This document shows, piece after piece, positions 1-38,173 of a stretch of DNA of 38,173 nucleotides. The DNA lies in IMG/VR virus record IMGVR_UViG_3300032315_001907, positions 1-38,173 of that record; one strand, given 5' to 3'. A program made the position numbers and the translations under genes. The stretch comes from a virus. The notes below the pieces were generated by a model. The model saw only the letters and a program-made list of their open reading frames with translations. It had not been told where the DNA came from and made no database searches. How positions within the stretch are numbered: the stretch's first letter is position 1; each line of letters opens with the position of its first letter.

Positions 1-123
1 ACGTGTGTGTCGGGCTCAGCAAGCACGCTGTTCAGGTAGTCCAGGTACGCCGCCTTAACCTCTTCTTCGCGTTCTGTCTCCACGCTATCCGGGTAAAAGA
101 AAACCGTGATCACACTTGGATCG
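1..123. repeat. Terminal direct repeat, left copy (assembly circularity)
   Basis: The first 123 bases are identical to the last 123 bases (38051-38173). A tail gene continues in frame through the join. The repeat is therefore most simply the overlap of a circular assembly (or of a circularly permuted packaged genome), not a biological terminal repeat. Confidence 0.95.
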
Positions 124-767
124 GATATAGTTGGGTTTAGGTTGATCAGCAGTTCATCCACCGCGTTAGGGTCGAGCATGATGGTGATCTTAGGCCCCGT
201 ATCGGTATAGTGGTAGGCCAGCCCCGGAAAGTCAGCATTGATCCCGTCAATGATTGCGTCAGGTACAGGATACAAAGCCTCGTAGAGATTGCCATTGACT
301 TCTATATACATGGTCTCAGTGCCTACTGGGTCCTCTACGTTGACCACAGATAGGCCAACGAAAGGCTTATAGTCAGCCCCAGGTACAGTGACGGGGATAT
401 CCAAGTCTTTGAGGCGTGTGCGTTTCATGTCTTCCAGCCATGCAATCTGGTTGTTCTGGAAGGAAATTTCAATTTCATTTTCGCTCCTGTCCTGAACTAC
501 GACATATCCGGTTTGGAATAGCACCATAGAGGTAGGCATATTGCCGACGTAAAGTTTGGCCGCATATCGCCTTTTTGCGCTCGACACATTTAGGCGGTGA
601 ATATGCCCGAAAATATTGTTGTTGTTCGGCGTGACCGGTATCCGAAACGGGAAGCTGTACGCCCGTCCAATGCGTTCCAAGTCGAACAAAGGGCTTACCG
701 CCGTAAAGCTCAGCGATAAGCCTTGCGGCATGTCAATGAATTGGCCGTCAACCTCAAGTGCTATCAT
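1..767 (-). CDS. Tail/baseplate-type structural protein, N-terminal part (gene spans the circular join)
   Basis: This is the 5' part of a 648-aa gene. It starts with ATG at 767, reads to base 1 and continues on the circle from 38050 to its stop at 36871; the frame is kept exactly (1947 nt in total). The protein opens with a short beta-rich stretch ending in 'RAYSFPFRIPVTPNN', a pattern I associate with Bacteroidota phage tail proteins. It has no signal peptide. The start overlaps the stop of the 214-aa upstream gene as ATGA. It lies between fibre-like genes and the portal/neck/tape-measure group, so a baseplate or tail-tip role is likely, but I cannot name the family. A GTG codon at 38163 looks like a start only because the linear window cuts the gene. 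Confidence 0.8.
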   Translation of the reverse strand, partial: MIALEVDGQFIDMPQGLSLSFTAVSPLFDLERIGRAYSFPFRIPVTPNNNNIFGHIHRLNVSSAKRRYAAKLYVGNMPTSMVLFQTGYVVVQDRSENEIEISFQNNQIAWLEDMKRTRLKDLDIPVTVPGADYKPFVGLSVVNVEDPVGTETMYIEVNGNLYEALYPVPDAIIDGINADFPGLAYHYTDTGPKITIMLDPNAVDELLINLNPTISDPSVITVFFYPDSVETEREEEVKAAYLDYLNSVLAEPDTH

Positions 768-1408
768 TCTAATTTCAGTATAATGTCGCGGTCATAAGAG
801 GAGAAATACCCAGGGCGGAGGCGGTAAAGATCAACTGATTTCCCGGTAGTGGGCCAAGCGTTGAGCCTGATCAGCCGACTGGAAAAAAGTGTGATGCGCC
901 AACCTTGGTTTCCATACAGCAAGCGTAGATTTCCATTGGCGGCTTTCACTATGTCAGCCTCTTGCCAGTTCCCACCGCTCACACGTACCTTTGCAGCTCC
1001 AATGAAATCACGCTCATAGCGCGATTGAATTACAGTTTCAAGAGGAGCCAAGCCCACGCGTTGCATTTCCTTGTTGGTTTCAATCCAGTTTCTGATCAAT
1101 CGGGGTTTCTCCATAGACCTGGCCGTGAGCTCCGCATGTAGGTCTATTTCTTCAATTTGCCAGGCTACCAATGTTTTTACAGCATTGGCTGAATCACCGA
1201 TTGGTTCACCTTTCCCCTCGGTATATAGGTTGTCGTATTCGAAGTACACGTTTTTGATGTACTCCCACGATTGCTTTGTTTGGCCCGTGGTAGTGGTAAT
1301 GGTATAGCCACTTTGCGTGATCCAAAAGGAGTCTTTCACAATGTCGCCGATTTGGGCGAACACAAAGTTTTGCAGCAAGATCATCATGCTGAGGAGAAAA
1401 TACTTCAT
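764..1408 (-). CDS. Exported protein of the tail-fibre cluster, unknown function (214 aa)
   Basis: The protein has a clear Sec signal peptide: MK, a hydrophobic core over residues 3-17, then the A18|Q19 cleavage site typical of Bacteroidota. The mature part is mixed polar sequence with no family I recognise. It follows the 308-aa exported protein and overlaps the 648-aa tail gene by ATGA, so it is co-transcribed with tail genes. It could be an exported fibre accessory, a chaperone or a surface factor. A signal peptide on a gene inside a virion operon is odd, because tails assemble in the cytoplasm. No cysteine follows the hydrophobic core, so a lipoprotein is unlikely. Confidence 0.75.
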   Translation of the reverse strand: MKYFLLSMMILLQNFVFAQIGDIVKDSFWITQSGYTITTTTGQTKQSWEYIKNVYFEYDNLYTEGKGEPIGDSANAVKTLVAWQIEEIDLHAELTARSMEKPRLIRNWIETNKEMQRVGLAPLETVIQSRYERDFIGAAKVRVSGGNWQEADIVKAANGNLRLLYGNQGWRITLFSSRLIRLNAWPTTGKSVDLYRLRPGYFSSYDRDIILKLE

Positions 1409-1423
1409 ATCTGAAAGGTTTGG

Positions 1424-2350
1424 TTATGGTATCCATTTCGAATATTCATTAAAGTACGGCCAAAGGGTATTGGCCGTGGCACTGGTAGAGCCTATCCAAA
1501 AAAATTTGATCCAATTCAGCCCAGTGTATGGGTTGTCATAGGGTATTGAATTGGAATCAAAAAAAGTGGAGGTCATGATCGAATAGAATCCAGCATAGGT
1601 ACTACTGTAATTATTAGTACTTGAGTTGACGGATCCGTTGCTGCTCAGTGCCACTGAATTACTATTCCTGGAAATTGAAATAGCACGCGTATGGCTACCG
1701 GTGTTATCTACGGTAATGGATGGGTAACTACTTTGTGCCGTATGCACTGAATTAATGATGCCTCGGAATCCGGTGCTATTCGGTATTTTCTCTAACTCCG
1801 TACCAGCACGTTGCGAAGATGCATTGATGCTGCCAATCGTAGTGCCGAAGAAAGCCCCTGACGTAGCTTGCAAGGCTGCATTGTCCAGTACTACGCCCAA
1901 CGTCACGGCACTTTTGCTTTCAGGGCTGTACCCGAAGGTATAATACCCAAGGTATGGAGAAGATGTGTTGCGCCGAATACCGGTATTACGCTGGAATTGG
2001 ATATACGGATCCGTCTGAGCATACGTGGCGGTATTGGACGTAACCAAGGCATTGGTATTGCTTGGATTTTTCCAGTCAATACGGTTGAATGGTTCTGCCG
2101 CGTCGTGTTCGAAGCAGTACAGTTGCGATATATTTGCCCAGTGCCCATCCTGTTTCAGCGAGTCAATCAAGCGCTGCATACATCGCAAGGTGTATTCGCT
2201 GGGAAGAGCTATGCCATTATTTTTGGCTGCTGCTACAATTGCATTTACCTCTGTGCCATATACGCTTTCAGGCATCCAAAAAAGCGACTGTGCATGTGTG
2301 ATAAAGCAGAAAAGCAGAAGGCTACTTACAGATGAAATCCGTACCATCAT
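1424..2350 (-). CDS. Exported fibre-tip-like protein (308 aa)
   Basis: This ORF has an N-terminal signal peptide (hydrophobic residues 8-17, cleavage at A20|Q21). The body is Ser/Thr/Asn-rich and beta-prone, with 'FNRIDWKNPS' near residue 90 and an aromatic C-terminus with 'TLWPYFNEYSKW'. This composition fits a receptor-binding or fibre-tip protein of Bacteroidota phages, but I recognise no named domain. The start (ATGATG at 2350/2347) lies inside the last 29 bases of the 908-aa fibre gene, implying translational coupling. With that fibre and the 214-aa protein it forms three consecutive exported products. Confidence 0.72.
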   Translation of the reverse strand: MMVRISSVSSLLLFCFITHAQSLFWMPESVYGTEVNAIVAAAKNNGIALPSEYTLRCMQRLIDSLKQDGHWANISQLYCFEHDAAEPFNRIDWKNPSNTNALVTSNTATYAQTDPYIQFQRNTGIRRNTSSPYLGYYTFGYSPESKSAVTLGVVLDNAALQATSGAFFGTTIGSINASSQRAGTELEKIPNSTGFRGIINSVHTAQSSYPSITVDNTGSHTRAISISRNSNSVALSSNGSVNSSTNNYSSTYAGFYSIMTSTFFDSNSIPYDNPYTGLNWIKFFWIGSTSATANTLWPYFNEYSKWIP

Positions 2351-5048
2351 AATAGCAGGTAATTATAGTTGCAGTAGTGTAATAGCGAGTTCCCAGATTG
2401 CTTAGCGCCAAATCCTTGAAAGCTGGAGTAGTAGTGGGCCAGTTGACCTGAACCTGATTAGCCGGACCCGTAGGCGTAGGCAGATGTATTGAATATGTGC
2501 CTCCCGAAACAGGATTGCTGATCGTAACCGATGTAATAGTGGTAGTTGCCCCGCTACTGGTAGCTTGGCGAAATATCGCCACCGGCTTGCTCGATGCGTT
2601 GAAGGTTACGGCGGTGCTGCCGGATATTGCGCTGGGTGTAGCCACTGCGGTAACGGCTGTGCCTAAGTCTCCCCAGGATGGTGCCGTACCTGCTCCGTTG
2701 GTGAACAACACACGACCAGCGGTGGAAGCGGATAACTTTGCGAGGGTGGTGGTACCACTGGCATAGAGTAGGTCGCCAGTGGTGTAAGAGGAAAAATTGG
2801 TACCTCCGTTGGCAACTCCTACTACGCCCGTCACGTTGGATGCTGTGCCGATTGTATTCTGGTTCAGCGTCGGAAAATTCGTAAGGCTTGCCGCGCTGCC
2901 GTTGGGGGCCAGTACGTCTGTTCCGATCACTAAGCCCAGGTTAGTTCGAGCTGCGGAGGCTGTGATGGCACCGGTGCCGCCCTGGTTAATATTCAACGAT
3001 GCTTGACCTCCAATAGCACTGGCACTAGCCCATACTGCCACTTGACTTGTTGCTGGTGTTCCAGATACTGTCACTGTTCCTGCGGTACCACCTGTTGCAC
3101 TTAATGTTTGAGTACTTGCATTTAGCGCTAACCCATTACCAATTGCTATAGAGCGTAGATTACCGTTATCATCTACTGCTGCAATACGTGTGGCATTGAA
3201 CCCAGGAGTAGCCGCTAATGCTGCATCAGATACTCGAAAACTTCCATTGACGTGTAATTTTGCAGATGGTGAAGATGTGCCTACGCCAACATTAGACGCC
3301 ATGTAGACAGGCGAATTTGCATCGTCTAAATACATAGTATATTTATTTGTAGCAGGACTACCCCATGCAGTTGGCATGTATATACCATACGCGTTTGTGA
3401 TACTATTGGTAGCTCCAGTCGTAGGTGATAAGTATATACCGTAAGCAGTTCCAATACTATTGGCTGTACCACTGCTATTTGAGATGCCTATATTTATACC
3501 ATATGCAGTGTTTATCGTGGCACCATTTGAATTTGCTATAGTAAAAGTAGCTGCTCTTCCATCTGTAATTGTACCAGTACCAGCTGAACCTGATACACTA
3601 GCATTACCGACTAAGAACAATGCGCCTTGTGCATTTGAAACTGTACCAGAGCCTATGTTTCTAGCTACAAGGTTTACTCCGTTTAGAGTATTTAACAAGC
3701 TACTTGCTCTATGAAATGCACGTATCCTAGAACCATTGACACCTGCTGTAGATGCACCTCCATAAAGAAATGTATCAGCGCCAGTCTGCGCTGTAATAAC
3801 TATACCGTCGTATCCAAAATTATTATTAGCACCTTCTACTGGTTGCGATGTAACAGAAAGTCCTATAGCTGCGGAACTTATACTATTAGATTTAGTGTGT
3901 GTAAAACTCACAGGTCCATTTACAACCCGCATACCACTATTGACAGCGACGCCGCCGTTTACAGTTAGCATACTATCTGTTGACAATGGCGACGTGTTTA
4001 TACCTATTTTCCCATTATCTTCTGTAATAATTGAATTGCCTAATATTGAGGACGTAGTCCACTTTGGAATCTTATTTACATCGCCTGCACCTCCTACTGT
4101 ACCACTGCCTCCAGACACCGTCTCCCAAGAAACATTGGTACCATCGGTACGTAAATATTTAGTGGCATTACTAGTTTGAGATGGCAGAAGGTTATTGATA
4201 GCTCCCGAGGCCGTGGTCGCGCCGGTACCACCATTGGCAATTGCCACTGTGCCCGTCACATTGGCCGCTGTGCCTGTTGTATTCTGATTCAGCGTCGGGA
4301 AATTCGTAAGGTTCGCTGCGCTGCCGGTAGGTGCCAGTACGTCTGTACCGATCACTAAGCCCAGGTTGCTCCGAGCTCCGGAGGCTGTAGTCGCATTGGT
4401 GCCGCCATTGGCAATTGCCACTATGCCTGTCACGTTGGACGCTGTACCTGTTGTATTCTGGTTCAGCGTCGGGAAATTCGTAAGGTTCGCTGCGCTGCCG
4501 TTGGGGGCCAATACATCTGTACCGATTGCTAAGCCCAGGTTGCTCCGCGCTGCGGTGGCCGTGGTTGCCCCGGTACCCCCATTGGCAATGGCCACTGTGC
4601 CCGTCACGTTGGATGCTGTGCCGGTTGTATTCTGGTTCAGCGTCGGGAAATTCGTAAGGTTCGCCGCACTGCCATTGGGGGCAAGCACGTCCGTACCGAT
4701 TACCAAGCCCAGGTTGCTCCGCGCTCCGGAGGCTGTGGTATCTCCAGTTCCCCCCTTTGCAATAGGAATGATAGAAGCTATGTCTCGCTTCAAGTCTATC
4801 CGATTGGATAGCGAAGTAGTGTCGGAGGATATTTCGACCCAAGTGTTGCCTTGCCGGTTCCATCGGAATACTTTCTTCATTTTGATGGAGTATGCCAATT
4901 CAGATCCGGAAAGAGCTGCGTTCACGTTGGGCACGGAATCGAAATAGATTACCCCTGCCCCTTTAATGACTTGTGCGTTGGCATTGAAGAATGACGCCAA
5001 AAGCAGGAGTAAGGTCCCAAGATATTTGAGGCGAATTGGTAGGTTCAT
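2322..5048 (-). CDS. Long repeat-containing tail-fibre-like protein with signal peptide (908 aa)
   Basis: This is the largest fibre candidate. Residues 1-25 form a Sec signal peptide with A25|Q26 cleavage. Residues from about 95 carry phage-tail-repeat-like units containing 'GGTGATTASGARSNLGL', in three near-identical 58-aa copies. A further degenerate copy lies near residue 700. The middle (about residues 330-610) is Gly/Ser/Ala-rich with many 'AYGI' strands and resembles the shaft of a trimeric beta fibre. There is no recognisable S74 intramolecular-chaperone triad at the C-terminus, which ends with a cysteine two residues from the end. The ATG overlaps the stop of the 95-aa gene by ATGA. 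It is probably a receptor-binding fibre; an exported adhesin of the lysogen is the alternative. Confidence 0.82.
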   Translation of the reverse strand: MNLPIRLKYLGTLLLLLASFFNANAQVIKGAGVIYFDSVPNVNAALSGSELAYSIKMKKVFRWNRQGNTWVEISSDTTSLSNRIDLKRDIASIIPIAKGGTGDTTASGARSNLGLVIGTDVLAPNGSAANLTNFPTLNQNTTGTASNVTGTVAIANGGTGATTATAARSNLGLAIGTDVLAPNGSAANLTNFPTLNQNTTGTASNVTGIVAIANGGTNATTASGARSNLGLVIGTDVLAPTGSAANLTNFPTLNQNTTGTAANVTGTVAIANGGTGATTASGAINNLLPSQTSNATKYLRTDGTNVSWETVSGGSGTVGGAGDVNKIPKWTTSSILGNSIITEDNGKIGINTSPLSTDSMLTVNGGVAVNSGMRVVNGPVSFTHTKSNSISSAAIGLSVTSQPVEGANNNFGYDGIVITAQTGADTFLYGGASTAGVNGSRIRAFHRASSLLNTLNGVNLVARNIGSGTVSNAQGALFLVGNASVSGSAGTGTITDGRAATFTIANSNGATINTAYGINIGISNSSGTANSIGTAYGIYLSPTTGATNSITNAYGIYMPTAWGSPATNKYTMYLDDANSPVYMASNVGVGTSSPSAKLHVNGSFRVSDAALAATPGFNATRIAAVDDNGNLRSIAIGNGLALNASTQTLSATGGTAGTVTVSGTPATSQVAVWASASAIGGQASLNINQGGTGAITASAARTNLGLVIGTDVLAPNGSAASLTNFPTLNQNTIGTASNVTGVVGVANGGTNFSSYTTGDLLYASGTTTLAKLSASTAGRVLFTNGAGTAPSWGDLGTAVTAVATPSAISGSTAVTFNASSKPVAIFRQATSSGATTTITSVTISNPVSGGTYSIHLPTPTGPANQVQVNWPTTTPAFKDLALSNLGTRYYTTATIITCYYDGTDFICK
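4202..4723 (-). repeat. Three tandem 174-bp repeats inside the fibre gene
   Basis: Landmarks such as ccaggttgctccg recur at a spacing of exactly 174 bp (near 4360, 4534 and 4708), giving three nearly identical 58-codon units. A diverged copy lies at about 2804-2970. The units encode fibre-shaft repeats. Their near identity at DNA level allows unequal recombination, and so fibre-length change. Confidence 0.88.
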
Positions 5049-5332
5049 TTGCGTCGTTTTAAAGTTCCTTCTGGCAAACCGTAAATATTTGATGCGCTTA
5101 GCTCGTACACCTGGTCTATATCGCAGCCTGCGATACCGGCAGCTTCATCGCTATCGTACTCCCCGTGTACGTAGAGCAATCCAAACTCTGCCGATAGGAA
5201 GTCCATTAACTCTTCCACCGTAAAGCGATAATTGGCTGGACTCTCAGCGCTCGATCGGCGCTGCGTGTATATCTGCGTAGTGCGGGTGATAGATGAAATA
5301 ATCGGAAAAAGGTGTGCGTACTCTTTTGCCAT
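5045..5332 (-). CDS. Small fibre-cluster protein, unknown (95 aa)
   Basis: The protein is soluble, has no signal peptide and contains 'RFTVEELMDFLSAEFG' in its middle. It sits between the 542-aa structural protein (2 nt away) and the 908-aa fibre (ATGA overlap), so it is translated with them. Small proteins in this position often act as fibre adaptors or assembly chaperones. That is inference from position only; I recognise no family. Confidence 0.7.
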   Translation of the reverse strand: MAKEYAHLFPIISSITRTTQIYTQRRSSAESPANYRFTVEELMDFLSAEFGLLYVHGEYDSDEAAGIAGCDIDQVYELSASNIYGLPEGTLKRRK

Positions 5333-5334
5333 GG

Positions 5335-6963
5335 TTATGCGTTTAGCCAGATTTCGTCTTCTGGAGTAGCCCAGAAATTACCAGTGGACGTGAGCCATCC
5401 GGAATCGAATGTTTTGGATCCGATTGCCCTGGACACGTTTAGGCGGAAAGTGCTGAGGAAATCAATGGTATCCCAAACCTTGAATTTATCATCGAGCAAT
5501 ATCAGCGGTACGTTTTCTTCATCACTGGTATCCCACAGTCGGTTGTAGATCAGCATGACCTGCAAGGCAATGCTTTCTTTTCGGGTAATGTACCCAGTAC
5601 GATAGGTGAATATGTTCTGGTAGGATTGATAGTACTGGGTGTTTTTGGCCAGTAGACCGTTCGGCGATGTGTACACGTTGTTGGATACAAAGCGCTCTAC
5701 CTGAAGCTCTGTGGAAAAAGCCCCTATACAGGGAATAGTCTCGGGCACGCCGAAGCCATTCAGATAGATCAGATAGCGCAAGGAATAGCGCTTGGCGCGG
5801 TTTAGCCAGTAGGTCTTGACCTGGCTAAGATACTGGTTAAGGCCTACGTTCACGACCTGTACCGTGTACCCCACCACCGTATTATCATCTATGCCTAATT
5901 GGGTATATCCAACCGGTATCACCACTGTGTTTCCTGGATCCACCAGCACGCCGTTGAGCGGGTATTGGGTTGTGACCTCAGTAGTGCCGTCCTCAAATAT
6001 TTTCGTCAGCTCGATTTCTGCAATCTTGCTTGTGCTGTCGTAGTTGTACCAGGCAATGTATACTGGTTGGCTTCTCTCTATGTAGCAGGTATCCGGCATC
6101 TGCGAGATCAGGCTGTTGGTTGCGTTCAGCTCCGTGAAGAAATCGAAGCCTTCCGGCATAGTTTCCGATACCCCGCCGCGCATAGCTTTTTTGGGTTCGG
6201 TGTATTGCCAAGCCACCGACGGCATGTTTTCGAAATCCTCTCGAAACCTTATGTAGTAATTCCGGATAGTGTCGGCTATGTATAAGTCGGTCGAGTTAAA
6301 GTCAGGAACCATTTCGTTCCAATCGACCAGGTTCAATTCGCTCTCGAGAAAATCCTGGATATCAAAACTGGCGTACCCTTCGGGACCGGCTGTTTCGGAA
6401 AGACTGCCCACTTTTACGTAACCTACATCCACGCGCTCTACAAATACATCCACCAGTACTTGATGACCATCCGGCAAATTGGTAGGGCTCGCAGCGATCG
6501 TCGTGTAGGTCTTGTAGCTGCTGGAAATACTGCTGTTTTCGAATGTACCTGTAGCCTGGTCTATCGCCGTGGCAATGATGCGGATCCCTACGCCCGGTAT
6601 GTTCTCGTAACTCACTTCAAAGTGCGGGCGCACCTTGTGATGTGCATTGATGATTTCAGCCACATCGGTCCAATACGCTGAATACGTCACGTATCCGGAC
6701 GTAGCCACGGAGGGGATTTCCGTTATGGATACCGGTGTGGCCACTGCGGTAAAGGTGACTTCACTTTCCGATCCGTCTTCTTCTTCCCAGGACAAAACAA
6801 TGGTATCTCCCACCTGTAGGCTGAAATACGAGGAAGTGTTTATCCTGGCCTGTTGCGGCACCGGTCCGTATGGATTGCCAGAGGCATCCACACAGCGAAC
6901 GGTGTATATGACTGGATTCCGGCTCAAGCTGATAGCCGCCGGCTGGGTGACTAAGCTAATCAT
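5335..6963 (-). CDS. Virion structural protein, probably tail/baseplate (542 aa)
   Basis: This is a long beta-rich protein without a signal peptide. It has Ig-like, strand-rich sequence in the first 250 residues and many Tyr/Asn/Thr residues throughout. The start overlaps the 185-aa upstream gene by ATGA and the stop is 2 nt before the 95-aa gene. Its place between a terminator-like tail protein and the fibre genes suggests a baseplate or fibre-attachment subunit. No named domain is recognised, so the role is inferred from context. Confidence 0.72.
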   Translation of the reverse strand: MISLVTQPAAISLSRNPVIYTVRCVDASGNPYGPVPQQARINTSSYFSLQVGDTIVLSWEEEDGSESEVTFTAVATPVSITEIPSVATSGYVTYSAYWTDVAEIINAHHKVRPHFEVSYENIPGVGIRIIATAIDQATGTFENSSISSSYKTYTTIAASPTNLPDGHQVLVDVFVERVDVGYVKVGSLSETAGPEGYASFDIQDFLESELNLVDWNEMVPDFNSTDLYIADTIRNYYIRFREDFENMPSVAWQYTEPKKAMRGGVSETMPEGFDFFTELNATNSLISQMPDTCYIERSQPVYIAWYNYDSTSKIAEIELTKIFEDGTTEVTTQYPLNGVLVDPGNTVVIPVGYTQLGIDDNTVVGYTVQVVNVGLNQYLSQVKTYWLNRAKRYSLRYLIYLNGFGVPETIPCIGAFSTELQVERFVSNNVYTSPNGLLAKNTQYYQSYQNIFTYRTGYITRKESIALQVMLIYNRLWDTSDEENVPLILLDDKFKVWDTIDFLSTFRLNVSRAIGSKTFDSGWLTSTGNFWATPEDEIWLNA

Positions 6964-7517
6964 AGTTCATGGGGTGTTACGCCATCGTCAAGCCACGCCG
7001 GAGCAGACTCATCCGAAAGGCAGTTTCGCCAATGGCTGGAAAATTTGAAAAGGGCCATCCACCCCACATAACTGGTATCGCCAATGTACCCTATCGGATT
7101 GACCTGGAACTCTTGTTGTGAGTCCAGGCTGAAGTTGAACAGCGGATGCCCGTTGTGCGAATCCGCTATCATCTTCTCCAGGATTTCATCCGTGATGCGC
7201 TCTGCGGCATCCATTGCATCGTACATCTCACTTTGCCCGCCTTGCCGGTTCGAGAAATACTTGGCCACGATAAAGCCACCCTGTATCTCCTTCTGTATTT
7301 GGGAACTGGGAGACCCCCCATCCGATATTACATAGGTATAATCAATGAGCCGGAAAATCACGCCTTTTTCTTTGGCTCCGGCACGGAAGTCACCCAGCGC
7401 CTCCTCTACGCCGATGGTTTGGAATACCCTACTACCAGTAGTGGCAGCATGTAACAAATCAGGGTGCGACTCGCACTGGTGCAAGAAGTATTTCCTGTAT
7501 AAATCAGCTTGGCGCAT
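6960..7517 (-). CDS. Tail-terminator-like or neck protein (185 aa)
   Basis: This is a mixed alpha/beta protein. The central part 'QIQKEIQGGFIVAKYFSNRQ' and the helix 'MYDAMDAAERITDEILEKMI' followed by 'GYIGDTSYVGWMALFKF' match the layout I associate with tail terminator/completion proteins of Bacteroidota prophages; this is from memory and unverified. It begins a new tail segment 213 nt after the large terminase, preceded by one of the six TGTCCTTT promoter-like elements. It overlaps the next gene by ATGA. Function is inferred. Confidence 0.6.
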   Translation of the reverse strand: MRQADLYRKYFLHQCESHPDLLHAATTGSRVFQTIGVEEALGDFRAGAKEKGVIFRLIDYTYVISDGGSPSSQIQKEIQGGFIVAKYFSNRQGGQSEMYDAMDAAERITDEILEKMIADSHNGHPLFNFSLDSQQEFQVNPIGYIGDTSYVGWMALFKFSSHWRNCLSDESAPAWLDDGVTPHEL

Positions 7518-7534
7518 CCGGTATTTTTATAGCG

Positions 7535-7570
7535 TAAAGTTGCGGTATTAGACGTGCACCTAAAAGGACA
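7535..7570 (-). promoter_or_regulatory. TGTCCTTT-type promoter-like element upstream of tail genes
   Basis: On the minus strand TGTCCTTT (7563-7570) is followed after 20 nt by CAACTTTA (7535-7542), a weak match to the Bacteroidota -7 box TAnnTTTG. It lies in the 213-nt gap between the large terminase and the 185-aa tail gene, and leaves a 17-nt leader before the ATG at 7517. The rest of that gap shows no ORF I can support. Confidence 0.5.
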
Positions 7571-7730
7571 GCCTTCCCAGGTTGGCTTTGCAAACATTAT
7601 GTGTTGTTGTTTTTGCGCAAGTGTTTGTTAATCATAGTATTTCCAATATGATTGCATGTATTTCACGGATCCGCCCACGGCTGCGCCTGTCGTGCAATTC
7701 AGAGAACAAGGCCCATTTTACGGATATATG

Positions 7731-9338
7731 CTACGATCGGGTTACTTTCGGATCGGGCAGCGATGTGTTGCGGAAGCGCAACAAGGCATAGAACTTACCA
7801 AACAATGCGGCATCGTTGGCATCTGATAGGTCAGTAGCTTCCTGCCTGGGGATACGCCCAGACCGTTCCGCGCTTTTATCCTTCTTCGTCTCCCCCATTC
7901 GCCCGGTAATCGCTTTTGCATTGCGCATGGATAAGTACAGCTCTTTGCAGTTGTCCTTGTTCATCTTGTACCTGGGCAAGCTCTTGTCCTGCTCTCGCAG
8001 TATTGCTTCCCACAGCAGGTGTTTAAGCCCATGCTGCGGGTTGGTTACGCCCGTAGTCATCAGCCTGACCTTCCACCCTCTCCTGGTGAGCTGGTCGCGT
8101 GCCTGCTCTGCACGCGTCCGGCTGGTGTTGCCAGTGCGCTGGTTGCCGGTGTTGTCGTACCACATTTCGATTTCACGCGGCTCATGGTATTGATAGTACT
8201 CCATGAAATCGTTGAAGAGGTCATCCTGTATTTTTTTCTCATCCCCGAGCACATACATGCTTTTCAGGGTACGATACTCATTGATGGATCGTAGGTATTG
8301 GTTCACCGTGAGACAGTTAATCGAGGCTCCCCAGTCAATACCCAGGATGAGCGGAACGCCAGAGATTAAGTCAGCATCGCCTCTGCAATCAACGGCCTGG
8401 CCTATCGCCTGGTAGTGCGCGTAGTTGTAGTTACTGTAGAGGTGCCGCTTAATGTCCAGCAAGGAATAGAAAGAGTTCCGTGTGAAGTTGGGTCGAATGT
8501 TTTTGTACTCGGCGTTGAATATCCACTGTGCGTAGGAGTTTTCCTCCGCTTCTTTTAGGTAGCCTTCCCGGAGGTTGTGCAGGTTGTGCTCGCAGGTCGC
8601 TGAAACGAAGGCCACCTGTCCAGGCATCTGCCTTGCTTTGGTCTCGTAGTCCACGAACCACTGCCCTTCGGGAGTCAGCGGCGTGGAGCTTGAAAAGAAT
8701 CGCGAGCCGAAGAACTGAGATCCTTTAAAAGCTTTGTTGGTACCGCGCAGGGTGGGGTCAGAATCCTGCTGTATTTTTTCATAGCTGAGCAATGCGGCTT
8801 CATCGCCTGCCAGCCAATCGGCGTTAAGGCCGCGCCCGTCGCCGGCGACATCCTGGCTGATCAGGTGTACCCCCATGCCATTCCAGAATTGGATGTAATG
8901 ATCTACCCTCTCCGGAGCCTGATAGGCACGCGTCCAGCTTTTTCTCCAGCCCGGTGGTGGATTTCTGCCGATGAAGTAATGAAGATCTTTGTACAGCCCG
9001 AAAAGCTCCAGGCCAGCGACCAGAGAGGGCACGATTCGCGTCAGGATGGATTGATAGGTAGGACCGATCATAAGCCCCGTACTGCGGGGCATTTCGGCAG
9101 CAATCTGTGCCCACCGGTATCCATACATGGTTGTCTTGCCGGTGCCTCTCCCCCACTCTACGCACAAAGTACGTTGCCTGGCCAGCGAAGCCACTACCTG
9201 TGGCACATTGAGCACCACTTTGCGTTTCATTGTCTGGCTTTCAATCTGACTGATCAGGCTTTCATAGTCTGCCGAGTTGCGGCGGTGTAGGCGATCTATC
9301 TCAGCCTTGATCGCTATTTGTTGCGGGTAGCTCAACAT
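7731..9338 (-). CDS. terL: Terminase large subunit (535 aa)
   Basis: This is the packaging ATPase-nuclease that drives DNA into the prohead. The Walker A motif GRGTGKTT is at residues 63-70, and the Walker B-like 'LAGDEAAL' has its acidic pair at 179-180. The RNase H-like nuclease begins with 'ILGIDWGAS' (Asp335) and later has 'MWYDNTGNQRTGN'. The length is normal for the family. The start at 9338 overlaps the small subunit by 38 nt. A later Met (residue 37) is possible but would remove an N-terminal segment that looks real. It is paired with the small subunit upstream, as in most tailed phages. Confidence 0.93.
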   Translation of the reverse strand: MLSYPQQIAIKAEIDRLHRRNSADYESLISQIESQTMKRKVVLNVPQVVASLARQRTLCVEWGRGTGKTTMYGYRWAQIAAEMPRSTGLMIGPTYQSILTRIVPSLVAGLELFGLYKDLHYFIGRNPPPGWRKSWTRAYQAPERVDHYIQFWNGMGVHLISQDVAGDGRGLNADWLAGDEAALLSYEKIQQDSDPTLRGTNKAFKGSQFFGSRFFSSSTPLTPEGQWFVDYETKARQMPGQVAFVSATCEHNLHNLREGYLKEAEENSYAQWIFNAEYKNIRPNFTRNSFYSLLDIKRHLYSNYNYAHYQAIGQAVDCRGDADLISGVPLILGIDWGASINCLTVNQYLRSINEYRTLKSMYVLGDEKKIQDDLFNDFMEYYQYHEPREIEMWYDNTGNQRTGNTSRTRAEQARDQLTRRGWKVRLMTTGVTNPQHGLKHLLWEAILREQDKSLPRYKMNKDNCKELYLSMRNAKAITGRMGETKKDKSAERSGRIPRQEATDLSDANDAALFGKFYALLRFRNTSLPDPKVTRS

Positions 9339-9903
9339 ACTCTGCCTCTTGCGTTGCGTTAAGGTTGACCACGCCTTTGGTGAGCATGGCCTTGATCATC
9401 TCTTCCATGCCTTCCGGCAGCATCAGGATATTAAGGCTGGGCGCGAGCCGCTCAAAGTCGGGCAGATCAGGATCCAGGCGGTCAATACCCGTTGCCCGGA
9501 TAAAGTTTTCCAGGGCCTTGTTCATGCCTTTCACGTCTTGCCGGCGCTTAGCTGTAGCCCACAAGAATTTTGCCATTTCAATCGCCTGTATCCTGGCGAA
9601 TTCTTTATGCGTCTGCTGTATCTGCCCAAAGATGCGCTGGGCGTCGTTGATGATGTTGTAGGCTGTGCGCTGCGCCACGTTATGTTCCTTTATGAGAACT
9701 CCTACAACGTAGGAGGTTGAATGCGCTTCCATCATCATCCCATACGCCATACGTACGGCGAAAAGGTACTTGCGCTCATCCTCACTCAGATCGGACTCCT
9801 CGATCTCATTCCGAAACATGCGCTGTATGCGCTCGAAATAAGTCAGCTTTTTCGTGGTTACTTGTTCGACATTCTTTGGGCTATCGCCTGGAATTCTGCT
9901 CAT
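9301..9903 (-). CDS. terS: Terminase small subunit-like DNA-binding protein (200 aa)
   Basis: A central helix-turn-helix-like segment ('VGVLIKEHNVAQRTAYNIIN', about residues 67-86) is followed by helical sequence suited to oligomerisation. It lies immediately upstream of the large terminase and overlaps it by 38 nt, the usual place of the packaging-site recognition subunit. Sequence alone does not prove the assignment; the HTH and position are the evidence. It overlaps the preceding coiled-coil gene by ATGA. Confidence 0.75.
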   Translation of the reverse strand: MSRIPGDSPKNVEQVTTKKLTYFERIQRMFRNEIEESDLSEDERKYLFAVRMAYGMMMEAHSTSYVVGVLIKEHNVAQRTAYNIINDAQRIFGQIQQTHKEFARIQAIEMAKFLWATAKRRQDVKGMNKALENFIRATGIDRLDPDLPDFERLAPSLNILMLPEGMEEMIKAMLTKGVVNLNATQEAEYVELPATNSDQG

Positions 9904-10565
9904 ACATTTTCGATTAAAAGTTCTTGATCCAATTGTTGAAGCTGCGCCTCTTTTACCGCCAGTTGGCTGGCCAGTTGGTCCTGTTCCTCCTGGGTTAGCC
10001 CTTCCTGTTTGAGCTGTTTTCGCAAGCGGTACACCTGGCTGATGACGCTATCCCTTTTCTTGATCTTCTCGACCGTTTCGCGCACTACTTTTTCTTTTTC
10101 AGAAAAAGGCACTTTCCCGTTTTTGTCGTAATCCTTGATCGCTTCATAGATGATGTCGAGCTGAGGCTCGATGATCTCCATGAGCTCGTGTGCCAGGGCG
10201 TAGAGCTGTTCTCTCCTTTCGGGCGATAGACCCTGCTGGCTGAGTATTACCATTTGCGCGTGGAGGAAGGATTCCCGTTTTTTCAGTGCTTTCCCTTGCT
10301 CGCGCAGACTGGTGACACTTTCCGGCTCGGGCTCGTTGGATGCTGCTTGAAGGGGCAGTTGTTGGGCAGATACCGTAACGGCGGGAAAGAGTGCCCGTAG
10401 CTCTGCTTCCAACATTTGGCGTATGCCTGGCGGAAGATACGCCCTTTGCAGCGCTTCCACATACCGCTGCATGTTTGGGCTTCCACCTGATCGCCTGATC
10501 AGATCTACCCCAGCCGCAAATGACCCTGGCAAAGAAAGCCATGCTTCTATTTCACGTTCGACCAT
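9900..10565 (-). CDS. Coiled-coil protein of the packaging cluster, unknown (221 aa)
   Basis: This is a highly charged helical protein. Long heptad-like stretches cover about residues 90-220, for example 'REQLYALAHELMEIIEP' and 'SQLAVKEAQLQQLDQEL'. I chose ATG 10565 instead of the upstream TTG 10571 because translation from it follows directly after the hairpin at 10578-10599. It overlaps the small terminase by ATGA. It may be a packaging or scaffold accessory; no family is recognised. Confidence 0.72.
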   Translation of the reverse strand: MVEREIEAWLSLPGSFAAGVDLIRRSGGSPNMQRYVEALQRAYLPPGIRQMLEAELRALFPAVTVSAQQLPLQAASNEPEPESVTSLREQGKALKKRESFLHAQMVILSQQGLSPERREQLYALAHELMEIIEPQLDIIYEAIKDYDKNGKVPFSEKEKVVRETVEKIKKRDSVISQVYRLRKQLKQEGLTQEEQDQLASQLAVKEAQLQQLDQELLIENV

Positions 10566-10577
10566 ACACAAACAAAT

Positions 10578-10599
10578 AACCCCACCATTCGGCGGGGTT
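10578..10599 (-). terminator. Intrinsic terminator or attenuator inside the head operon
   Basis: The minus-strand RNA forms a 9-bp stem with a GAAT loop, followed by ATTTGTTTG. One pair is G-U in the minus RNA but A-C in the plus RNA, so the structure is selected on the minus strand. The weak U tract suggests partial termination between the 75-aa gene and the packaging genes. Confidence 0.6.
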
Positions 10600-10624
10600 A
10601 AGTGAAAAATCCAAGTCCTAAGGT

Positions 10625-10852
10625 TTACACGCTTTGATTCGTTTCGTCCATCACTTTGGCCTTGGGCTTTTTTCGAACCTGTAGTTTGGAAAAGCCTTTG
10701 GCGTGCAACTGCCTTGCCTGAGCAAGGGTAAGTGTGTTCAGATTCACAAGGCCAAACCGCCCAAAATTTTGAACGGCTCCCCCCGTCCAGTTGACCAGTT
10801 CGTATTCCTGGGCAACTTCATCAGGGAGCAGGTTAGGCGTTGGCCGTTTCAT
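10625..10852 (-). CDS. Small basic virion-module protein, unknown (75 aa)
   Basis: A short protein with 'LTLAQARQLHAKGFSKLQVR' in its second half, a helix plus strand pattern. It overlaps the end of the 190-aa gene by 20 nt, so it is co-translated. Small ORFs right after a tail-tube gene sometimes encode tail assembly factors, but the similarity is positional only. The mature C-terminus is basic (KKPKAK). Confidence 0.65.
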   Translation of the reverse strand: MKRPTPNLLPDEVAQEYELVNWTGGAVQNFGRFGLVNLNTLTLAQARQLHAKGFSKLQVRKKPKAKVMDETNQSV

Positions 10853-11405
10853 CTATCCCGTGTTCTGCGGCGTCGTAAATGGGGCAAGTATACCCCGTGT
10901 TGGCGTACAAGGTGTAGCTCGTGCCTACCCGGTCGCCATTCGTGGCACCAAGCGCCATTTCAGAAGCTTCCACGAAGCACGGGTTGTCTTTGTTGCCGAC
11001 CACTACGTGCTCGCCGGATTTGGTTTTCACCATGAAAATCAGACATCCGGCATTGGCGGCGACCAGGTCGGCGAATTCCCGTTGCGCGGCGCTGGCACCG
11101 AGTACGAAGAACTCGAGCCTATTCACAAAGCCCTGGCCACCGATTTCCCCCTCGAGTGTATCCCTGACGTTCCCCGTATCCGTGAGGATGTTGAGTTTGC
11201 GCCAGAAGCCTTTTCCTGTAGGGGCACCGGTGAAGTTGAAAGGTTCATCCAGAATTTTGGAATCTCCTTGTGCCGTGCCACCTCCTTGCTCTTTTGTTTC
11301 CGGCCAAGCTGCGAGCTCACCGGCAAGGGTAAACCATGCGGTAAGCTGTATGCCAGGAGGGATGTTTGACCCGCATTGCCGGATCAGCGATTGTATTACT
11401 GCCAT
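10833..11405 (-). CDS. Putative major tail (tube) or head-surface protein (190 aa)
   Basis: This is a compact beta-rich protein without a signal peptide. A conserved-looking core 'VVVGNKDNPCFVEASEM' and 'GTSYTLYANTGYTCPIYDA' near the C-terminus matches a pattern I recall from Bacteroidota prophage structural proteins. The size fits a tail-tube subunit and the gene lies shortly after the major capsid. No defined domain is named, so tail tube is a reasoned guess; decoration protein is the alternative. Confidence 0.62.
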   Translation of the reverse strand: MAVIQSLIRQCGSNIPPGIQLTAWFTLAGELAAWPETKEQGGGTAQGDSKILDEPFNFTGAPTGKGFWRKLNILTDTGNVRDTLEGEIGGQGFVNRLEFFVLGASAAQREFADLVAANAGCLIFMVKTKSGEHVVVGNKDNPCFVEASEMALGATNGDRVGTSYTLYANTGYTCPIYDAAEHGIDETANA

Positions 11406-11429
11406 GATTAGTGGGGATTTGAGCTGCTA

Positions 11430-11858
11430 TCAGAATTTTTTCCTTCGCACGCGCAACATGCCTTTCAGGCTTGCGCTCATTGTGCCACTACTGGTGCAGT
11501 ACAATCGCAACCTTACGCCGGTAAGATCTGCCGTGTCGAATACCGTAGAGCTCGCGTTGCCGAAGGTAATCGTATCGGTCGTGATCCAGTCGGTACCCGC
11601 GCTATACATCGTTTCCTGCACCAGGCAGGTAGCGCTGGTAGTGCCGCTGATCTTCGTGAACGCGAGCTGGAAAGTACGATCGTACTTGTCCAGGTCCCAC
11701 ACGTTTTTGTCGAAGTTGAGCGCAATGGTATCGGCGTTGGTGAAAGTGTCCAGGCTAAACGCCACGAACCTCCCATCGTTTACCTGCGCGCTAGCTTGTG
11801 GCGAGAAAGCGGCACACAGTATGGCGGAAAGAAGTAGGAAGATAATCTTTGATTTCAT
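11430..11858 (-). CDS. Exported beta-rich protein in the head module (142 aa)
   Basis: The N-terminus is a textbook signal peptide: MKSK, a hydrophobic core over residues 5-18, cleavage at A24|Q25. The mature 118 residues are beta-prone with alternating hydrophobic/polar residues, and end 'SASLKGMLRVRRKKF'. It lies between the 100-aa gene and the putative tail-tube gene, in the same direction and close spacing. An export signal in the middle of a capsid operon is unexpected; it is one of four such proteins in this genome. Two cysteines in the mature part could form a disulfide after export. Function unknown. Confidence 0.72.
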   Translation of the reverse strand: MKSKIIFLLLSAILCAAFSPQASAQVNDGRFVAFSLDTFTNADTIALNFDKNVWDLDKYDRTFQLAFTKISGTTSATCLVQETMYSAGTDWITTDTITFGNASSTVFDTADLTGVRLRLYCTSSGTMSASLKGMLRVRRKKF

Positions 11859-11888
11859 CTTTTGATTAATGTGGGGTGAAAGCCCCGG

Positions 11889-12191
11889 TTAGTAAAAGAG
11901 CAGCCAACCAGCTTTTACACTGGCTGCTTCCCCTATCATGGCCAAGGCGTCTTCTTTGCCCATGTTGGCCATTAGCGGGCATCGCGCAGCTTCTTCCTCA
12001 GTCAAGACTTTTTCCATGGCGATTCGGAACAACAACTTGGGCTCCAGCACACCCTGCTTGATCCTGATTTTTGGAATCGTTGGATCATAGCCTACCTGTA
12101 CTTTTACAGGGGTGGGATCATCCGGTTTTTCCAGAATCAATTCCAGTACTTCCGGGGTCTTGCTACTTTGAGCCGTGCGTTCTTTTGACAT
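11889..12191 (-). CDS. Small protein after the major capsid gene, unknown (100 aa)
   Basis: A soluble, acidic-to-neutral protein. A disordered N-terminus ('SKERTAQSSKTPEVLEL') is followed by strand-rich sequence and a C-terminal helix ('LTEEEAARCPLMANMGKEDA'). It starts 31 nt after the capsid stop and is read with it. Position suggests a head accessory, but no family is recognised. Confidence 0.68.
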   Translation of the reverse strand: MSKERTAQSSKTPEVLELILEKPDDPTPVKVQVGYDPTIPKIRIKQGVLEPKLLFRIAMEKVLTEEEAARCPLMANMGKEDALAMIGEAASVKAGWLLFY

Positions 12192-12221
12192 GTTTTGAGT
12201 TTGAAAGGGTGGAGAAACTGG

Positions 12222-13187
12222 TTACACCTGGTCCGACACATACAGGTGCTGGCAGGTTTCAAAACCGTAGAAACGGTAGATTTCGGCCATGCACTTGAGT
12301 ACGCGGTCAAACGGCTGAAAGCGGAACTGAAAGTACTGCGGATATCCCGTTCGGGTCCCGTAGATCATGCTCGGCGCATTGTCGAACACACAAACAATCC
12401 GATTAGAGCCTTCCATCGCGGTCACCCCTACAATCGTTTTGTTGAAGTGGTCCACCCGTAGGTAGAGCTGATCAGGGCTGGCCTCCGTGACGATTCTCGT
12501 GGGATACTTGACCTGGTACTTGTCCGCATACGCCTGGGCATTGGTCTTAGACATGAAGATTTTGCCCTGCTTGTAGCGGTATGGCTCCGGAATGAGGCCG
12601 CAAAACTCGCGTACATACTCCACCATATCGCTGCCGAAAACCGACCCGACCGTGATCGGTTCGATCCTTCCCGCAGTGATTTGCGTGGCGATTCCTTTTT
12701 TGAAGCCATCCACGGAGGCCAAGTAATTGCCAGCAGTGCCCGGCGTTGGAGCAGCATACTCACCGGCCCAAGATGCGCGGTTGAGGTCTTCCAATGCCTG
12801 GGGAATGATGAAGTTGTTGATGATGAAAGCGGCATACAGCGGTCGCGTCTGCTCTGGATCAGGCGTGAACCATCCGGCCTGCCAGCGGGAAAAGAACTTC
12901 TCGAGCTGTTCGGCGGTAAAGCTCAGATCCACTTTCAGAGGGCGGAGTCTGTTGTCGATTCCGTCGTACACTTCCGTATTGTTTGGCGTGAACGCGGACT
13001 GATACGGCTGCACAACGTTGCTGGTCACGATGTCTTGCCCCGTGTAGGCATAGTCAGCATTGACCACCGGAATCAAGGTTTCGAATTCCAACCCTTGTTT
13101 CATCTTCTGGTGGACTTGCGGAGAGTAGCGGGTCATGAATTGGTTCAGCCCGGCTGCGGTTTCTTCGATTGATATGCTGTGCGGCAT
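12222..13187 (-). CDS. Major capsid protein (321 aa)
   Basis: The size, its place directly after a protease-scaffold gene, and sequence typical of Bacteroidota phage major capsids support this call. Supporting stretches are 'VHQKMKQGLEFETLIPVVNA' near the N-terminus, a central 'KKGIATQITAGRIEPI' and the C-terminal 'FRFQPFDRVLKCMAEIYRFY'. I took ATG 13187, because the codon at 13193 is TTG. The HK97 fold is expected but cannot be proven from sequence alone. No long N-terminal delta domain is visible; the scaffold function is probably supplied by the C-terminus of the upstream protease. Confidence 0.82.
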   Translation of the reverse strand: MPHSISIEETAAGLNQFMTRYSPQVHQKMKQGLEFETLIPVVNADYAYTGQDIVTSNVVQPYQSAFTPNNTEVYDGIDNRLRPLKVDLSFTAEQLEKFFSRWQAGWFTPDPEQTRPLYAAFIINNFIIPQALEDLNRASWAGEYAAPTPGTAGNYLASVDGFKKGIATQITAGRIEPITVGSVFGSDMVEYVREFCGLIPEPYRYKQGKIFMSKTNAQAYADKYQVKYPTRIVTEASPDQLYLRVDHFNKTIVGVTAMEGSNRIVCVFDNAPSMIYGTRTGYPQYFQFRFQPFDRVLKCMAEIYRFYGFETCQHLYVSDQV

Positions 13188-13220
13188 AGCCAATTGGTTG
13201 AAAAGGTTAAAAAAATGGGG

Positions 13221-14486
13221 TTACATGGCTGCCGCCAAGGCTGCTTTTTTCTCGAAGGCATCCAGGGCGTCGGCCATTTGGACAGACGCCGGGTCGGAAG
13301 CCATAAACGCAGCCGTGGGAGGCTCGGCAGGTTGCTTCTTCCAGGCATCGAACTGCGTTTGCAGGTTGCTCAGATTGCCTTGGATTTTGCCCTGTTCCGT
13401 TTCCACGACCTGGAGTTGTTTTTCAATGGCCCCGAGCTTTTCGGAAACCATTTGGAGCCGGTCGTTCAGGTTGTCCAGCGATTGTACCTGATGCGTGAAG
13501 TCTTCCGGTTGGGCAATAGCACCTTCCAGCGCAGCAAGTTGCTGGGCATTCAGATATATGCCGCCATCAGCACTTTCCAGATCGTGCCCTAATACTGCGC
13601 TTAGGGCCGCGATAGTTTTTGCGCTCATTTGATTGGTTTGCATGGTGAATAAATTTCCGATCACCTGCCGTTCGGTAGCAAATCCATCAATCATGTTGAT
13701 GGTGAGCGCTTCTTGCGCATTGTATATTTGGCCTCGGTAGGCTTCTGCTAATACCAGGCTGGGTCGGAATTCTTTGACGGTAGTGATGAACTGCTGCGCG
13801 ACGGGGTTAAGGAGCTTGGCTTTGAGCGCTTCGTAATCTCCTTTGTCCGCATCCGTCCATATCTTATTTTTCAGGTCGCTTTGATCGGCTACCACCATGT
13901 GATAGACTGCGCCTTCTTTCTCCAACATCGGTTTGTAGTCCCACCAAGAGCTCATCGCGCCGATGGATCCGACAATGTCGTTGCCTTCGTTCGCGTAAAT
14001 CTTGTCACATGCACTGGCAATGTAGTAGGCGGCACTACCGCACATCCCGCATACATGGGCATGAATGGGTTTTTTGACCTCGTTGCGGATGAAACGCGAG
14101 AACGTTTCTACATACGTCGCCTCCCCTCCAGGGCTGTCAATGCGAAGCACATGCCCTATCACGTTCTCTTTCGCATCATTCTTGCGCATGTCTTCCATGA
14201 TTGACATGATACCTACGGAACACCAGCCATCCTCTTTTAGAATCACGCCTTGCAATGGGTACACGGCTACCTTCATTTCATTGCTATCGGCATCAGATAC
14301 GTGTAGCTCGTGTTCATAATCATCGTCTTCCCAGCCGAGCGATACCAAGTATGGCTTACTGCCGCCCTCCGTCGGGAAGGTGACATCTTCGCCCTGGGCA
14401 AGGCGGGCCACAAAAGGCAAGTACGCGCTCGCAGCAGTAGGGTTGATTGCCCAGGCGGATGTAATGATCTTTCGAAGTAGGTTCAT
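13221..14486 (-). CDS. Prohead protease, S49/ClpP-like, with scaffold-like C-terminus (421 aa)
   Basis: Residues about 70-270 form an S49-type serine protease. They include 'VLRIDSPGGEA' (113-123), the nucleophile region 'CGSAAYYIASACDKIYA' with Ser151, 'GSIGAM' (173-178), and lysines near 206-208 in the area of the SppA general base. Residues about 290-400 are helical coiled coil ending in an Ala-rich tail ('FEKKAALAAAM'). This matches protease-scaffold fusions like lambda gpC/Nu3, which mature the capsid. It lies directly upstream of the major capsid. A TGTCCTTT promoter-like element ends 33 nt before the ATG. Confidence 0.88.
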   Translation of the reverse strand: MNLLRKIITSAWAINPTAASAYLPFVARLAQGEDVTFPTEGGSKPYLVSLGWEDDDYEHELHVSDADSNEMKVAVYPLQGVILKEDGWCSVGIMSIMEDMRKNDAKENVIGHVLRIDSPGGEATYVETFSRFIRNEVKKPIHAHVCGMCGSAAYYIASACDKIYANEGNDIVGSIGAMSSWWDYKPMLEKEGAVYHMVVADQSDLKNKIWTDADKGDYEALKAKLLNPVAQQFITTVKEFRPSLVLAEAYRGQIYNAQEALTINMIDGFATERQVIGNLFTMQTNQMSAKTIAALSAVLGHDLESADGGIYLNAQQLAALEGAIAQPEDFTHQVQSLDNLNDRLQMVSEKLGAIEKQLQVVETEQGKIQGNLSNLQTQFDAWKKQPAEPPTAAFMASDPASVQMADALDAFEKKAALAAAM

Positions 14487-14490
14487 AGCT

Positions 14491-14526
14491 CAAAAATCTA
14501 TGCTATTTCTTTGGCTTAAAAGGACT
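14491..14526 (-). promoter_or_regulatory. TGTCCTTT-type promoter-like element upstream of protease/capsid genes
   Basis: On the minus strand AGTCCTTT (14519-14526, one mismatch) is followed by 20 nt and then GATTTTTG (14491-14498). Four nt later comes the protease ATG at 14486. Spacing to the start codon is identical to that at 17018, 15018 and 35444. Confidence 0.55.
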
Positions 14527-15018
14527 TTAGAGGATAGGGGCATAGCCGTATGCCCTCCTGACCGTGTTGCCGCTCCATGAAATGGAATAGGCGTTCAGCC
14601 CATTGGCCTCAGAGGTGCTGCCATCGGCAGAAAATTCCAGCCCTTCATCCGGTGAGCCGATCAGCCAGGTGTTTTGGTTCCGGGCGTTGAGCTTGAGGAT
14701 GTAGCGATACCCGGTCATTTCCTCCAAAATTCCGGCTACCTCCGGGCGCATCCCCGGCAGTATGCCAGTAATTTGTTGGCTGAAGTAGTTCCCAAATTCG
14801 GTTTGTTGCTGCTTTTCATCCCATATTTTCCGGTTGCTTAGGGAAAAGGCTTCCATCCACTGCCCTTCCGACAGGGGAATTTCTTCCTGCCAGTTCCAGG
14901 CTCCGGAAATAATCCGGCGAAATGCCGGCTTGTCCACCCACGTGATCGGTACGTACTGGATTTTTTGAAGGCCACCCAGATTGATGGCGCAAAAAGTGGA
15001 AAGCGATGTCAGTGCCAT
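14527..15018 (-). CDS. Virion-module protein, unknown (163 aa)
   Basis: I start this at ATG 15018 ('MALTSLSTF'). An upstream GTG at 15045 would lengthen it by nine residues but would cross the promoter-like -7 box. The protein is mixed alpha/beta, with 'QYVPITWVDKPAFRRIISG' early and 'WLIGSPDEGLEFSADGSTSE' late, followed by an aromatic strand. It precedes the protease gene by 40 nt. The late part resembles strand patterns of Bacteroidota phage structural proteins, but no named family is recognised. Confidence 0.68.
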   Translation of the reverse strand: MALTSLSTFCAINLGGLQKIQYVPITWVDKPAFRRIISGAWNWQEEIPLSEGQWMEAFSLSNRKIWDEKQQQTEFGNYFSQQITGILPGMRPEVAGILEEMTGYRYILKLNARNQNTWLIGSPDEGLEFSADGSTSEANGLNAYSISWSGNTVRRAYGYAPIL

Positions 15019-15022
15019 AGGG

Positions 15023-15058
15023 CAAAAATGGCCCGGCACGGCCACAACCCAAAGGACA
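15023..15058 (-). promoter_or_regulatory. TGTCCTTT-type promoter-like element upstream of the 163-aa gene
   Basis: Minus-strand TGTCCTTT (15051-15058), a 20-nt spacer, CATTTTTG (15023-15030), then 4 nt to ATG 15018. A second GGACA (15069-15073) lies just upstream. The short gap 15059-15115 has no other visible feature. Confidence 0.55.
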
Positions 15059-15115
15059 GCGGTTTAGAGGACACTGCCAGTCGCTGTCTTGTAGCCAACC
15101 CCCCTGTTAATCCTG

Positions 15116-15622
15116 CTATTTCGGGGCAGGACTGGGCGCTAAACGGAAGATGGGAAGATTTTTTTCACTGCGGAGGCGGTATGAGCCTTTTTTCAGTGCG
15201 TCAAAACTGATATCGTCGAGCAAATCTAAGTCGGCCATAAACTGGTGGATCACATCCGCTTCGCTCACGCCGTAGTTGCGCACCGCTAATATGCGCTGCA
15301 CCAACATCTCGTGGAGGTTGCGCTGAAGATAGGTATTGAAGAAGCGGATCGCCTGGGCGGATACAAAAATCTTGTTGTGCTTGAACTGCGTAATCGTGAA
15401 TGAAATCGGTACGTGGTCATTGTACTGTTCAGAAGCATCTGAGTTGGTGGCACCACTGCCGTTGAAGGTCATCTTCCCCTCCATCAGCTTGCTCATCACC
15501 ATGCACACTTCCCTATTTTCGTAGACCGTGAAATCAATGATGGTATTGTAGGGGATGTTTTCGCGCCAGTAGAAATACTTTTTGAGGTAGCGCTTCATCG
15601 GAAAGGCCATCTGCATATTCAT
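15116..15622 (-). CDS. Unknown protein between lysis and head modules (168 aa)
   Basis: A charged, mainly helical protein. The first part is basic ('MKRYLKKYFYWREN') and a helical C-terminal half contains 'NYGVSEADVIHQFMADLDL', which could be a small helix-turn-helix or helical bundle. It follows the lysis terminator and precedes the 163-aa gene. A regulatory role at this module border is possible but unsupported. The first ATG (15622) is used; ATG at 15616 or 15598 is also possible. Confidence 0.65.
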   Translation of the reverse strand: MNMQMAFPMKRYLKKYFYWRENIPYNTIIDFTVYENREVCMVMSKLMEGKMTFNGSGATNSDASEQYNDHVPISFTITQFKHNKIFVSAQAIRFFNTYLQRNLHEMLVQRILAVRNYGVSEADVIHQFMADLDLLDDISFDALKKGSYRLRSEKNLPIFRLAPSPAPK

Positions 15623-15649
15623 AGCGTATCGGTTTTATGCGCCGAAGAT

Positions 15650-15677
15650 AAAAAGAAATGGGCGCTGACACGCCCAT
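15650..15677 (-). terminator. Terminator after the lysis cassette
   Basis: The minus-strand RNA forms a 7-bp stem ATGGGCG/CGCCCAT with a 6-nt loop (15658-15677), followed by TTCTTTTT. It lies 36 nt after the holin stop and fits the end of the lysis transcript. Confidence 0.7.
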
Positions 15678-15712
15678 CTCACTCAAATTCAGTATGAAAA
15701 ATGCTCAAAAAT

Positions 15713-16153
15713 CTACGCGCTTTCTGGAAGCTTTTTCTTAACGAAGAAATGATAAAGAGGATTGACGACGTTGAGGACGATTGCAATCGCGACCACGGAG
15801 AACTCCTTCGTCGCCCAGGCGGCGATCAGATCGGCAGAGGCATTCTCGGGAAATGGGATACCAAAGCCTGCAATCAGTACCAAGATAACGGTGAGCACTT
15901 GGGTCCAGAAATTGGCGCTTCGGGTGAAGCCCCAGTCCCAGGTAGTGCTTTTACTGGCCAGCTTCATGATAGGGTTGATCAGGTTTACCACGGCCAGCGA
16001 TAGGATCGCGCCCAGGTCTTTGCTCATGATCACATCCACGATTTCGCCGGCCCCTATGTCGAAGTTGATCTTGTTGGCCTGGAATGCCAACAGGATAAGG
16101 CTGACAATGCTCACGAAAAAATTCCTGCTTTGCAGGGGAGATTTGGTTTTCAT
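15713..16153 (-). CDS. Putative holin, multi-spanning membrane protein (146 aa)
   Basis: Hydrophobic segments lie at about residues 10-25 ('FFVSIVSLILLAFQA'), 48-66 ('AILSLAVVNLINPIMKL'), 84-100 ('FWTQVLTVILVLIAGFG') and 117-134 ('FSVVAIAIVLNVVNPLYHFF'). A basic tail follows. It is the last gene of the lysis cassette, overlaps the TM/coiled-coil gene by ATGA and is followed by a terminator. Size and position fit a holin, which forms the inner-membrane hole that releases or activates the endolysin. The holin class cannot be fixed. Confidence 0.75.
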   Translation of the reverse strand: MKTKSPLQSRNFFVSIVSLILLAFQANKINFDIGAGEIVDVIMSKDLGAILSLAVVNLINPIMKLASKSTTWDWGFTRSANFWTQVLTVILVLIAGFGIPFPENASADLIAAWATKEFSVVAIAIVLNVVNPLYHFFVKKKLPESA

Positions 16154-16431
16154 CTGTTCAATTTTAGTTTTTCGAGCTCTTGTACGCGCTTATCCAGCTC
16201 GTCGAGCCATTGGTTAAGTTCTTTTTGTTCCTGCTCAATGTAAGTGTTCTTGGTCTGGAGCTCGCTTTGGCCAAGCGCCAGCTCCGTCACCTTCTCTTTG
16301 ATGAATGCCACATCGTTGCGTATATCCTGGGCAAGGAAGGAAAGTACCCCTACCAGGAGGCTCAGTAGCCCCGGCAATATCCACTTGGAAACACTGGCCT
16401 GGATGTCTTTTGGCGGCAACGGAGGCGTCAT
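16150..16431 (-). CDS. Lysis-cassette membrane protein with coiled coil (93 aa)
   Basis: One TM segment ('WILPGLLSLLVGVLSFLA', residues 17-34) is followed by a long charged coiled coil (about residues 40-90, 'IEQEQKELNQWLDELDKRV'). It sits between endolysin candidate and holin with ATGA overlaps on both sides. The plan (N-terminal TM plus coiled coil) fits an inner-membrane spanin (Rz-like) or an XhlA-like accessory holin. I see no embedded outer-membrane spanin gene, so the choice is open. Confidence 0.72.
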   Translation of the reverse strand: MTPPLPPKDIQASVSKWILPGLLSLLVGVLSFLAQDIRNDVAFIKEKVTELALGQSELQTKNTYIEQEQKELNQWLDELDKRVQELEKLKLNR

Positions 16432-17018
16432 GTGAAATCGCTTTTTTCAAACAGAGTATAAGTGAAGGAGGTAGATTCTCTTTTGATCGCAGCATCCACA
16501 ATAAGCATGAACAAGTTGAAGTCTGCTTCCCGCTGGAACACTTGGCAGCCGGCACTATATCTATCCACCGATTCGGTGAGCGTACCTGCTTTGTGGATGT
16601 TGATGCCAAACATACCTTCCTGTATGGTGGCCGGGTCAAGATCGTACTGCGTGTCGCGGTTCGCATCGCGGAACACTCGCACCGGCTTGAGTCGTTGGCA
16701 CAATGCCTCATACTTTCCCGCGTGCAAGTCTTTTTTGTAGGCATCCACGTATTGCCCAGGTACCAATATGGCAGTGCCCTTGGGATTGACCGGGCCCCGG
16801 AGCATGGAAAGGCCGGGCATGGTAGTGCCCGGCCACTGCCTTAAAACCCATTCACTGCTCGAATTGCGAAAACACACACACAAGAAGTCACTGAACTTGT
16901 TTGCAGGGCCGTAGTTGCGCACCCCGAAAATGTTCAGCCGGTAGGGGCTACCATCATCCAAAAAGGTATAGCCCTTTTGGGCATATACCGTCCGTACCGC
17001 TTCTGCTATCACGTTCAT
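16428..17018 (-). CDS. Putative endolysin with SAGCQVF motif (196 aa)
   Basis: This is the first gene of the lysis cassette. It carries 'LNIFGVRNYG' (residues 28-37), 'NPKGTAILVPGQYVDAY' (78-94), 'FGINIHKAG' (137-145) and 'SAGCQVF' (154-160). The His...Ser-x-Gly-Cys arrangement resembles L,D-transpeptidase/carboxypeptidase catalytic sites (YkuD-like HxxxxxxxxSxGC), so Cys157 with His142 may act on the peptidoglycan peptide. That link is inference from motif and position; I do not recall a characterised phage member. It has no signal peptide, so it needs the holin. It starts exactly 33 nt after a TGTCCTTT element and follows a strong terminator. Confidence 0.7.
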   Translation of the reverse strand: MNVIAEAVRTVYAQKGYTFLDDGSPYRLNIFGVRNYGPANKFSDFLCVCFRNSSSEWVLRQWPGTTMPGLSMLRGPVNPKGTAILVPGQYVDAYKKDLHAGKYEALCQRLKPVRVFRDANRDTQYDLDPATIQEGMFGINIHKAGTLTESVDRYSAGCQVFQREADFNLFMLIVDAAIKRESTSFTYTLFEKSDFT

Positions 17019-17022
17019 GTCC

Positions 17023-17058
17023 CAAATTTAGCCGCTCCAAAGGCTGTACAAAAGGACA
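17023..17058 (-). promoter_or_regulatory. Promoter of the lysis/late operon (TGTCCTTT class, best -7 match)
   Basis: Minus-strand TGTCCTTT (17051-17058), a 20-nt spacer, TAAATTTG (17023-17030, perfect TAnnTTTG), then 4 nt to ATG 17018. If initiation is about 5 nt after the -7 box, the mRNA starts at or next to the ATG (leaderless). It lies directly after the early terminator, as a late promoter should. Confidence 0.7.
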
Positions 17059-17086
17059 AAAAAAGCCGGCCACAAACGTGGCCGGC
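17058..17086 (-). terminator. Strong intrinsic terminator at the end of the early operon
   Basis: In minus RNA a perfect 9-bp stem GCCGGCCAC/GTGGCCGGC (17065-17086) with a 4-nt loop is followed by seven T (17058-17064). It lies 30 nt after the stop of the 87-aa gene at 17117 and separates early from lysis transcription. Confidence 0.9.
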
Positions 17087-17116
17087 CTCATCACAATCCA
17101 TAATGCCCGTAATATA

Positions 17117-17380
17117 TTACCGTTTTACTACATGCAACTTTTCAAAATCTACTTCCATTTCGTTCCCCTCCCCTACCCTTAGCGCTTCGATCTCTGCCAT
17201 TTCCAGGGGTATGGTAATCACAATGCGTATCGGGAAAGAGGTTTCCTCCCCAGGCGTAGGTACTTTCAGAACAATCTCATCGCTGCCGTGCCACAGATGA
17301 ATGCGCTTCAATGCACTTTTCAGCGACGTCAGCTCCGGTGGGATGATCAGTTTCAAGGTTGGTTTATTGGTCTTTTCCAT
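17117..17380 (-). CDS. Small early protein, unknown (87 aa)
   Basis: The last gene of the early operon. It has a basic N-terminus and a strand-rich middle ('FPIRIVITIPLEMAEIEAL'), ending 'EVDFEKLHVVKR'. It overlaps the 89-aa gene by 17 nt and is followed 30 nt later by a strong terminator. No family is recognised; the beta-helix-beta pattern would suit a small regulator. Confidence 0.68.
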   Translation of the reverse strand: MEKTNKPTLKLIIPPELTSLKSALKRIHLWHGSDEIVLKVPTPGEETSFPIRIVITIPLEMAEIEALRVGEGNEMEVDFEKLHVVKR

Positions 17381-17633
17381 CGGTGGTATTTTCTAAGTCC
17401 TTCAATTTTACTTTGCCCCAATTTTTCGCCGGCAGCTCTATCCCTGACGGTATCACCGTTGAAGTATATTGCCCGCAAGCTATATCGCCGGCCAGGCTAC
17501 ATTCCTGGGCTCCCTCTACCACGATACGTCTTTTATCGCGATCCACAAGGTGCCAGCAGTAATGCGTGATGTTGTTGTGCAGCCATATCCCACGGGTAAG
17601 GTGGCAAGATCTTACAAAATCTTCAAAGCTCAT
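17364..17633 (-). CDS. Small early protein, Cys-containing, unknown (89 aa)
   Basis: It contains four cysteines (residues 10, 26, 45, 53 approximately), but without a clean CxxC pair, and the strand 'CWHLVDRDKRRIVVEG'. The start is preceded by CTTAATTTCT, the same motif found in the leaders of two other early genes. It lies 72 nt after the KOW-like gene; that gap has no visible feature beyond this motif and a short GGCC hairpin. Function unknown. Confidence 0.65.
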   Translation of the reverse strand: MSFEDFVRSCHLTRGIWLHNNITHYCWHLVDRDKRRIVVEGAQECSLAGDIACGQYTSTVIPSGIELPAKNWGKVKLKDLENTTDGKDQ

Positions 17634-17705
17634 ATTTTAGAAATTAAGATGAAGGCCAGCCGGCCAATAGTCATATCCATCAATCTTTTTACCACCCCGT
17701 TGATC

Positions 17706-17933
17706 CTAACGAGGTGCTTGTACGGCCCGCTGGGCAACAGTCATATCCTCACGCAGCAGCTCTTCCCAGCGTAAGTGAGTGCTGGATATCTCAATGCGCA
17801 CCAGGTAGCGGTAGTAAAACCGATAGGCATCTACAATCGGTTCCCGGTCAATGACCACGCCAGTGTGCCCGGTCCACGGGCCACGCACAATGGATACCCG
17901 TTGTTGGAGCCGCAAAAGGTTGGGCTGCTTCAT
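17706..17933 (-). CDS. Small KOW-like protein, possible transcription/translation factor (75 aa)
   Basis: Residues 11-30 read 'QRVSIVRGPWTGHTGVVIDR', which fits the KOW motif of NusG/RfaH and ribosomal proteins (hydrophobic, Gly-Pro, aromatic, Gly, x, x, Gly, hydrophobic). The rest is a short strand plus helix. It overlaps the 87-aa upstream gene by ATGA. KOW domains bind RNA or RNA polymerase partners, so an antitermination role is conceivable given the terminator arrays in this genome. A KOW-only protein of 75 aa lacks the NGN domain that binds polymerase. Confidence 0.62.
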   Translation of the reverse strand: MKQPNLLRLQQRVSIVRGPWTGHTGVVIDREPIVDAYRFYYRYLVRIEISSTHLRWEELLREDMTVAQRAVQAPR

Positions 17934-18193
17934 TTGTCAAAGTTTAGTTTGCCCTGCTTTTCCAGCATCGCACGCTGCGCCTGGGCTTTCAGGTACATAG
18001 TGATTTCTTCGATTTCCATGCCCTCAGACTCGATTGCATCCACAAAGAGCAGGACCGCTTCGAGGTTGTCTGAAACCCGTTTCATGTGGTTGGCGCTAAT
18101 CTCCCCTTTGGCAAGCATGAGGCTCATTTTTTGTCGGTAATCCCGCACTGCATAGGTCAGATTGGCCTGAACTGACTTCTTGGATAATGCCAT
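17930..18193 (-). CDS. Small helical early protein, unknown (87 aa)
   Basis: Nearly all-helical and charged ('NLEAVLLFVDAIESEGMEIEEITMYL' region, residues 43-68), with a basic N-terminus (SKKSVQANL). It is the first gene after the iteron region. Position next to a putative origin would suit a replication or DNA-binding accessory, but no motif proves it. It overlaps the KOW-like gene by ATGA. Confidence 0.66.
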   Translation of the reverse strand: MALSKKSVQANLTYAVRDYRQKMSLMLAKGEISANHMKRVSDNLEAVLLFVDAIESEGMEIEEITMYLKAQAQRAMLEKQGKLNFDK

Positions 18194-18212
18194 GATAAGA
18201 GCGGTTTGACAG

Positions 18213-18604
18213 AGAGTCCTTGTCCAATTCTGGTTTTTTAAGTGGACTTTTGGACTGCCTGGGTTAAATAATCTGATTATCAGGGTCTTATACAGTCCAA
18301 ACGGTTTGGACTGTTTGGACTGCTTTTTGGACTGTTTGGACTTTTGGACTGTTTTTATTGAAAATCGTCATAAATTGTTGATTTACAGGCAGTCCAAAAG
18401 TCCAAACGGCTTTTTTTCGGGTGGACTTTGTTATATGCTCATAAGTATTTGAAATACATACACTTACAAAAGGCAGTCCAAAAGTCCACTGCTTTTACCA
18501 AAATTTATAGTGGTCTCCTTTTCAAAAAAAGAAGAAAAAAATATATAATGTTTGGACTTGTTCGATTTTTGACACAAAATCAAACAAGTCCAAACATTAT
18601 ATAT
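18213..18604. other. Candidate replication origin: iteron-like GGACT cluster
   Basis: The 403-nt gap after the primase stop holds 9 copies of GGACT (18244, 18252, 18308, 18317, 18329, 18338, 18346, 18423, 18554) and 7 of AGTCC (18215, 18294, 18391, 18399, 18475, 18483, 18587). Twelve of these are the longer TTTGGACT/AGTCCAAA. One pair forms a perfect dyad (18293-18313). Chance predicts about one pentamer here. Interspersed AT-rich DNA and the adjacent primase-helicase favour an iteron origin; an operator array is the alternative. No ORF is supported. Confidence 0.7.
18541..18604 (-). terminator. Long palindrome/terminator at the primase stop codon
   Basis: A 22-bp perfect inverted repeat (18541-18562 with 18583-18604), one C/A mismatch, then six more pairs around the loop TGACAC. 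The primase stop TAA (18597-18599) is inside an arm. In minus RNA the stem is followed by seven T (plus-strand A at 18534-18540), as in a terminator. Each arm contains one TTTGGACT iteron. Confidence 0.8.
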
Positions 18605-21600
18605 CGGTGTTGCTGTCTATCTGACGCCACTGTATGGCGTTGGCGTCGAAGTTTTCATCGGCTACGATGAAGTACTCCTTGCCGTTGCTCTTGAGCCTCT
18701 CCCCTTTCGTGGTGGGGTTGAACTCCAACTTGGCATACTCGCAGTACCACTGTATCCTTTGCTTGATACTGCGGGCATCAATGTACTTCCGGTCGTTGGG
18801 GTACGTCTCGAGGTACTTCTCGGTGAGGAATACCTTGTTGACCTTCTGGTTCAAGAATATCCCGTTGGGTTGTGCATCGGCTTTCAAAGCGGTATCGAAT
18901 ACGATGCTCGCCCAGTCCAGGAAGTTCTCCCCCATCAACTGACGCAGCTTGCGCCGGTGCAGCTCCTCGGATACGCTGCCGAACGACAGGCCGTAGCGCA
19001 GGTAGTGCTGGATGCAGGTAGCCATCCAGTTGTAGAAGAGGTTCCACTGCTTGTAATCCCAGTCGTAGAAAAGCTGGTGCCCGAAATGGTCAGCCACCGT
19101 TCTGTGGGAGTTGAAAAAGTCGGAGAAGCTGATCTGGTATTGCCTGCGCGAGAAGCTGTTCCCGTCCCCGTTGAGGGCGTGGTTCGTGATGATAATGAAC
19201 TTGGGCGGGTCCACCGTGAATTGTGGTTGCCCTTTCTTGTTCACGGTCACGGCGGTAGTGATCTGGCTGAACAAGAACTCAAAGTTGAAGTTCACCCGCA
19301 CGTCGTCGAAAAGTATCGCGCCCGTGCGCTCATCCACGCCCTCGTAAAGGAAGCTGTCATCTTCCAGGTTCTTCTTTTTGCCGTCAATGATGGCGACCGG
19401 AAAGAGATGCTGGAACTGTTTCCCCCAGATAGACTTCCCGGTGCCGCCCTGGGACTTCCCTACTTCGCTCTCGATACCATCCATGGCCACGACGGCTTTC
19501 ATCATACCATAGTCGCGGTAGTCGTGGGCGACGTACCCAGTGGCCAGCATTTTGCAGAGCATTCCGTGCCATAGCTCCTGCGTCTCTGCCGGGGTGTAAG
19601 GCTTTGGGTTCTGCATGGGAACCCACCACTTGCGCCCTTCATCCTCTACCAGCACGTATTGCTTCTGCCAGTGGAAGTCAGAGGTGCAAAGGAAGAAGTC
19701 GAGCATGTTGCATTCCCGAGCTTTCTCGTGAAAGCTCACCTGCCAGGCGTCGTTCTGGCGCTCGAAGTTACAAAGGGGCCCGATCAGCTCGGGCTCAAAG
19801 GCTATCATGCCTTTTTCCCAGACGTGCGCCGGCAGCTCGCTGAGGGGTCCTGATGTGATGCTGTCTTTTGTTATCTTCCAGTATCCGTTCTGGAAGTATA
19901 AGTACATCGCGTCCTTGTGGCTCTTGTTGAACTCTACCCTCCGGATGGGCAGGGAGGAAAGGTTGTCGGGACCCAGGTACTGCTTAGCCCCCCGGTGCAG
20001 GACCTCCAGCACATCGCGCTCCCCTATTTCCCGGGTGAAGTCTATGACGTAGCGGCGTACATTCTGCGGAGTGGTCTCGTACACGACCTTGTCCTGGATG
20101 TGTACGAATCGGAACGCGTTTTTGCTGTACTCATACAGCCCAAAGCCCCGGTTGTAGAGGAACTGCAACGCGTTTTCGTACAAGTACGTGATGCGCTCCA
20201 TCGGCTTGCCCGACTTGTCTTCCCACTTCTCTATCTTCCAGAATTGCTCATGCGGCAGGATCGGTTGCGCCAGCTCGAACTCGTCGCTTTCCGTGTTGTA
20301 GCGGCGCTGTATGTTGTCTATCTGGAACTCGCGCAAGCTCTTGAGCTTTTCCCGGTGGCGCTCCAGGAAGGCCGGCGTGGAATGAAGCGCCCAGTACTCC
20401 TTGAGCTTATAGGAGCTCATCTCTGTGATGTCGTGACACATCACGTGTTGCCCCTTCCCTTCCCGATCTATCATGGCCGAGTTGAAATCAGCGACCAGGG
20501 CTTGTTCTTGCTCCTCGGTCTGGAACTGGTACACGATTAGGTCATCAATGCCCTTGTACATTGCCTCCTGGTGGTAGGCGAAGTAGATGCGCAGGTCAAT
20601 GCCTACATTGTGGTAGCCGTAGAAGTAGTCCCGGAACTTGAGCACCGCTTTGAAGAAGGTCTTTGGCCGGAGGTCCACCGGCTTGTTGCCTTTCATGCTT
20701 ATTTCCTGCCAATCGGCGTCGAGGACGAACACAACCCTCTTGACCTTGCAGCGCTGCACGATCAGCTCGAGCTGGTGAGGCATGGAGCCGCCCGCGCTCC
20801 AGTTGTGTATGCCCATAATGCCTACGGCTGGCAGACCGGTAAGGCAAAGTTTGTCGGCCTTCTTTTCGCCCTCCGTTATGTAGAGGGTATCAAATTCCTG
20901 GTGTTGCTTCCATGCGGAGATTATCCAGTTGGGAATCCAAAGGTGGGACCCACTCCCCTTGGGCGACTGGTACTTTATATCGTTGCCGGCTTTGTCGCGG
21001 TGGTTGGCCGGGTTGCTCCAGCGCACACGGATAAGGGGCTTTGCAGTGCCCCGGTCGTTGATGTACTTCATCGTGGACCCATCGAGGTCCACGTAGTGCA
21101 ACACCATATCATCGCCCGGCTGTACCGACCAGGACTGATCTATAGTGCCTGCCTGGTAGCGGTCCACCTGTACGGAGGTGGAATCGTCTTCGGCCAGGTA
21201 TATTTTTTGGTAAGAGTCGGATATGCCTGAAAGGCGGAGCTGCATGTCGCGGAAGCTCTCCTTGCCCTTTCTCTGCGGTTGGCTTGCCTGAGCCTGGGTA
21301 GCCTGGCGGCTAATGTCTATGCTATATTTATCTGCGATGTATACCAGGGCTTCCTTGTAGGTCTTCCCCTCGATATTAGTCAGATAAGCGATTGCATCCG
21401 TGGCGTACTTGGAGCAGGCGAAGCACTTGACGATCTTCTTGCTGGGCGTCCAGGTCAGTTTCTTGGATCCGCAGTGGTGGCACTCCCCTATCTGGGATAC
21501 GCCTTGCGGTTTGAGATCGGTGAAGTCCTTCAAGACCGACTCCAGAACAGCACCCTGTGCTGCCTGGGCCTTGATGGCATCCACTATTTCTGGGTCAATG

Positions 21601-21617
21601 TAGTGTGCATCTATCAT
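18597..21617 (-). CDS. Primase-helicase with zinc finger, Toprim and SF3-like ATPase (1006 aa)
   Basis: This is the replication initiator of the phage. The N-terminus has a CHC2-type zinc-binding site (C46-x2-C49 ... C65-x2-C68). A Toprim-like domain shows 'YITEGEKKADK' (residues 246-256) and 'VFVLDADW' (296-303), the catalytic Glu and Asp-x-Asp. The C-terminal ATPase has Walker A GGTGKS (724-729), Walker B 'ILFDDV' (768-773) and the sensor-like 'FIIITNHAL'. This fits the D5/phage primase-helicase group. I see no DNA polymerase, so host polymerase is presumably used. A TGTCCTTT-type element lies 49 nt upstream, and the iteron cluster follows the stop. Confidence 0.92.
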   Translation of the reverse strand: MIDAHYIDPEIVDAIKAQAAQGAVLESVLKDFTDLKPQGVSQIGECHHCGSKKLTWTPSKKIVKCFACSKYATDAIAYLTNIEGKTYKEALVYIADKYSIDISRQATQAQASQPQRKGKESFRDMQLRLSGISDSYQKIYLAEDDSTSVQVDRYQAGTIDQSWSVQPGDDMVLHYVDLDGSTMKYINDRGTAKPLIRVRWSNPANHRDKAGNDIKYQSPKGSGSHLWIPNWIISAWKQHQEFDTLYITEGEKKADKLCLTGLPAVGIMGIHNWSAGGSMPHQLELIVQRCKVKRVVFVLDADWQEISMKGNKPVDLRPKTFFKAVLKFRDYFYGYHNVGIDLRIYFAYHQEAMYKGIDDLIVYQFQTEEQEQALVADFNSAMIDREGKGQHVMCHDITEMSSYKLKEYWALHSTPAFLERHREKLKSLREFQIDNIQRRYNTESDEFELAQPILPHEQFWKIEKWEDKSGKPMERITYLYENALQFLYNRGFGLYEYSKNAFRFVHIQDKVVYETTPQNVRRYVIDFTREIGERDVLEVLHRGAKQYLGPDNLSSLPIRRVEFNKSHKDAMYLYFQNGYWKITKDSITSGPLSELPAHVWEKGMIAFEPELIGPLCNFERQNDAWQVSFHEKARECNMLDFFLCTSDFHWQKQYVLVEDEGRKWWVPMQNPKPYTPAETQELWHGMLCKMLATGYVAHDYRDYGMMKAVVAMDGIESEVGKSQGGTGKSIWGKQFQHLFPVAIIDGKKKNLEDDSFLYEGVDERTGAILFDDVRVNFNFEFLFSQITTAVTVNKKGQPQFTVDPPKFIIITNHALNGDGNSFSRRQYQISFSDFFNSHRTVADHFGHQLFYDWDYKQWNLFYNWMATCIQHYLRYGLSFGSVSEELHRRKLRQLMGENFLDWASIVFDTALKADAQPNGIFLNQKVNKVFLTEKYLETYPNDRKYIDARSIKQRIQWYCEYAKLEFNPTTKGERLKSNGKEYFIVADENFDANAIQWRQIDSNTDI

Positions 21618-21637
21618 GGATTGTGGCAGTTAGACGG

Positions 21638-21673
21638 TAAAAGTTGCCCGTTTTGATAGCAGTGCAAAGGACA
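21638..21673 (-). promoter_or_regulatory. TGTCCTTT-type promoter-like element upstream of the primase
   Basis: Minus-strand TGTCCTTT (21666-21673) is followed after 19-20 nt by CAACTTTT/AACTTTTA (21638-21646), almost the same box as upstream of the 185-aa tail gene. An 8-bp inverted repeat TTGATAGC/GCTATCAA (21653-21660 with 21676-21683) encloses the TGTCCTTT box, suggesting a regulator site. Confidence 0.5.
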
Positions 21674-21729
21674 CCGCTATCAATTCGGTCAGTAAAAGCA
21701 TATTCAAAAATGGATGGAATGGTCGAGCC

Positions 21730-21825
21730 TTATCGGCGGCGGCGTTTTGGGGGGGAGCTGTCACCCCACCACAATACCAGGAGTGGGATGACAGCTAATA
21801 CGAGCATCACGAGCTGGGCGTTCAT
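21730..21825 (-). CDS. 31-aa membrane peptide
   Basis: This ORF was found by reading the gap upstream of the primase. ATG at 21825 overlaps the stop of the 408-aa membrane protein as ATGA. The peptide is MNAQ, a hydrophobic segment 'LVMLVLAVIPLLVLWW' (residues 5-20), then GDSSPP and a KRRRR tail, ideal for one N-out/C-in membrane helix. The coupling to a membrane-protein gene argues that it is real, perhaps a partner subunit. No family is known to me. Confidence 0.62.
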   Translation of the reverse strand: MNAQLVMLVLAVIPLLVLWWGDSSPPKRRRR

Positions 21826-23048
21826 GACCTGCTATTGATCTCCTTTTCTACTTCTTCAATCTGCTTGTCAAGCTCCGCCATGCGTTTCAGGTTTGTTTCG
21901 GCGTATCCTTCATTGCCTCGCAATTTCGCAGCCCATGCGGCGCGATTAGCCTTGAGGCTTTTCTTTGCCAGTTCAAGATACTTGACGTCCAAATTCGTGC
22001 GGTTGACACCAGTTGCTACTTGGTTTTCAGTGTCTTCTCCGTATATCTGCGGGGTGTCAATCTCTACGGGGCGCTCGGGGCGGTTAAAGCCGATCTTGCG
22101 GCGTTCTTCTCCTTGGTTCAGGCTTGGCGTAGTCAGTGTGGTAGGCTGCTGTTGCTGGGCGGCCAGTGTGCGTAGCAAGGTAATAATGTCTTCGTCTTTG
22201 CCCGGAGCCGGGGTAGGGGTGGCGGTGGATACTATTTGCAGCCCGCCTTTGTGCACCTGTTTTTTGATCCCGTCGTCATAGACGCCTATGAAGATGAGGC
22301 AAAACAGACAGATCGCCTCGCCCAGGCCGGCAAAGCCCATGGCGTAGCTACTGTTTTCCTGTGTGTCGGAGACCCAGGTGGTTTTCATCTCATCGTTGTT
22401 GGCCCTCGCCCGTGCGAGCTCTGTGTCGCGTGCGGCTATGATCTGATCTATCTGCCGTTGTTCGGCACGGATCATGCGGCGGGCATCCACCGTAATAGTG
22501 CCCTTCCACTTAATTTCAGCATACTGCTTGATGTTCTCCCGGTGGGGGAGCAGCTCCTGGTCATACCTGGCGATGATGGCGCTTTCATCCAGGTAGCCTA
22601 CCTCACTGGTCACGGGCTTGACCGTCTTGCGAAAGTAATCGTTCATGACGCCGGCACCGTTCACGCTCAGCATCACGCTGAACGTCATGATGGCCAGGAA
22701 GCCGAGGGTCTTGACCGTGAACGCTGCCAGGGCGGCACCACCCTCAGAGAAGGGGTTGGCCTGGAGGTCGTCCACGGTTCCCTTACCGAGGAAGTACTTG
22801 AGGCTCTCGATCATGATGACGAGAATCAAGGTAATTGCCATTGGCACCCAGCCCTCCCCGAGCATGGCACGCGCTCGGATGAGGATGTGCCCGCCCTCCG
22901 TCACAGCGGAGAATACCGCCGAGAGAGGGTAGAGCACAAAGGCGACCACCACCCATAACCAGTAGTTGCGGGCGATGAAGGAAGTGGCATGTGCCGCCTT
23001 GCGGTTGGCACGTTCCATCTCCTGCTGTTGAATTTTTTCCATGTTCAT
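21822..23048 (-). CDS. Four-TM membrane protein of the replication module (408 aa)
   Basis: TM segments lie at about residues 29-50, 66-87, 105-130 and 234-257. Between TM3 and TM4 is a charged helical domain (about 135-230), and after TM4 a Pro/Gln-rich linker (about 270-330) and a C-terminal coiled coil ('NLKRMAELDKQIEEVEKEIN'). It has no signal peptide and no catalytic motif. It lies directly upstream of the primase and could anchor the replication complex to the membrane or act in superinfection control; both are inference. A structured leader (23074-23133) precedes it. Confidence 0.78.
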   Translation of the reverse strand: MNMEKIQQQEMERANRKAAHATSFIARNYWLWVVVAFVLYPLSAVFSAVTEGGHILIRARAMLGEGWVPMAITLILVIMIESLKYFLGKGTVDDLQANPFSEGGAALAAFTVKTLGFLAIMTFSVMLSVNGAGVMNDYFRKTVKPVTSEVGYLDESAIIARYDQELLPHRENIKQYAEIKWKGTITVDARRMIRAEQRQIDQIIAARDTELARARANNDEMKTTWVSDTQENSSYAMGFAGLGEAICLFCLIFIGVYDDGIKKQVHKGGLQIVSTATPTPAPGKDEDIITLLRTLAAQQQQPTTLTTPSLNQGEERRKIGFNRPERPVEIDTPQIYGEDTENQVATGVNRTNLDVKYLELAKKSLKANRAAWAAKLRGNEGYAETNLKRMAELDKQIEEVEKEINSRS

Positions 23049-23073
23049 ACTGAAAATGTTTGTAGTTTTGAAG

Positions 23074-23133
23074 TTCAGAAATTAAGAATAGGAGCTCGCC
23101 GGGCTATTGCCCAGCGGGCTCTTTTTTTTTCGG
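23074..23133 (-). promoter_or_regulatory. Structured 5' leader of the membrane-protein gene (copy 1)
   Basis: In minus RNA: CCG followed by nine A (23122-23133), a 13-bp imperfect stem-loop (23092-23121), then ATTCTTAATTTCTGAA (23074-23089). The same arrangement occurs at 24057-24131. On the plus strand it looks like an intrinsic terminator with nine T, although no plus-strand gene is nearby. Confidence 0.6.
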
Positions 23134-23138
23134 CAAGG

Positions 23139-23420
23139 TCAGGAGGCGCCTTCGTTTTGGACGTTGTCCATGAGCCAGTCTATGAGATCTGTTTTGGTGG
23201 GGAATACCTCTGTAGCCGCTATAGTCTTAATCACATCTGACTCATCTTCGGATTCGGGGCGGTATAAAAAGTGGTATAAAAAGTGTACCGGGGCATCGAG
23301 GTAAAGAACGATATCTACCTTGATGATCATGACCCTGTGAATCAATCCCTCCATGATGGTATATACCATCTGGCCGGGTAGGAAATCCGGTACAAGCTCC
23401 GGCATTTGAATTGGTTCCAT
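23139..23420 (-). CDS. Small early protein, unknown (93 aa)
   Basis: The N-terminal half is strand-rich and hydrophobic ('MVYTIMEGLIHRVMIIKVDI'), followed by 'VFPTKTDLIDWLMDNV' near the C-terminus. The 'F-PG--VY' start and 'VF-TK--L--WL' end resemble small phage/plasmid proteins of unknown function that I have seen before. It is separated by 6 nt from the 150-aa gene, and the leader element follows its stop. No function can be assigned. Confidence 0.68.
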   Translation of the reverse strand: MEPIQMPELVPDFLPGQMVYTIMEGLIHRVMIIKVDIVLYLDAPVHFLYHFLYRPESEDESDVIKTIAATEVFPTKTDLIDWLMDNVQNEGAS

Positions 23421-23426
23421 CTGTTT

Positions 23427-23879
23427 CTATTTTGGAAATTGTTGATTGATTTTGATCCACAGGTTGATGAGCTGCCGATGCGCGGCAATCCTTGTATTCC
23501 AAGCCTGCACAGGGATGTTGTTGTCTATCTCCTGCTTCATGGCACGGATCATGTTGAGGGCTAATTGCTTCTCTGAGGTTACGATGTAATCCTCGTCTAA
23601 AAGATCTGCGAATATGTCGACATGCGTTGGCTTGCTGGCGATGCCCTGGAGATAGCCGTTGAGATACGCCTGCCAGTAGGGGAGGTCGTGGGTAGCCTGG
23701 TCAATGTCCTCTGCCTTATAGGCATGGAGGCATTTGCCATTCTCCCCGTTTTCGTGATACGTGTGGATGCCTACCAGGCCAGATTCCACACCCACATTTA
23801 GCTCTACCAAACACCCGTTGTTGTCGCCGTACACGCCCAGCTCAGCGGCGTAAGGGCCTACTTTTTGTTGTTCGCTCAT
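23427..23879 (-). CDS. Early protein, unknown (150 aa)
   Basis: A soluble acidic protein. It has strand-rich N-terminal sequence ('GCLVELNVGVESGLVGIHTY') and a helical C-terminus ('WNTRIAAHRQLINLWIKINQ'). The ATG overlaps the stop of the upstream 60-aa gene as ATGA. No family or catalytic motif is recognised; an anti-host or regulatory role is typical for genes in this position, but nothing shows it here. Confidence 0.7.
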   Translation of the reverse strand: MSEQQKVGPYAAELGVYGDNNGCLVELNVGVESGLVGIHTYHENGENGKCLHAYKAEDIDQATHDLPYWQAYLNGYLQGIASKPTHVDIFADLLDEDYIVTSEKQLALNMIRAMKQEIDNNIPVQAWNTRIAAHRQLINLWIKINQQFPK

Positions 23880-24058
23880 TTCTTTACCGCGTTGATTGTT
23901 ACCGAATCAGGTTTTTGCGTCGTAACCGTAACCGGCCAGGGGTGCTTGAGAGAGCGCACCACGATCACGGCCACTGGGGCCAACGGCGGTTCCGGTTGAC
24001 AGGGAGAGGATAGGGGGCATAGCCCCAGGAGTAAAAACAGCAAAGCATTTTTCATCAT
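23876..24058 (-). CDS. Small exported or lipoprotein-like protein (60 aa)
   Basis: MMKN is followed by a hydrophobic stretch (residues 5-13) and 'CPLSSPCQPEPPLAP'. Two cysteines (14, 20) lie near a possible lipobox, but neither context is canonical, so lipid attachment is uncertain. The rest is a short Pro/Val-rich sequence. It is the first gene after the terminator array and overlaps the next gene by ATGA. Unknown role; a surface-exclusion peptide is one possibility. Confidence 0.6.
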   Translation of the reverse strand: MMKNALLFLLLGLCPLSSPCQPEPPLAPVAVIVVRSLKHPWPVTVTTQKPDSVTINAVKK

Positions 24059-24131
24059 TCAGAAATTAAGGATCAAAGAACCCCGACGTGGCCGCTCAGT
24101 AGCGTGCCCAGAAGTCGGATTTTTTTTTCGG
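24057..24131 (-). promoter_or_regulatory. Structured 5' leader of the early genes (copy 2)
   Basis: Minus RNA reads CCG plus nine A (24120-24131), a long branched stem (CCGAC 24083-24087 paired with GTCGG 24114-24118, with an inner CGCT/AGCG hairpin), then GATCCTTAATTTCTGAA up to the ATG at 24058. Its layout matches 23074-23133. On the plus strand it would act as a terminator. Confidence 0.55.
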
Positions 24132-24142
24132 TTTGGGAAAAG

Positions 24143-24379
24143 GCCCCCAGCTCTTTTGCCGGGGGCTGCATACGTATGATGATCGTAAAACCCAATCTTG
24201 GAAAAATGCCCCCGGCACGGAGCCAGGGGCTATACATAGAATAAAGTATGAATACAAGCTTCGAAAATGCCCCCGGGGAAAACATCATGCACTCAAAAAA
24301 ACCCCGGGGGCCAACAACAAATACTATGAAGAAAAAGAAAGCTACTTGGAAAATGGTCGTCCGGCATACCCGGACGACC
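24143..24379 (-). terminator. Array of four terminator-like hairpins between Cro-like gene and early genes
   Basis: Four stems occur in series: 24355-24379 (10 bp), 24269-24311 (10 bp, 23-nt loop), 24208-24230 (9 bp) and 24143-24166 (9 bp). In minus RNA each is followed by ATTTTC, ATTTTC, ATTTTTCC or CTTTTCC. In the last two, one pair is G-U in minus RNA but A-C in plus RNA, so the minus RNA is the selected strand. The 346-nt gap holds no supported gene; the 110-aa ORF through it is rejected. Confidence 0.78.
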
Positions 24380-24404
24380 GGGACCTCTCTCATGAAGAAA
24401 TACA

Positions 24405-24653
24405 TTAGGCTTTTTCAGTGGCCGGCACCTGGGCCAGCAACTCGTAGATATCCACTTGGAAAAAATCTGCGATGGCCAGCAGTTGGCTGGGCTTTGCCTC
24501 GTTGGTGTCGTCGAGGCGGTAGTTCCAGATTTTGCGGAGCATTGCGTACGAAATGCCCGCATGGGCGCACAGCTCTTGAATGATTACACCACGCTCGCCG
24601 TAAGGGGCGGCGTCTACAAGCTGTTTGATTCTGTACTTCCTGTCTTTGTTCAT
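24405..24653 (-). CDS. Cro-like or early-switch HTH protein (82 aa)
   Basis: A small helical protein with an XRE-type helix-turn-helix. Residues about 20-60 contain 'ELCAHAGISYAMLRKIWNYR' followed by 'KPSQLLAIADFFQVDIYELL', the typical last helices of an XRE domain. It is divergent from the repressor gene and is the first gene of the leftward transcript, the classical place of cro. A well-formed promoter with a palindromic operator lies 30-60 nt upstream. It could also be a positive regulator of the terminator array downstream. Confidence 0.8.
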   Translation of the reverse strand: MNKDRKYRIKQLVDAAPYGERGVIIQELCAHAGISYAMLRKIWNYRLDDTNEAKPSQLLAIADFFQVDIYELLAQVPATEKA

Positions 24654-24682
24654 TTGATTAGTATCTTTGCTAATAACACGAA

Positions 24683-24713
24683 CAAAAGTAGTTCATAAAA
24701 ATGAACAAGTCAA
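24683..24713 (-). promoter_or_regulatory. Leftward early promoter with palindromic operator
   Basis: Minus strand: TTG (24711-24713), a 20-nt spacer, TACTTTTG (24683-24690), a full match to the Bacteroidota promoter. The spacer contains the perfect palindrome GTTCATAAAAATGAAC (24691-24706), a likely operator. A second half-dyad GAAC/GTTC overlaps it. On the plus strand TATCTTTG (24662-24669) may be the -7 box of the divergent repressor promoter, without a clear -33. Confidence 0.78.
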
Positions 24714-24750
24714 GAAAAATTCTCATAAAAACAAATATTTATTTTCTGAA

Positions 24751-25134
24751 ATGAGCATAAACGAAAGGCTTACCTACTACACCAAAACGGTGCTTGGCAA
24801 AAAGCAAAGAGAGGTATCTGCCGATACTGGCCTTTCTACTGGAAAGATTAACAGTATTTTCAATGATAATCAGGACTCTGGCGGTAAGGTGGTTTTGGCA
24901 TTTATTAACGCGTACAAAGACTTAAATCCAGTATGGGTTATCACAGGCGAAGGTGAGATGACCATAAAAAGTGAAGAAAATAAATTCGCTGAAATGAACA
25001 ACGACCTCTACAACTACCATGCTTTGGTTAGGCGGGTAGAGGAGATCAGCGAGGAGGTAAATGAGTTGCGGGAGGAGCTGCGCGCCTGGAAGGAGGCACA
25101 AGGCATCAAGCAAGGGGGGGAGTCGCCGCCGTAA
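24751..25134 (+). CDS. Phage repressor-like HTH protein (127 aa)
   Basis: I start this at ATG 24751 ('MSINERLTYYTKTV'), not at the upstream TTG, which would run through the operator. The HTH 'KQREVSADTGLSTGKINSIF' (residues 18-37) is followed by 'PVWVITGEGEM', the signature of Bacteroidota phage repressors, and a C-terminal coiled coil (about 85-115). It is divergent from the Cro-like gene, is followed by a terminator, and lies next to attP and the integrase. No LexA-like protease domain is present, so induction would not be by RecA-type self-cleavage. Confidence 0.82.
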   Translation: MSINERLTYYTKTVLGKKQREVSADTGLSTGKINSIFNDNQDSGGKVVLAFINAYKDLNPVWVITGEGEMTIKSEENKFAEMNNDLYNYHALVRRVEEISEEVNELREELRAWKEAQGIKQGGESPP

Positions 25135-25305
25135 ACAGGGGAGCGCGGATCTGCTTCCTGGCGTCGGGGAAGTGATACCCGAGCGGCCTATACACACAAA
25201 GTGTGTCAGAAAATAGGCGCTGTATTAAAACAATAAGTTTTGAATCAATAAAGTATGAAGGGCAAATTTGGTGTCAAATTGATGTCAGCATTGATTTTAG
25301 CCTCA

Positions 25306-25348
25306 AAAGCTGGTTTGCAAAGCCCTGCAAATCAGCTTTTTGTTTTTT
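25306..25348 (+). terminator. Strong plus-strand terminator after the repressor
   Basis: A 14-bp stem (25306-25319 with 25326-25339, one wobble), a 6-nt loop, then a T-rich run TTTTTGTTTTTTG. It lies 170 nt after the repressor stop and ends that transcript before attP and the integrase. Confidence 0.85.
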
Positions 25349-25365
25349 GGGGTTTGGGGCGCAAT

Positions 25366-25384
25366 AGTCCCTCCATCTCCGCCA
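25366..25384 (+). other. Candidate attP core resembling a tmRNA/tRNA 3' end
   Basis: AGTCCCTCCATCTCCGCCA looks like the 3' part of a tmRNA or tRNA (T-stem strand, acceptor strand, discriminator, CCA). The upstream sequence lacks a TTCRA T-loop, so it is not a working RNA gene. Flanking TGTCA motifs (25272, 25284) and TGACA motifs (25443, 25454) could be integrase arm sites. It lies just upstream of the integrase. The region 25135-25305 also has a short palindrome ACACACAAAGTGTGT (25192-25206) but no gene. Confidence 0.5.
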
Positions 25385-25419
25385 AAGTAATAGCTAAGAT
25401 GTTATTACTTAGTAACTTG

Positions 25420-25492
25420 ACTCATGGGGACTCAAATATTGCTGACACAGTTCTGACACGGATTGCGCCAAAAAATTTGAGTCCAAATGAGT
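25420..25492. repeat. 18-bp inverted repeat flanking the integrase start
   Basis: ACTCATGGGGACTCAAAT (25420-25437) and ATTTGAGTCCAAATGAGT (25475-25492) are inverted copies with two mismatches. The right copy covers the integrase ATG at 25487. It could be an excisionase/integrase binding site or an autoregulatory operator. Confidence 0.65.
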
Positions 25493-26683
25493 AAAAAAAT
25501 TTTTTGCCCTAACTTTTCGCCGGCAGAGCTGGTGAAAGGCTCCGACCGTTGGTACATTCGGTTCTACGCAAAAGAAAAAGGGGTACTCAAAAGGTATCGA
25601 ATCACCTTTGACCTAAACCGGATCACCAACCTCAAGCAGCGTGAGCTGCGCGCACAAGACCTAATCTCCAAAATCAATTGGTGGCTGTCCAGGTCTAAAC
25701 CTGCCAAAAATTTCCGGGAAGAATCGGCGGATCGCCTTATCCAAGAGGAAAACGGGGTGAACGCCCTCGAGTCCACCAATATCATTTCCGCGATACAGTT
25801 TGCCCTGGACATCAAACGGAGCAACCTGCGACCGGAATCCATCCGCACGTACAGCAGCGCAGGCAATATATTCATGCGTTGGCTGCGCGAAAACCACCTG
25901 GCAGACTTCTCAATAAGCCAGTTCTCGAAAAAGAATGCAATGGCCTATATGGATCATTGCAGCGTAAAGCGGAAGGTGAGCGGTATTACCTACAACAATA
26001 TCATACAGCACATGCGCAGCATATTCTCAGAACTGGTCAAAAGGGAATATGTAAAGGCATGCCCATTCAAAGAGGTGCCTTTCAAAACCAAGCTTCCACC
26101 AAAAAAGCGGAGGAACTTCACTACGGAGGAGGCCAGGATCGTACTGAGCGAGCTGAAGCAAAGAGAGCCACTCCTTTTCCTGGCGGTGCTCCTGGAGTAT
26201 TGCTGCTTTTTGCGGCCCAACGAAATCAGGTCGCTACGGTTCAGGGATTTCAACCTGAAAGATTGGACGGTATTTATCAGCTTCGACCGAAGCAAGGATT
26301 GGGAAAACCGATACGTGACTATTCCAAAGGCTTTTCAAAAGCACTTCGATGTAGAATTTTTGAAGCAGCACAAGCTTTCAGATTTCGTGTTCGGGCAAAA
26401 CTTTGCGCCGCACCCTGAGATCCAGTGCACTAAGCACGATATGTACCGATGCCACAAAAGGGTGTTGCAAAACCTTAAAAGTAGGGGAGTGCTGAACGAC
26501 ATTACAGGGCTGCAACTCTACTCCTGGAAAGACACCGGTATCACCAACGCCCTGGAGCAGGTATCTATCATTGCCGTGCAGGAGCAGGCTGGGCATAGCT
26601 CACCGGATATCACGATCCGGTACCGGCACAAGAAGAAGCAGAATGAGCTGATCAACACCTGGGAAGACGAGCTGATTATTTGA
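25487..26683 (+). CDS. int: Tyrosine-recombinase integrase (398 aa)
   Basis: The N-terminal arm-binding-like domain begins 'MSKKIFCPNF'; the core-binding SAM-like domain is at about residues 95-195; the catalytic domain is at 205-390. Catalytic residues visible are Arg243 ('FLRPNEIRSLR'), a lysine in the beta-hairpin near 270-281, His370 ('QAGHSSPDITIRY') and Tyr379. The HxxR box is replaced by 'YSWKDT' (345-350), with Lys348 at the Arg position, a variant I associate with Bacteroidota integrases. The length is normal. It catalyses integration at attP and lies directly next to the candidate core. It ends at a bidirectional terminator. Confidence 0.93.
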   Translation: MSKKIFCPNFSPAELVKGSDRWYIRFYAKEKGVLKRYRITFDLNRITNLKQRELRAQDLISKINWWLSRSKPAKNFREESADRLIQEENGVNALESTNIISAIQFALDIKRSNLRPESIRTYSSAGNIFMRWLRENHLADFSISQFSKKNAMAYMDHCSVKRKVSGITYNNIIQHMRSIFSELVKREYVKACPFKEVPFKTKLPPKKRRNFTTEEARIVLSELKQREPLLFLAVLLEYCCFLRPNEIRSLRFRDFNLKDWTVFISFDRSKDWENRYVTIPKAFQKHFDVEFLKQHKLSDFVFGQNFAPHPEIQCTKHDMYRCHKRVLQNLKSRGVLNDITGLQLYSWKDTGITNALEQVSIIAVQEQAGHSSPDITIRYRHKKKQNELINTWEDELII

Positions 26684-26697
26684 TACAGCTCTGAATG

Positions 26698-26734
26698 AAA
26701 AAGGCCATCCAAAAATAAAGTGGATGGCCTTTTT
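26698..26734. terminator. Bidirectional terminator between integrase and cargo genes
   Basis: A perfect 13-bp stem AAAAAGGCCATCC/GGATGGCCTTTTT with an 11-nt loop. T runs follow on the plus strand (integrase side) and, through the A run, on the minus strand (small gene at 26757). It insulates the convergent units. Confidence 0.92.
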
Positions 26735-26756
26735 TATAAACTTCATCATTAGTTTT

Positions 26757-26945
26757 TTAGCTAATGACTTTATTTTTAAGCTTATCGCCAAATGTGTCGT
26801 AGGCTGTTTTACCTACTCTTATACGGATTGCTTTTGGATTATATTTCTTGAAACGCATTAAGGCATCTTTAGGGCTTTCACCATAATACAATTCCGTGCT
26901 CTTAACACCATCTGGACTGGTGGATGTTACTTTGTAAAACTTCAT
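26757..26945 (-). CDS. Small basic protein of the cargo block, unknown (62 aa)
   Basis: The protein starts 'MKFYKVTSTSPDGVKSTELY' with 'GESPKDALMRFKKYNP' following, a strand/helix/strand pattern with a net basic charge. It is in visibly AT-rich DNA with the methyltransferase, and ends at the bidirectional terminator. Such small proteins next to phage methyltransferases may be controllers or toxin/antitoxin-like partners, but nothing in the sequence decides this. Confidence 0.62.
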   Translation of the reverse strand: MKFYKVTSTSPDGVKSTELYYGESPKDALMRFKKYNPKAIRIRVGKTAYDTFGDKLKNKVIS

Positions 26946-26957
26946 AGCGTTATGGTT

Positions 26958-27281
26958 TTAGAATAATTTACCAAGATTGGCTAATGTTTGTATGTCTTTT
27001 TTTGCGTATGCTGTGTCGCAGGTTTGTGCATCGCCTGGTATTCCGTCGTGCACAATAGTCCATAAAATTCGATCTCGCTCATCTGCCCAAAATAGTATAT
27101 AATCTGTATCATCCCATTTTAGCCTATCGGGTGCTATAAGCTGATCATCCTGCTCGTATCCGGTCGTAAAGTCCCACCCTAAATCTTCCAAATCTTTTGG
27201 ATTAGCCTTCGCCCTAAAATATGAGTTTATGGTAGATTTAGGGTTTGGCTTTGCGATTTCGGCTTTTATATATTCTGGCAT
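26958..27281 (-). CDS. Small acidic protein overlapping the methyltransferase, unknown (107 aa)
   Basis: It overlaps the end of the methyltransferase gene by 16 nt, so it is translated with it. It contains aromatic/acidic sequence: 'LEDLGWDFTTGYEQDD', then 'WDDTDYILFWADERDRIL' and 'TCDTAYAKKDIQTLANLGKL'. It has no PD-(D/E)xK or HNH pattern, so it is not a visible restriction enzyme. Its stop is 12 nt before the 62-aa gene. Function unknown; coupling suggests it works with the methyltransferase or protects against host systems. Confidence 0.65.
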   Translation of the reverse strand: MPEYIKAEIAKPNPKSTINSYFRAKANPKDLEDLGWDFTTGYEQDDQLIAPDRLKWDDTDYILFWADERDRILWTIVHDGIPGDAQTCDTAYAKKDIQTLANLGKLF

Positions 27282-28513
27282 ATCATTTCCCTAATTTTTT
27301 CTGCAATTTTTTGAGCCATCAGTGGGGGTACGGCATTGCCTATTTGTTTAAAGGCGGCCGTCCTACTTCCTTCAAAGAAATAATCATCAGGGAAAGATTG
27401 TATTCTTGCAGCTTCTCTTACACTTATTGAACGATTTTGTTTTTTATCTGGATGGATGTAATAATGACCGTCCATTGCAATATGAGCAACAACGGTATGC
27501 GAAACACCTTTGCCATTTACAACTTGAAAACGATTTACAAATGAATCTGTATTTGAATGTTTGATTAGTCTTTTTGGCAATTCTGCATAATTCAATCTTT
27601 TGCCATTGTTCCATTGCTCTATTGCAATTTGATATATTTCCAAGTCATTATCGTTGTTAGGTCTTGAGATATGTTGTGTTACAAACTCTAAACCATTTCT
27701 AATATTTGTTTGCTTTAAATATTCAGTTGTCGGTTTTGCATATTCTACTGCGTTTAGAGTTCCTTGTCCATTTTTTAATGGCTTCAAATCAGAAAACAAA
27801 TCTTTTAAAATTTGAAAGTTATGTTCTGATGTCTCAAATTCAGGATACTTTAAGTTTAACTCTTTTTTCCAGCCAATGATGATTACTCTTTTTCTTTCTT
27901 GTAAAACACCAAAATCTTTTGCGTTTAAATGATTTTTTGGAGGAATCGCAACTTCATAACCAGCGTTTCTAACAGCCTTGAAAATTTTGCTTAAATACTC
28001 TCCGTTTTTTGCAGATAAAATGCCCGGTACATTTTCAAACACAAACATCTTTGGTTTGTACTTTTCTAGAAACTTGACATAATGTTTGTATAAATGATTA
28101 CGAGGGTCGCTTTCCATATCTTTTCTAGCACGACCAACAACAGAATAAGCCTGACAAGGCGGACCACCAATAATTAAATCAACTTTTTTCCCGTTCAACT
28201 CTTTGTCAATTGTCTTGAAAATTTCGGGCAATGTTTTTTCTGAAATTTCTTTGTTTATGACTGAATTGATTAAATGTTCGGGAACATTTTTCCAAAGCTC
28301 TTCTTTGCTTTTATTCTCTGATTTTAGATAATCATAATAGATTCTGCTTTTCTTATTTTCTTTCAACCAGTGGTAAACTGTTCTTGTTTTAATAGTGTCA
28401 CAAGCATCTTTATTCATTTCTACGTGTACAATAGGTTTAAATCCTGCACGTATAAACCCTTCAGAAAGCCCTCCAGCACCAGCGAATAAATCTATGTAGT
28501 TTAATTCCTTCAT
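27266..28513 (-). CDS. DNA (cytosine-5) methyltransferase (415 aa)
   Basis: All classical motifs are visible: I 'DLFAGAGGLSEGF' (residues 8-20), IV 'GGPPCQAYS' with catalytic Cys120 (116-124), VI 'FENVPG' (159-164), VIII 'QERKRVIIIG' (about 205-214), IX 'REAARIQSFPDDYF' and X 'QIGNAVPPLMA' near the C-terminus. It transfers a methyl group from S-adenosylmethionine to C5 of cytosine in a specific site; the target-recognition region (about 220-330) does not reveal that site. No restriction nuclease is present, so it is an orphan, probably protecting the phage from host restriction. The DNA is visibly more AT-rich than the rest, a sign of acquisition. Confidence 0.95.
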   Translation of the reverse strand: MKELNYIDLFAGAGGLSEGFIRAGFKPIVHVEMNKDACDTIKTRTVYHWLKENKKSRIYYDYLKSENKSKEELWKNVPEHLINSVINKEISEKTLPEIFKTIDKELNGKKVDLIIGGPPCQAYSVVGRARKDMESDPRNHLYKHYVKFLEKYKPKMFVFENVPGILSAKNGEYLSKIFKAVRNAGYEVAIPPKNHLNAKDFGVLQERKRVIIIGWKKELNLKYPEFETSEHNFQILKDLFSDLKPLKNGQGTLNAVEYAKPTTEYLKQTNIRNGLEFVTQHISRPNNDNDLEIYQIAIEQWNNGKRLNYAELPKRLIKHSNTDSFVNRFQVVNGKGVSHTVVAHIAMDGHYYIHPDKKQNRSISVREAARIQSFPDDYFFEGSRTAAFKQIGNAVPPLMAQKIAEKIREMICQNI

Positions 28514-28873
28514 ATTTGATTTACAGATTTATTGTTTTTAGTTTCTTTCAATTGAAATTCAAAATCCAAAAACCAAGAAAATTTTGATAAATAGCATACT
28601 ACTAAACCTTTTCAAAAAAGTATAGAGAAAGCTAAATATTGGGTGTGAACAAAAAACATCAATGCTCTCCCCGCACTTACGCAAATTTAGCGATTTATAC
28701 GCTGCCTGCGGCCTTGGAGTCGTAAAAAATATCTGGCTGATCACTTGCCTGATTCCCTTGGCCCGAACGGCCAACCTCAAAACCGCCGGAAAGAACAAGC
28801 TCCCCCTGGCTCTTTTTGCCACGGCCTACTCTTGTCCATACGCAAAGGGTGGAAACGGCGCGATCTTACCCCA
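28514..28873. other. Gene-poor 360-nt gap upstream of the methyltransferase
   Basis: I see no supportable gene. Composition changes from AT-rich (28514-28680) to more GC-rich (28690 on), marking the cargo border. On the minus strand TAAATTTG (28682-28689) is a good -7 box, but it has no clear -33 partner and lies 170 nt from the methyltransferase ATG. ORFs on both strands here overlap and have no family signal. Confidence 0.6.
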
Positions 28874-29011
28874 CTAAACCGATACAAGGACGGCTCCCAC
28901 TGCCGTGAAGTCTCCATCTTCCGAGACGGCCTTGCCATCCTGACCACCAAATGCCGCGATTTCCTCAGTTTTATCCAGTACATCCTGGCCTTCTTTTCTG
29001 CCAAAAACCAT
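28874..29011 (-). CDS. Possible 45-aa protein after the truncated deaminase
   Basis: An ATG at 29011 opens a 45-codon frame, different from that of the truncated deaminase. Its protein-like sequence includes 'DVLDKTEEIAAFGGQDGKAV' and ends 'FTAVGAVLVSV'. It could be a small gene or the shifted continuation of a damaged one. It does not resemble the missing C-terminal half of a dCTP deaminase. Low confidence. Confidence 0.35.
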   Translation of the reverse strand: MVFGRKEGQDVLDKTEEIAAFGGQDGKAVSEDGDFTAVGAVLVSV

Positions 29012-29243
29012 AGGTTTTGTAAAAATATCCAGTAGTATGGAGCACAATACCTTCCCAGGGAATTTTCTTGATCTGAATCTTATTGTGCTTTTTGGCGTCC
29101 AGCTCATGGTCTATATATACGCCGATGTATTCTCCCAGGTGTACATCGTAGGAATTGGGGTTGAGGCAGTCGCGGCGAAATGGGTGTATGACGATTTGCC
29201 CTTTTTCAATAAGCTGTTGAATTTTTGATTCGCTCAATATCAT
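28971..29243 (-). pseudogene. Truncated dCTP deaminase/dUTPase-fold protein (90 aa)
   Basis: The start 'MILSESKIQQLIEKGQIVIH' followed by 'LNPNSYDVHLG' is the hallmark N-terminus of dCTP deaminase. From about residue 70 ('GIVLHTTGYFY') similarity ends and the frame closes soon after. The catalytic Arg/Glu motifs and trimer core of the family (usually about 170-190 aa) are therefore absent. ATG 29243 lies 10 nt after the tape-measure stop. It is either a remnant, or a phage protein that kept only the N-terminal subdomain for another use. A frameshift to the other minus frame does not restore the family sequence. Confidence 0.65.
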
Positions 29244-29253
29244 TGGAAAGATT

Positions 29254-32184
29254 TTACAAGGTGAAGCCGCTTGACTCGTTGATTTTTTTGTAGCGCCGCC
29301 AGATCTCCACGACGGTCTGATCATCCACTCGCGCATACATGGTGTCCAGCTTGGTGCTTATTTCTTGCAGCAAGGCCAGTCCTCGGGCATCGAAAGCCGT
29401 CGGTGCCGGTGCGATTGCATTGTCTATGGTGGCCCCACCGGTGGCAAACTGGTTGACGCGATCCATGCGTATGTTTTCAATGGCGCGCACGTAGTTCATG
29501 ACCTTTGGGTTGCGCAGGTCTTCATTCGCCACGAAATACTCAGCGCCTTTTTCGGAGGCCAAAACAAGGCTGGGTGTGCCGGGCAGCATACCGGTGCCTG
29601 GCCGGCCCAGATACCGGGCATTATAGGTTTTGCCGTCGCGCTCACCGATCACATCGTAATAGCCTCCGGTGTATCGCTGAGGGGCATCTGGTATTTTTTG
29701 GGTGAGCAATTGTTTGGCCTTGGCGATATTGGTCAGGACGGTGGCGATCCCCGTGGCAACTTTGATCGCGAAATCGAATGGCGTTATGCTGGTAGATGCG
29801 GCGGCGGCGGTAATGCCTGATATAGCCTTGGCGGTGTCGAAGCCGATTTGCGCCAGGGTGATGCCTTTCTGGAATTCGGCAGCTACCTTACTGTCACCAG
29901 CGAATGCAAAAATCACATCTGACATCGCATTGCCGATCGCGCTAAATGCCTGCTGTGCCTGCTGCAACTGCCGTTCCTGCTCTGCGATTTGTTTGTCTAT
30001 CTGCTCGCTCGTGGCTTTGGCCTGCTCCTCGGCGAACTTCTTTTGGATGTTCTTTTTTTCCTCATCGTACTTTAGTGTGATGGCCGTGGTGTCAACGCCT
30101 AATTTTTCGGCCAAGGCAAGCATTTCTTGGTAGTGGGTTTGGAGCTGTAGAAGCTCTTTTTCCTGCTCGGAAAGCACAAAATCATTGACCATGGATTGAA
30201 GATTCTGCTCCATGGCGAGTTTATCCTGTATGCGTTTTAAGGCTGCTTGGTCTTGTGCTTCTTGAAGCTTTACCCGGTCTTCTTCCTCCTTTTTCAACTG
30301 AGCCTCGAGGAGCTCATCTGCAAGCGCATCTATGGCTTGTTGCTTGTATCGCTCGAGCTCAATGCGCTGTTCGGTGGCACCTTTTACTTTTTTGGCTTCG
30401 AGCTCTTTGACCAGGGCGATTTCTTTGTCGAATTCGATGCGCAGGCGTTCTATCTTCTGTTCATCCTCGGAAAGCTTGGCCATTTGGTTTTCGACCTTGT
30501 ATTTTTCGAGGATCTGCTGGATGTGCTTTTGGTGTTTTTCGATTTCGTCGGCTTCGCTTTTTGCCTGTGCCTGGGCTCTTTTACGTGCTTGCTCTGCTGC
30601 CTGTTCTGCCAGGCGTTGTCTTTCCTCTCTTGCCAAACGATCTGCTTCTGATTCGCCCTGGTTTTTTCCTCCTTCGGTGGGCGTTGCGCCGCTGAGGGAT
30701 ACGCCCATCTTGCCGGCAAGTACTTGGTATTTTTCTGTCTGTTGATTTAGTTTTTCCTGTTCCTTAGCATTGGCTTCAATTTGATTTTTGATTTTTGTCA
30801 GCTTTATACTGGCGTCTGTATAGCCAGTAGTTTGTACGCCAGTAATGATCTGTGTAGTGGCAAATGATTTTTTACTGGCTTCATCAAATCGTTGTTGGGC
30901 TTTTGTAAGCTCAATTTGAAGCTCTAACTCACGCGTTTTGGCTTCAACTTGGCGTTGTTGAAGCTCACCCATTTGCTTTTCAAACGCCATAAGCGTTATC
31001 CGCTCTTGGAATGCCTTATTGGCTTGGTCTTGTGCGGATGTGATCTGATTAAGGTTATCGGTCTCTTTAATAAGGTTGGGCAAGTACTGTGCATACTTGC
31101 CGTTGATTTCATCAATAAGCTTCTTTCTGCTTTCCTTAGAAATATTGCCTCGCTTGAGGGTTTCCATTTCTAAGTTAAACTGTTCTTTCAGATCCATTAC
31201 AGATCGTATTGCACGATCATTTGCAGCGCTGTTGGCATCTACGTTAGAAGACAGTATCTGAAAAAATTCACCCAACTCGATAGCAGTACTCACCAACCTT
31301 TCCATTACTGGTAGAAGGACTATGGCAAGATTTTCTTGTAGCTGTTGGAACTTAGCCAGTAGTTCTGCTTGTCGCCGACCAACCATATCCGAATTTCCCG
31401 CATAAGCCGTCTGCGCATCAATGGATTTCTCCATAATGATATTGAGGGTAGCTTGTGCTTGTGCTTGCTCCAAAGCGGATCCTGTAAGCTTGTCAAGCCC
31501 TTCTGCTGCAAGCCTGGCATCTACATCTGCCTGGGAAATGGATATTCCCAATGCCTTGAGCTCTTCGCGTTCGCCCAGCAATGCGTTGGCAAGTTTGTCA
31601 GATACTTCCTGTGCGGTTATTTGACCACCTGTCCACTCGCTGAGGGCTCCAGATAAGTTGACCAGTTGCGCCGATATGTCGGCGGCTTCTTTGCGTTGAA
31701 ACCCCATAGGGATGAGCAGATCACCTATGGCGGCAGCGGCATTGATATACTCGGAAGTGGTAAGCCCCATGGCGGTAGCATTGGCCTGGGCTTCGCGGGT
31801 AATGCTGGGGAGGGCTTCTCCGAATACCGTGCGCGCTTTTTGGGAGAGCAGCTCCATCTGTGCCCCAAGATCAAAAAGCTTTTTGCCGTACGCAATGATC
31901 ACGTCGGCTGCCAAATAGCCTGCGACGTAATTTATTACCGTACTTGCCCCAGCTTTCACCTTTCCCCAGGCATCCTCTACGGTACGAACTCTGTCGTGGT
32001 GCTCGCGGATCAACCCATTGAGCTTTTGCAGCTCGCGCACTTTATTTTCATACTCATCAGTACCCATGGTCATCCGTTCCAGCTCGTTGGAGACCTTACG
32101 CTTTTCGGCTGCAATGGATTTGAGCGTATTGTTTATTTCCCGGCCATTGATGTAAATGTTGACCGCCCTCCTCGTTTCTGCCAT
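29254..32184 (-). CDS. Tail tape measure protein (976 aa)
   Basis: It sets the length of the tail tube and delivers DNA. Residues about 60-300 resemble the TP901/phage-tail tape-measure core ('GLTTSEYINAAAAIGDLLIP', 'LVNLSGALSEWTGGQITAQE'). Long coiled coil covers about 320-740 and is very rich in Glu/Gln/Lys/Ala. A hydrophobic segment lies near 750-850 ('IGFDTAKAISGITAAAAS'), followed by a C-terminal 'KLDTMYARVDDQTVVEIWRR'. At about 0.15 nm per residue the tail would be about 146 nm. It follows the tail-completion gene by 2 nt. Confidence 0.92.
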   Translation of the reverse strand: MAETRRAVNIYINGREINNTLKSIAAEKRKVSNELERMTMGTDEYENKVRELQKLNGLIREHHDRVRTVEDAWGKVKAGASTVINYVAGYLAADVIIAYGKKLFDLGAQMELLSQKARTVFGEALPSITREAQANATAMGLTTSEYINAAAAIGDLLIPMGFQRKEAADISAQLVNLSGALSEWTGGQITAQEVSDKLANALLGEREELKALGISISQADVDARLAAEGLDKLTGSALEQAQAQATLNIIMEKSIDAQTAYAGNSDMVGRRQAELLAKFQQLQENLAIVLLPVMERLVSTAIELGEFFQILSSNVDANSAANDRAIRSVMDLKEQFNLEMETLKRGNISKESRKKLIDEINGKYAQYLPNLIKETDNLNQITSAQDQANKAFQERITLMAFEKQMGELQQRQVEAKTRELELQIELTKAQQRFDEASKKSFATTQIITGVQTTGYTDASIKLTKIKNQIEANAKEQEKLNQQTEKYQVLAGKMGVSLSGATPTEGGKNQGESEADRLAREERQRLAEQAAEQARKRAQAQAKSEADEIEKHQKHIQQILEKYKVENQMAKLSEDEQKIERLRIEFDKEIALVKELEAKKVKGATEQRIELERYKQQAIDALADELLEAQLKKEEEDRVKLQEAQDQAALKRIQDKLAMEQNLQSMVNDFVLSEQEKELLQLQTHYQEMLALAEKLGVDTTAITLKYDEEKKNIQKKFAEEQAKATSEQIDKQIAEQERQLQQAQQAFSAIGNAMSDVIFAFAGDSKVAAEFQKGITLAQIGFDTAKAISGITAAAASTSITPFDFAIKVATGIATVLTNIAKAKQLLTQKIPDAPQRYTGGYYDVIGERDGKTYNARYLGRPGTGMLPGTPSLVLASEKGAEYFVANEDLRNPKVMNYVRAIENIRMDRVNQFATGGATIDNAIAPAPTAFDARGLALLQEISTKLDTMYARVDDQTVVEIWRRYKKINESSGFTL

Positions 32185-32186
32185 GG

Positions 32187-32633
32187 TTAGGTTTTGATAG
32201 TGGTGTTGATGATGCCTGGCACAATGATGCGGATATTGCCCACGGCCATATCGGCATAGTTGTTGGCAATATGGTCAGCCAGTACATAATACGCCCTGCC
32301 CAGTGACGGTTGGATCCATGGGCGCTTATTGGCTACGGCGGCTGCCGATTCTCTTTTCCGGCCTTTCCCTACGCCATGCTCCAGGAATATCCCGTAGTAC
32401 AAAAATGAAAACCGGATGGCGTCAATGTCGCCACCGCGCATTTTCACCGATCCTTTAATGCTCGCGGCCAGTTGAGATTGCCTTCCCTCGGTACTCTTCC
32501 TGGCGTTTACTTTGGAGTGCATTCCCATAGCGGCCAATCGGAAAAGCATCTGCTTTTTCGTGGCATTGGTCCAGTTGCGCAGTTCAGTGATGAACAGCTT
32601 CTGGCGTTCTTCGGTCAGAGGGGTAGGGGTCAT
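32187..32633 (-). CDS. HK97 gp10-like tail completion/neck protein (148 aa)
   Basis: I start this at ATG 32633 ('MTPTPLTEERQ'), because it overlaps the stop of the 352-aa gene as ATGA; the longer reading from 32696 would overlap it by 67 nt. The middle has 'FLYYGIFLEHGVGKGRKRES' followed by 'RPWIQPSLGRAYYVLAD', the HK97 gp10/tail-completion pattern (beta strand, EHG, RPWIxP). It precedes the tape measure by 2 nt, as expected of a neck or tail-completion factor. Confidence 0.75.
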   Translation of the reverse strand: MTPTPLTEERQKLFITELRNWTNATKKQMLFRLAAMGMHSKVNARKSTEGRQSQLAASIKGSVKMRGGDIDAIRFSFLYYGIFLEHGVGKGRKRESAAAVANKRPWIQPSLGRAYYVLADHIANNYADMAVGNIRIIVPGIINTTIKT

Positions 32634-33688
32634 AGTCTTACGATTCCTTTCGTAGTTGATTCCAAGGCGTGAGAGCAATACGGCCACGACCCGCAACAGC
32701 TTTGGCGGTCGCGAGTTGCCGAAACGATATCATTGGCCTCCGAACTTTCTTGCTGGTCGGCAACATAAATGAAATTGAACTCGGCATATAGTGGAAAATC
32801 GTTGAGGTGATCAATCAGATAGCTTTTCACTTGAGCGATATAGCGATTACCCATCAGCTCCTCGCGGCGCATCTTGAAGCCGAGCGCGGAAGCAATAGGA
32901 GGAGTGGTTTTTTCGTAGCCTTGCGGCTCCAAGCGCTCCGTTTGCACCACGTGTGCCCCTTCGATGCGTACCCATAATCTGGCAGTGGCTTCCATCATAG
33001 CCATATTGGCGACTGCCCTTTGGCATAGCGCCACCAACTGGCGCTCCGTGTCGCTTAGATTGTTTTCCTGGATCTTGGAAATCAAGTCTGCATACTGATC
33101 CTTACCCATCAGCGGGACCAGCGCAAAGTTTTCTACGTCGGAGATGATAGGGCGGATGACCTCGAACGTGTACCGGCTCAGATAGCGGGAGTAGGCACCG
33201 CGCATATCTTCTGCCAGGTTGAGGATACACCCGAACAAGTTTTGGAAAGCATTGCTGTCACGCCAACTTGGATAATCATCCTTGTTGGCGTACAAAAATT
33301 TCAGCATCCATTCTATAGATTCATAGCCGGTGTGCAGCATGTGATCCTTGTACGCATTCTCCTGGTACTTGTAGGGGGTTTTCGCATTTTCGCCCTCGAC
33401 GCGAAACAAGCCGGCTTCACCAAATTGCACCGATGCTACCTGCGTATATTCGTAGAGGGATAAGTAGGCCAATGGTCGCTGCACAAAGGGGAGGATAGCT
33501 TCCTGGGCAGGGCTTAAATCATCTTCGTCATAAGCGTCTTTCAGCTCTTGCCACAATGGGCCAAGTGCCGGCACCAGGTATTTCTGCGCTGCCATGAACA
33601 TGGTAGGGGAGATGCTGGCTATTTCCATGCTGAGGTTGGCCCCACCACCTACAAAAGATTTGACGTCTGAAATTTCAGCAAAAAGCAT
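32630..33688 (-). CDS. Head-tail adaptor-like structural protein (352 aa)
   Basis: A mostly helical protein directly after the portal (5-nt gap). It begins 'MLFAEISDVKSFVGGGANLS' and contains repeated helical motifs ('QRPLAYLSLYEYTQV', 'YESIEWMLKFLYANKDDYPS'). It matches a DUF6712-like group that I recall from Bacteroidota phages, unverified. The position portal-adaptor-completion-tape measure supports a connector role. The C-terminus is unusual, with a Cys-rich 'RDRQSCCGSWPYC' that could reflect a late frameshift. Confidence 0.66.
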   Translation of the reverse strand: MLFAEISDVKSFVGGGANLSMEIASISPTMFMAAQKYLVPALGPLWQELKDAYDEDDLSPAQEAILPFVQRPLAYLSLYEYTQVASVQFGEAGLFRVEGENAKTPYKYQENAYKDHMLHTGYESIEWMLKFLYANKDDYPSWRDSNAFQNLFGCILNLAEDMRGAYSRYLSRYTFEVIRPIISDVENFALVPLMGKDQYADLISKIQENNLSDTERQLVALCQRAVANMAMMEATARLWVRIEGAHVVQTERLEPQGYEKTTPPIASALGFKMRREELMGNRYIAQVKSYLIDHLNDFPLYAEFNFIYVADQQESSEANDIVSATRDRQSCCGSWPYCSHALESTTKGIVRL

Positions 33689-33693
33689 ATCCT

Positions 33694-35103
33694 TTAGTTT
33701 TCTACGACCAACGTTGTGTCACTGGGTTTTAGCCCTGATTCCTGTAGGTTAGTCGTCGTATGAGTGGTGTGATCTATGAAAAAGGTGATATCCCAGTTCT
33801 CCGGGTCAGTCTGAGAGTTGAAAGCTGCAATCCAGTTGAGGGTTTCCAGTACGATTTCCTGCTCGATGGTGTTCAGCGTGATGCCGGTATTGTAGCTTTC
33901 CCGCTGATCGCTTCCGGAACCAGCGCCCATTTTCCCGCCTTCTGTTGCGAGACCTACCTGGGAAGGGTGCAGGCCAAGCCCTTGCACAATTTGTGCATCG
34001 GCTTTCTCGGAAGATGGGACCCAGGCGTTGGACTTGATCTTATCATCCACGGCAAGGATTTCTATTTTGCCCAGTGGCTCCTGGGTGGCGTGATCCTGCT
34101 GAAATACCGTGGCGATGGATGCGAAGGCATTGTCTGTGCCAGAGAGGGTTTGGTTGATTTTTTTGATCAGGTCGTCAATGAGAGATTCGCGCTGCTCGTG
34201 GGTGAATGACTGCCAGTCAGGGTAGCGAATTTGGAAGTATGTATCTGGAATGAGAATGTGGTACTTGAGCACTATCTGGTTTCTCATCATGGCATTCACG
34301 ATGCGAGGCACTTGACTGCTGACATCCATCCACCCATCGTTGCGGAAAAGGCCAAGCCAAAACGGACGGGCGTAGTATACTATGCCAGGCGTTTCGAAGC
34401 GGCTGTGCCAGGCGAATTTATTTCCGCGCAAGCCCTGGAGGAATCCATACTGATCATACATATTCAGCATGGGTACTTTTCTGATCTCCGGTTCCTGGGG
34501 CGTCCAGCCCTCCGCAAACTTTGGCGTGTATAGCAGGTACTCTGAAAGCATAGATCTTTTGTTCTGCACAGAGAGACGGCAGAACTCGGCAGGCTTATGA
34601 TACACCGATGCAATCTGCGTCCGATCATTGGTAAGTACCAGCTCCGAAAAAGCATTCATGTAGAAGCGGTAATCCGCAAACTGAGCAGGCAGATAGCTGG
34701 TATTGATGCGGTTCAATCGCAACCACCGGTCAATGACAGGGATGCGGGCGCGTTTGGGGCGGGTCGTTTCGTCATTGTCGTAGATATCGCGATTGCGAAA
34801 ATAGGCAATGCCATTTCCCCACATCATCTGTACGAGCTTGTACACGGCCTGGCCGGCCATAGGCACTTCATATATCTTAGCCCGGATACGAGTGGGCAAT
34901 AGGTCGTCTTCTCCCCACGGGGCCCAGTTATACCCAGCGGTAAGGCTCTCTTCATACATGGCCAAGGCAGGCTTAGGCATCGTATCAATAGGGCTGCGCT
35001 CCCCGGGCACTTCTGCTTTTACCTTGAAATGGCGGTCGTCGGGGAGGATGACCTTATGCTTTCCTGTTTCGTCCTGTATGACGTGTAGCGTTGTAGTACC
35101 CAT
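33694..35103 (-). CDS. Portal protein (469 aa)
   Basis: It forms the dodecameric ring at one capsid vertex through which DNA enters and leaves. The diagnostic part is 'GLHPSQVGLATEGGKMGAG' (about residues 383-401), followed by 'SDQRESYNTGITLN'. The N-terminal half has the 'NGIAYFRNRDIYDNDE' wing region and many aromatic strands. The length is normal. It starts 5 nt after the 111-aa gene and is followed by adaptor and tail-completion genes. It is remote from capsid and terminase (about 18 kb), with fibre genes in between, an unusual order. Confidence 0.88.
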   Translation of the reverse strand: MGTTTLHVIQDETGKHKVILPDDRHFKVKAEVPGERSPIDTMPKPALAMYEESLTAGYNWAPWGEDDLLPTRIRAKIYEVPMAGQAVYKLVQMMWGNGIAYFRNRDIYDNDETTRPKRARIPVIDRWLRLNRINTSYLPAQFADYRFYMNAFSELVLTNDRTQIASVYHKPAEFCRLSVQNKRSMLSEYLLYTPKFAEGWTPQEPEIRKVPMLNMYDQYGFLQGLRGNKFAWHSRFETPGIVYYARPFWLGLFRNDGWMDVSSQVPRIVNAMMRNQIVLKYHILIPDTYFQIRYPDWQSFTHEQRESLIDDLIKKINQTLSGTDNAFASIATVFQQDHATQEPLGKIEILAVDDKIKSNAWVPSSEKADAQIVQGLGLHPSQVGLATEGGKMGAGSGSDQRESYNTGITLNTIEQEIVLETLNWIAAFNSQTDPENWDITFFIDHTTHTTTNLQESGLKPSDTTLVVEN

Positions 35104-35108
35104 AGCTG

Positions 35109-35444
35109 CTAAGGTGTTACCTGTTCACCGTTGAACTCGACAATCAGGGGGATATGAATTTTTTTGATGACAATGGTTGGGATTCCATCCGACCAGATTT
35201 GAATGTTACGGGTGTACCACTTGCGATGGTGGGGATTTTTTTGTAGGCCGATGCGTTGGTATTGTTTCAGCTCTTGCTGGGTGAGCTCTCTGCCGCCTTT
35301 GTCGCGGTGGTTGTGCTTGAGCATTTTTCCACTGAGCTCTATGATGTCGCCGCCCTCTTTCCTGTTGTGGTCGTACGTGACCACCTTACAGGAAAATACC
35401 CGCTCGGAATCCATGTAGTTGAGTATTTGGCGAAAGCTGTACAT
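35109..35444 (-). CDS. Small basic protein before the portal, unknown (111 aa)
   Basis: A basic, strand-rich protein with two His/Lys-rich stretches ('KMLKHNHRDKGGRELTQQEL', 'KNPHHRKWYTRNIQIW'), which suit nucleic-acid or phosphate binding. It precedes the portal by 5 nt. Its ATG lies inside the 3' arm of a 16-bp perfect inverted repeat, and 33 nt after a TGTCCTTT element. Name unknown; head-closure or connector function is possible. Confidence 0.68.
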   Translation of the reverse strand: MYSFRQILNYMDSERVFSCKVVTYDHNRKEGGDIIELSGKMLKHNHRDKGGRELTQQELKQYQRIGLQKNPHHRKWYTRNIQIWSDGIPTIVIKKIHIPLIVEFNGEQVTP

Positions 35445-35484
35445 ACATGCAAGTTAGGCAGCATGTATGTACAGCTAAAGGACA
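35435..35484 (-). promoter_or_regulatory. TGTCCTTT element plus 16-bp palindrome covering a start codon
   Basis: Minus strand: TGTCCTTT (35477-35484), 20 nt, TAACTTGC (35449-35456), then ATG 35444. A perfect inverted repeat AGCTGTACATACATGC ... GCATGTATGTACAGCT (35435-35450 with 35461-35476, 10-nt loop) overlies the spacer, the -7-like box and the start codon. It could be an operator or a translation-blocking hairpin. Confidence 0.62.
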
Positions 35485-35499
35485 GCATTTGCAGCGTGG

Positions 35500-35826
35500 C
35501 TACTTCACCTGCTGTGCCTCGTGCAGCTTGGACAAGGCAATGATTTTCCCTACCAATTTGATAAGACCGGTAAGCACGGCTACCCAGTCTATCTGGACAC
35601 GACCACCGGCATTGTACTCCAGGTTGCCGGCTTTGTCGCGTTTGAAAATTTGGAGGTTGATGCTTTTCATGAGTTCTCCTACGAGGAACTCATTTTTAGT
35701 TTGGCCTACCGCCGCGCCGCGTGCTGTTGGTCCAGCGCATATTGGCGGTGCGGAAGGCCCGGCGTCGAATACCGTCTCCTGGTTGAGCCAGGCATCCGCT
35801 TCTTTGTAAGCAAGCTCAGTTCTCAT
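35500..35826 (-). CDS. Small protein of the portal operon, unknown (108 aa)
   Basis: An N-terminal helical part ('RTELAYKEADAWLNQETVF') is followed by 'NEFLVGELMKSINLQIFKRD' and a C-terminal helix ('WVAVLTGLIKLVGKIIALSK'). It overlaps the end of the 312-aa gene as ATGA. Small proteins in this position often assist tail assembly, but no family is recognised. Confidence 0.66.
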   Translation of the reverse strand: MRTELAYKEADAWLNQETVFDAGPSAPPICAGPTARGAAVGQTKNEFLVGELMKSINLQIFKRDKAGNLEYNAGGRVQIDWVAVLTGLIKLVGKIIALSKLHEAQQVK

Positions 35827-36761
35827 CTATTTCGATTTTGTGATTTGCGTTGTTGAAGCTCCATTTCCTTCCTCCTATCTTCGAGCATAGACATGTAGGT
35901 GAGCGCGGTAGCCCAAGGCTGGGAAGCGACCTGGTCCAGGTGTACGATGCCATCGGCCAGGTTAAGGAGTACGCCTCCCCATGCGTAATCATTTCCCATT
36001 CGTTCTCCTCCAGTATCGGAAGCGCCAAATAGGTTGGGGTATTGGCCTATAATTTTGTGCCGGCAGCAAGCGACCCAAAACAAGATAAATCCCTGGACCA
36101 GTGAAGGCAGGTCTTTCAATATTTTCATCCTGGACTGGACAGTGCTCTCGTGATGAAGAAGGGGCAGCCTCCGGTCGCCGCGATAACCACTCATTTGGTT
36201 TTCGATGCTGTACGGCTTACCAGGGCGATATATAGTGGCGATCAGTTCTATGGCAATATCCTTGTCATCGGTTTTGACAAAGCGTTCGAAGGTCATGAAA
36301 ACAGTACCCAGCTCATAAATGGTCAAATTGTCCAGGCCATCAGAGGGGGCATATAGGTTTTGCGTTTTGCCTTTTCGATCCTTGTACTGCAAAACAGGCC
36401 ATGGGCATTTGGTCCAGGTCAGCGATACTTGCGTACGGCCACTATCTGAATTAGTGAATAACCCTTCCGTTACAATACGTGACACAAAATCGAGATCGGC
36501 AAGAAAGGTTGTGCGCCCGTCTTCTGGGTCAAGTGCTTTGCAGCTTTCTTCCCAGTCTCGAAGAAAACTATCATCAACATCCAGGATCAGTTTCATCAAC
36601 TCGATGCGCCGAAAAGGCAGATCCTGTTCATTGGGGAAAAGACCACGTGTGTCCAGCATCAGCAACTCGTATGCTTTGAGGGCAGATTCAAAAGTCAAGT
36701 CATCCCACTTTTCTGGGATGAGATATTCTTTGTCTTGAATTACCAAGCGATTTGCTGCCAT
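35823..36761 (-). CDS. Tail/portal-module protein, unknown (312 aa)
   Basis: I start this at ATG 36761 ('MAANRLVIQDKEYLIPEKWD'). The ORF could extend to 36785, but that would overlap the coupled 36-aa membrane peptide. The protein is mixed helical, with 'LTFESALKAYELLMLDTRG' and a Trp-rich middle ('SLTWTKCPWPVLQYKDRKG'). It follows the 648-aa tail gene and membrane peptide. It resembles Bacteroidota prophage proteins of unknown function that lie near tail genes, perhaps assembly chaperones. Confidence 0.68.
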   Translation of the reverse strand: MAANRLVIQDKEYLIPEKWDDLTFESALKAYELLMLDTRGLFPNEQDLPFRRIELMKLILDVDDSFLRDWEESCKALDPEDGRTTFLADLDFVSRIVTEGLFTNSDSGRTQVSLTWTKCPWPVLQYKDRKGKTQNLYAPSDGLDNLTIYELGTVFMTFERFVKTDDKDIAIELIATIYRPGKPYSIENQMSGYRGDRRLPLLHHESTVQSRMKILKDLPSLVQGFILFWVACCRHKIIGQYPNLFGASDTGGERMGNDYAWGGVLLNLADGIVHLDQVASQPWATALTYMSMLEDRRKEMELQQRKSQNRNR

Positions 36762-36763
36762 AG

Positions 36764-36874
36764 CTATAAGGAAAAGTTTTGCCACGCCCGCAGCAACATC
36801 GCGATAAACACAATGAATACGGACAATAAAAACAGGGCTACTATCCAGCCCCAGTTCACGCGTTTCTTTTTCAT
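36764..36874 (-). CDS. 36-aa single-TM peptide coupled to the tail gene
   Basis: This ORF was found by reading the gap between the 648-aa and 312-aa genes. ATG 36874 overlaps the stop of the 648-aa gene as ATGA, and TAG at 36764-36766 lies 2 nt before the next ATG. The peptide is MKKKRVNWGW, a hydrophobic helix 'IVALFLLSVFIVFIAMLL' (residues 11-28), then RAWQNFSL. The positive N-terminus favours N-in topology. Possible lysis or entry-related peptide; family unknown. Confidence 0.6.
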   Translation of the reverse strand: MKKKRVNWGWIVALFLLSVFIVFIAMLLRAWQNFSL

Positions 36875-38173
36875 GATGGTTGTTTTGCGATGGTTATTTT
36901 GCTTATGCCTAATCCTTTGTCAGTAATCCGAACGGATATTTCCTTGATGATACCTTGTATGTTCCCTTTCGGGTGCCGCAGGTATATGGGCTTGCCAGGG
37001 TTCTTCTGCCATGCCAGTAAGTCTGCGAGGGTAAGAACAGCCTCCCTGGACACTGTTTCGCCGGACATATAGGCCACGTAGCGTTTCCAGAACTTTTCAT
37101 ACCTGCCGCTGAGTCCTACCCAGTCCATGGAGTATTCATTGACCTGTGTGCCTTCGAAATTTCTATTGTGCGCAGAGGCCAGTGGGTAGGTGTCGCCATC
37201 CGAATTGGCTTGCAGCCCGTGGTAAAACAAGAGCATGAAAGGGCTTTTTCCTGCTATCCCATAGGGCGTTGATGCACCTATGCCATTGAAGTACGGCACC
37301 TGCCAACGCCATACATAAGGCTCCGGCACATCTACTACATGGCTATACAGCGAGAAGAAAGGAGATACGATTTTGAGTGGCTTTATGCTTTCGGCGACAG
37401 GTGGCACCCTTTGCAATTGGTCGGCAATCAATTCGTCTTCGCTCTGTCGGTCGAAATCGAGTTCAAATCCGTCATACTCCGGTGGGCTAATAGAGTAGCC
37501 TATTGAAAACTTCTCTGTCCAATCCTCGGCGGTTTGCCCCAATTGGCTTTCTACGGTACGCACTTGACCCAGTACGCCATCGATGGAAAAGGTGAGCGCA
37601 AACGTACCGGCTAACTTGAGCAGGAACTCATATACCGTAAGGTCAGGCAGATGGTTGGCTAGATTGATTTGGCTACTCAATGCGTTGTAGGGTGCATTGA
37701 TATCGGAATAATACTGTGAATTGACAAAGTACTGGCTTATGTGCTCGAGCTTATCCGAAGTCCTGGTATTGAAAACTATGATTTTTTGGAGCTCTTGATT
37801 TTCCACGAAATCGCCAGCAATAGAGGTAGCGCCGACGTGTTGGAAAATCGCAGTTAGTACCGATGTAAGAAAGGGCATGGGCACCAGGGTGTTTTTCCAT
37901 CCTTTCTGTTTATAGGTTTGCCCCAAGAGCGGGTCTGCATCAAAATCGTTGAGCTGGTACGATTGTGCGTTTGTGTCGTAAAAATTGGCGTAGCCTACAT
38001 ACTGTACGTTTTTTCCATCATACAAATCCTGTGCTTCCAATACAGGATATACGTGTGTGTCGGGCTCAGCAAGCACGCTGTTCAGGTAGTCCAGGTACGC
38101 CGCCTTAACCTCTTCTTCGCGTTCTGTCTCCACGCTATCCGGGTAAAAGAAAACCGTGATCACACTTGGATCG
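36871..38173 (-). CDS. Tail/baseplate-type protein, C-terminal part (gene spans the circular join)
   Basis: This is the continuation of the 648-aa gene that starts at 767. The window end cuts it at 38173, and bases 38051-38173 duplicate 1-123. This part contains mixed beta sequence with 'EYDGFELDFDRQSEDELIAD' near the middle and 'KPIYLRHPKGNIQGIIKEIS' before the stop. The latter would suit an OB-like or lectin-like tail domain. It ends as ATGA with the 36-aa peptide. The role is inferred from context with fibres, portal and tape measure. Confidence 0.8.
   Translation of the reverse strand, partial: DPSVITVFFYPDSVETEREEEVKAAYLDYLNSVLAEPDTHVYPVLEAQDLYDGKNVQYVGYANFYDTNAQSYQLNDFDADPLLGQTYKQKGWKNTLVPMPFLTSVLTAIFQHVGATSIAGDFVENQELQKIIVFNTRTSDKLEHISQYFVNSQYYSDINAPYNALSSQINLANHLPDLTVYEFLLKLAGTFALTFSIDGVLGQVRTVESQLGQTAEDWTEKFSIGYSISPPEYDGFELDFDRQSEDELIADQLQRVPPVAESIKPLKIVSPFFSLYSHVVDVPEPYVWRWQVPYFNGIGASTPYGIAGKSPFMLLFYHGLQANSDGDTYPLASAHNRNFEGTQVNEYSMDWVGLSGRYEKFWKRYVAYMSGETVSREAVLTLADLLAWQKNPGKPIYLRHPKGNIQGIIKEISVRITDKGLGISKITIAKQPS
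38051..38173. repeat. Terminal direct repeat, right copy (assembly circularity)
   Basis: Exact copy of bases 1-123. Removing one copy gives a 38,050-bp circle in which the tail gene is intact. Confidence 0.95.

Follow-up and report, generated by a model that had tools for sequence, protein, structure and literature searches.

A late-promoter class of Bacteroidota phages and a covarying, previously unannotated protein family as its proposed activator

Among the described phage systems that come closest to the one considered here, the MotA/AsiA system of T4 middle promoters relies on a phage DNA-binding protein whose box near -30 stands in for the -35 element, the -10 element still being read by the host sigma factor (PMC6755090). 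In phage Mu, which has the activators C and Mor of late and middle promoters, the phage-encoded C serves several late promoters with weak core elements from a site upstream of -35 (PMC4461284). The primary promoters of Bacteroidota, which depend on sigma-A (sigma-ABfr), are characterised by a TTTG element at -33 and a TAnnTTTG element at -7, the latter spanning positions -12 to -5 (PMC9723704). Bacteroidota are major members of gut and marine communities, and in the open-access literature that we searched no description of late-gene activation in their phages could be found.

The DNA under study (the window, 38,173 nucleotides in total) is a virus record of IMG/VR. As it carries a terminal repeat of 123 bases (positions 1-123 and 38051-38173), the record represents a 38,050-bp circle. 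It codes for integrase, Cro/C1-type repressor, primase/helicase, head protease, terminase, tail fibre and endolysin-like genes, and for a protein that is here called REG (Table 1). A preliminary description had claimed that an 8-mer recurs on the minus strand in six intergenic gaps, that a -7-like box follows each copy after 19-20 nt, and that four ATGs lie exactly 33 nt from the 8-mer and 4 nt past the -7 box. All six sites, their letters and the four start codons held, and the spacing is exactly 20 nt at five of the six, the 21666 site permitting either reading. The first-base variation seen at 14519 is also present in other phages, and homologues of the small gene that starts at 35444 head the same promoter in many of them. 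The further claim that each copy heads a module turned out to be a slight overcount, as the copy ahead of the primase/helicase gene is doubtful: since its -7 box is the weakest of the six and the related phages mapped lack a counterpart at this place, it is possibly fortuitous. That the recurrence is not due to chance held as well. The 8-mer alone is only moderately enriched within the window (5 copies versus 1.47 expected, with 3 of 100 shuffles reaching 5), the pair of box and strict -7 box is far above chance (3 versus 0.02 expected), and the related phages put the matter beyond doubt.

Table 1. Features of the window relevant to the promoter class. Promoter positions relative to +1 are predicted.
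Feature	Position	Strand	Remarks
Gene 3' of the 7563 promoter, followed by tail genes	6960..7517	-	
Box TGTCCTTT	7563..7570	-	-7 box CAACTTTA at 7535-7542; predicted +1 at 7530, 13-nt leader, ATG 7517
Head maturation protease (peptidase S49), first gene of late module	13221..14486	-	
Box AGTCCTTT	14519..14526	-	-7 box GATTTTTG at 14491-14498; ATG 14486 (head protease) at predicted +1
Gene directly 3' of REG, late orientation	14527..15018	-	ATG at predicted +1; the 15018 start is an internal ATG of the listed ORF 14527-15045
Box TGTCCTTT	15051..15058	-	-7 box CATTTTTG at 15023-15030; ATG 15018 at predicted +1
REG, 168 aa, proposed late-gene activator	15116..15622	-	Upstream of and nearest to the 15051 box
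Predicted C-terminal helix-turn-helix of REG, residues 121-153	15164..15262	-	Recognition helix 140-153: D141, K145, R149
Endolysin-like gene	16428..17018	-	phrog_33083 lysis, phrog_3000
Box TGTCCTTT of endolysin-like gene, predicted -40 to -33	17051..17058	-	-7 box TAAATTTG at 17023-17030; ATG 17018 at predicted +1
Intrinsic-terminator-like hairpin GCCGGCCACGTTTGTGGCCGGC followed by TTTTTT, running straight into the 17051 box	17059..17086	-	Basis: sequence
Box TGTCCTTT ahead of primase/helicase gene, doubtful	21666..21673	-	Weak -7 box, CAACTTTT after N19 or AACTTTTA after N20; ATG 21617
Small gene, 111 aa, heading portal module	35109..35444	-	
Box TGTCCTTT	35477..35484	-	-7 box TAACTTGC at 35449-35456; ATG 35444 (small gene before portal gene) at predicted +1

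Some other repeats and remnants in the window deserve mention in their own right. A perfect 16-nt inverted repeat (AGCTGTACATACATGC / GCATGTATGTACAGCT, 10 nt apart, 35435-35476) starts directly after the 35477 TGTCCTTT box and encloses both the -7 box and the start codon; one could imagine that it represents an operator or a hairpin on the first codons. Five copies of the 9-bp repeat GTTTGGACT (18304-18354), which might be replication-origin iterons, are found in the large gap that follows the primase gene, and three 174-bp tandem repeats (4200-4739) lie within the tail-fibre gene 2322-5048. Finally, a short ORF at 28971-29336 resembles part of a dCTP deaminase (121 aa compared with a profile of 303 positions) and is apparently a fragment, adjoining the C5-methyltransferase gene.

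The primase and terminase of the window, when used as probes of viral contigs, retrieved no relatives, and the promoter pattern proved to be the better probe. A scan of 2.9 million viral contigs for TGTCCTTT-N20-NANNTTTG-N4-ATG returned at least 119 stretches, which range from 32 to 64% G+C and are followed by a long open frame in nearly all cases. The preliminary description had proposed that related phages be searched for the pair, and TGTCCTTT-N20-NANNTTTG was indeed found at the same spacing in 40 of 40 whole related phage contigs, with 1-7 sites each and on only one strand per phage, whereas the reversed control pattern had no matches in the same 40 contigs. Where the -7 box is exact, it follows the 8-mer after 20 nt in 173 of 177 sites, and conservation is confined to the 8-mer and the -7 core. 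As would be expected of a late regulon, the same box precedes several late modules and does so on the late strand only. Both the promoter class and its geometry are shown by computation. The idea, already put forward in the preliminary description, that the 8-mer marks a family of phage promoters or serves as an activator box instead of the -33 element is supported by a pattern that is phage-specific, strand-coherent and rigidly spaced; the variant boxes and the covarying protein described below were beyond its reach.

Measured against the Bacteroidota sigma-A promoter, the -7 element is met, with NANNTTTG at a fixed spacing, and this core matches host sigma-A in phages of every box type, although C or G is commoner than T as the first base of the -7 box, unlike in TAnnTTTG. 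TTTG at -33, in contrast, is not found in these promoters: the box ends with TTT at -35 to -33, and the base that follows TGTCCTTT is G in merely 7% of cases. Some -7 boxes read TTGC, namely TAACTTGC in the window (35449-35456) and CATCTTGC in L162 (2475 and 10520), and are similar to the SM5 motif TAnnTTGY of F. psychrophilum (PMC9723704). In 40 of 243 sites a terminator-like hairpin runs up to the box, compared with 8 of 729 random places, from which we conclude that many of the modules are separate transcription units. Hairpins within the spacer that overlap the -7 box were likewise considered and dismissed, as they show little or no enrichment (23/243 versus 48/729).

If the -7 box is placed from -12 to -5, the 8-mer comes to lie at -40 to -33 and a gap of 4 nt puts the A of the ATG at +1. 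A start codon at exactly this predicted +1, 4 nt after the -7 box, is present in 101 of 248 sites (41%; 99 of them ATG). The start codons show a second mode at 15-24 nt past the -7 box and are hardly ever less than 3 nt away from it. For comparison, leaderless mRNAs make up 5.5% in F. psychrophilum (PMC9723704), and 5' UTRs under 10 nt account for 3.7% in a published comparison for B. thetaiotaomicron. The inference of leaderless mRNAs in the preliminary description therefore fits the published sigma-A geometry, the 5' ends themselves remaining predicted. That the late mRNAs of these phages are often leaderless is thus inferred from sequence alone, without any 5'-end data.

The protein family that accompanies the promoters, REG, was previously unannotated and comprises members of about 160-200 aa. 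It is the sole non-structural family present in all 19 whole phages (18 and the window); the other universal families are structural or packaging proteins, head and tail families being equally universal. REG was also detected in 39 of the 40 TGTCCTTT contigs, so that its co-occurrence with the promoter class is shown by computation. The remaining contig, a 31-kb record (G040, L506-L507), has three TGTCCTTT promoters and no detectable REG, and might be a fragment or a phage in which the regulator has been replaced. The REG gene is located directly before the late block, on the late strand, upstream of most boxes and not beside the CI-like repressor; in the window, it is preceded by the promoter of the endolysin-like gene and by the doubtful box of the primase. 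The window protein is a divergent, long-branch member of the family (best identity 21%) and was placed in it by profile.

No match to REG was found in Pfam, NCBIfam, PHROGs (17 members scanned) or PDB sequences. In the same Pfam, NCBIfam and PHROG scans of 17 members a Mor-family domain was absent, as were sigma region 2/4 domains except for one stray NCBIfam match (E 0.053) in a single member. Weak matches to the helix-turn-helix (HTH) domains of transposases (TnpE, Mu I-beta; E above 1) are in line with an HTH in REG and provide no evidence of kinship. Modelling of two distant members with AlphaFold2 (mean pLDDT 85.6 and 85.3) predicts the same architecture for both, in which a strand-helix part at the N terminus is followed by a long central helix and an HTH at the C terminus, and no second DNA-binding region is evident in the models. 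Foldseek searches with these models retrieved no solved relative and, among viral models, a single match, Leef1_39 of Polaribacter phage Leef_1.

The association also holds in searches that start from the protein. Loci picked by REG similarity alone have boxes downstream and on the same strand in all six cases with downstream sequence, and most of a second set of REG-picked loci also carry downstream boxes. Those without TGTCCTTT mostly have one-letter variants that are repeated within the phage, with 2-6 copies each of TGTCGTTT, TGTCATTT, TGTCCTAT, CGTCCTAT and GGTCCTTT, a range into which the TGTCTTAA box of Flavobacterium phage FPSV-F7 also falls. These variants were found by 8-mer counts at a fixed offset without any prior motif, and no such repetition was seen on the opposite strand. 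A marginal REG match (L212) has no box. Scans with the variants added further TGTCTTTT, TGTCGTTT and TGTCATTT phages, and REG is present in most of their long, multi-site records. Phages with divergent REGs use variant boxes in a concerted manner (TGTCGTTT, TGTCTTTT, TGTCATTT, TGTCCTAT).

Base 5 of the box covaries with the predicted recognition helix of REG, the positions of which are numbered here from the residue aligned with D141 of the window protein (position 1). With C5 in the box, the helix has D/E at position 1 and K/R at position 5 in 43 of 43 phages, and with G5 it has K/R/T at position 1 in nine of nine. A5 phages have Q or M at position 5, most T5 phages have Q at position 5 and W just before position 1, and R149 (position 9) is nearly invariant. 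No other column of the entire protein is as strongly associated with C versus G as position 1. Two Pedobacter prophages even form a near-minimal pair (L164, ...PFENLKRWYYRER with C5, versus G042 C1, ...PFLNMKQWYFRER with A5). In held-out TGTCCTTT phages the position-1 rule is kept in about 17 of 20; of the exceptions, one in fact has TGTCCTCT as its box, and the other two, G035 (Asn) and G038 (His), have retained TGTCCTTT and do not fit. Three TGTCTTTT phages and FPSV-F7 keep the acid plus base in the helix.

The covariation as such is shown by computation, and the box type follows the REG tree with 9 changes compared with a shuffled mean of 27.6 (0 of 200 shuffles as low), A5 boxes having arisen twice. 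These counts are, however, inflated by clade structure. A single clade, moderately supported (81/87), comprises the nine G5 phages, which probably go back to one origin rather than to nine independent events, so that only a few independent switches are informative about position 1, namely one to G5 and one to the A5 of G042. It thus cannot be ruled out that box and REG merely share a history, both travelling with the phage lineage.

With regard to the hosts, 296 Bacteroidota genomes revealed no promoter class of this kind. A host class was rejected, as 67 of the 296 contain scattered single matches and the reversed control matched about as often; only G041 departs from this, with six sites within 22 kb of one prophage. 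The restriction of the class to phages is therefore shown by computation. On one host contig (G572:C10), two nearby prophages (690501-710500 and 733001-753000; L202 and L203) have different REGs and different boxes, TGTCGTTT and TGTCCTTT, that match them, which means that the reader of the box is phage-encoded and excludes a specificity encoded by the host. In this context, Microcystis phage Mea-Yong924-1 (L199, MZ447863) may also be mentioned: as it has a REG homologue, TGTCCTTT boxes and -7 elements of the Bacteroidota type, its true host could possibly be a Bacteroidota companion of the cyanobacterial culture.

From our point of view, REG is very likely an activator of late genes, which recognises the -40/-33 box where the host would have its -33 element and leaves the -7 box to host sigma-A, although no binding or expression data exist. 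REG would be made from the end of the early region and would bind TGTCCTTT at -40 to -33 through its C-terminal HTH, thereby keeping the host RNA polymerase at promoters in which region 2 of host sigma-A recognises the -7 box NANNTTTG, and it would take over or share the place of the usual -33 contact. Each box would then start one late module (protease/capsid, small gene and portal, tail, or lysis), and transcription would often begin on the A of the ATG to yield a leaderless late mRNA. The binding of the box, activation as opposed to repression, the contact with sigma or RNA polymerase and the mRNA 5' ends are all inferred. A bolder reading would see in REG a one-protein form of sigma appropriation with a short decodable code (helix position 1 and base 5), which substitutes for the -33 reading of sigma-A and moves much of the late programme to leaderless mRNAs, which are rare in these hosts; the balance of the evidence tips, if only slightly, against going that far.

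Other explanations can be imagined, each of which we regard as very unlikely. An alternative sigma factor of the host, for example of the ECF kind, could read both boxes and be borrowed by the phages, and the rigid spacing of two boxes indeed resembles a sigma promoter. However, such a class is missing from the 296 host genomes scanned, and the box type differs between the two prophages on one contig and follows the REG gene of the phage. REG could also be sigma-like itself, a divergent subunit of the phage by which the box and the -7 element are both recognised; the fixed spacing and the preference for C/G over T in the first base of the -7 box might speak for this. Against this stand its small size, the lack of any Pfam, NCBIfam or PHROG sigma domain, a -7 core that matches host sigma-A whatever the box type, and models without a second DNA-binding region.

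Alternatively, REG could act as a late-gene repressor over the -33 region, with host sigma-A alone driving the promoters. The position would be suitable for this as well, and the TTT of the box overlaps the place of the host TTTG; yet the REG gene heads the late block on the late strand instead of neighbouring the CI-like repressor, and sigma-A alone would be faced with -7 boxes that are non-consensus in their first base and no TTTG left at -33. It could finally be argued that another phage protein reads the box and that REG merely travels along, as co-occurrence cannot separate linked genes and the head and tail families are just as universal. The universal families besides REG are, however, structural or packaging proteins, and it is the predicted recognition helix of REG that holds the top box-associated column, including in the Pedobacter pair.

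With REG taken as the activator, the findings have several implications. As the promoter class is recognisable from sequence alone, late operons and their start sites become predictable in Bacteroidota phages and prophages, and with REG there is a family of candidate activators whose phages differ widely in G+C content. The natural switches in specificity offer a ready test of which residue reads which base, and the at least five box types constitute an orthogonal activator-promoter set of potential use in organisms with few genetic tools.

Compared with the known systems, the likeness to T4 MotA/AsiA is met by geometry only, in that an upstream sigma element is replaced by a box and the downstream element is kept. 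The REG box spans -40 to -33, no AsiA partner of REG is known, and REG has no Pfam, fold or PDB match to MotA, homology to neither MotA nor AsiA having been found; moreover, the genes concerned are late in the case of REG and middle in that of MotA, and the host sigma is that of Bacteroidota. With C/Mor of phage Mu the system would share a phage-encoded activator (activation by REG being inferred) that acts on several late promoters with weak core elements, whereas its box is a single non-palindromic 8-mer over -33 and no Mor model matches. By any test made, REG thus belongs to neither the MotA nor the Mu C family. An isolated counterpart exists in Polaribacter phage Leef_1 (Helgolandviridae), which has the REG homologue Leef1_39 and six TGTCCTTT on one strand with none on the other, both the promoter class and the role of Leef1_39 being unannotated there. 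With the primary promoter of Bacteroidota, finally, the phage promoters share the -7 core and the place of the upstream element. They depart from it in three respects: a strict 8-mer that depends on the type of phage serves as the -33 element, the -7 box often begins with C or G, and a start codon at the predicted +1 is common.

Follow-up and report, generated by a model that had tools for sequence, protein, structure and literature searches.

A probable iteron-type replication origin behind the primase-helicase gene of a Bacteroidota-type temperate phage, putatively recognised by the primase C-terminus

The question raised by this locus was whether a dense array of short repeated words, placed in the gap behind the primase-helicase gene of a phage genome, represents a replication origin, and which protein would read it. 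The window, i.e., the whole stretch of DNA that was analysed, corresponded to the IMG/VR virus record IMGVR_UViG_3300032315_001907, with 38,173 bp. It is a temperate phage of Bacteroidota type, harboring integrase, capsid, portal-like, tape-measure and terminase-type genes; these names came from reading, with the integrase, the methylase and the primase recognised via Pfam. On the minus strand, the primase-helicase gene (18597–21617; 1006 aa) encodes the proposed initiator, an 87-aa gene without family match (17930–18193) lies directly downstream of the cluster, and gene R (15116–15622; 168 aa) belongs to a conserved family heading the structural operon. Neither R nor the 87-aa protein presented matches in Pfam or PHROGs. 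Elsewhere in the window, positions 27000–29000 comprised a low-GC island (0.36–0.39) with a C-5 cytosine methyltransferase, probably a recent acquisition, and positions 2322–5048 encoded a long tail-fibre-like protein with repeated NGSAANLTNFPTLNQNTTGTASNVTG segments.

The cluster extends over both strands from 18213 to 18596 and occupies the intergenic region that separates the primase-helicase stop from the 87-aa gene start. The first-pass annotation had placed it in a non-coding gap just after the primase-helicase gene, which is correct except that positions 18597–18600 are the last four bases of the primase gene itself. It had also counted 16 copies of GGACT/AGTCC within about 380 bp, twelve of them in an extended form, and both counts were reproduced: all 16 sites were found, in both orientations, between 18215 and 18591, in 388 bp, and 12 of the 16 read TTTGGACT/AGTCCAAA. 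In the whole window, these extended words occurred 13 times against 1.3 expected. The densest 388-bp stretch held 16 sites, whereas the maximum in 300 Markov-1 simulated windows was six, and for 2000 sequences matched to the cluster in dinucleotide composition, the mean was 0.49 sites and the maximum four. In repeat score, no other short-repeat cluster of the window came close (39.3; next 17.2). The claim of AT-rich DNA was likewise borne out (0.66 against 0.50 for the window), and Rfam gave no match.

The spacing between sites, described earlier as an irregular 8–12 bp, turned out to include four pairs exactly 8 bp apart (18244/52, 18338/46, 18391/99 and 18475/83), and the iteron blocks were 42, 45 and 52 bp apart, start to start, with AT-rich spacers of roughly 35–46 bp between them. 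An outer tandem pair TGGACTTTTGGACTG on the plus strand (18243–18257), with cores 8 bp apart and pointing inward, is followed by an AT-rich spacer containing TGATTATCAG (18258–18292); the same pair was found at one outer end of the cluster in the relatives L277, L268, L261 and L071, and similar TGATAATCAG/GATTATCAG sequences were found in L277, L261 and L356. The central block (18292–18350) comprises a dyad and five plus-strand sites. This dyad had been reported as a perfect 9-3-9 (18293–18313); it is indeed perfect but longer, forming an 11-1-11 at 18292–18314. Then come a second AT-rich spacer (18351–18389), an inner tandem pair CAGTCCAAAAGTCCAAAC on the minus strand accompanied by a single plus-strand site at 18423 (18390–18428), a third AT-rich spacer (18429–18473), and the second outer tandem pair (CAGTCCAAAAGTCCA; 18474–18488, minus strand), which points inward from the primase side. 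In this way, iteron sets flank AT-rich regions.

Ahead of this last pair on the primase strand, an A/T-tract leader (18489–18540, minus strand) resembled the 'T-tract ... GACTAYY.TAAAAAA ... AAAAA' leaders of distant relatives, a likeness that was judged by eye and unscored, since the automatic left-pair finder was misled by chance pairs at many loci. The last two sites (18554 and 18587) fall in the stem of a 29-bp hairpin that overlaps the primase stop (18541–18604, minus strand; RNA fold z = -11). Since a T-run comes next on the primase strand, this hairpin likely doubles as the terminator of the primase transcript. The first site, at 18215, is found without the TTT context and may be background.

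The earlier suggestion that one protein could read both the iterons and the TGTCCTTT boxes was not sustained, as the boxes share only GGAC with the iterons and resemble promoter elements. Five such boxes were located, at window positions 7563, 15051, 17051, 21666 and 35477, all on the gene strand, and for several of them an AACTTT/TAAATTTG-like sequence followed about 20 bp downstream, close to a gene start. From this placement, the TGTCCTTT boxes probably serve as a promoter element of the phage and not as iterons.

A search for the cluster downstream of homologous primases had been proposed, and equivalent clusters recur there. Scans of viral and genome collections with TTTGGACT-N-TTTGGACT returned mostly chance matches and GGACTTT minisatellites; the word TGGACTTTTGGACTG was a far more selective query and recovered the same cluster type in L261, L268, L277, L265 and L071. 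Primase homologues were present in L268, L265 and L071 (48, 37 and 53% identity, respectively, in the matched part only), and structural homologues in L261 and L264. Tandem GGACTTT-type arrays of 7 or 8 bp, unrelated to the phage cluster, were observed in L066, L172, L176, L234, L194 and L189, on contigs of Verrucomicrobia, Lentisphaerae, Planctomycetota and Bacteroidota. A single-sequence search of viral contigs with the window primase gave no matches and an alignment was required; the resulting primase profile (A1) retrieved 80 loci, including a few near-duplicates. With a motif-blind 8-mer scan, most of the 81 homologous primases proved to have an intergenic cluster downstream, and among 15 primase loci taken from bacterial genomes, several of them short fragments, a clear cluster was found within 9 kb in about eight. 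The Persicobacter plasmid CP012858 was discarded as a further example, its best cluster not being behind its primase match.

The words varied among these phages, with GGAC, GTAC, GTGC or GAAC in a T-[TCA]-GNNC context, or TGTACTG, GTGTGCT and CAGAACTG, and more distant primases were accompanied by still other words; in MT835542 and BT-TP2, clusters at the equivalent place carried GTAC/GTGC and TTTGTAAC, respectively. The inspected relatives shared a layout of outer pair, AT spacer, central block, AT spacer and inverted outer pair, with inward-facing tandem pairs 8 bp apart, AT-rich spacers of 35–46 bp and a central mixed block. The AT fraction rose from 0.57 to 0.69 at the cluster (mean over 55 relatives). 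The cluster was directly 3′ of the primase gene in the window, L071, L286, L484 and the plasmids pSR14 and pSR31, and in many relatives it was 0.5–6 kb downstream of the primase, immediately upstream of R. The iteron-origin design claimed for the region thus agrees with blocks and AT-rich spacers behind the primase-helicase, in a cluster that recurs in relatives.

As to which protein the word follows, the sequence comparisons indicate that it tracks the primase, not the adjacent late operon. Motif distance correlated most strongly with the distance between primase C-termini (rho 0.52; partial on the helicase 0.26, p 0.001) and weakly with that between R proteins (rho 0.27; given the C-terminus 0.09, p 0.07). 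This comparison covered about 62 non-duplicate loci with a usable region, some regions being hand-chosen, and 14 loci with no clear cluster were set aside. The motif distance is noisy: L342 and L328 scored 0.55 despite nearly identical primases, both being mainly GTAC.

In a linkage test, 77 loci were fetched via R similarity, so that R was held constant as the partner; an alignment of all 12 R-family rows was too diverse for searching. Under constant R, class A primases were accompanied by T[TCA]G(GA/AA/TA/TG)C clusters with 6–22 sites per 660 bp, about two being expected; BT-TP2-type primases by TTTGTAAC clusters, with 0–2 class A-type sites; and a third, DnaG-like class of about 1000–1430 aa (with a 1323-aa example run in Pfam) by CTGTTGGA/TGTAGGAC words. 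VapE-type helicases linked to R had the words GTAGTAGG/GTGGTAGG/CTTACAAC. L375 was an exception, in which the third-class protein was present and no strong cluster was found just upstream of R. Several R loci without a detected primase-helicase (e.g., L379, L383, L393 and L403) had no cluster. The converse case was represented by L353 against L346/L354, in which R is unrelated, the word is the same (motif distances 0.26–0.28) and the primases are alike. Replicase classes with their own words next to R were spread over loci L369–L439. R homologues, found in L283–L440, form a widespread family heading the structural operon, annotated as 'transcriptional regulator' in BT-TP2. A reverse transcriptase (RVT_1) was noticed near R at 5455–6642 of L383.

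These data bear on the possibility of an operator array controlling the late (lysis and structural) operon, with R, the 87-aa protein or a similar regulator as its binding partner. Such an array would suit a cluster that lies immediately upstream of late genes, in most relatives directly upstream of R, within AT-rich DNA and with promoter-like hexamers nearby. Nevertheless, the motif changes with the replicase class under constant R and stays similar in cases with unrelated R, knowledge of R contributes little beyond that of the primase C-terminus, and in the window a long distance separates R from the cluster, which makes this explanation unlikely.

A natural swap was identified in pSR14 and pSR31, circular Salinibacter ruber plasmids (14.9 and 31.6 kb) that encode ParA and a terminase, whose primase-helicases are about 95% identical. 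In 60-residue blocks, 50–58 of 60 residues were identical along the N-terminal 300 residues, 58–60 of 60 between residues 300 and 720, and 43 of 53 in the last block, the substitutions being mostly in the N-terminal 300 and the last ~25 residues. The clusters directly behind these primases, which are the top-scoring repeat clusters of both plasmids, use the word GGTCCA in one plasmid and TGTCAC in the other, switched at eight of nine homologous positions, and neither cluster contains the other's word. Given the N-terminal changes, the C-terminus is not the sole specificity candidate from that pair alone. Taken with the co-variation described above, the swap is indirect evidence suggesting that the iteron sequence is specific to its cognate initiator.

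The words could also be bound by the primase in a site that is a copy-number, incompatibility or accessory element, with initiation elsewhere. Phage P4 has, separate from ori, an accessory crr element with iterons. Two iteron copies of the window sit in the terminator, and GC skew, proposed earlier as a check for an origin, displayed no origin-type sign change (mean +0.037 upstream and +0.011 downstream; 58 loci). A sign change of GC skew is not required of origins in small phages. Since there is no second comparable cluster in the window and the top-scoring cluster occupies the same position in pSR14 and pSR31, an accessory role appears improbable. A packaging (pac/cos) or partition site built of repeats would be conceivable in a phage genome, as partition sites also use repeats and the Salinibacter plasmids encode terminase and ParA, but it is very unlikely, since the motif tracks the primase and not the terminase, whose genes are about 9–10 kb from the cluster in the window. 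Finally, a minisatellite that expanded neutrally, resembling the (GGACTTT)n heptamer arrays of Verrucomicrobia, Lentisphaerae and others (L066, L172, L176 and L234), is hardly credible for sites in both orientations with fixed 8-bp pairs, in a layout conserved with switched words across divergent phages and with concerted change at homologous positions.

The remaining evidence for an origin read by the primase-helicase came from the protein. Pfam recognised CHC2 (zinc finger), DUF3854 and DUF5906 (SF3 helicase) in the window primase, DUF5906 slightly below the cutoff. In AlphaFold2 predictions, both the full-length primase (pLDDT 87) and its isolated C-terminus (pLDDT 86) contained a winged helix, with a predicted helix-helix-helix-strand-strand fold of high pLDDT at about residues 925–986 (18660–18845, minus strand) and the wing R974-L-K-S-N978-G. 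The whole model matched in Foldseek the SaPI5 primase-helicase (7ola and 7om0, among the best), the ASFV PrimPol and poxvirus D5/E5; as modelled, the candidate initiator is an SF3 (D5-type) helicase fused to a primase. The isolated C-terminus had weak Foldseek matches to winged-helix regulators (best E 0.07) and aligned with the RFX-DNA complex 1dp7 (Z 5.4 over 65 residues), the wHTH/RFX matches being modest (Z 5–6). The P4 origin-binding domain was absent among the structural matches listed for the window protein, which is no evidence against a likeness.

A relation between wing residue 978 and the base after the GNNC core was noticed post hoc: N accompanied T, with a mean T fraction of 0.68 (n = 15), and G accompanied a purine, with a mean T fraction of 0.19 (n = 39). 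With a tree built without the C-terminus, five independent contrasts were obtained; four to five of them agreed with the rule and none contradicted it (p 0.0625, the minimum attainable, as five contrasts cannot reach 0.05 in a phylogeny-corrected test). A prediction was written down before the 15 primase loci were fetched from bacterial genomes; its expectation of a clear cluster within 9 kb of every primase failed, as about eight of the 15 had one. The three new N loci all fitted (T 0.75–1.0), as did the G loci L473, L474 and L483, with at least eight sites (0.18, 0.12 and 0.46). L471, also a G locus with at least eight sites, misfitted (0.62), although the stretch may not be its origin, and so did the G locus L479 (0.67), with six sites, the clusters of both being weak; L476, L478 and L482 had too few sites for scoring. 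In addition, R-x-K at residues 974–976 accompanied GGAC, also in two of two new genomes, L483 and L484, the real GGAC cluster of the latter being missed by the densest-window rule and caught by the 8-mer scan. The wing rule thus agreed with the majority of the informative new loci, with exceptions, and is supported, not proven.

The general mechanism, in which the C-terminal domain of an SF3 primase-helicase reads iterons behind its own gene, is already known. The C-termini of SaPI Rep and SCCmec Cch2 bind iterons behind their own genes (PMC7581432), and in PICI origins an AT-rich region is flanked by two sets of iterons (PMC6092414). SaPI/PICI Rep (Pri-Rep) combines a self-loading SF3-type helicase with a C-terminal origin-binding domain (PMC6092414, PMC7581432), a domain that is predicted in the window protein, and its origin similarly has iterons and AT-rich DNA directly 3′ of the gene. 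In contrast, the window system has no close sequence relative there, is found in tailed phages of Bacteroidota-type hosts, and presents shorter 4–5 bp cores in 8-bp pairs with two or three AT spacers, and many of its relatives have clusters kilobases from the gene. The alpha protein of phage P4 likewise joins primase, SF3 helicase and a winged-helix origin-binding domain reading short iterons (the domain is cited in PMC10516667), although the P4 sequence and iterons are unlike those of the window. In SCCmec, the C-terminal domain of Cch2 binds iterons of 5 nt that lie just past its gene and that the helicase requires (PMC7581432), but the primase-polymerase is separate and there are three iterons only. 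In the PLE satellites of Vibrio cholerae, the DNA-binding domain of RepA and the origin iterons co-vary and have been swapped (PMC8263062), with the difference that RepA is a RepA_N initiator, not an SF3 primase-helicase, and reads semi-palindromic iterons of about 30 bp. The remark of the first-pass annotation that no initiator family with this site was known holds for the word GGACT in the literature searched, but not for the general type, of which SaPI/PICI, SCCmec and phage P4 provide examples.

The best explanation of the cluster is a P4-alpha/SaPI-Rep-type iteron origin, putatively bound by the primase C-terminus, and it is probable, from co-variation, structure models and analogy, that it acts as a replication origin with the primase-helicase as initiator through its C-terminal winged helix. 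By the precedent of SaPI Rep and the PICI origins, the primase-helicase most likely binds the words and starts replication. Several observations weigh against this reading: GC skew lends it no support, the cluster of many relatives lies kilobases away from the primase and next to R, some homologues had no clear cluster, the wing rule was formulated post hoc, and the isolated C-terminus had weak Foldseek matches. In such a mechanism, the winged helix would recognise the short words (core GGAC, then T) on both strands, SF3 helicase copies would be loaded at the central block and at both inward-facing tandem pairs, melting would occur in the AT-rich spacers, and the same primase-helicase would unwind and prime.

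In the open-licence full texts searched, no description was found of this family, its layout or its repeated word switching, nor any account of where these abundant phages of the gut and the environment begin replication. A broader proposal, advanced tentatively at slightly under an even chance, is that P4/SaPI-like origins are shared by a widespread class of temperate Bacteroidota phages, with a word that switches repeatedly in a constant layout. Specificity would then depend mostly on a small number of wing residues, with 978 governing the base that follows the core and R-x-K at 974–976 governing GGAC, so that origin specificity could be predicted from the protein. If the origin reading is right, the cluster would mark the origin in many unannotated genomes, would explain which phages and plasmids could interfere with each other's replication, and would offer natural swap pairs for studying the joint specificity change of an SF3 initiator and its iterons.
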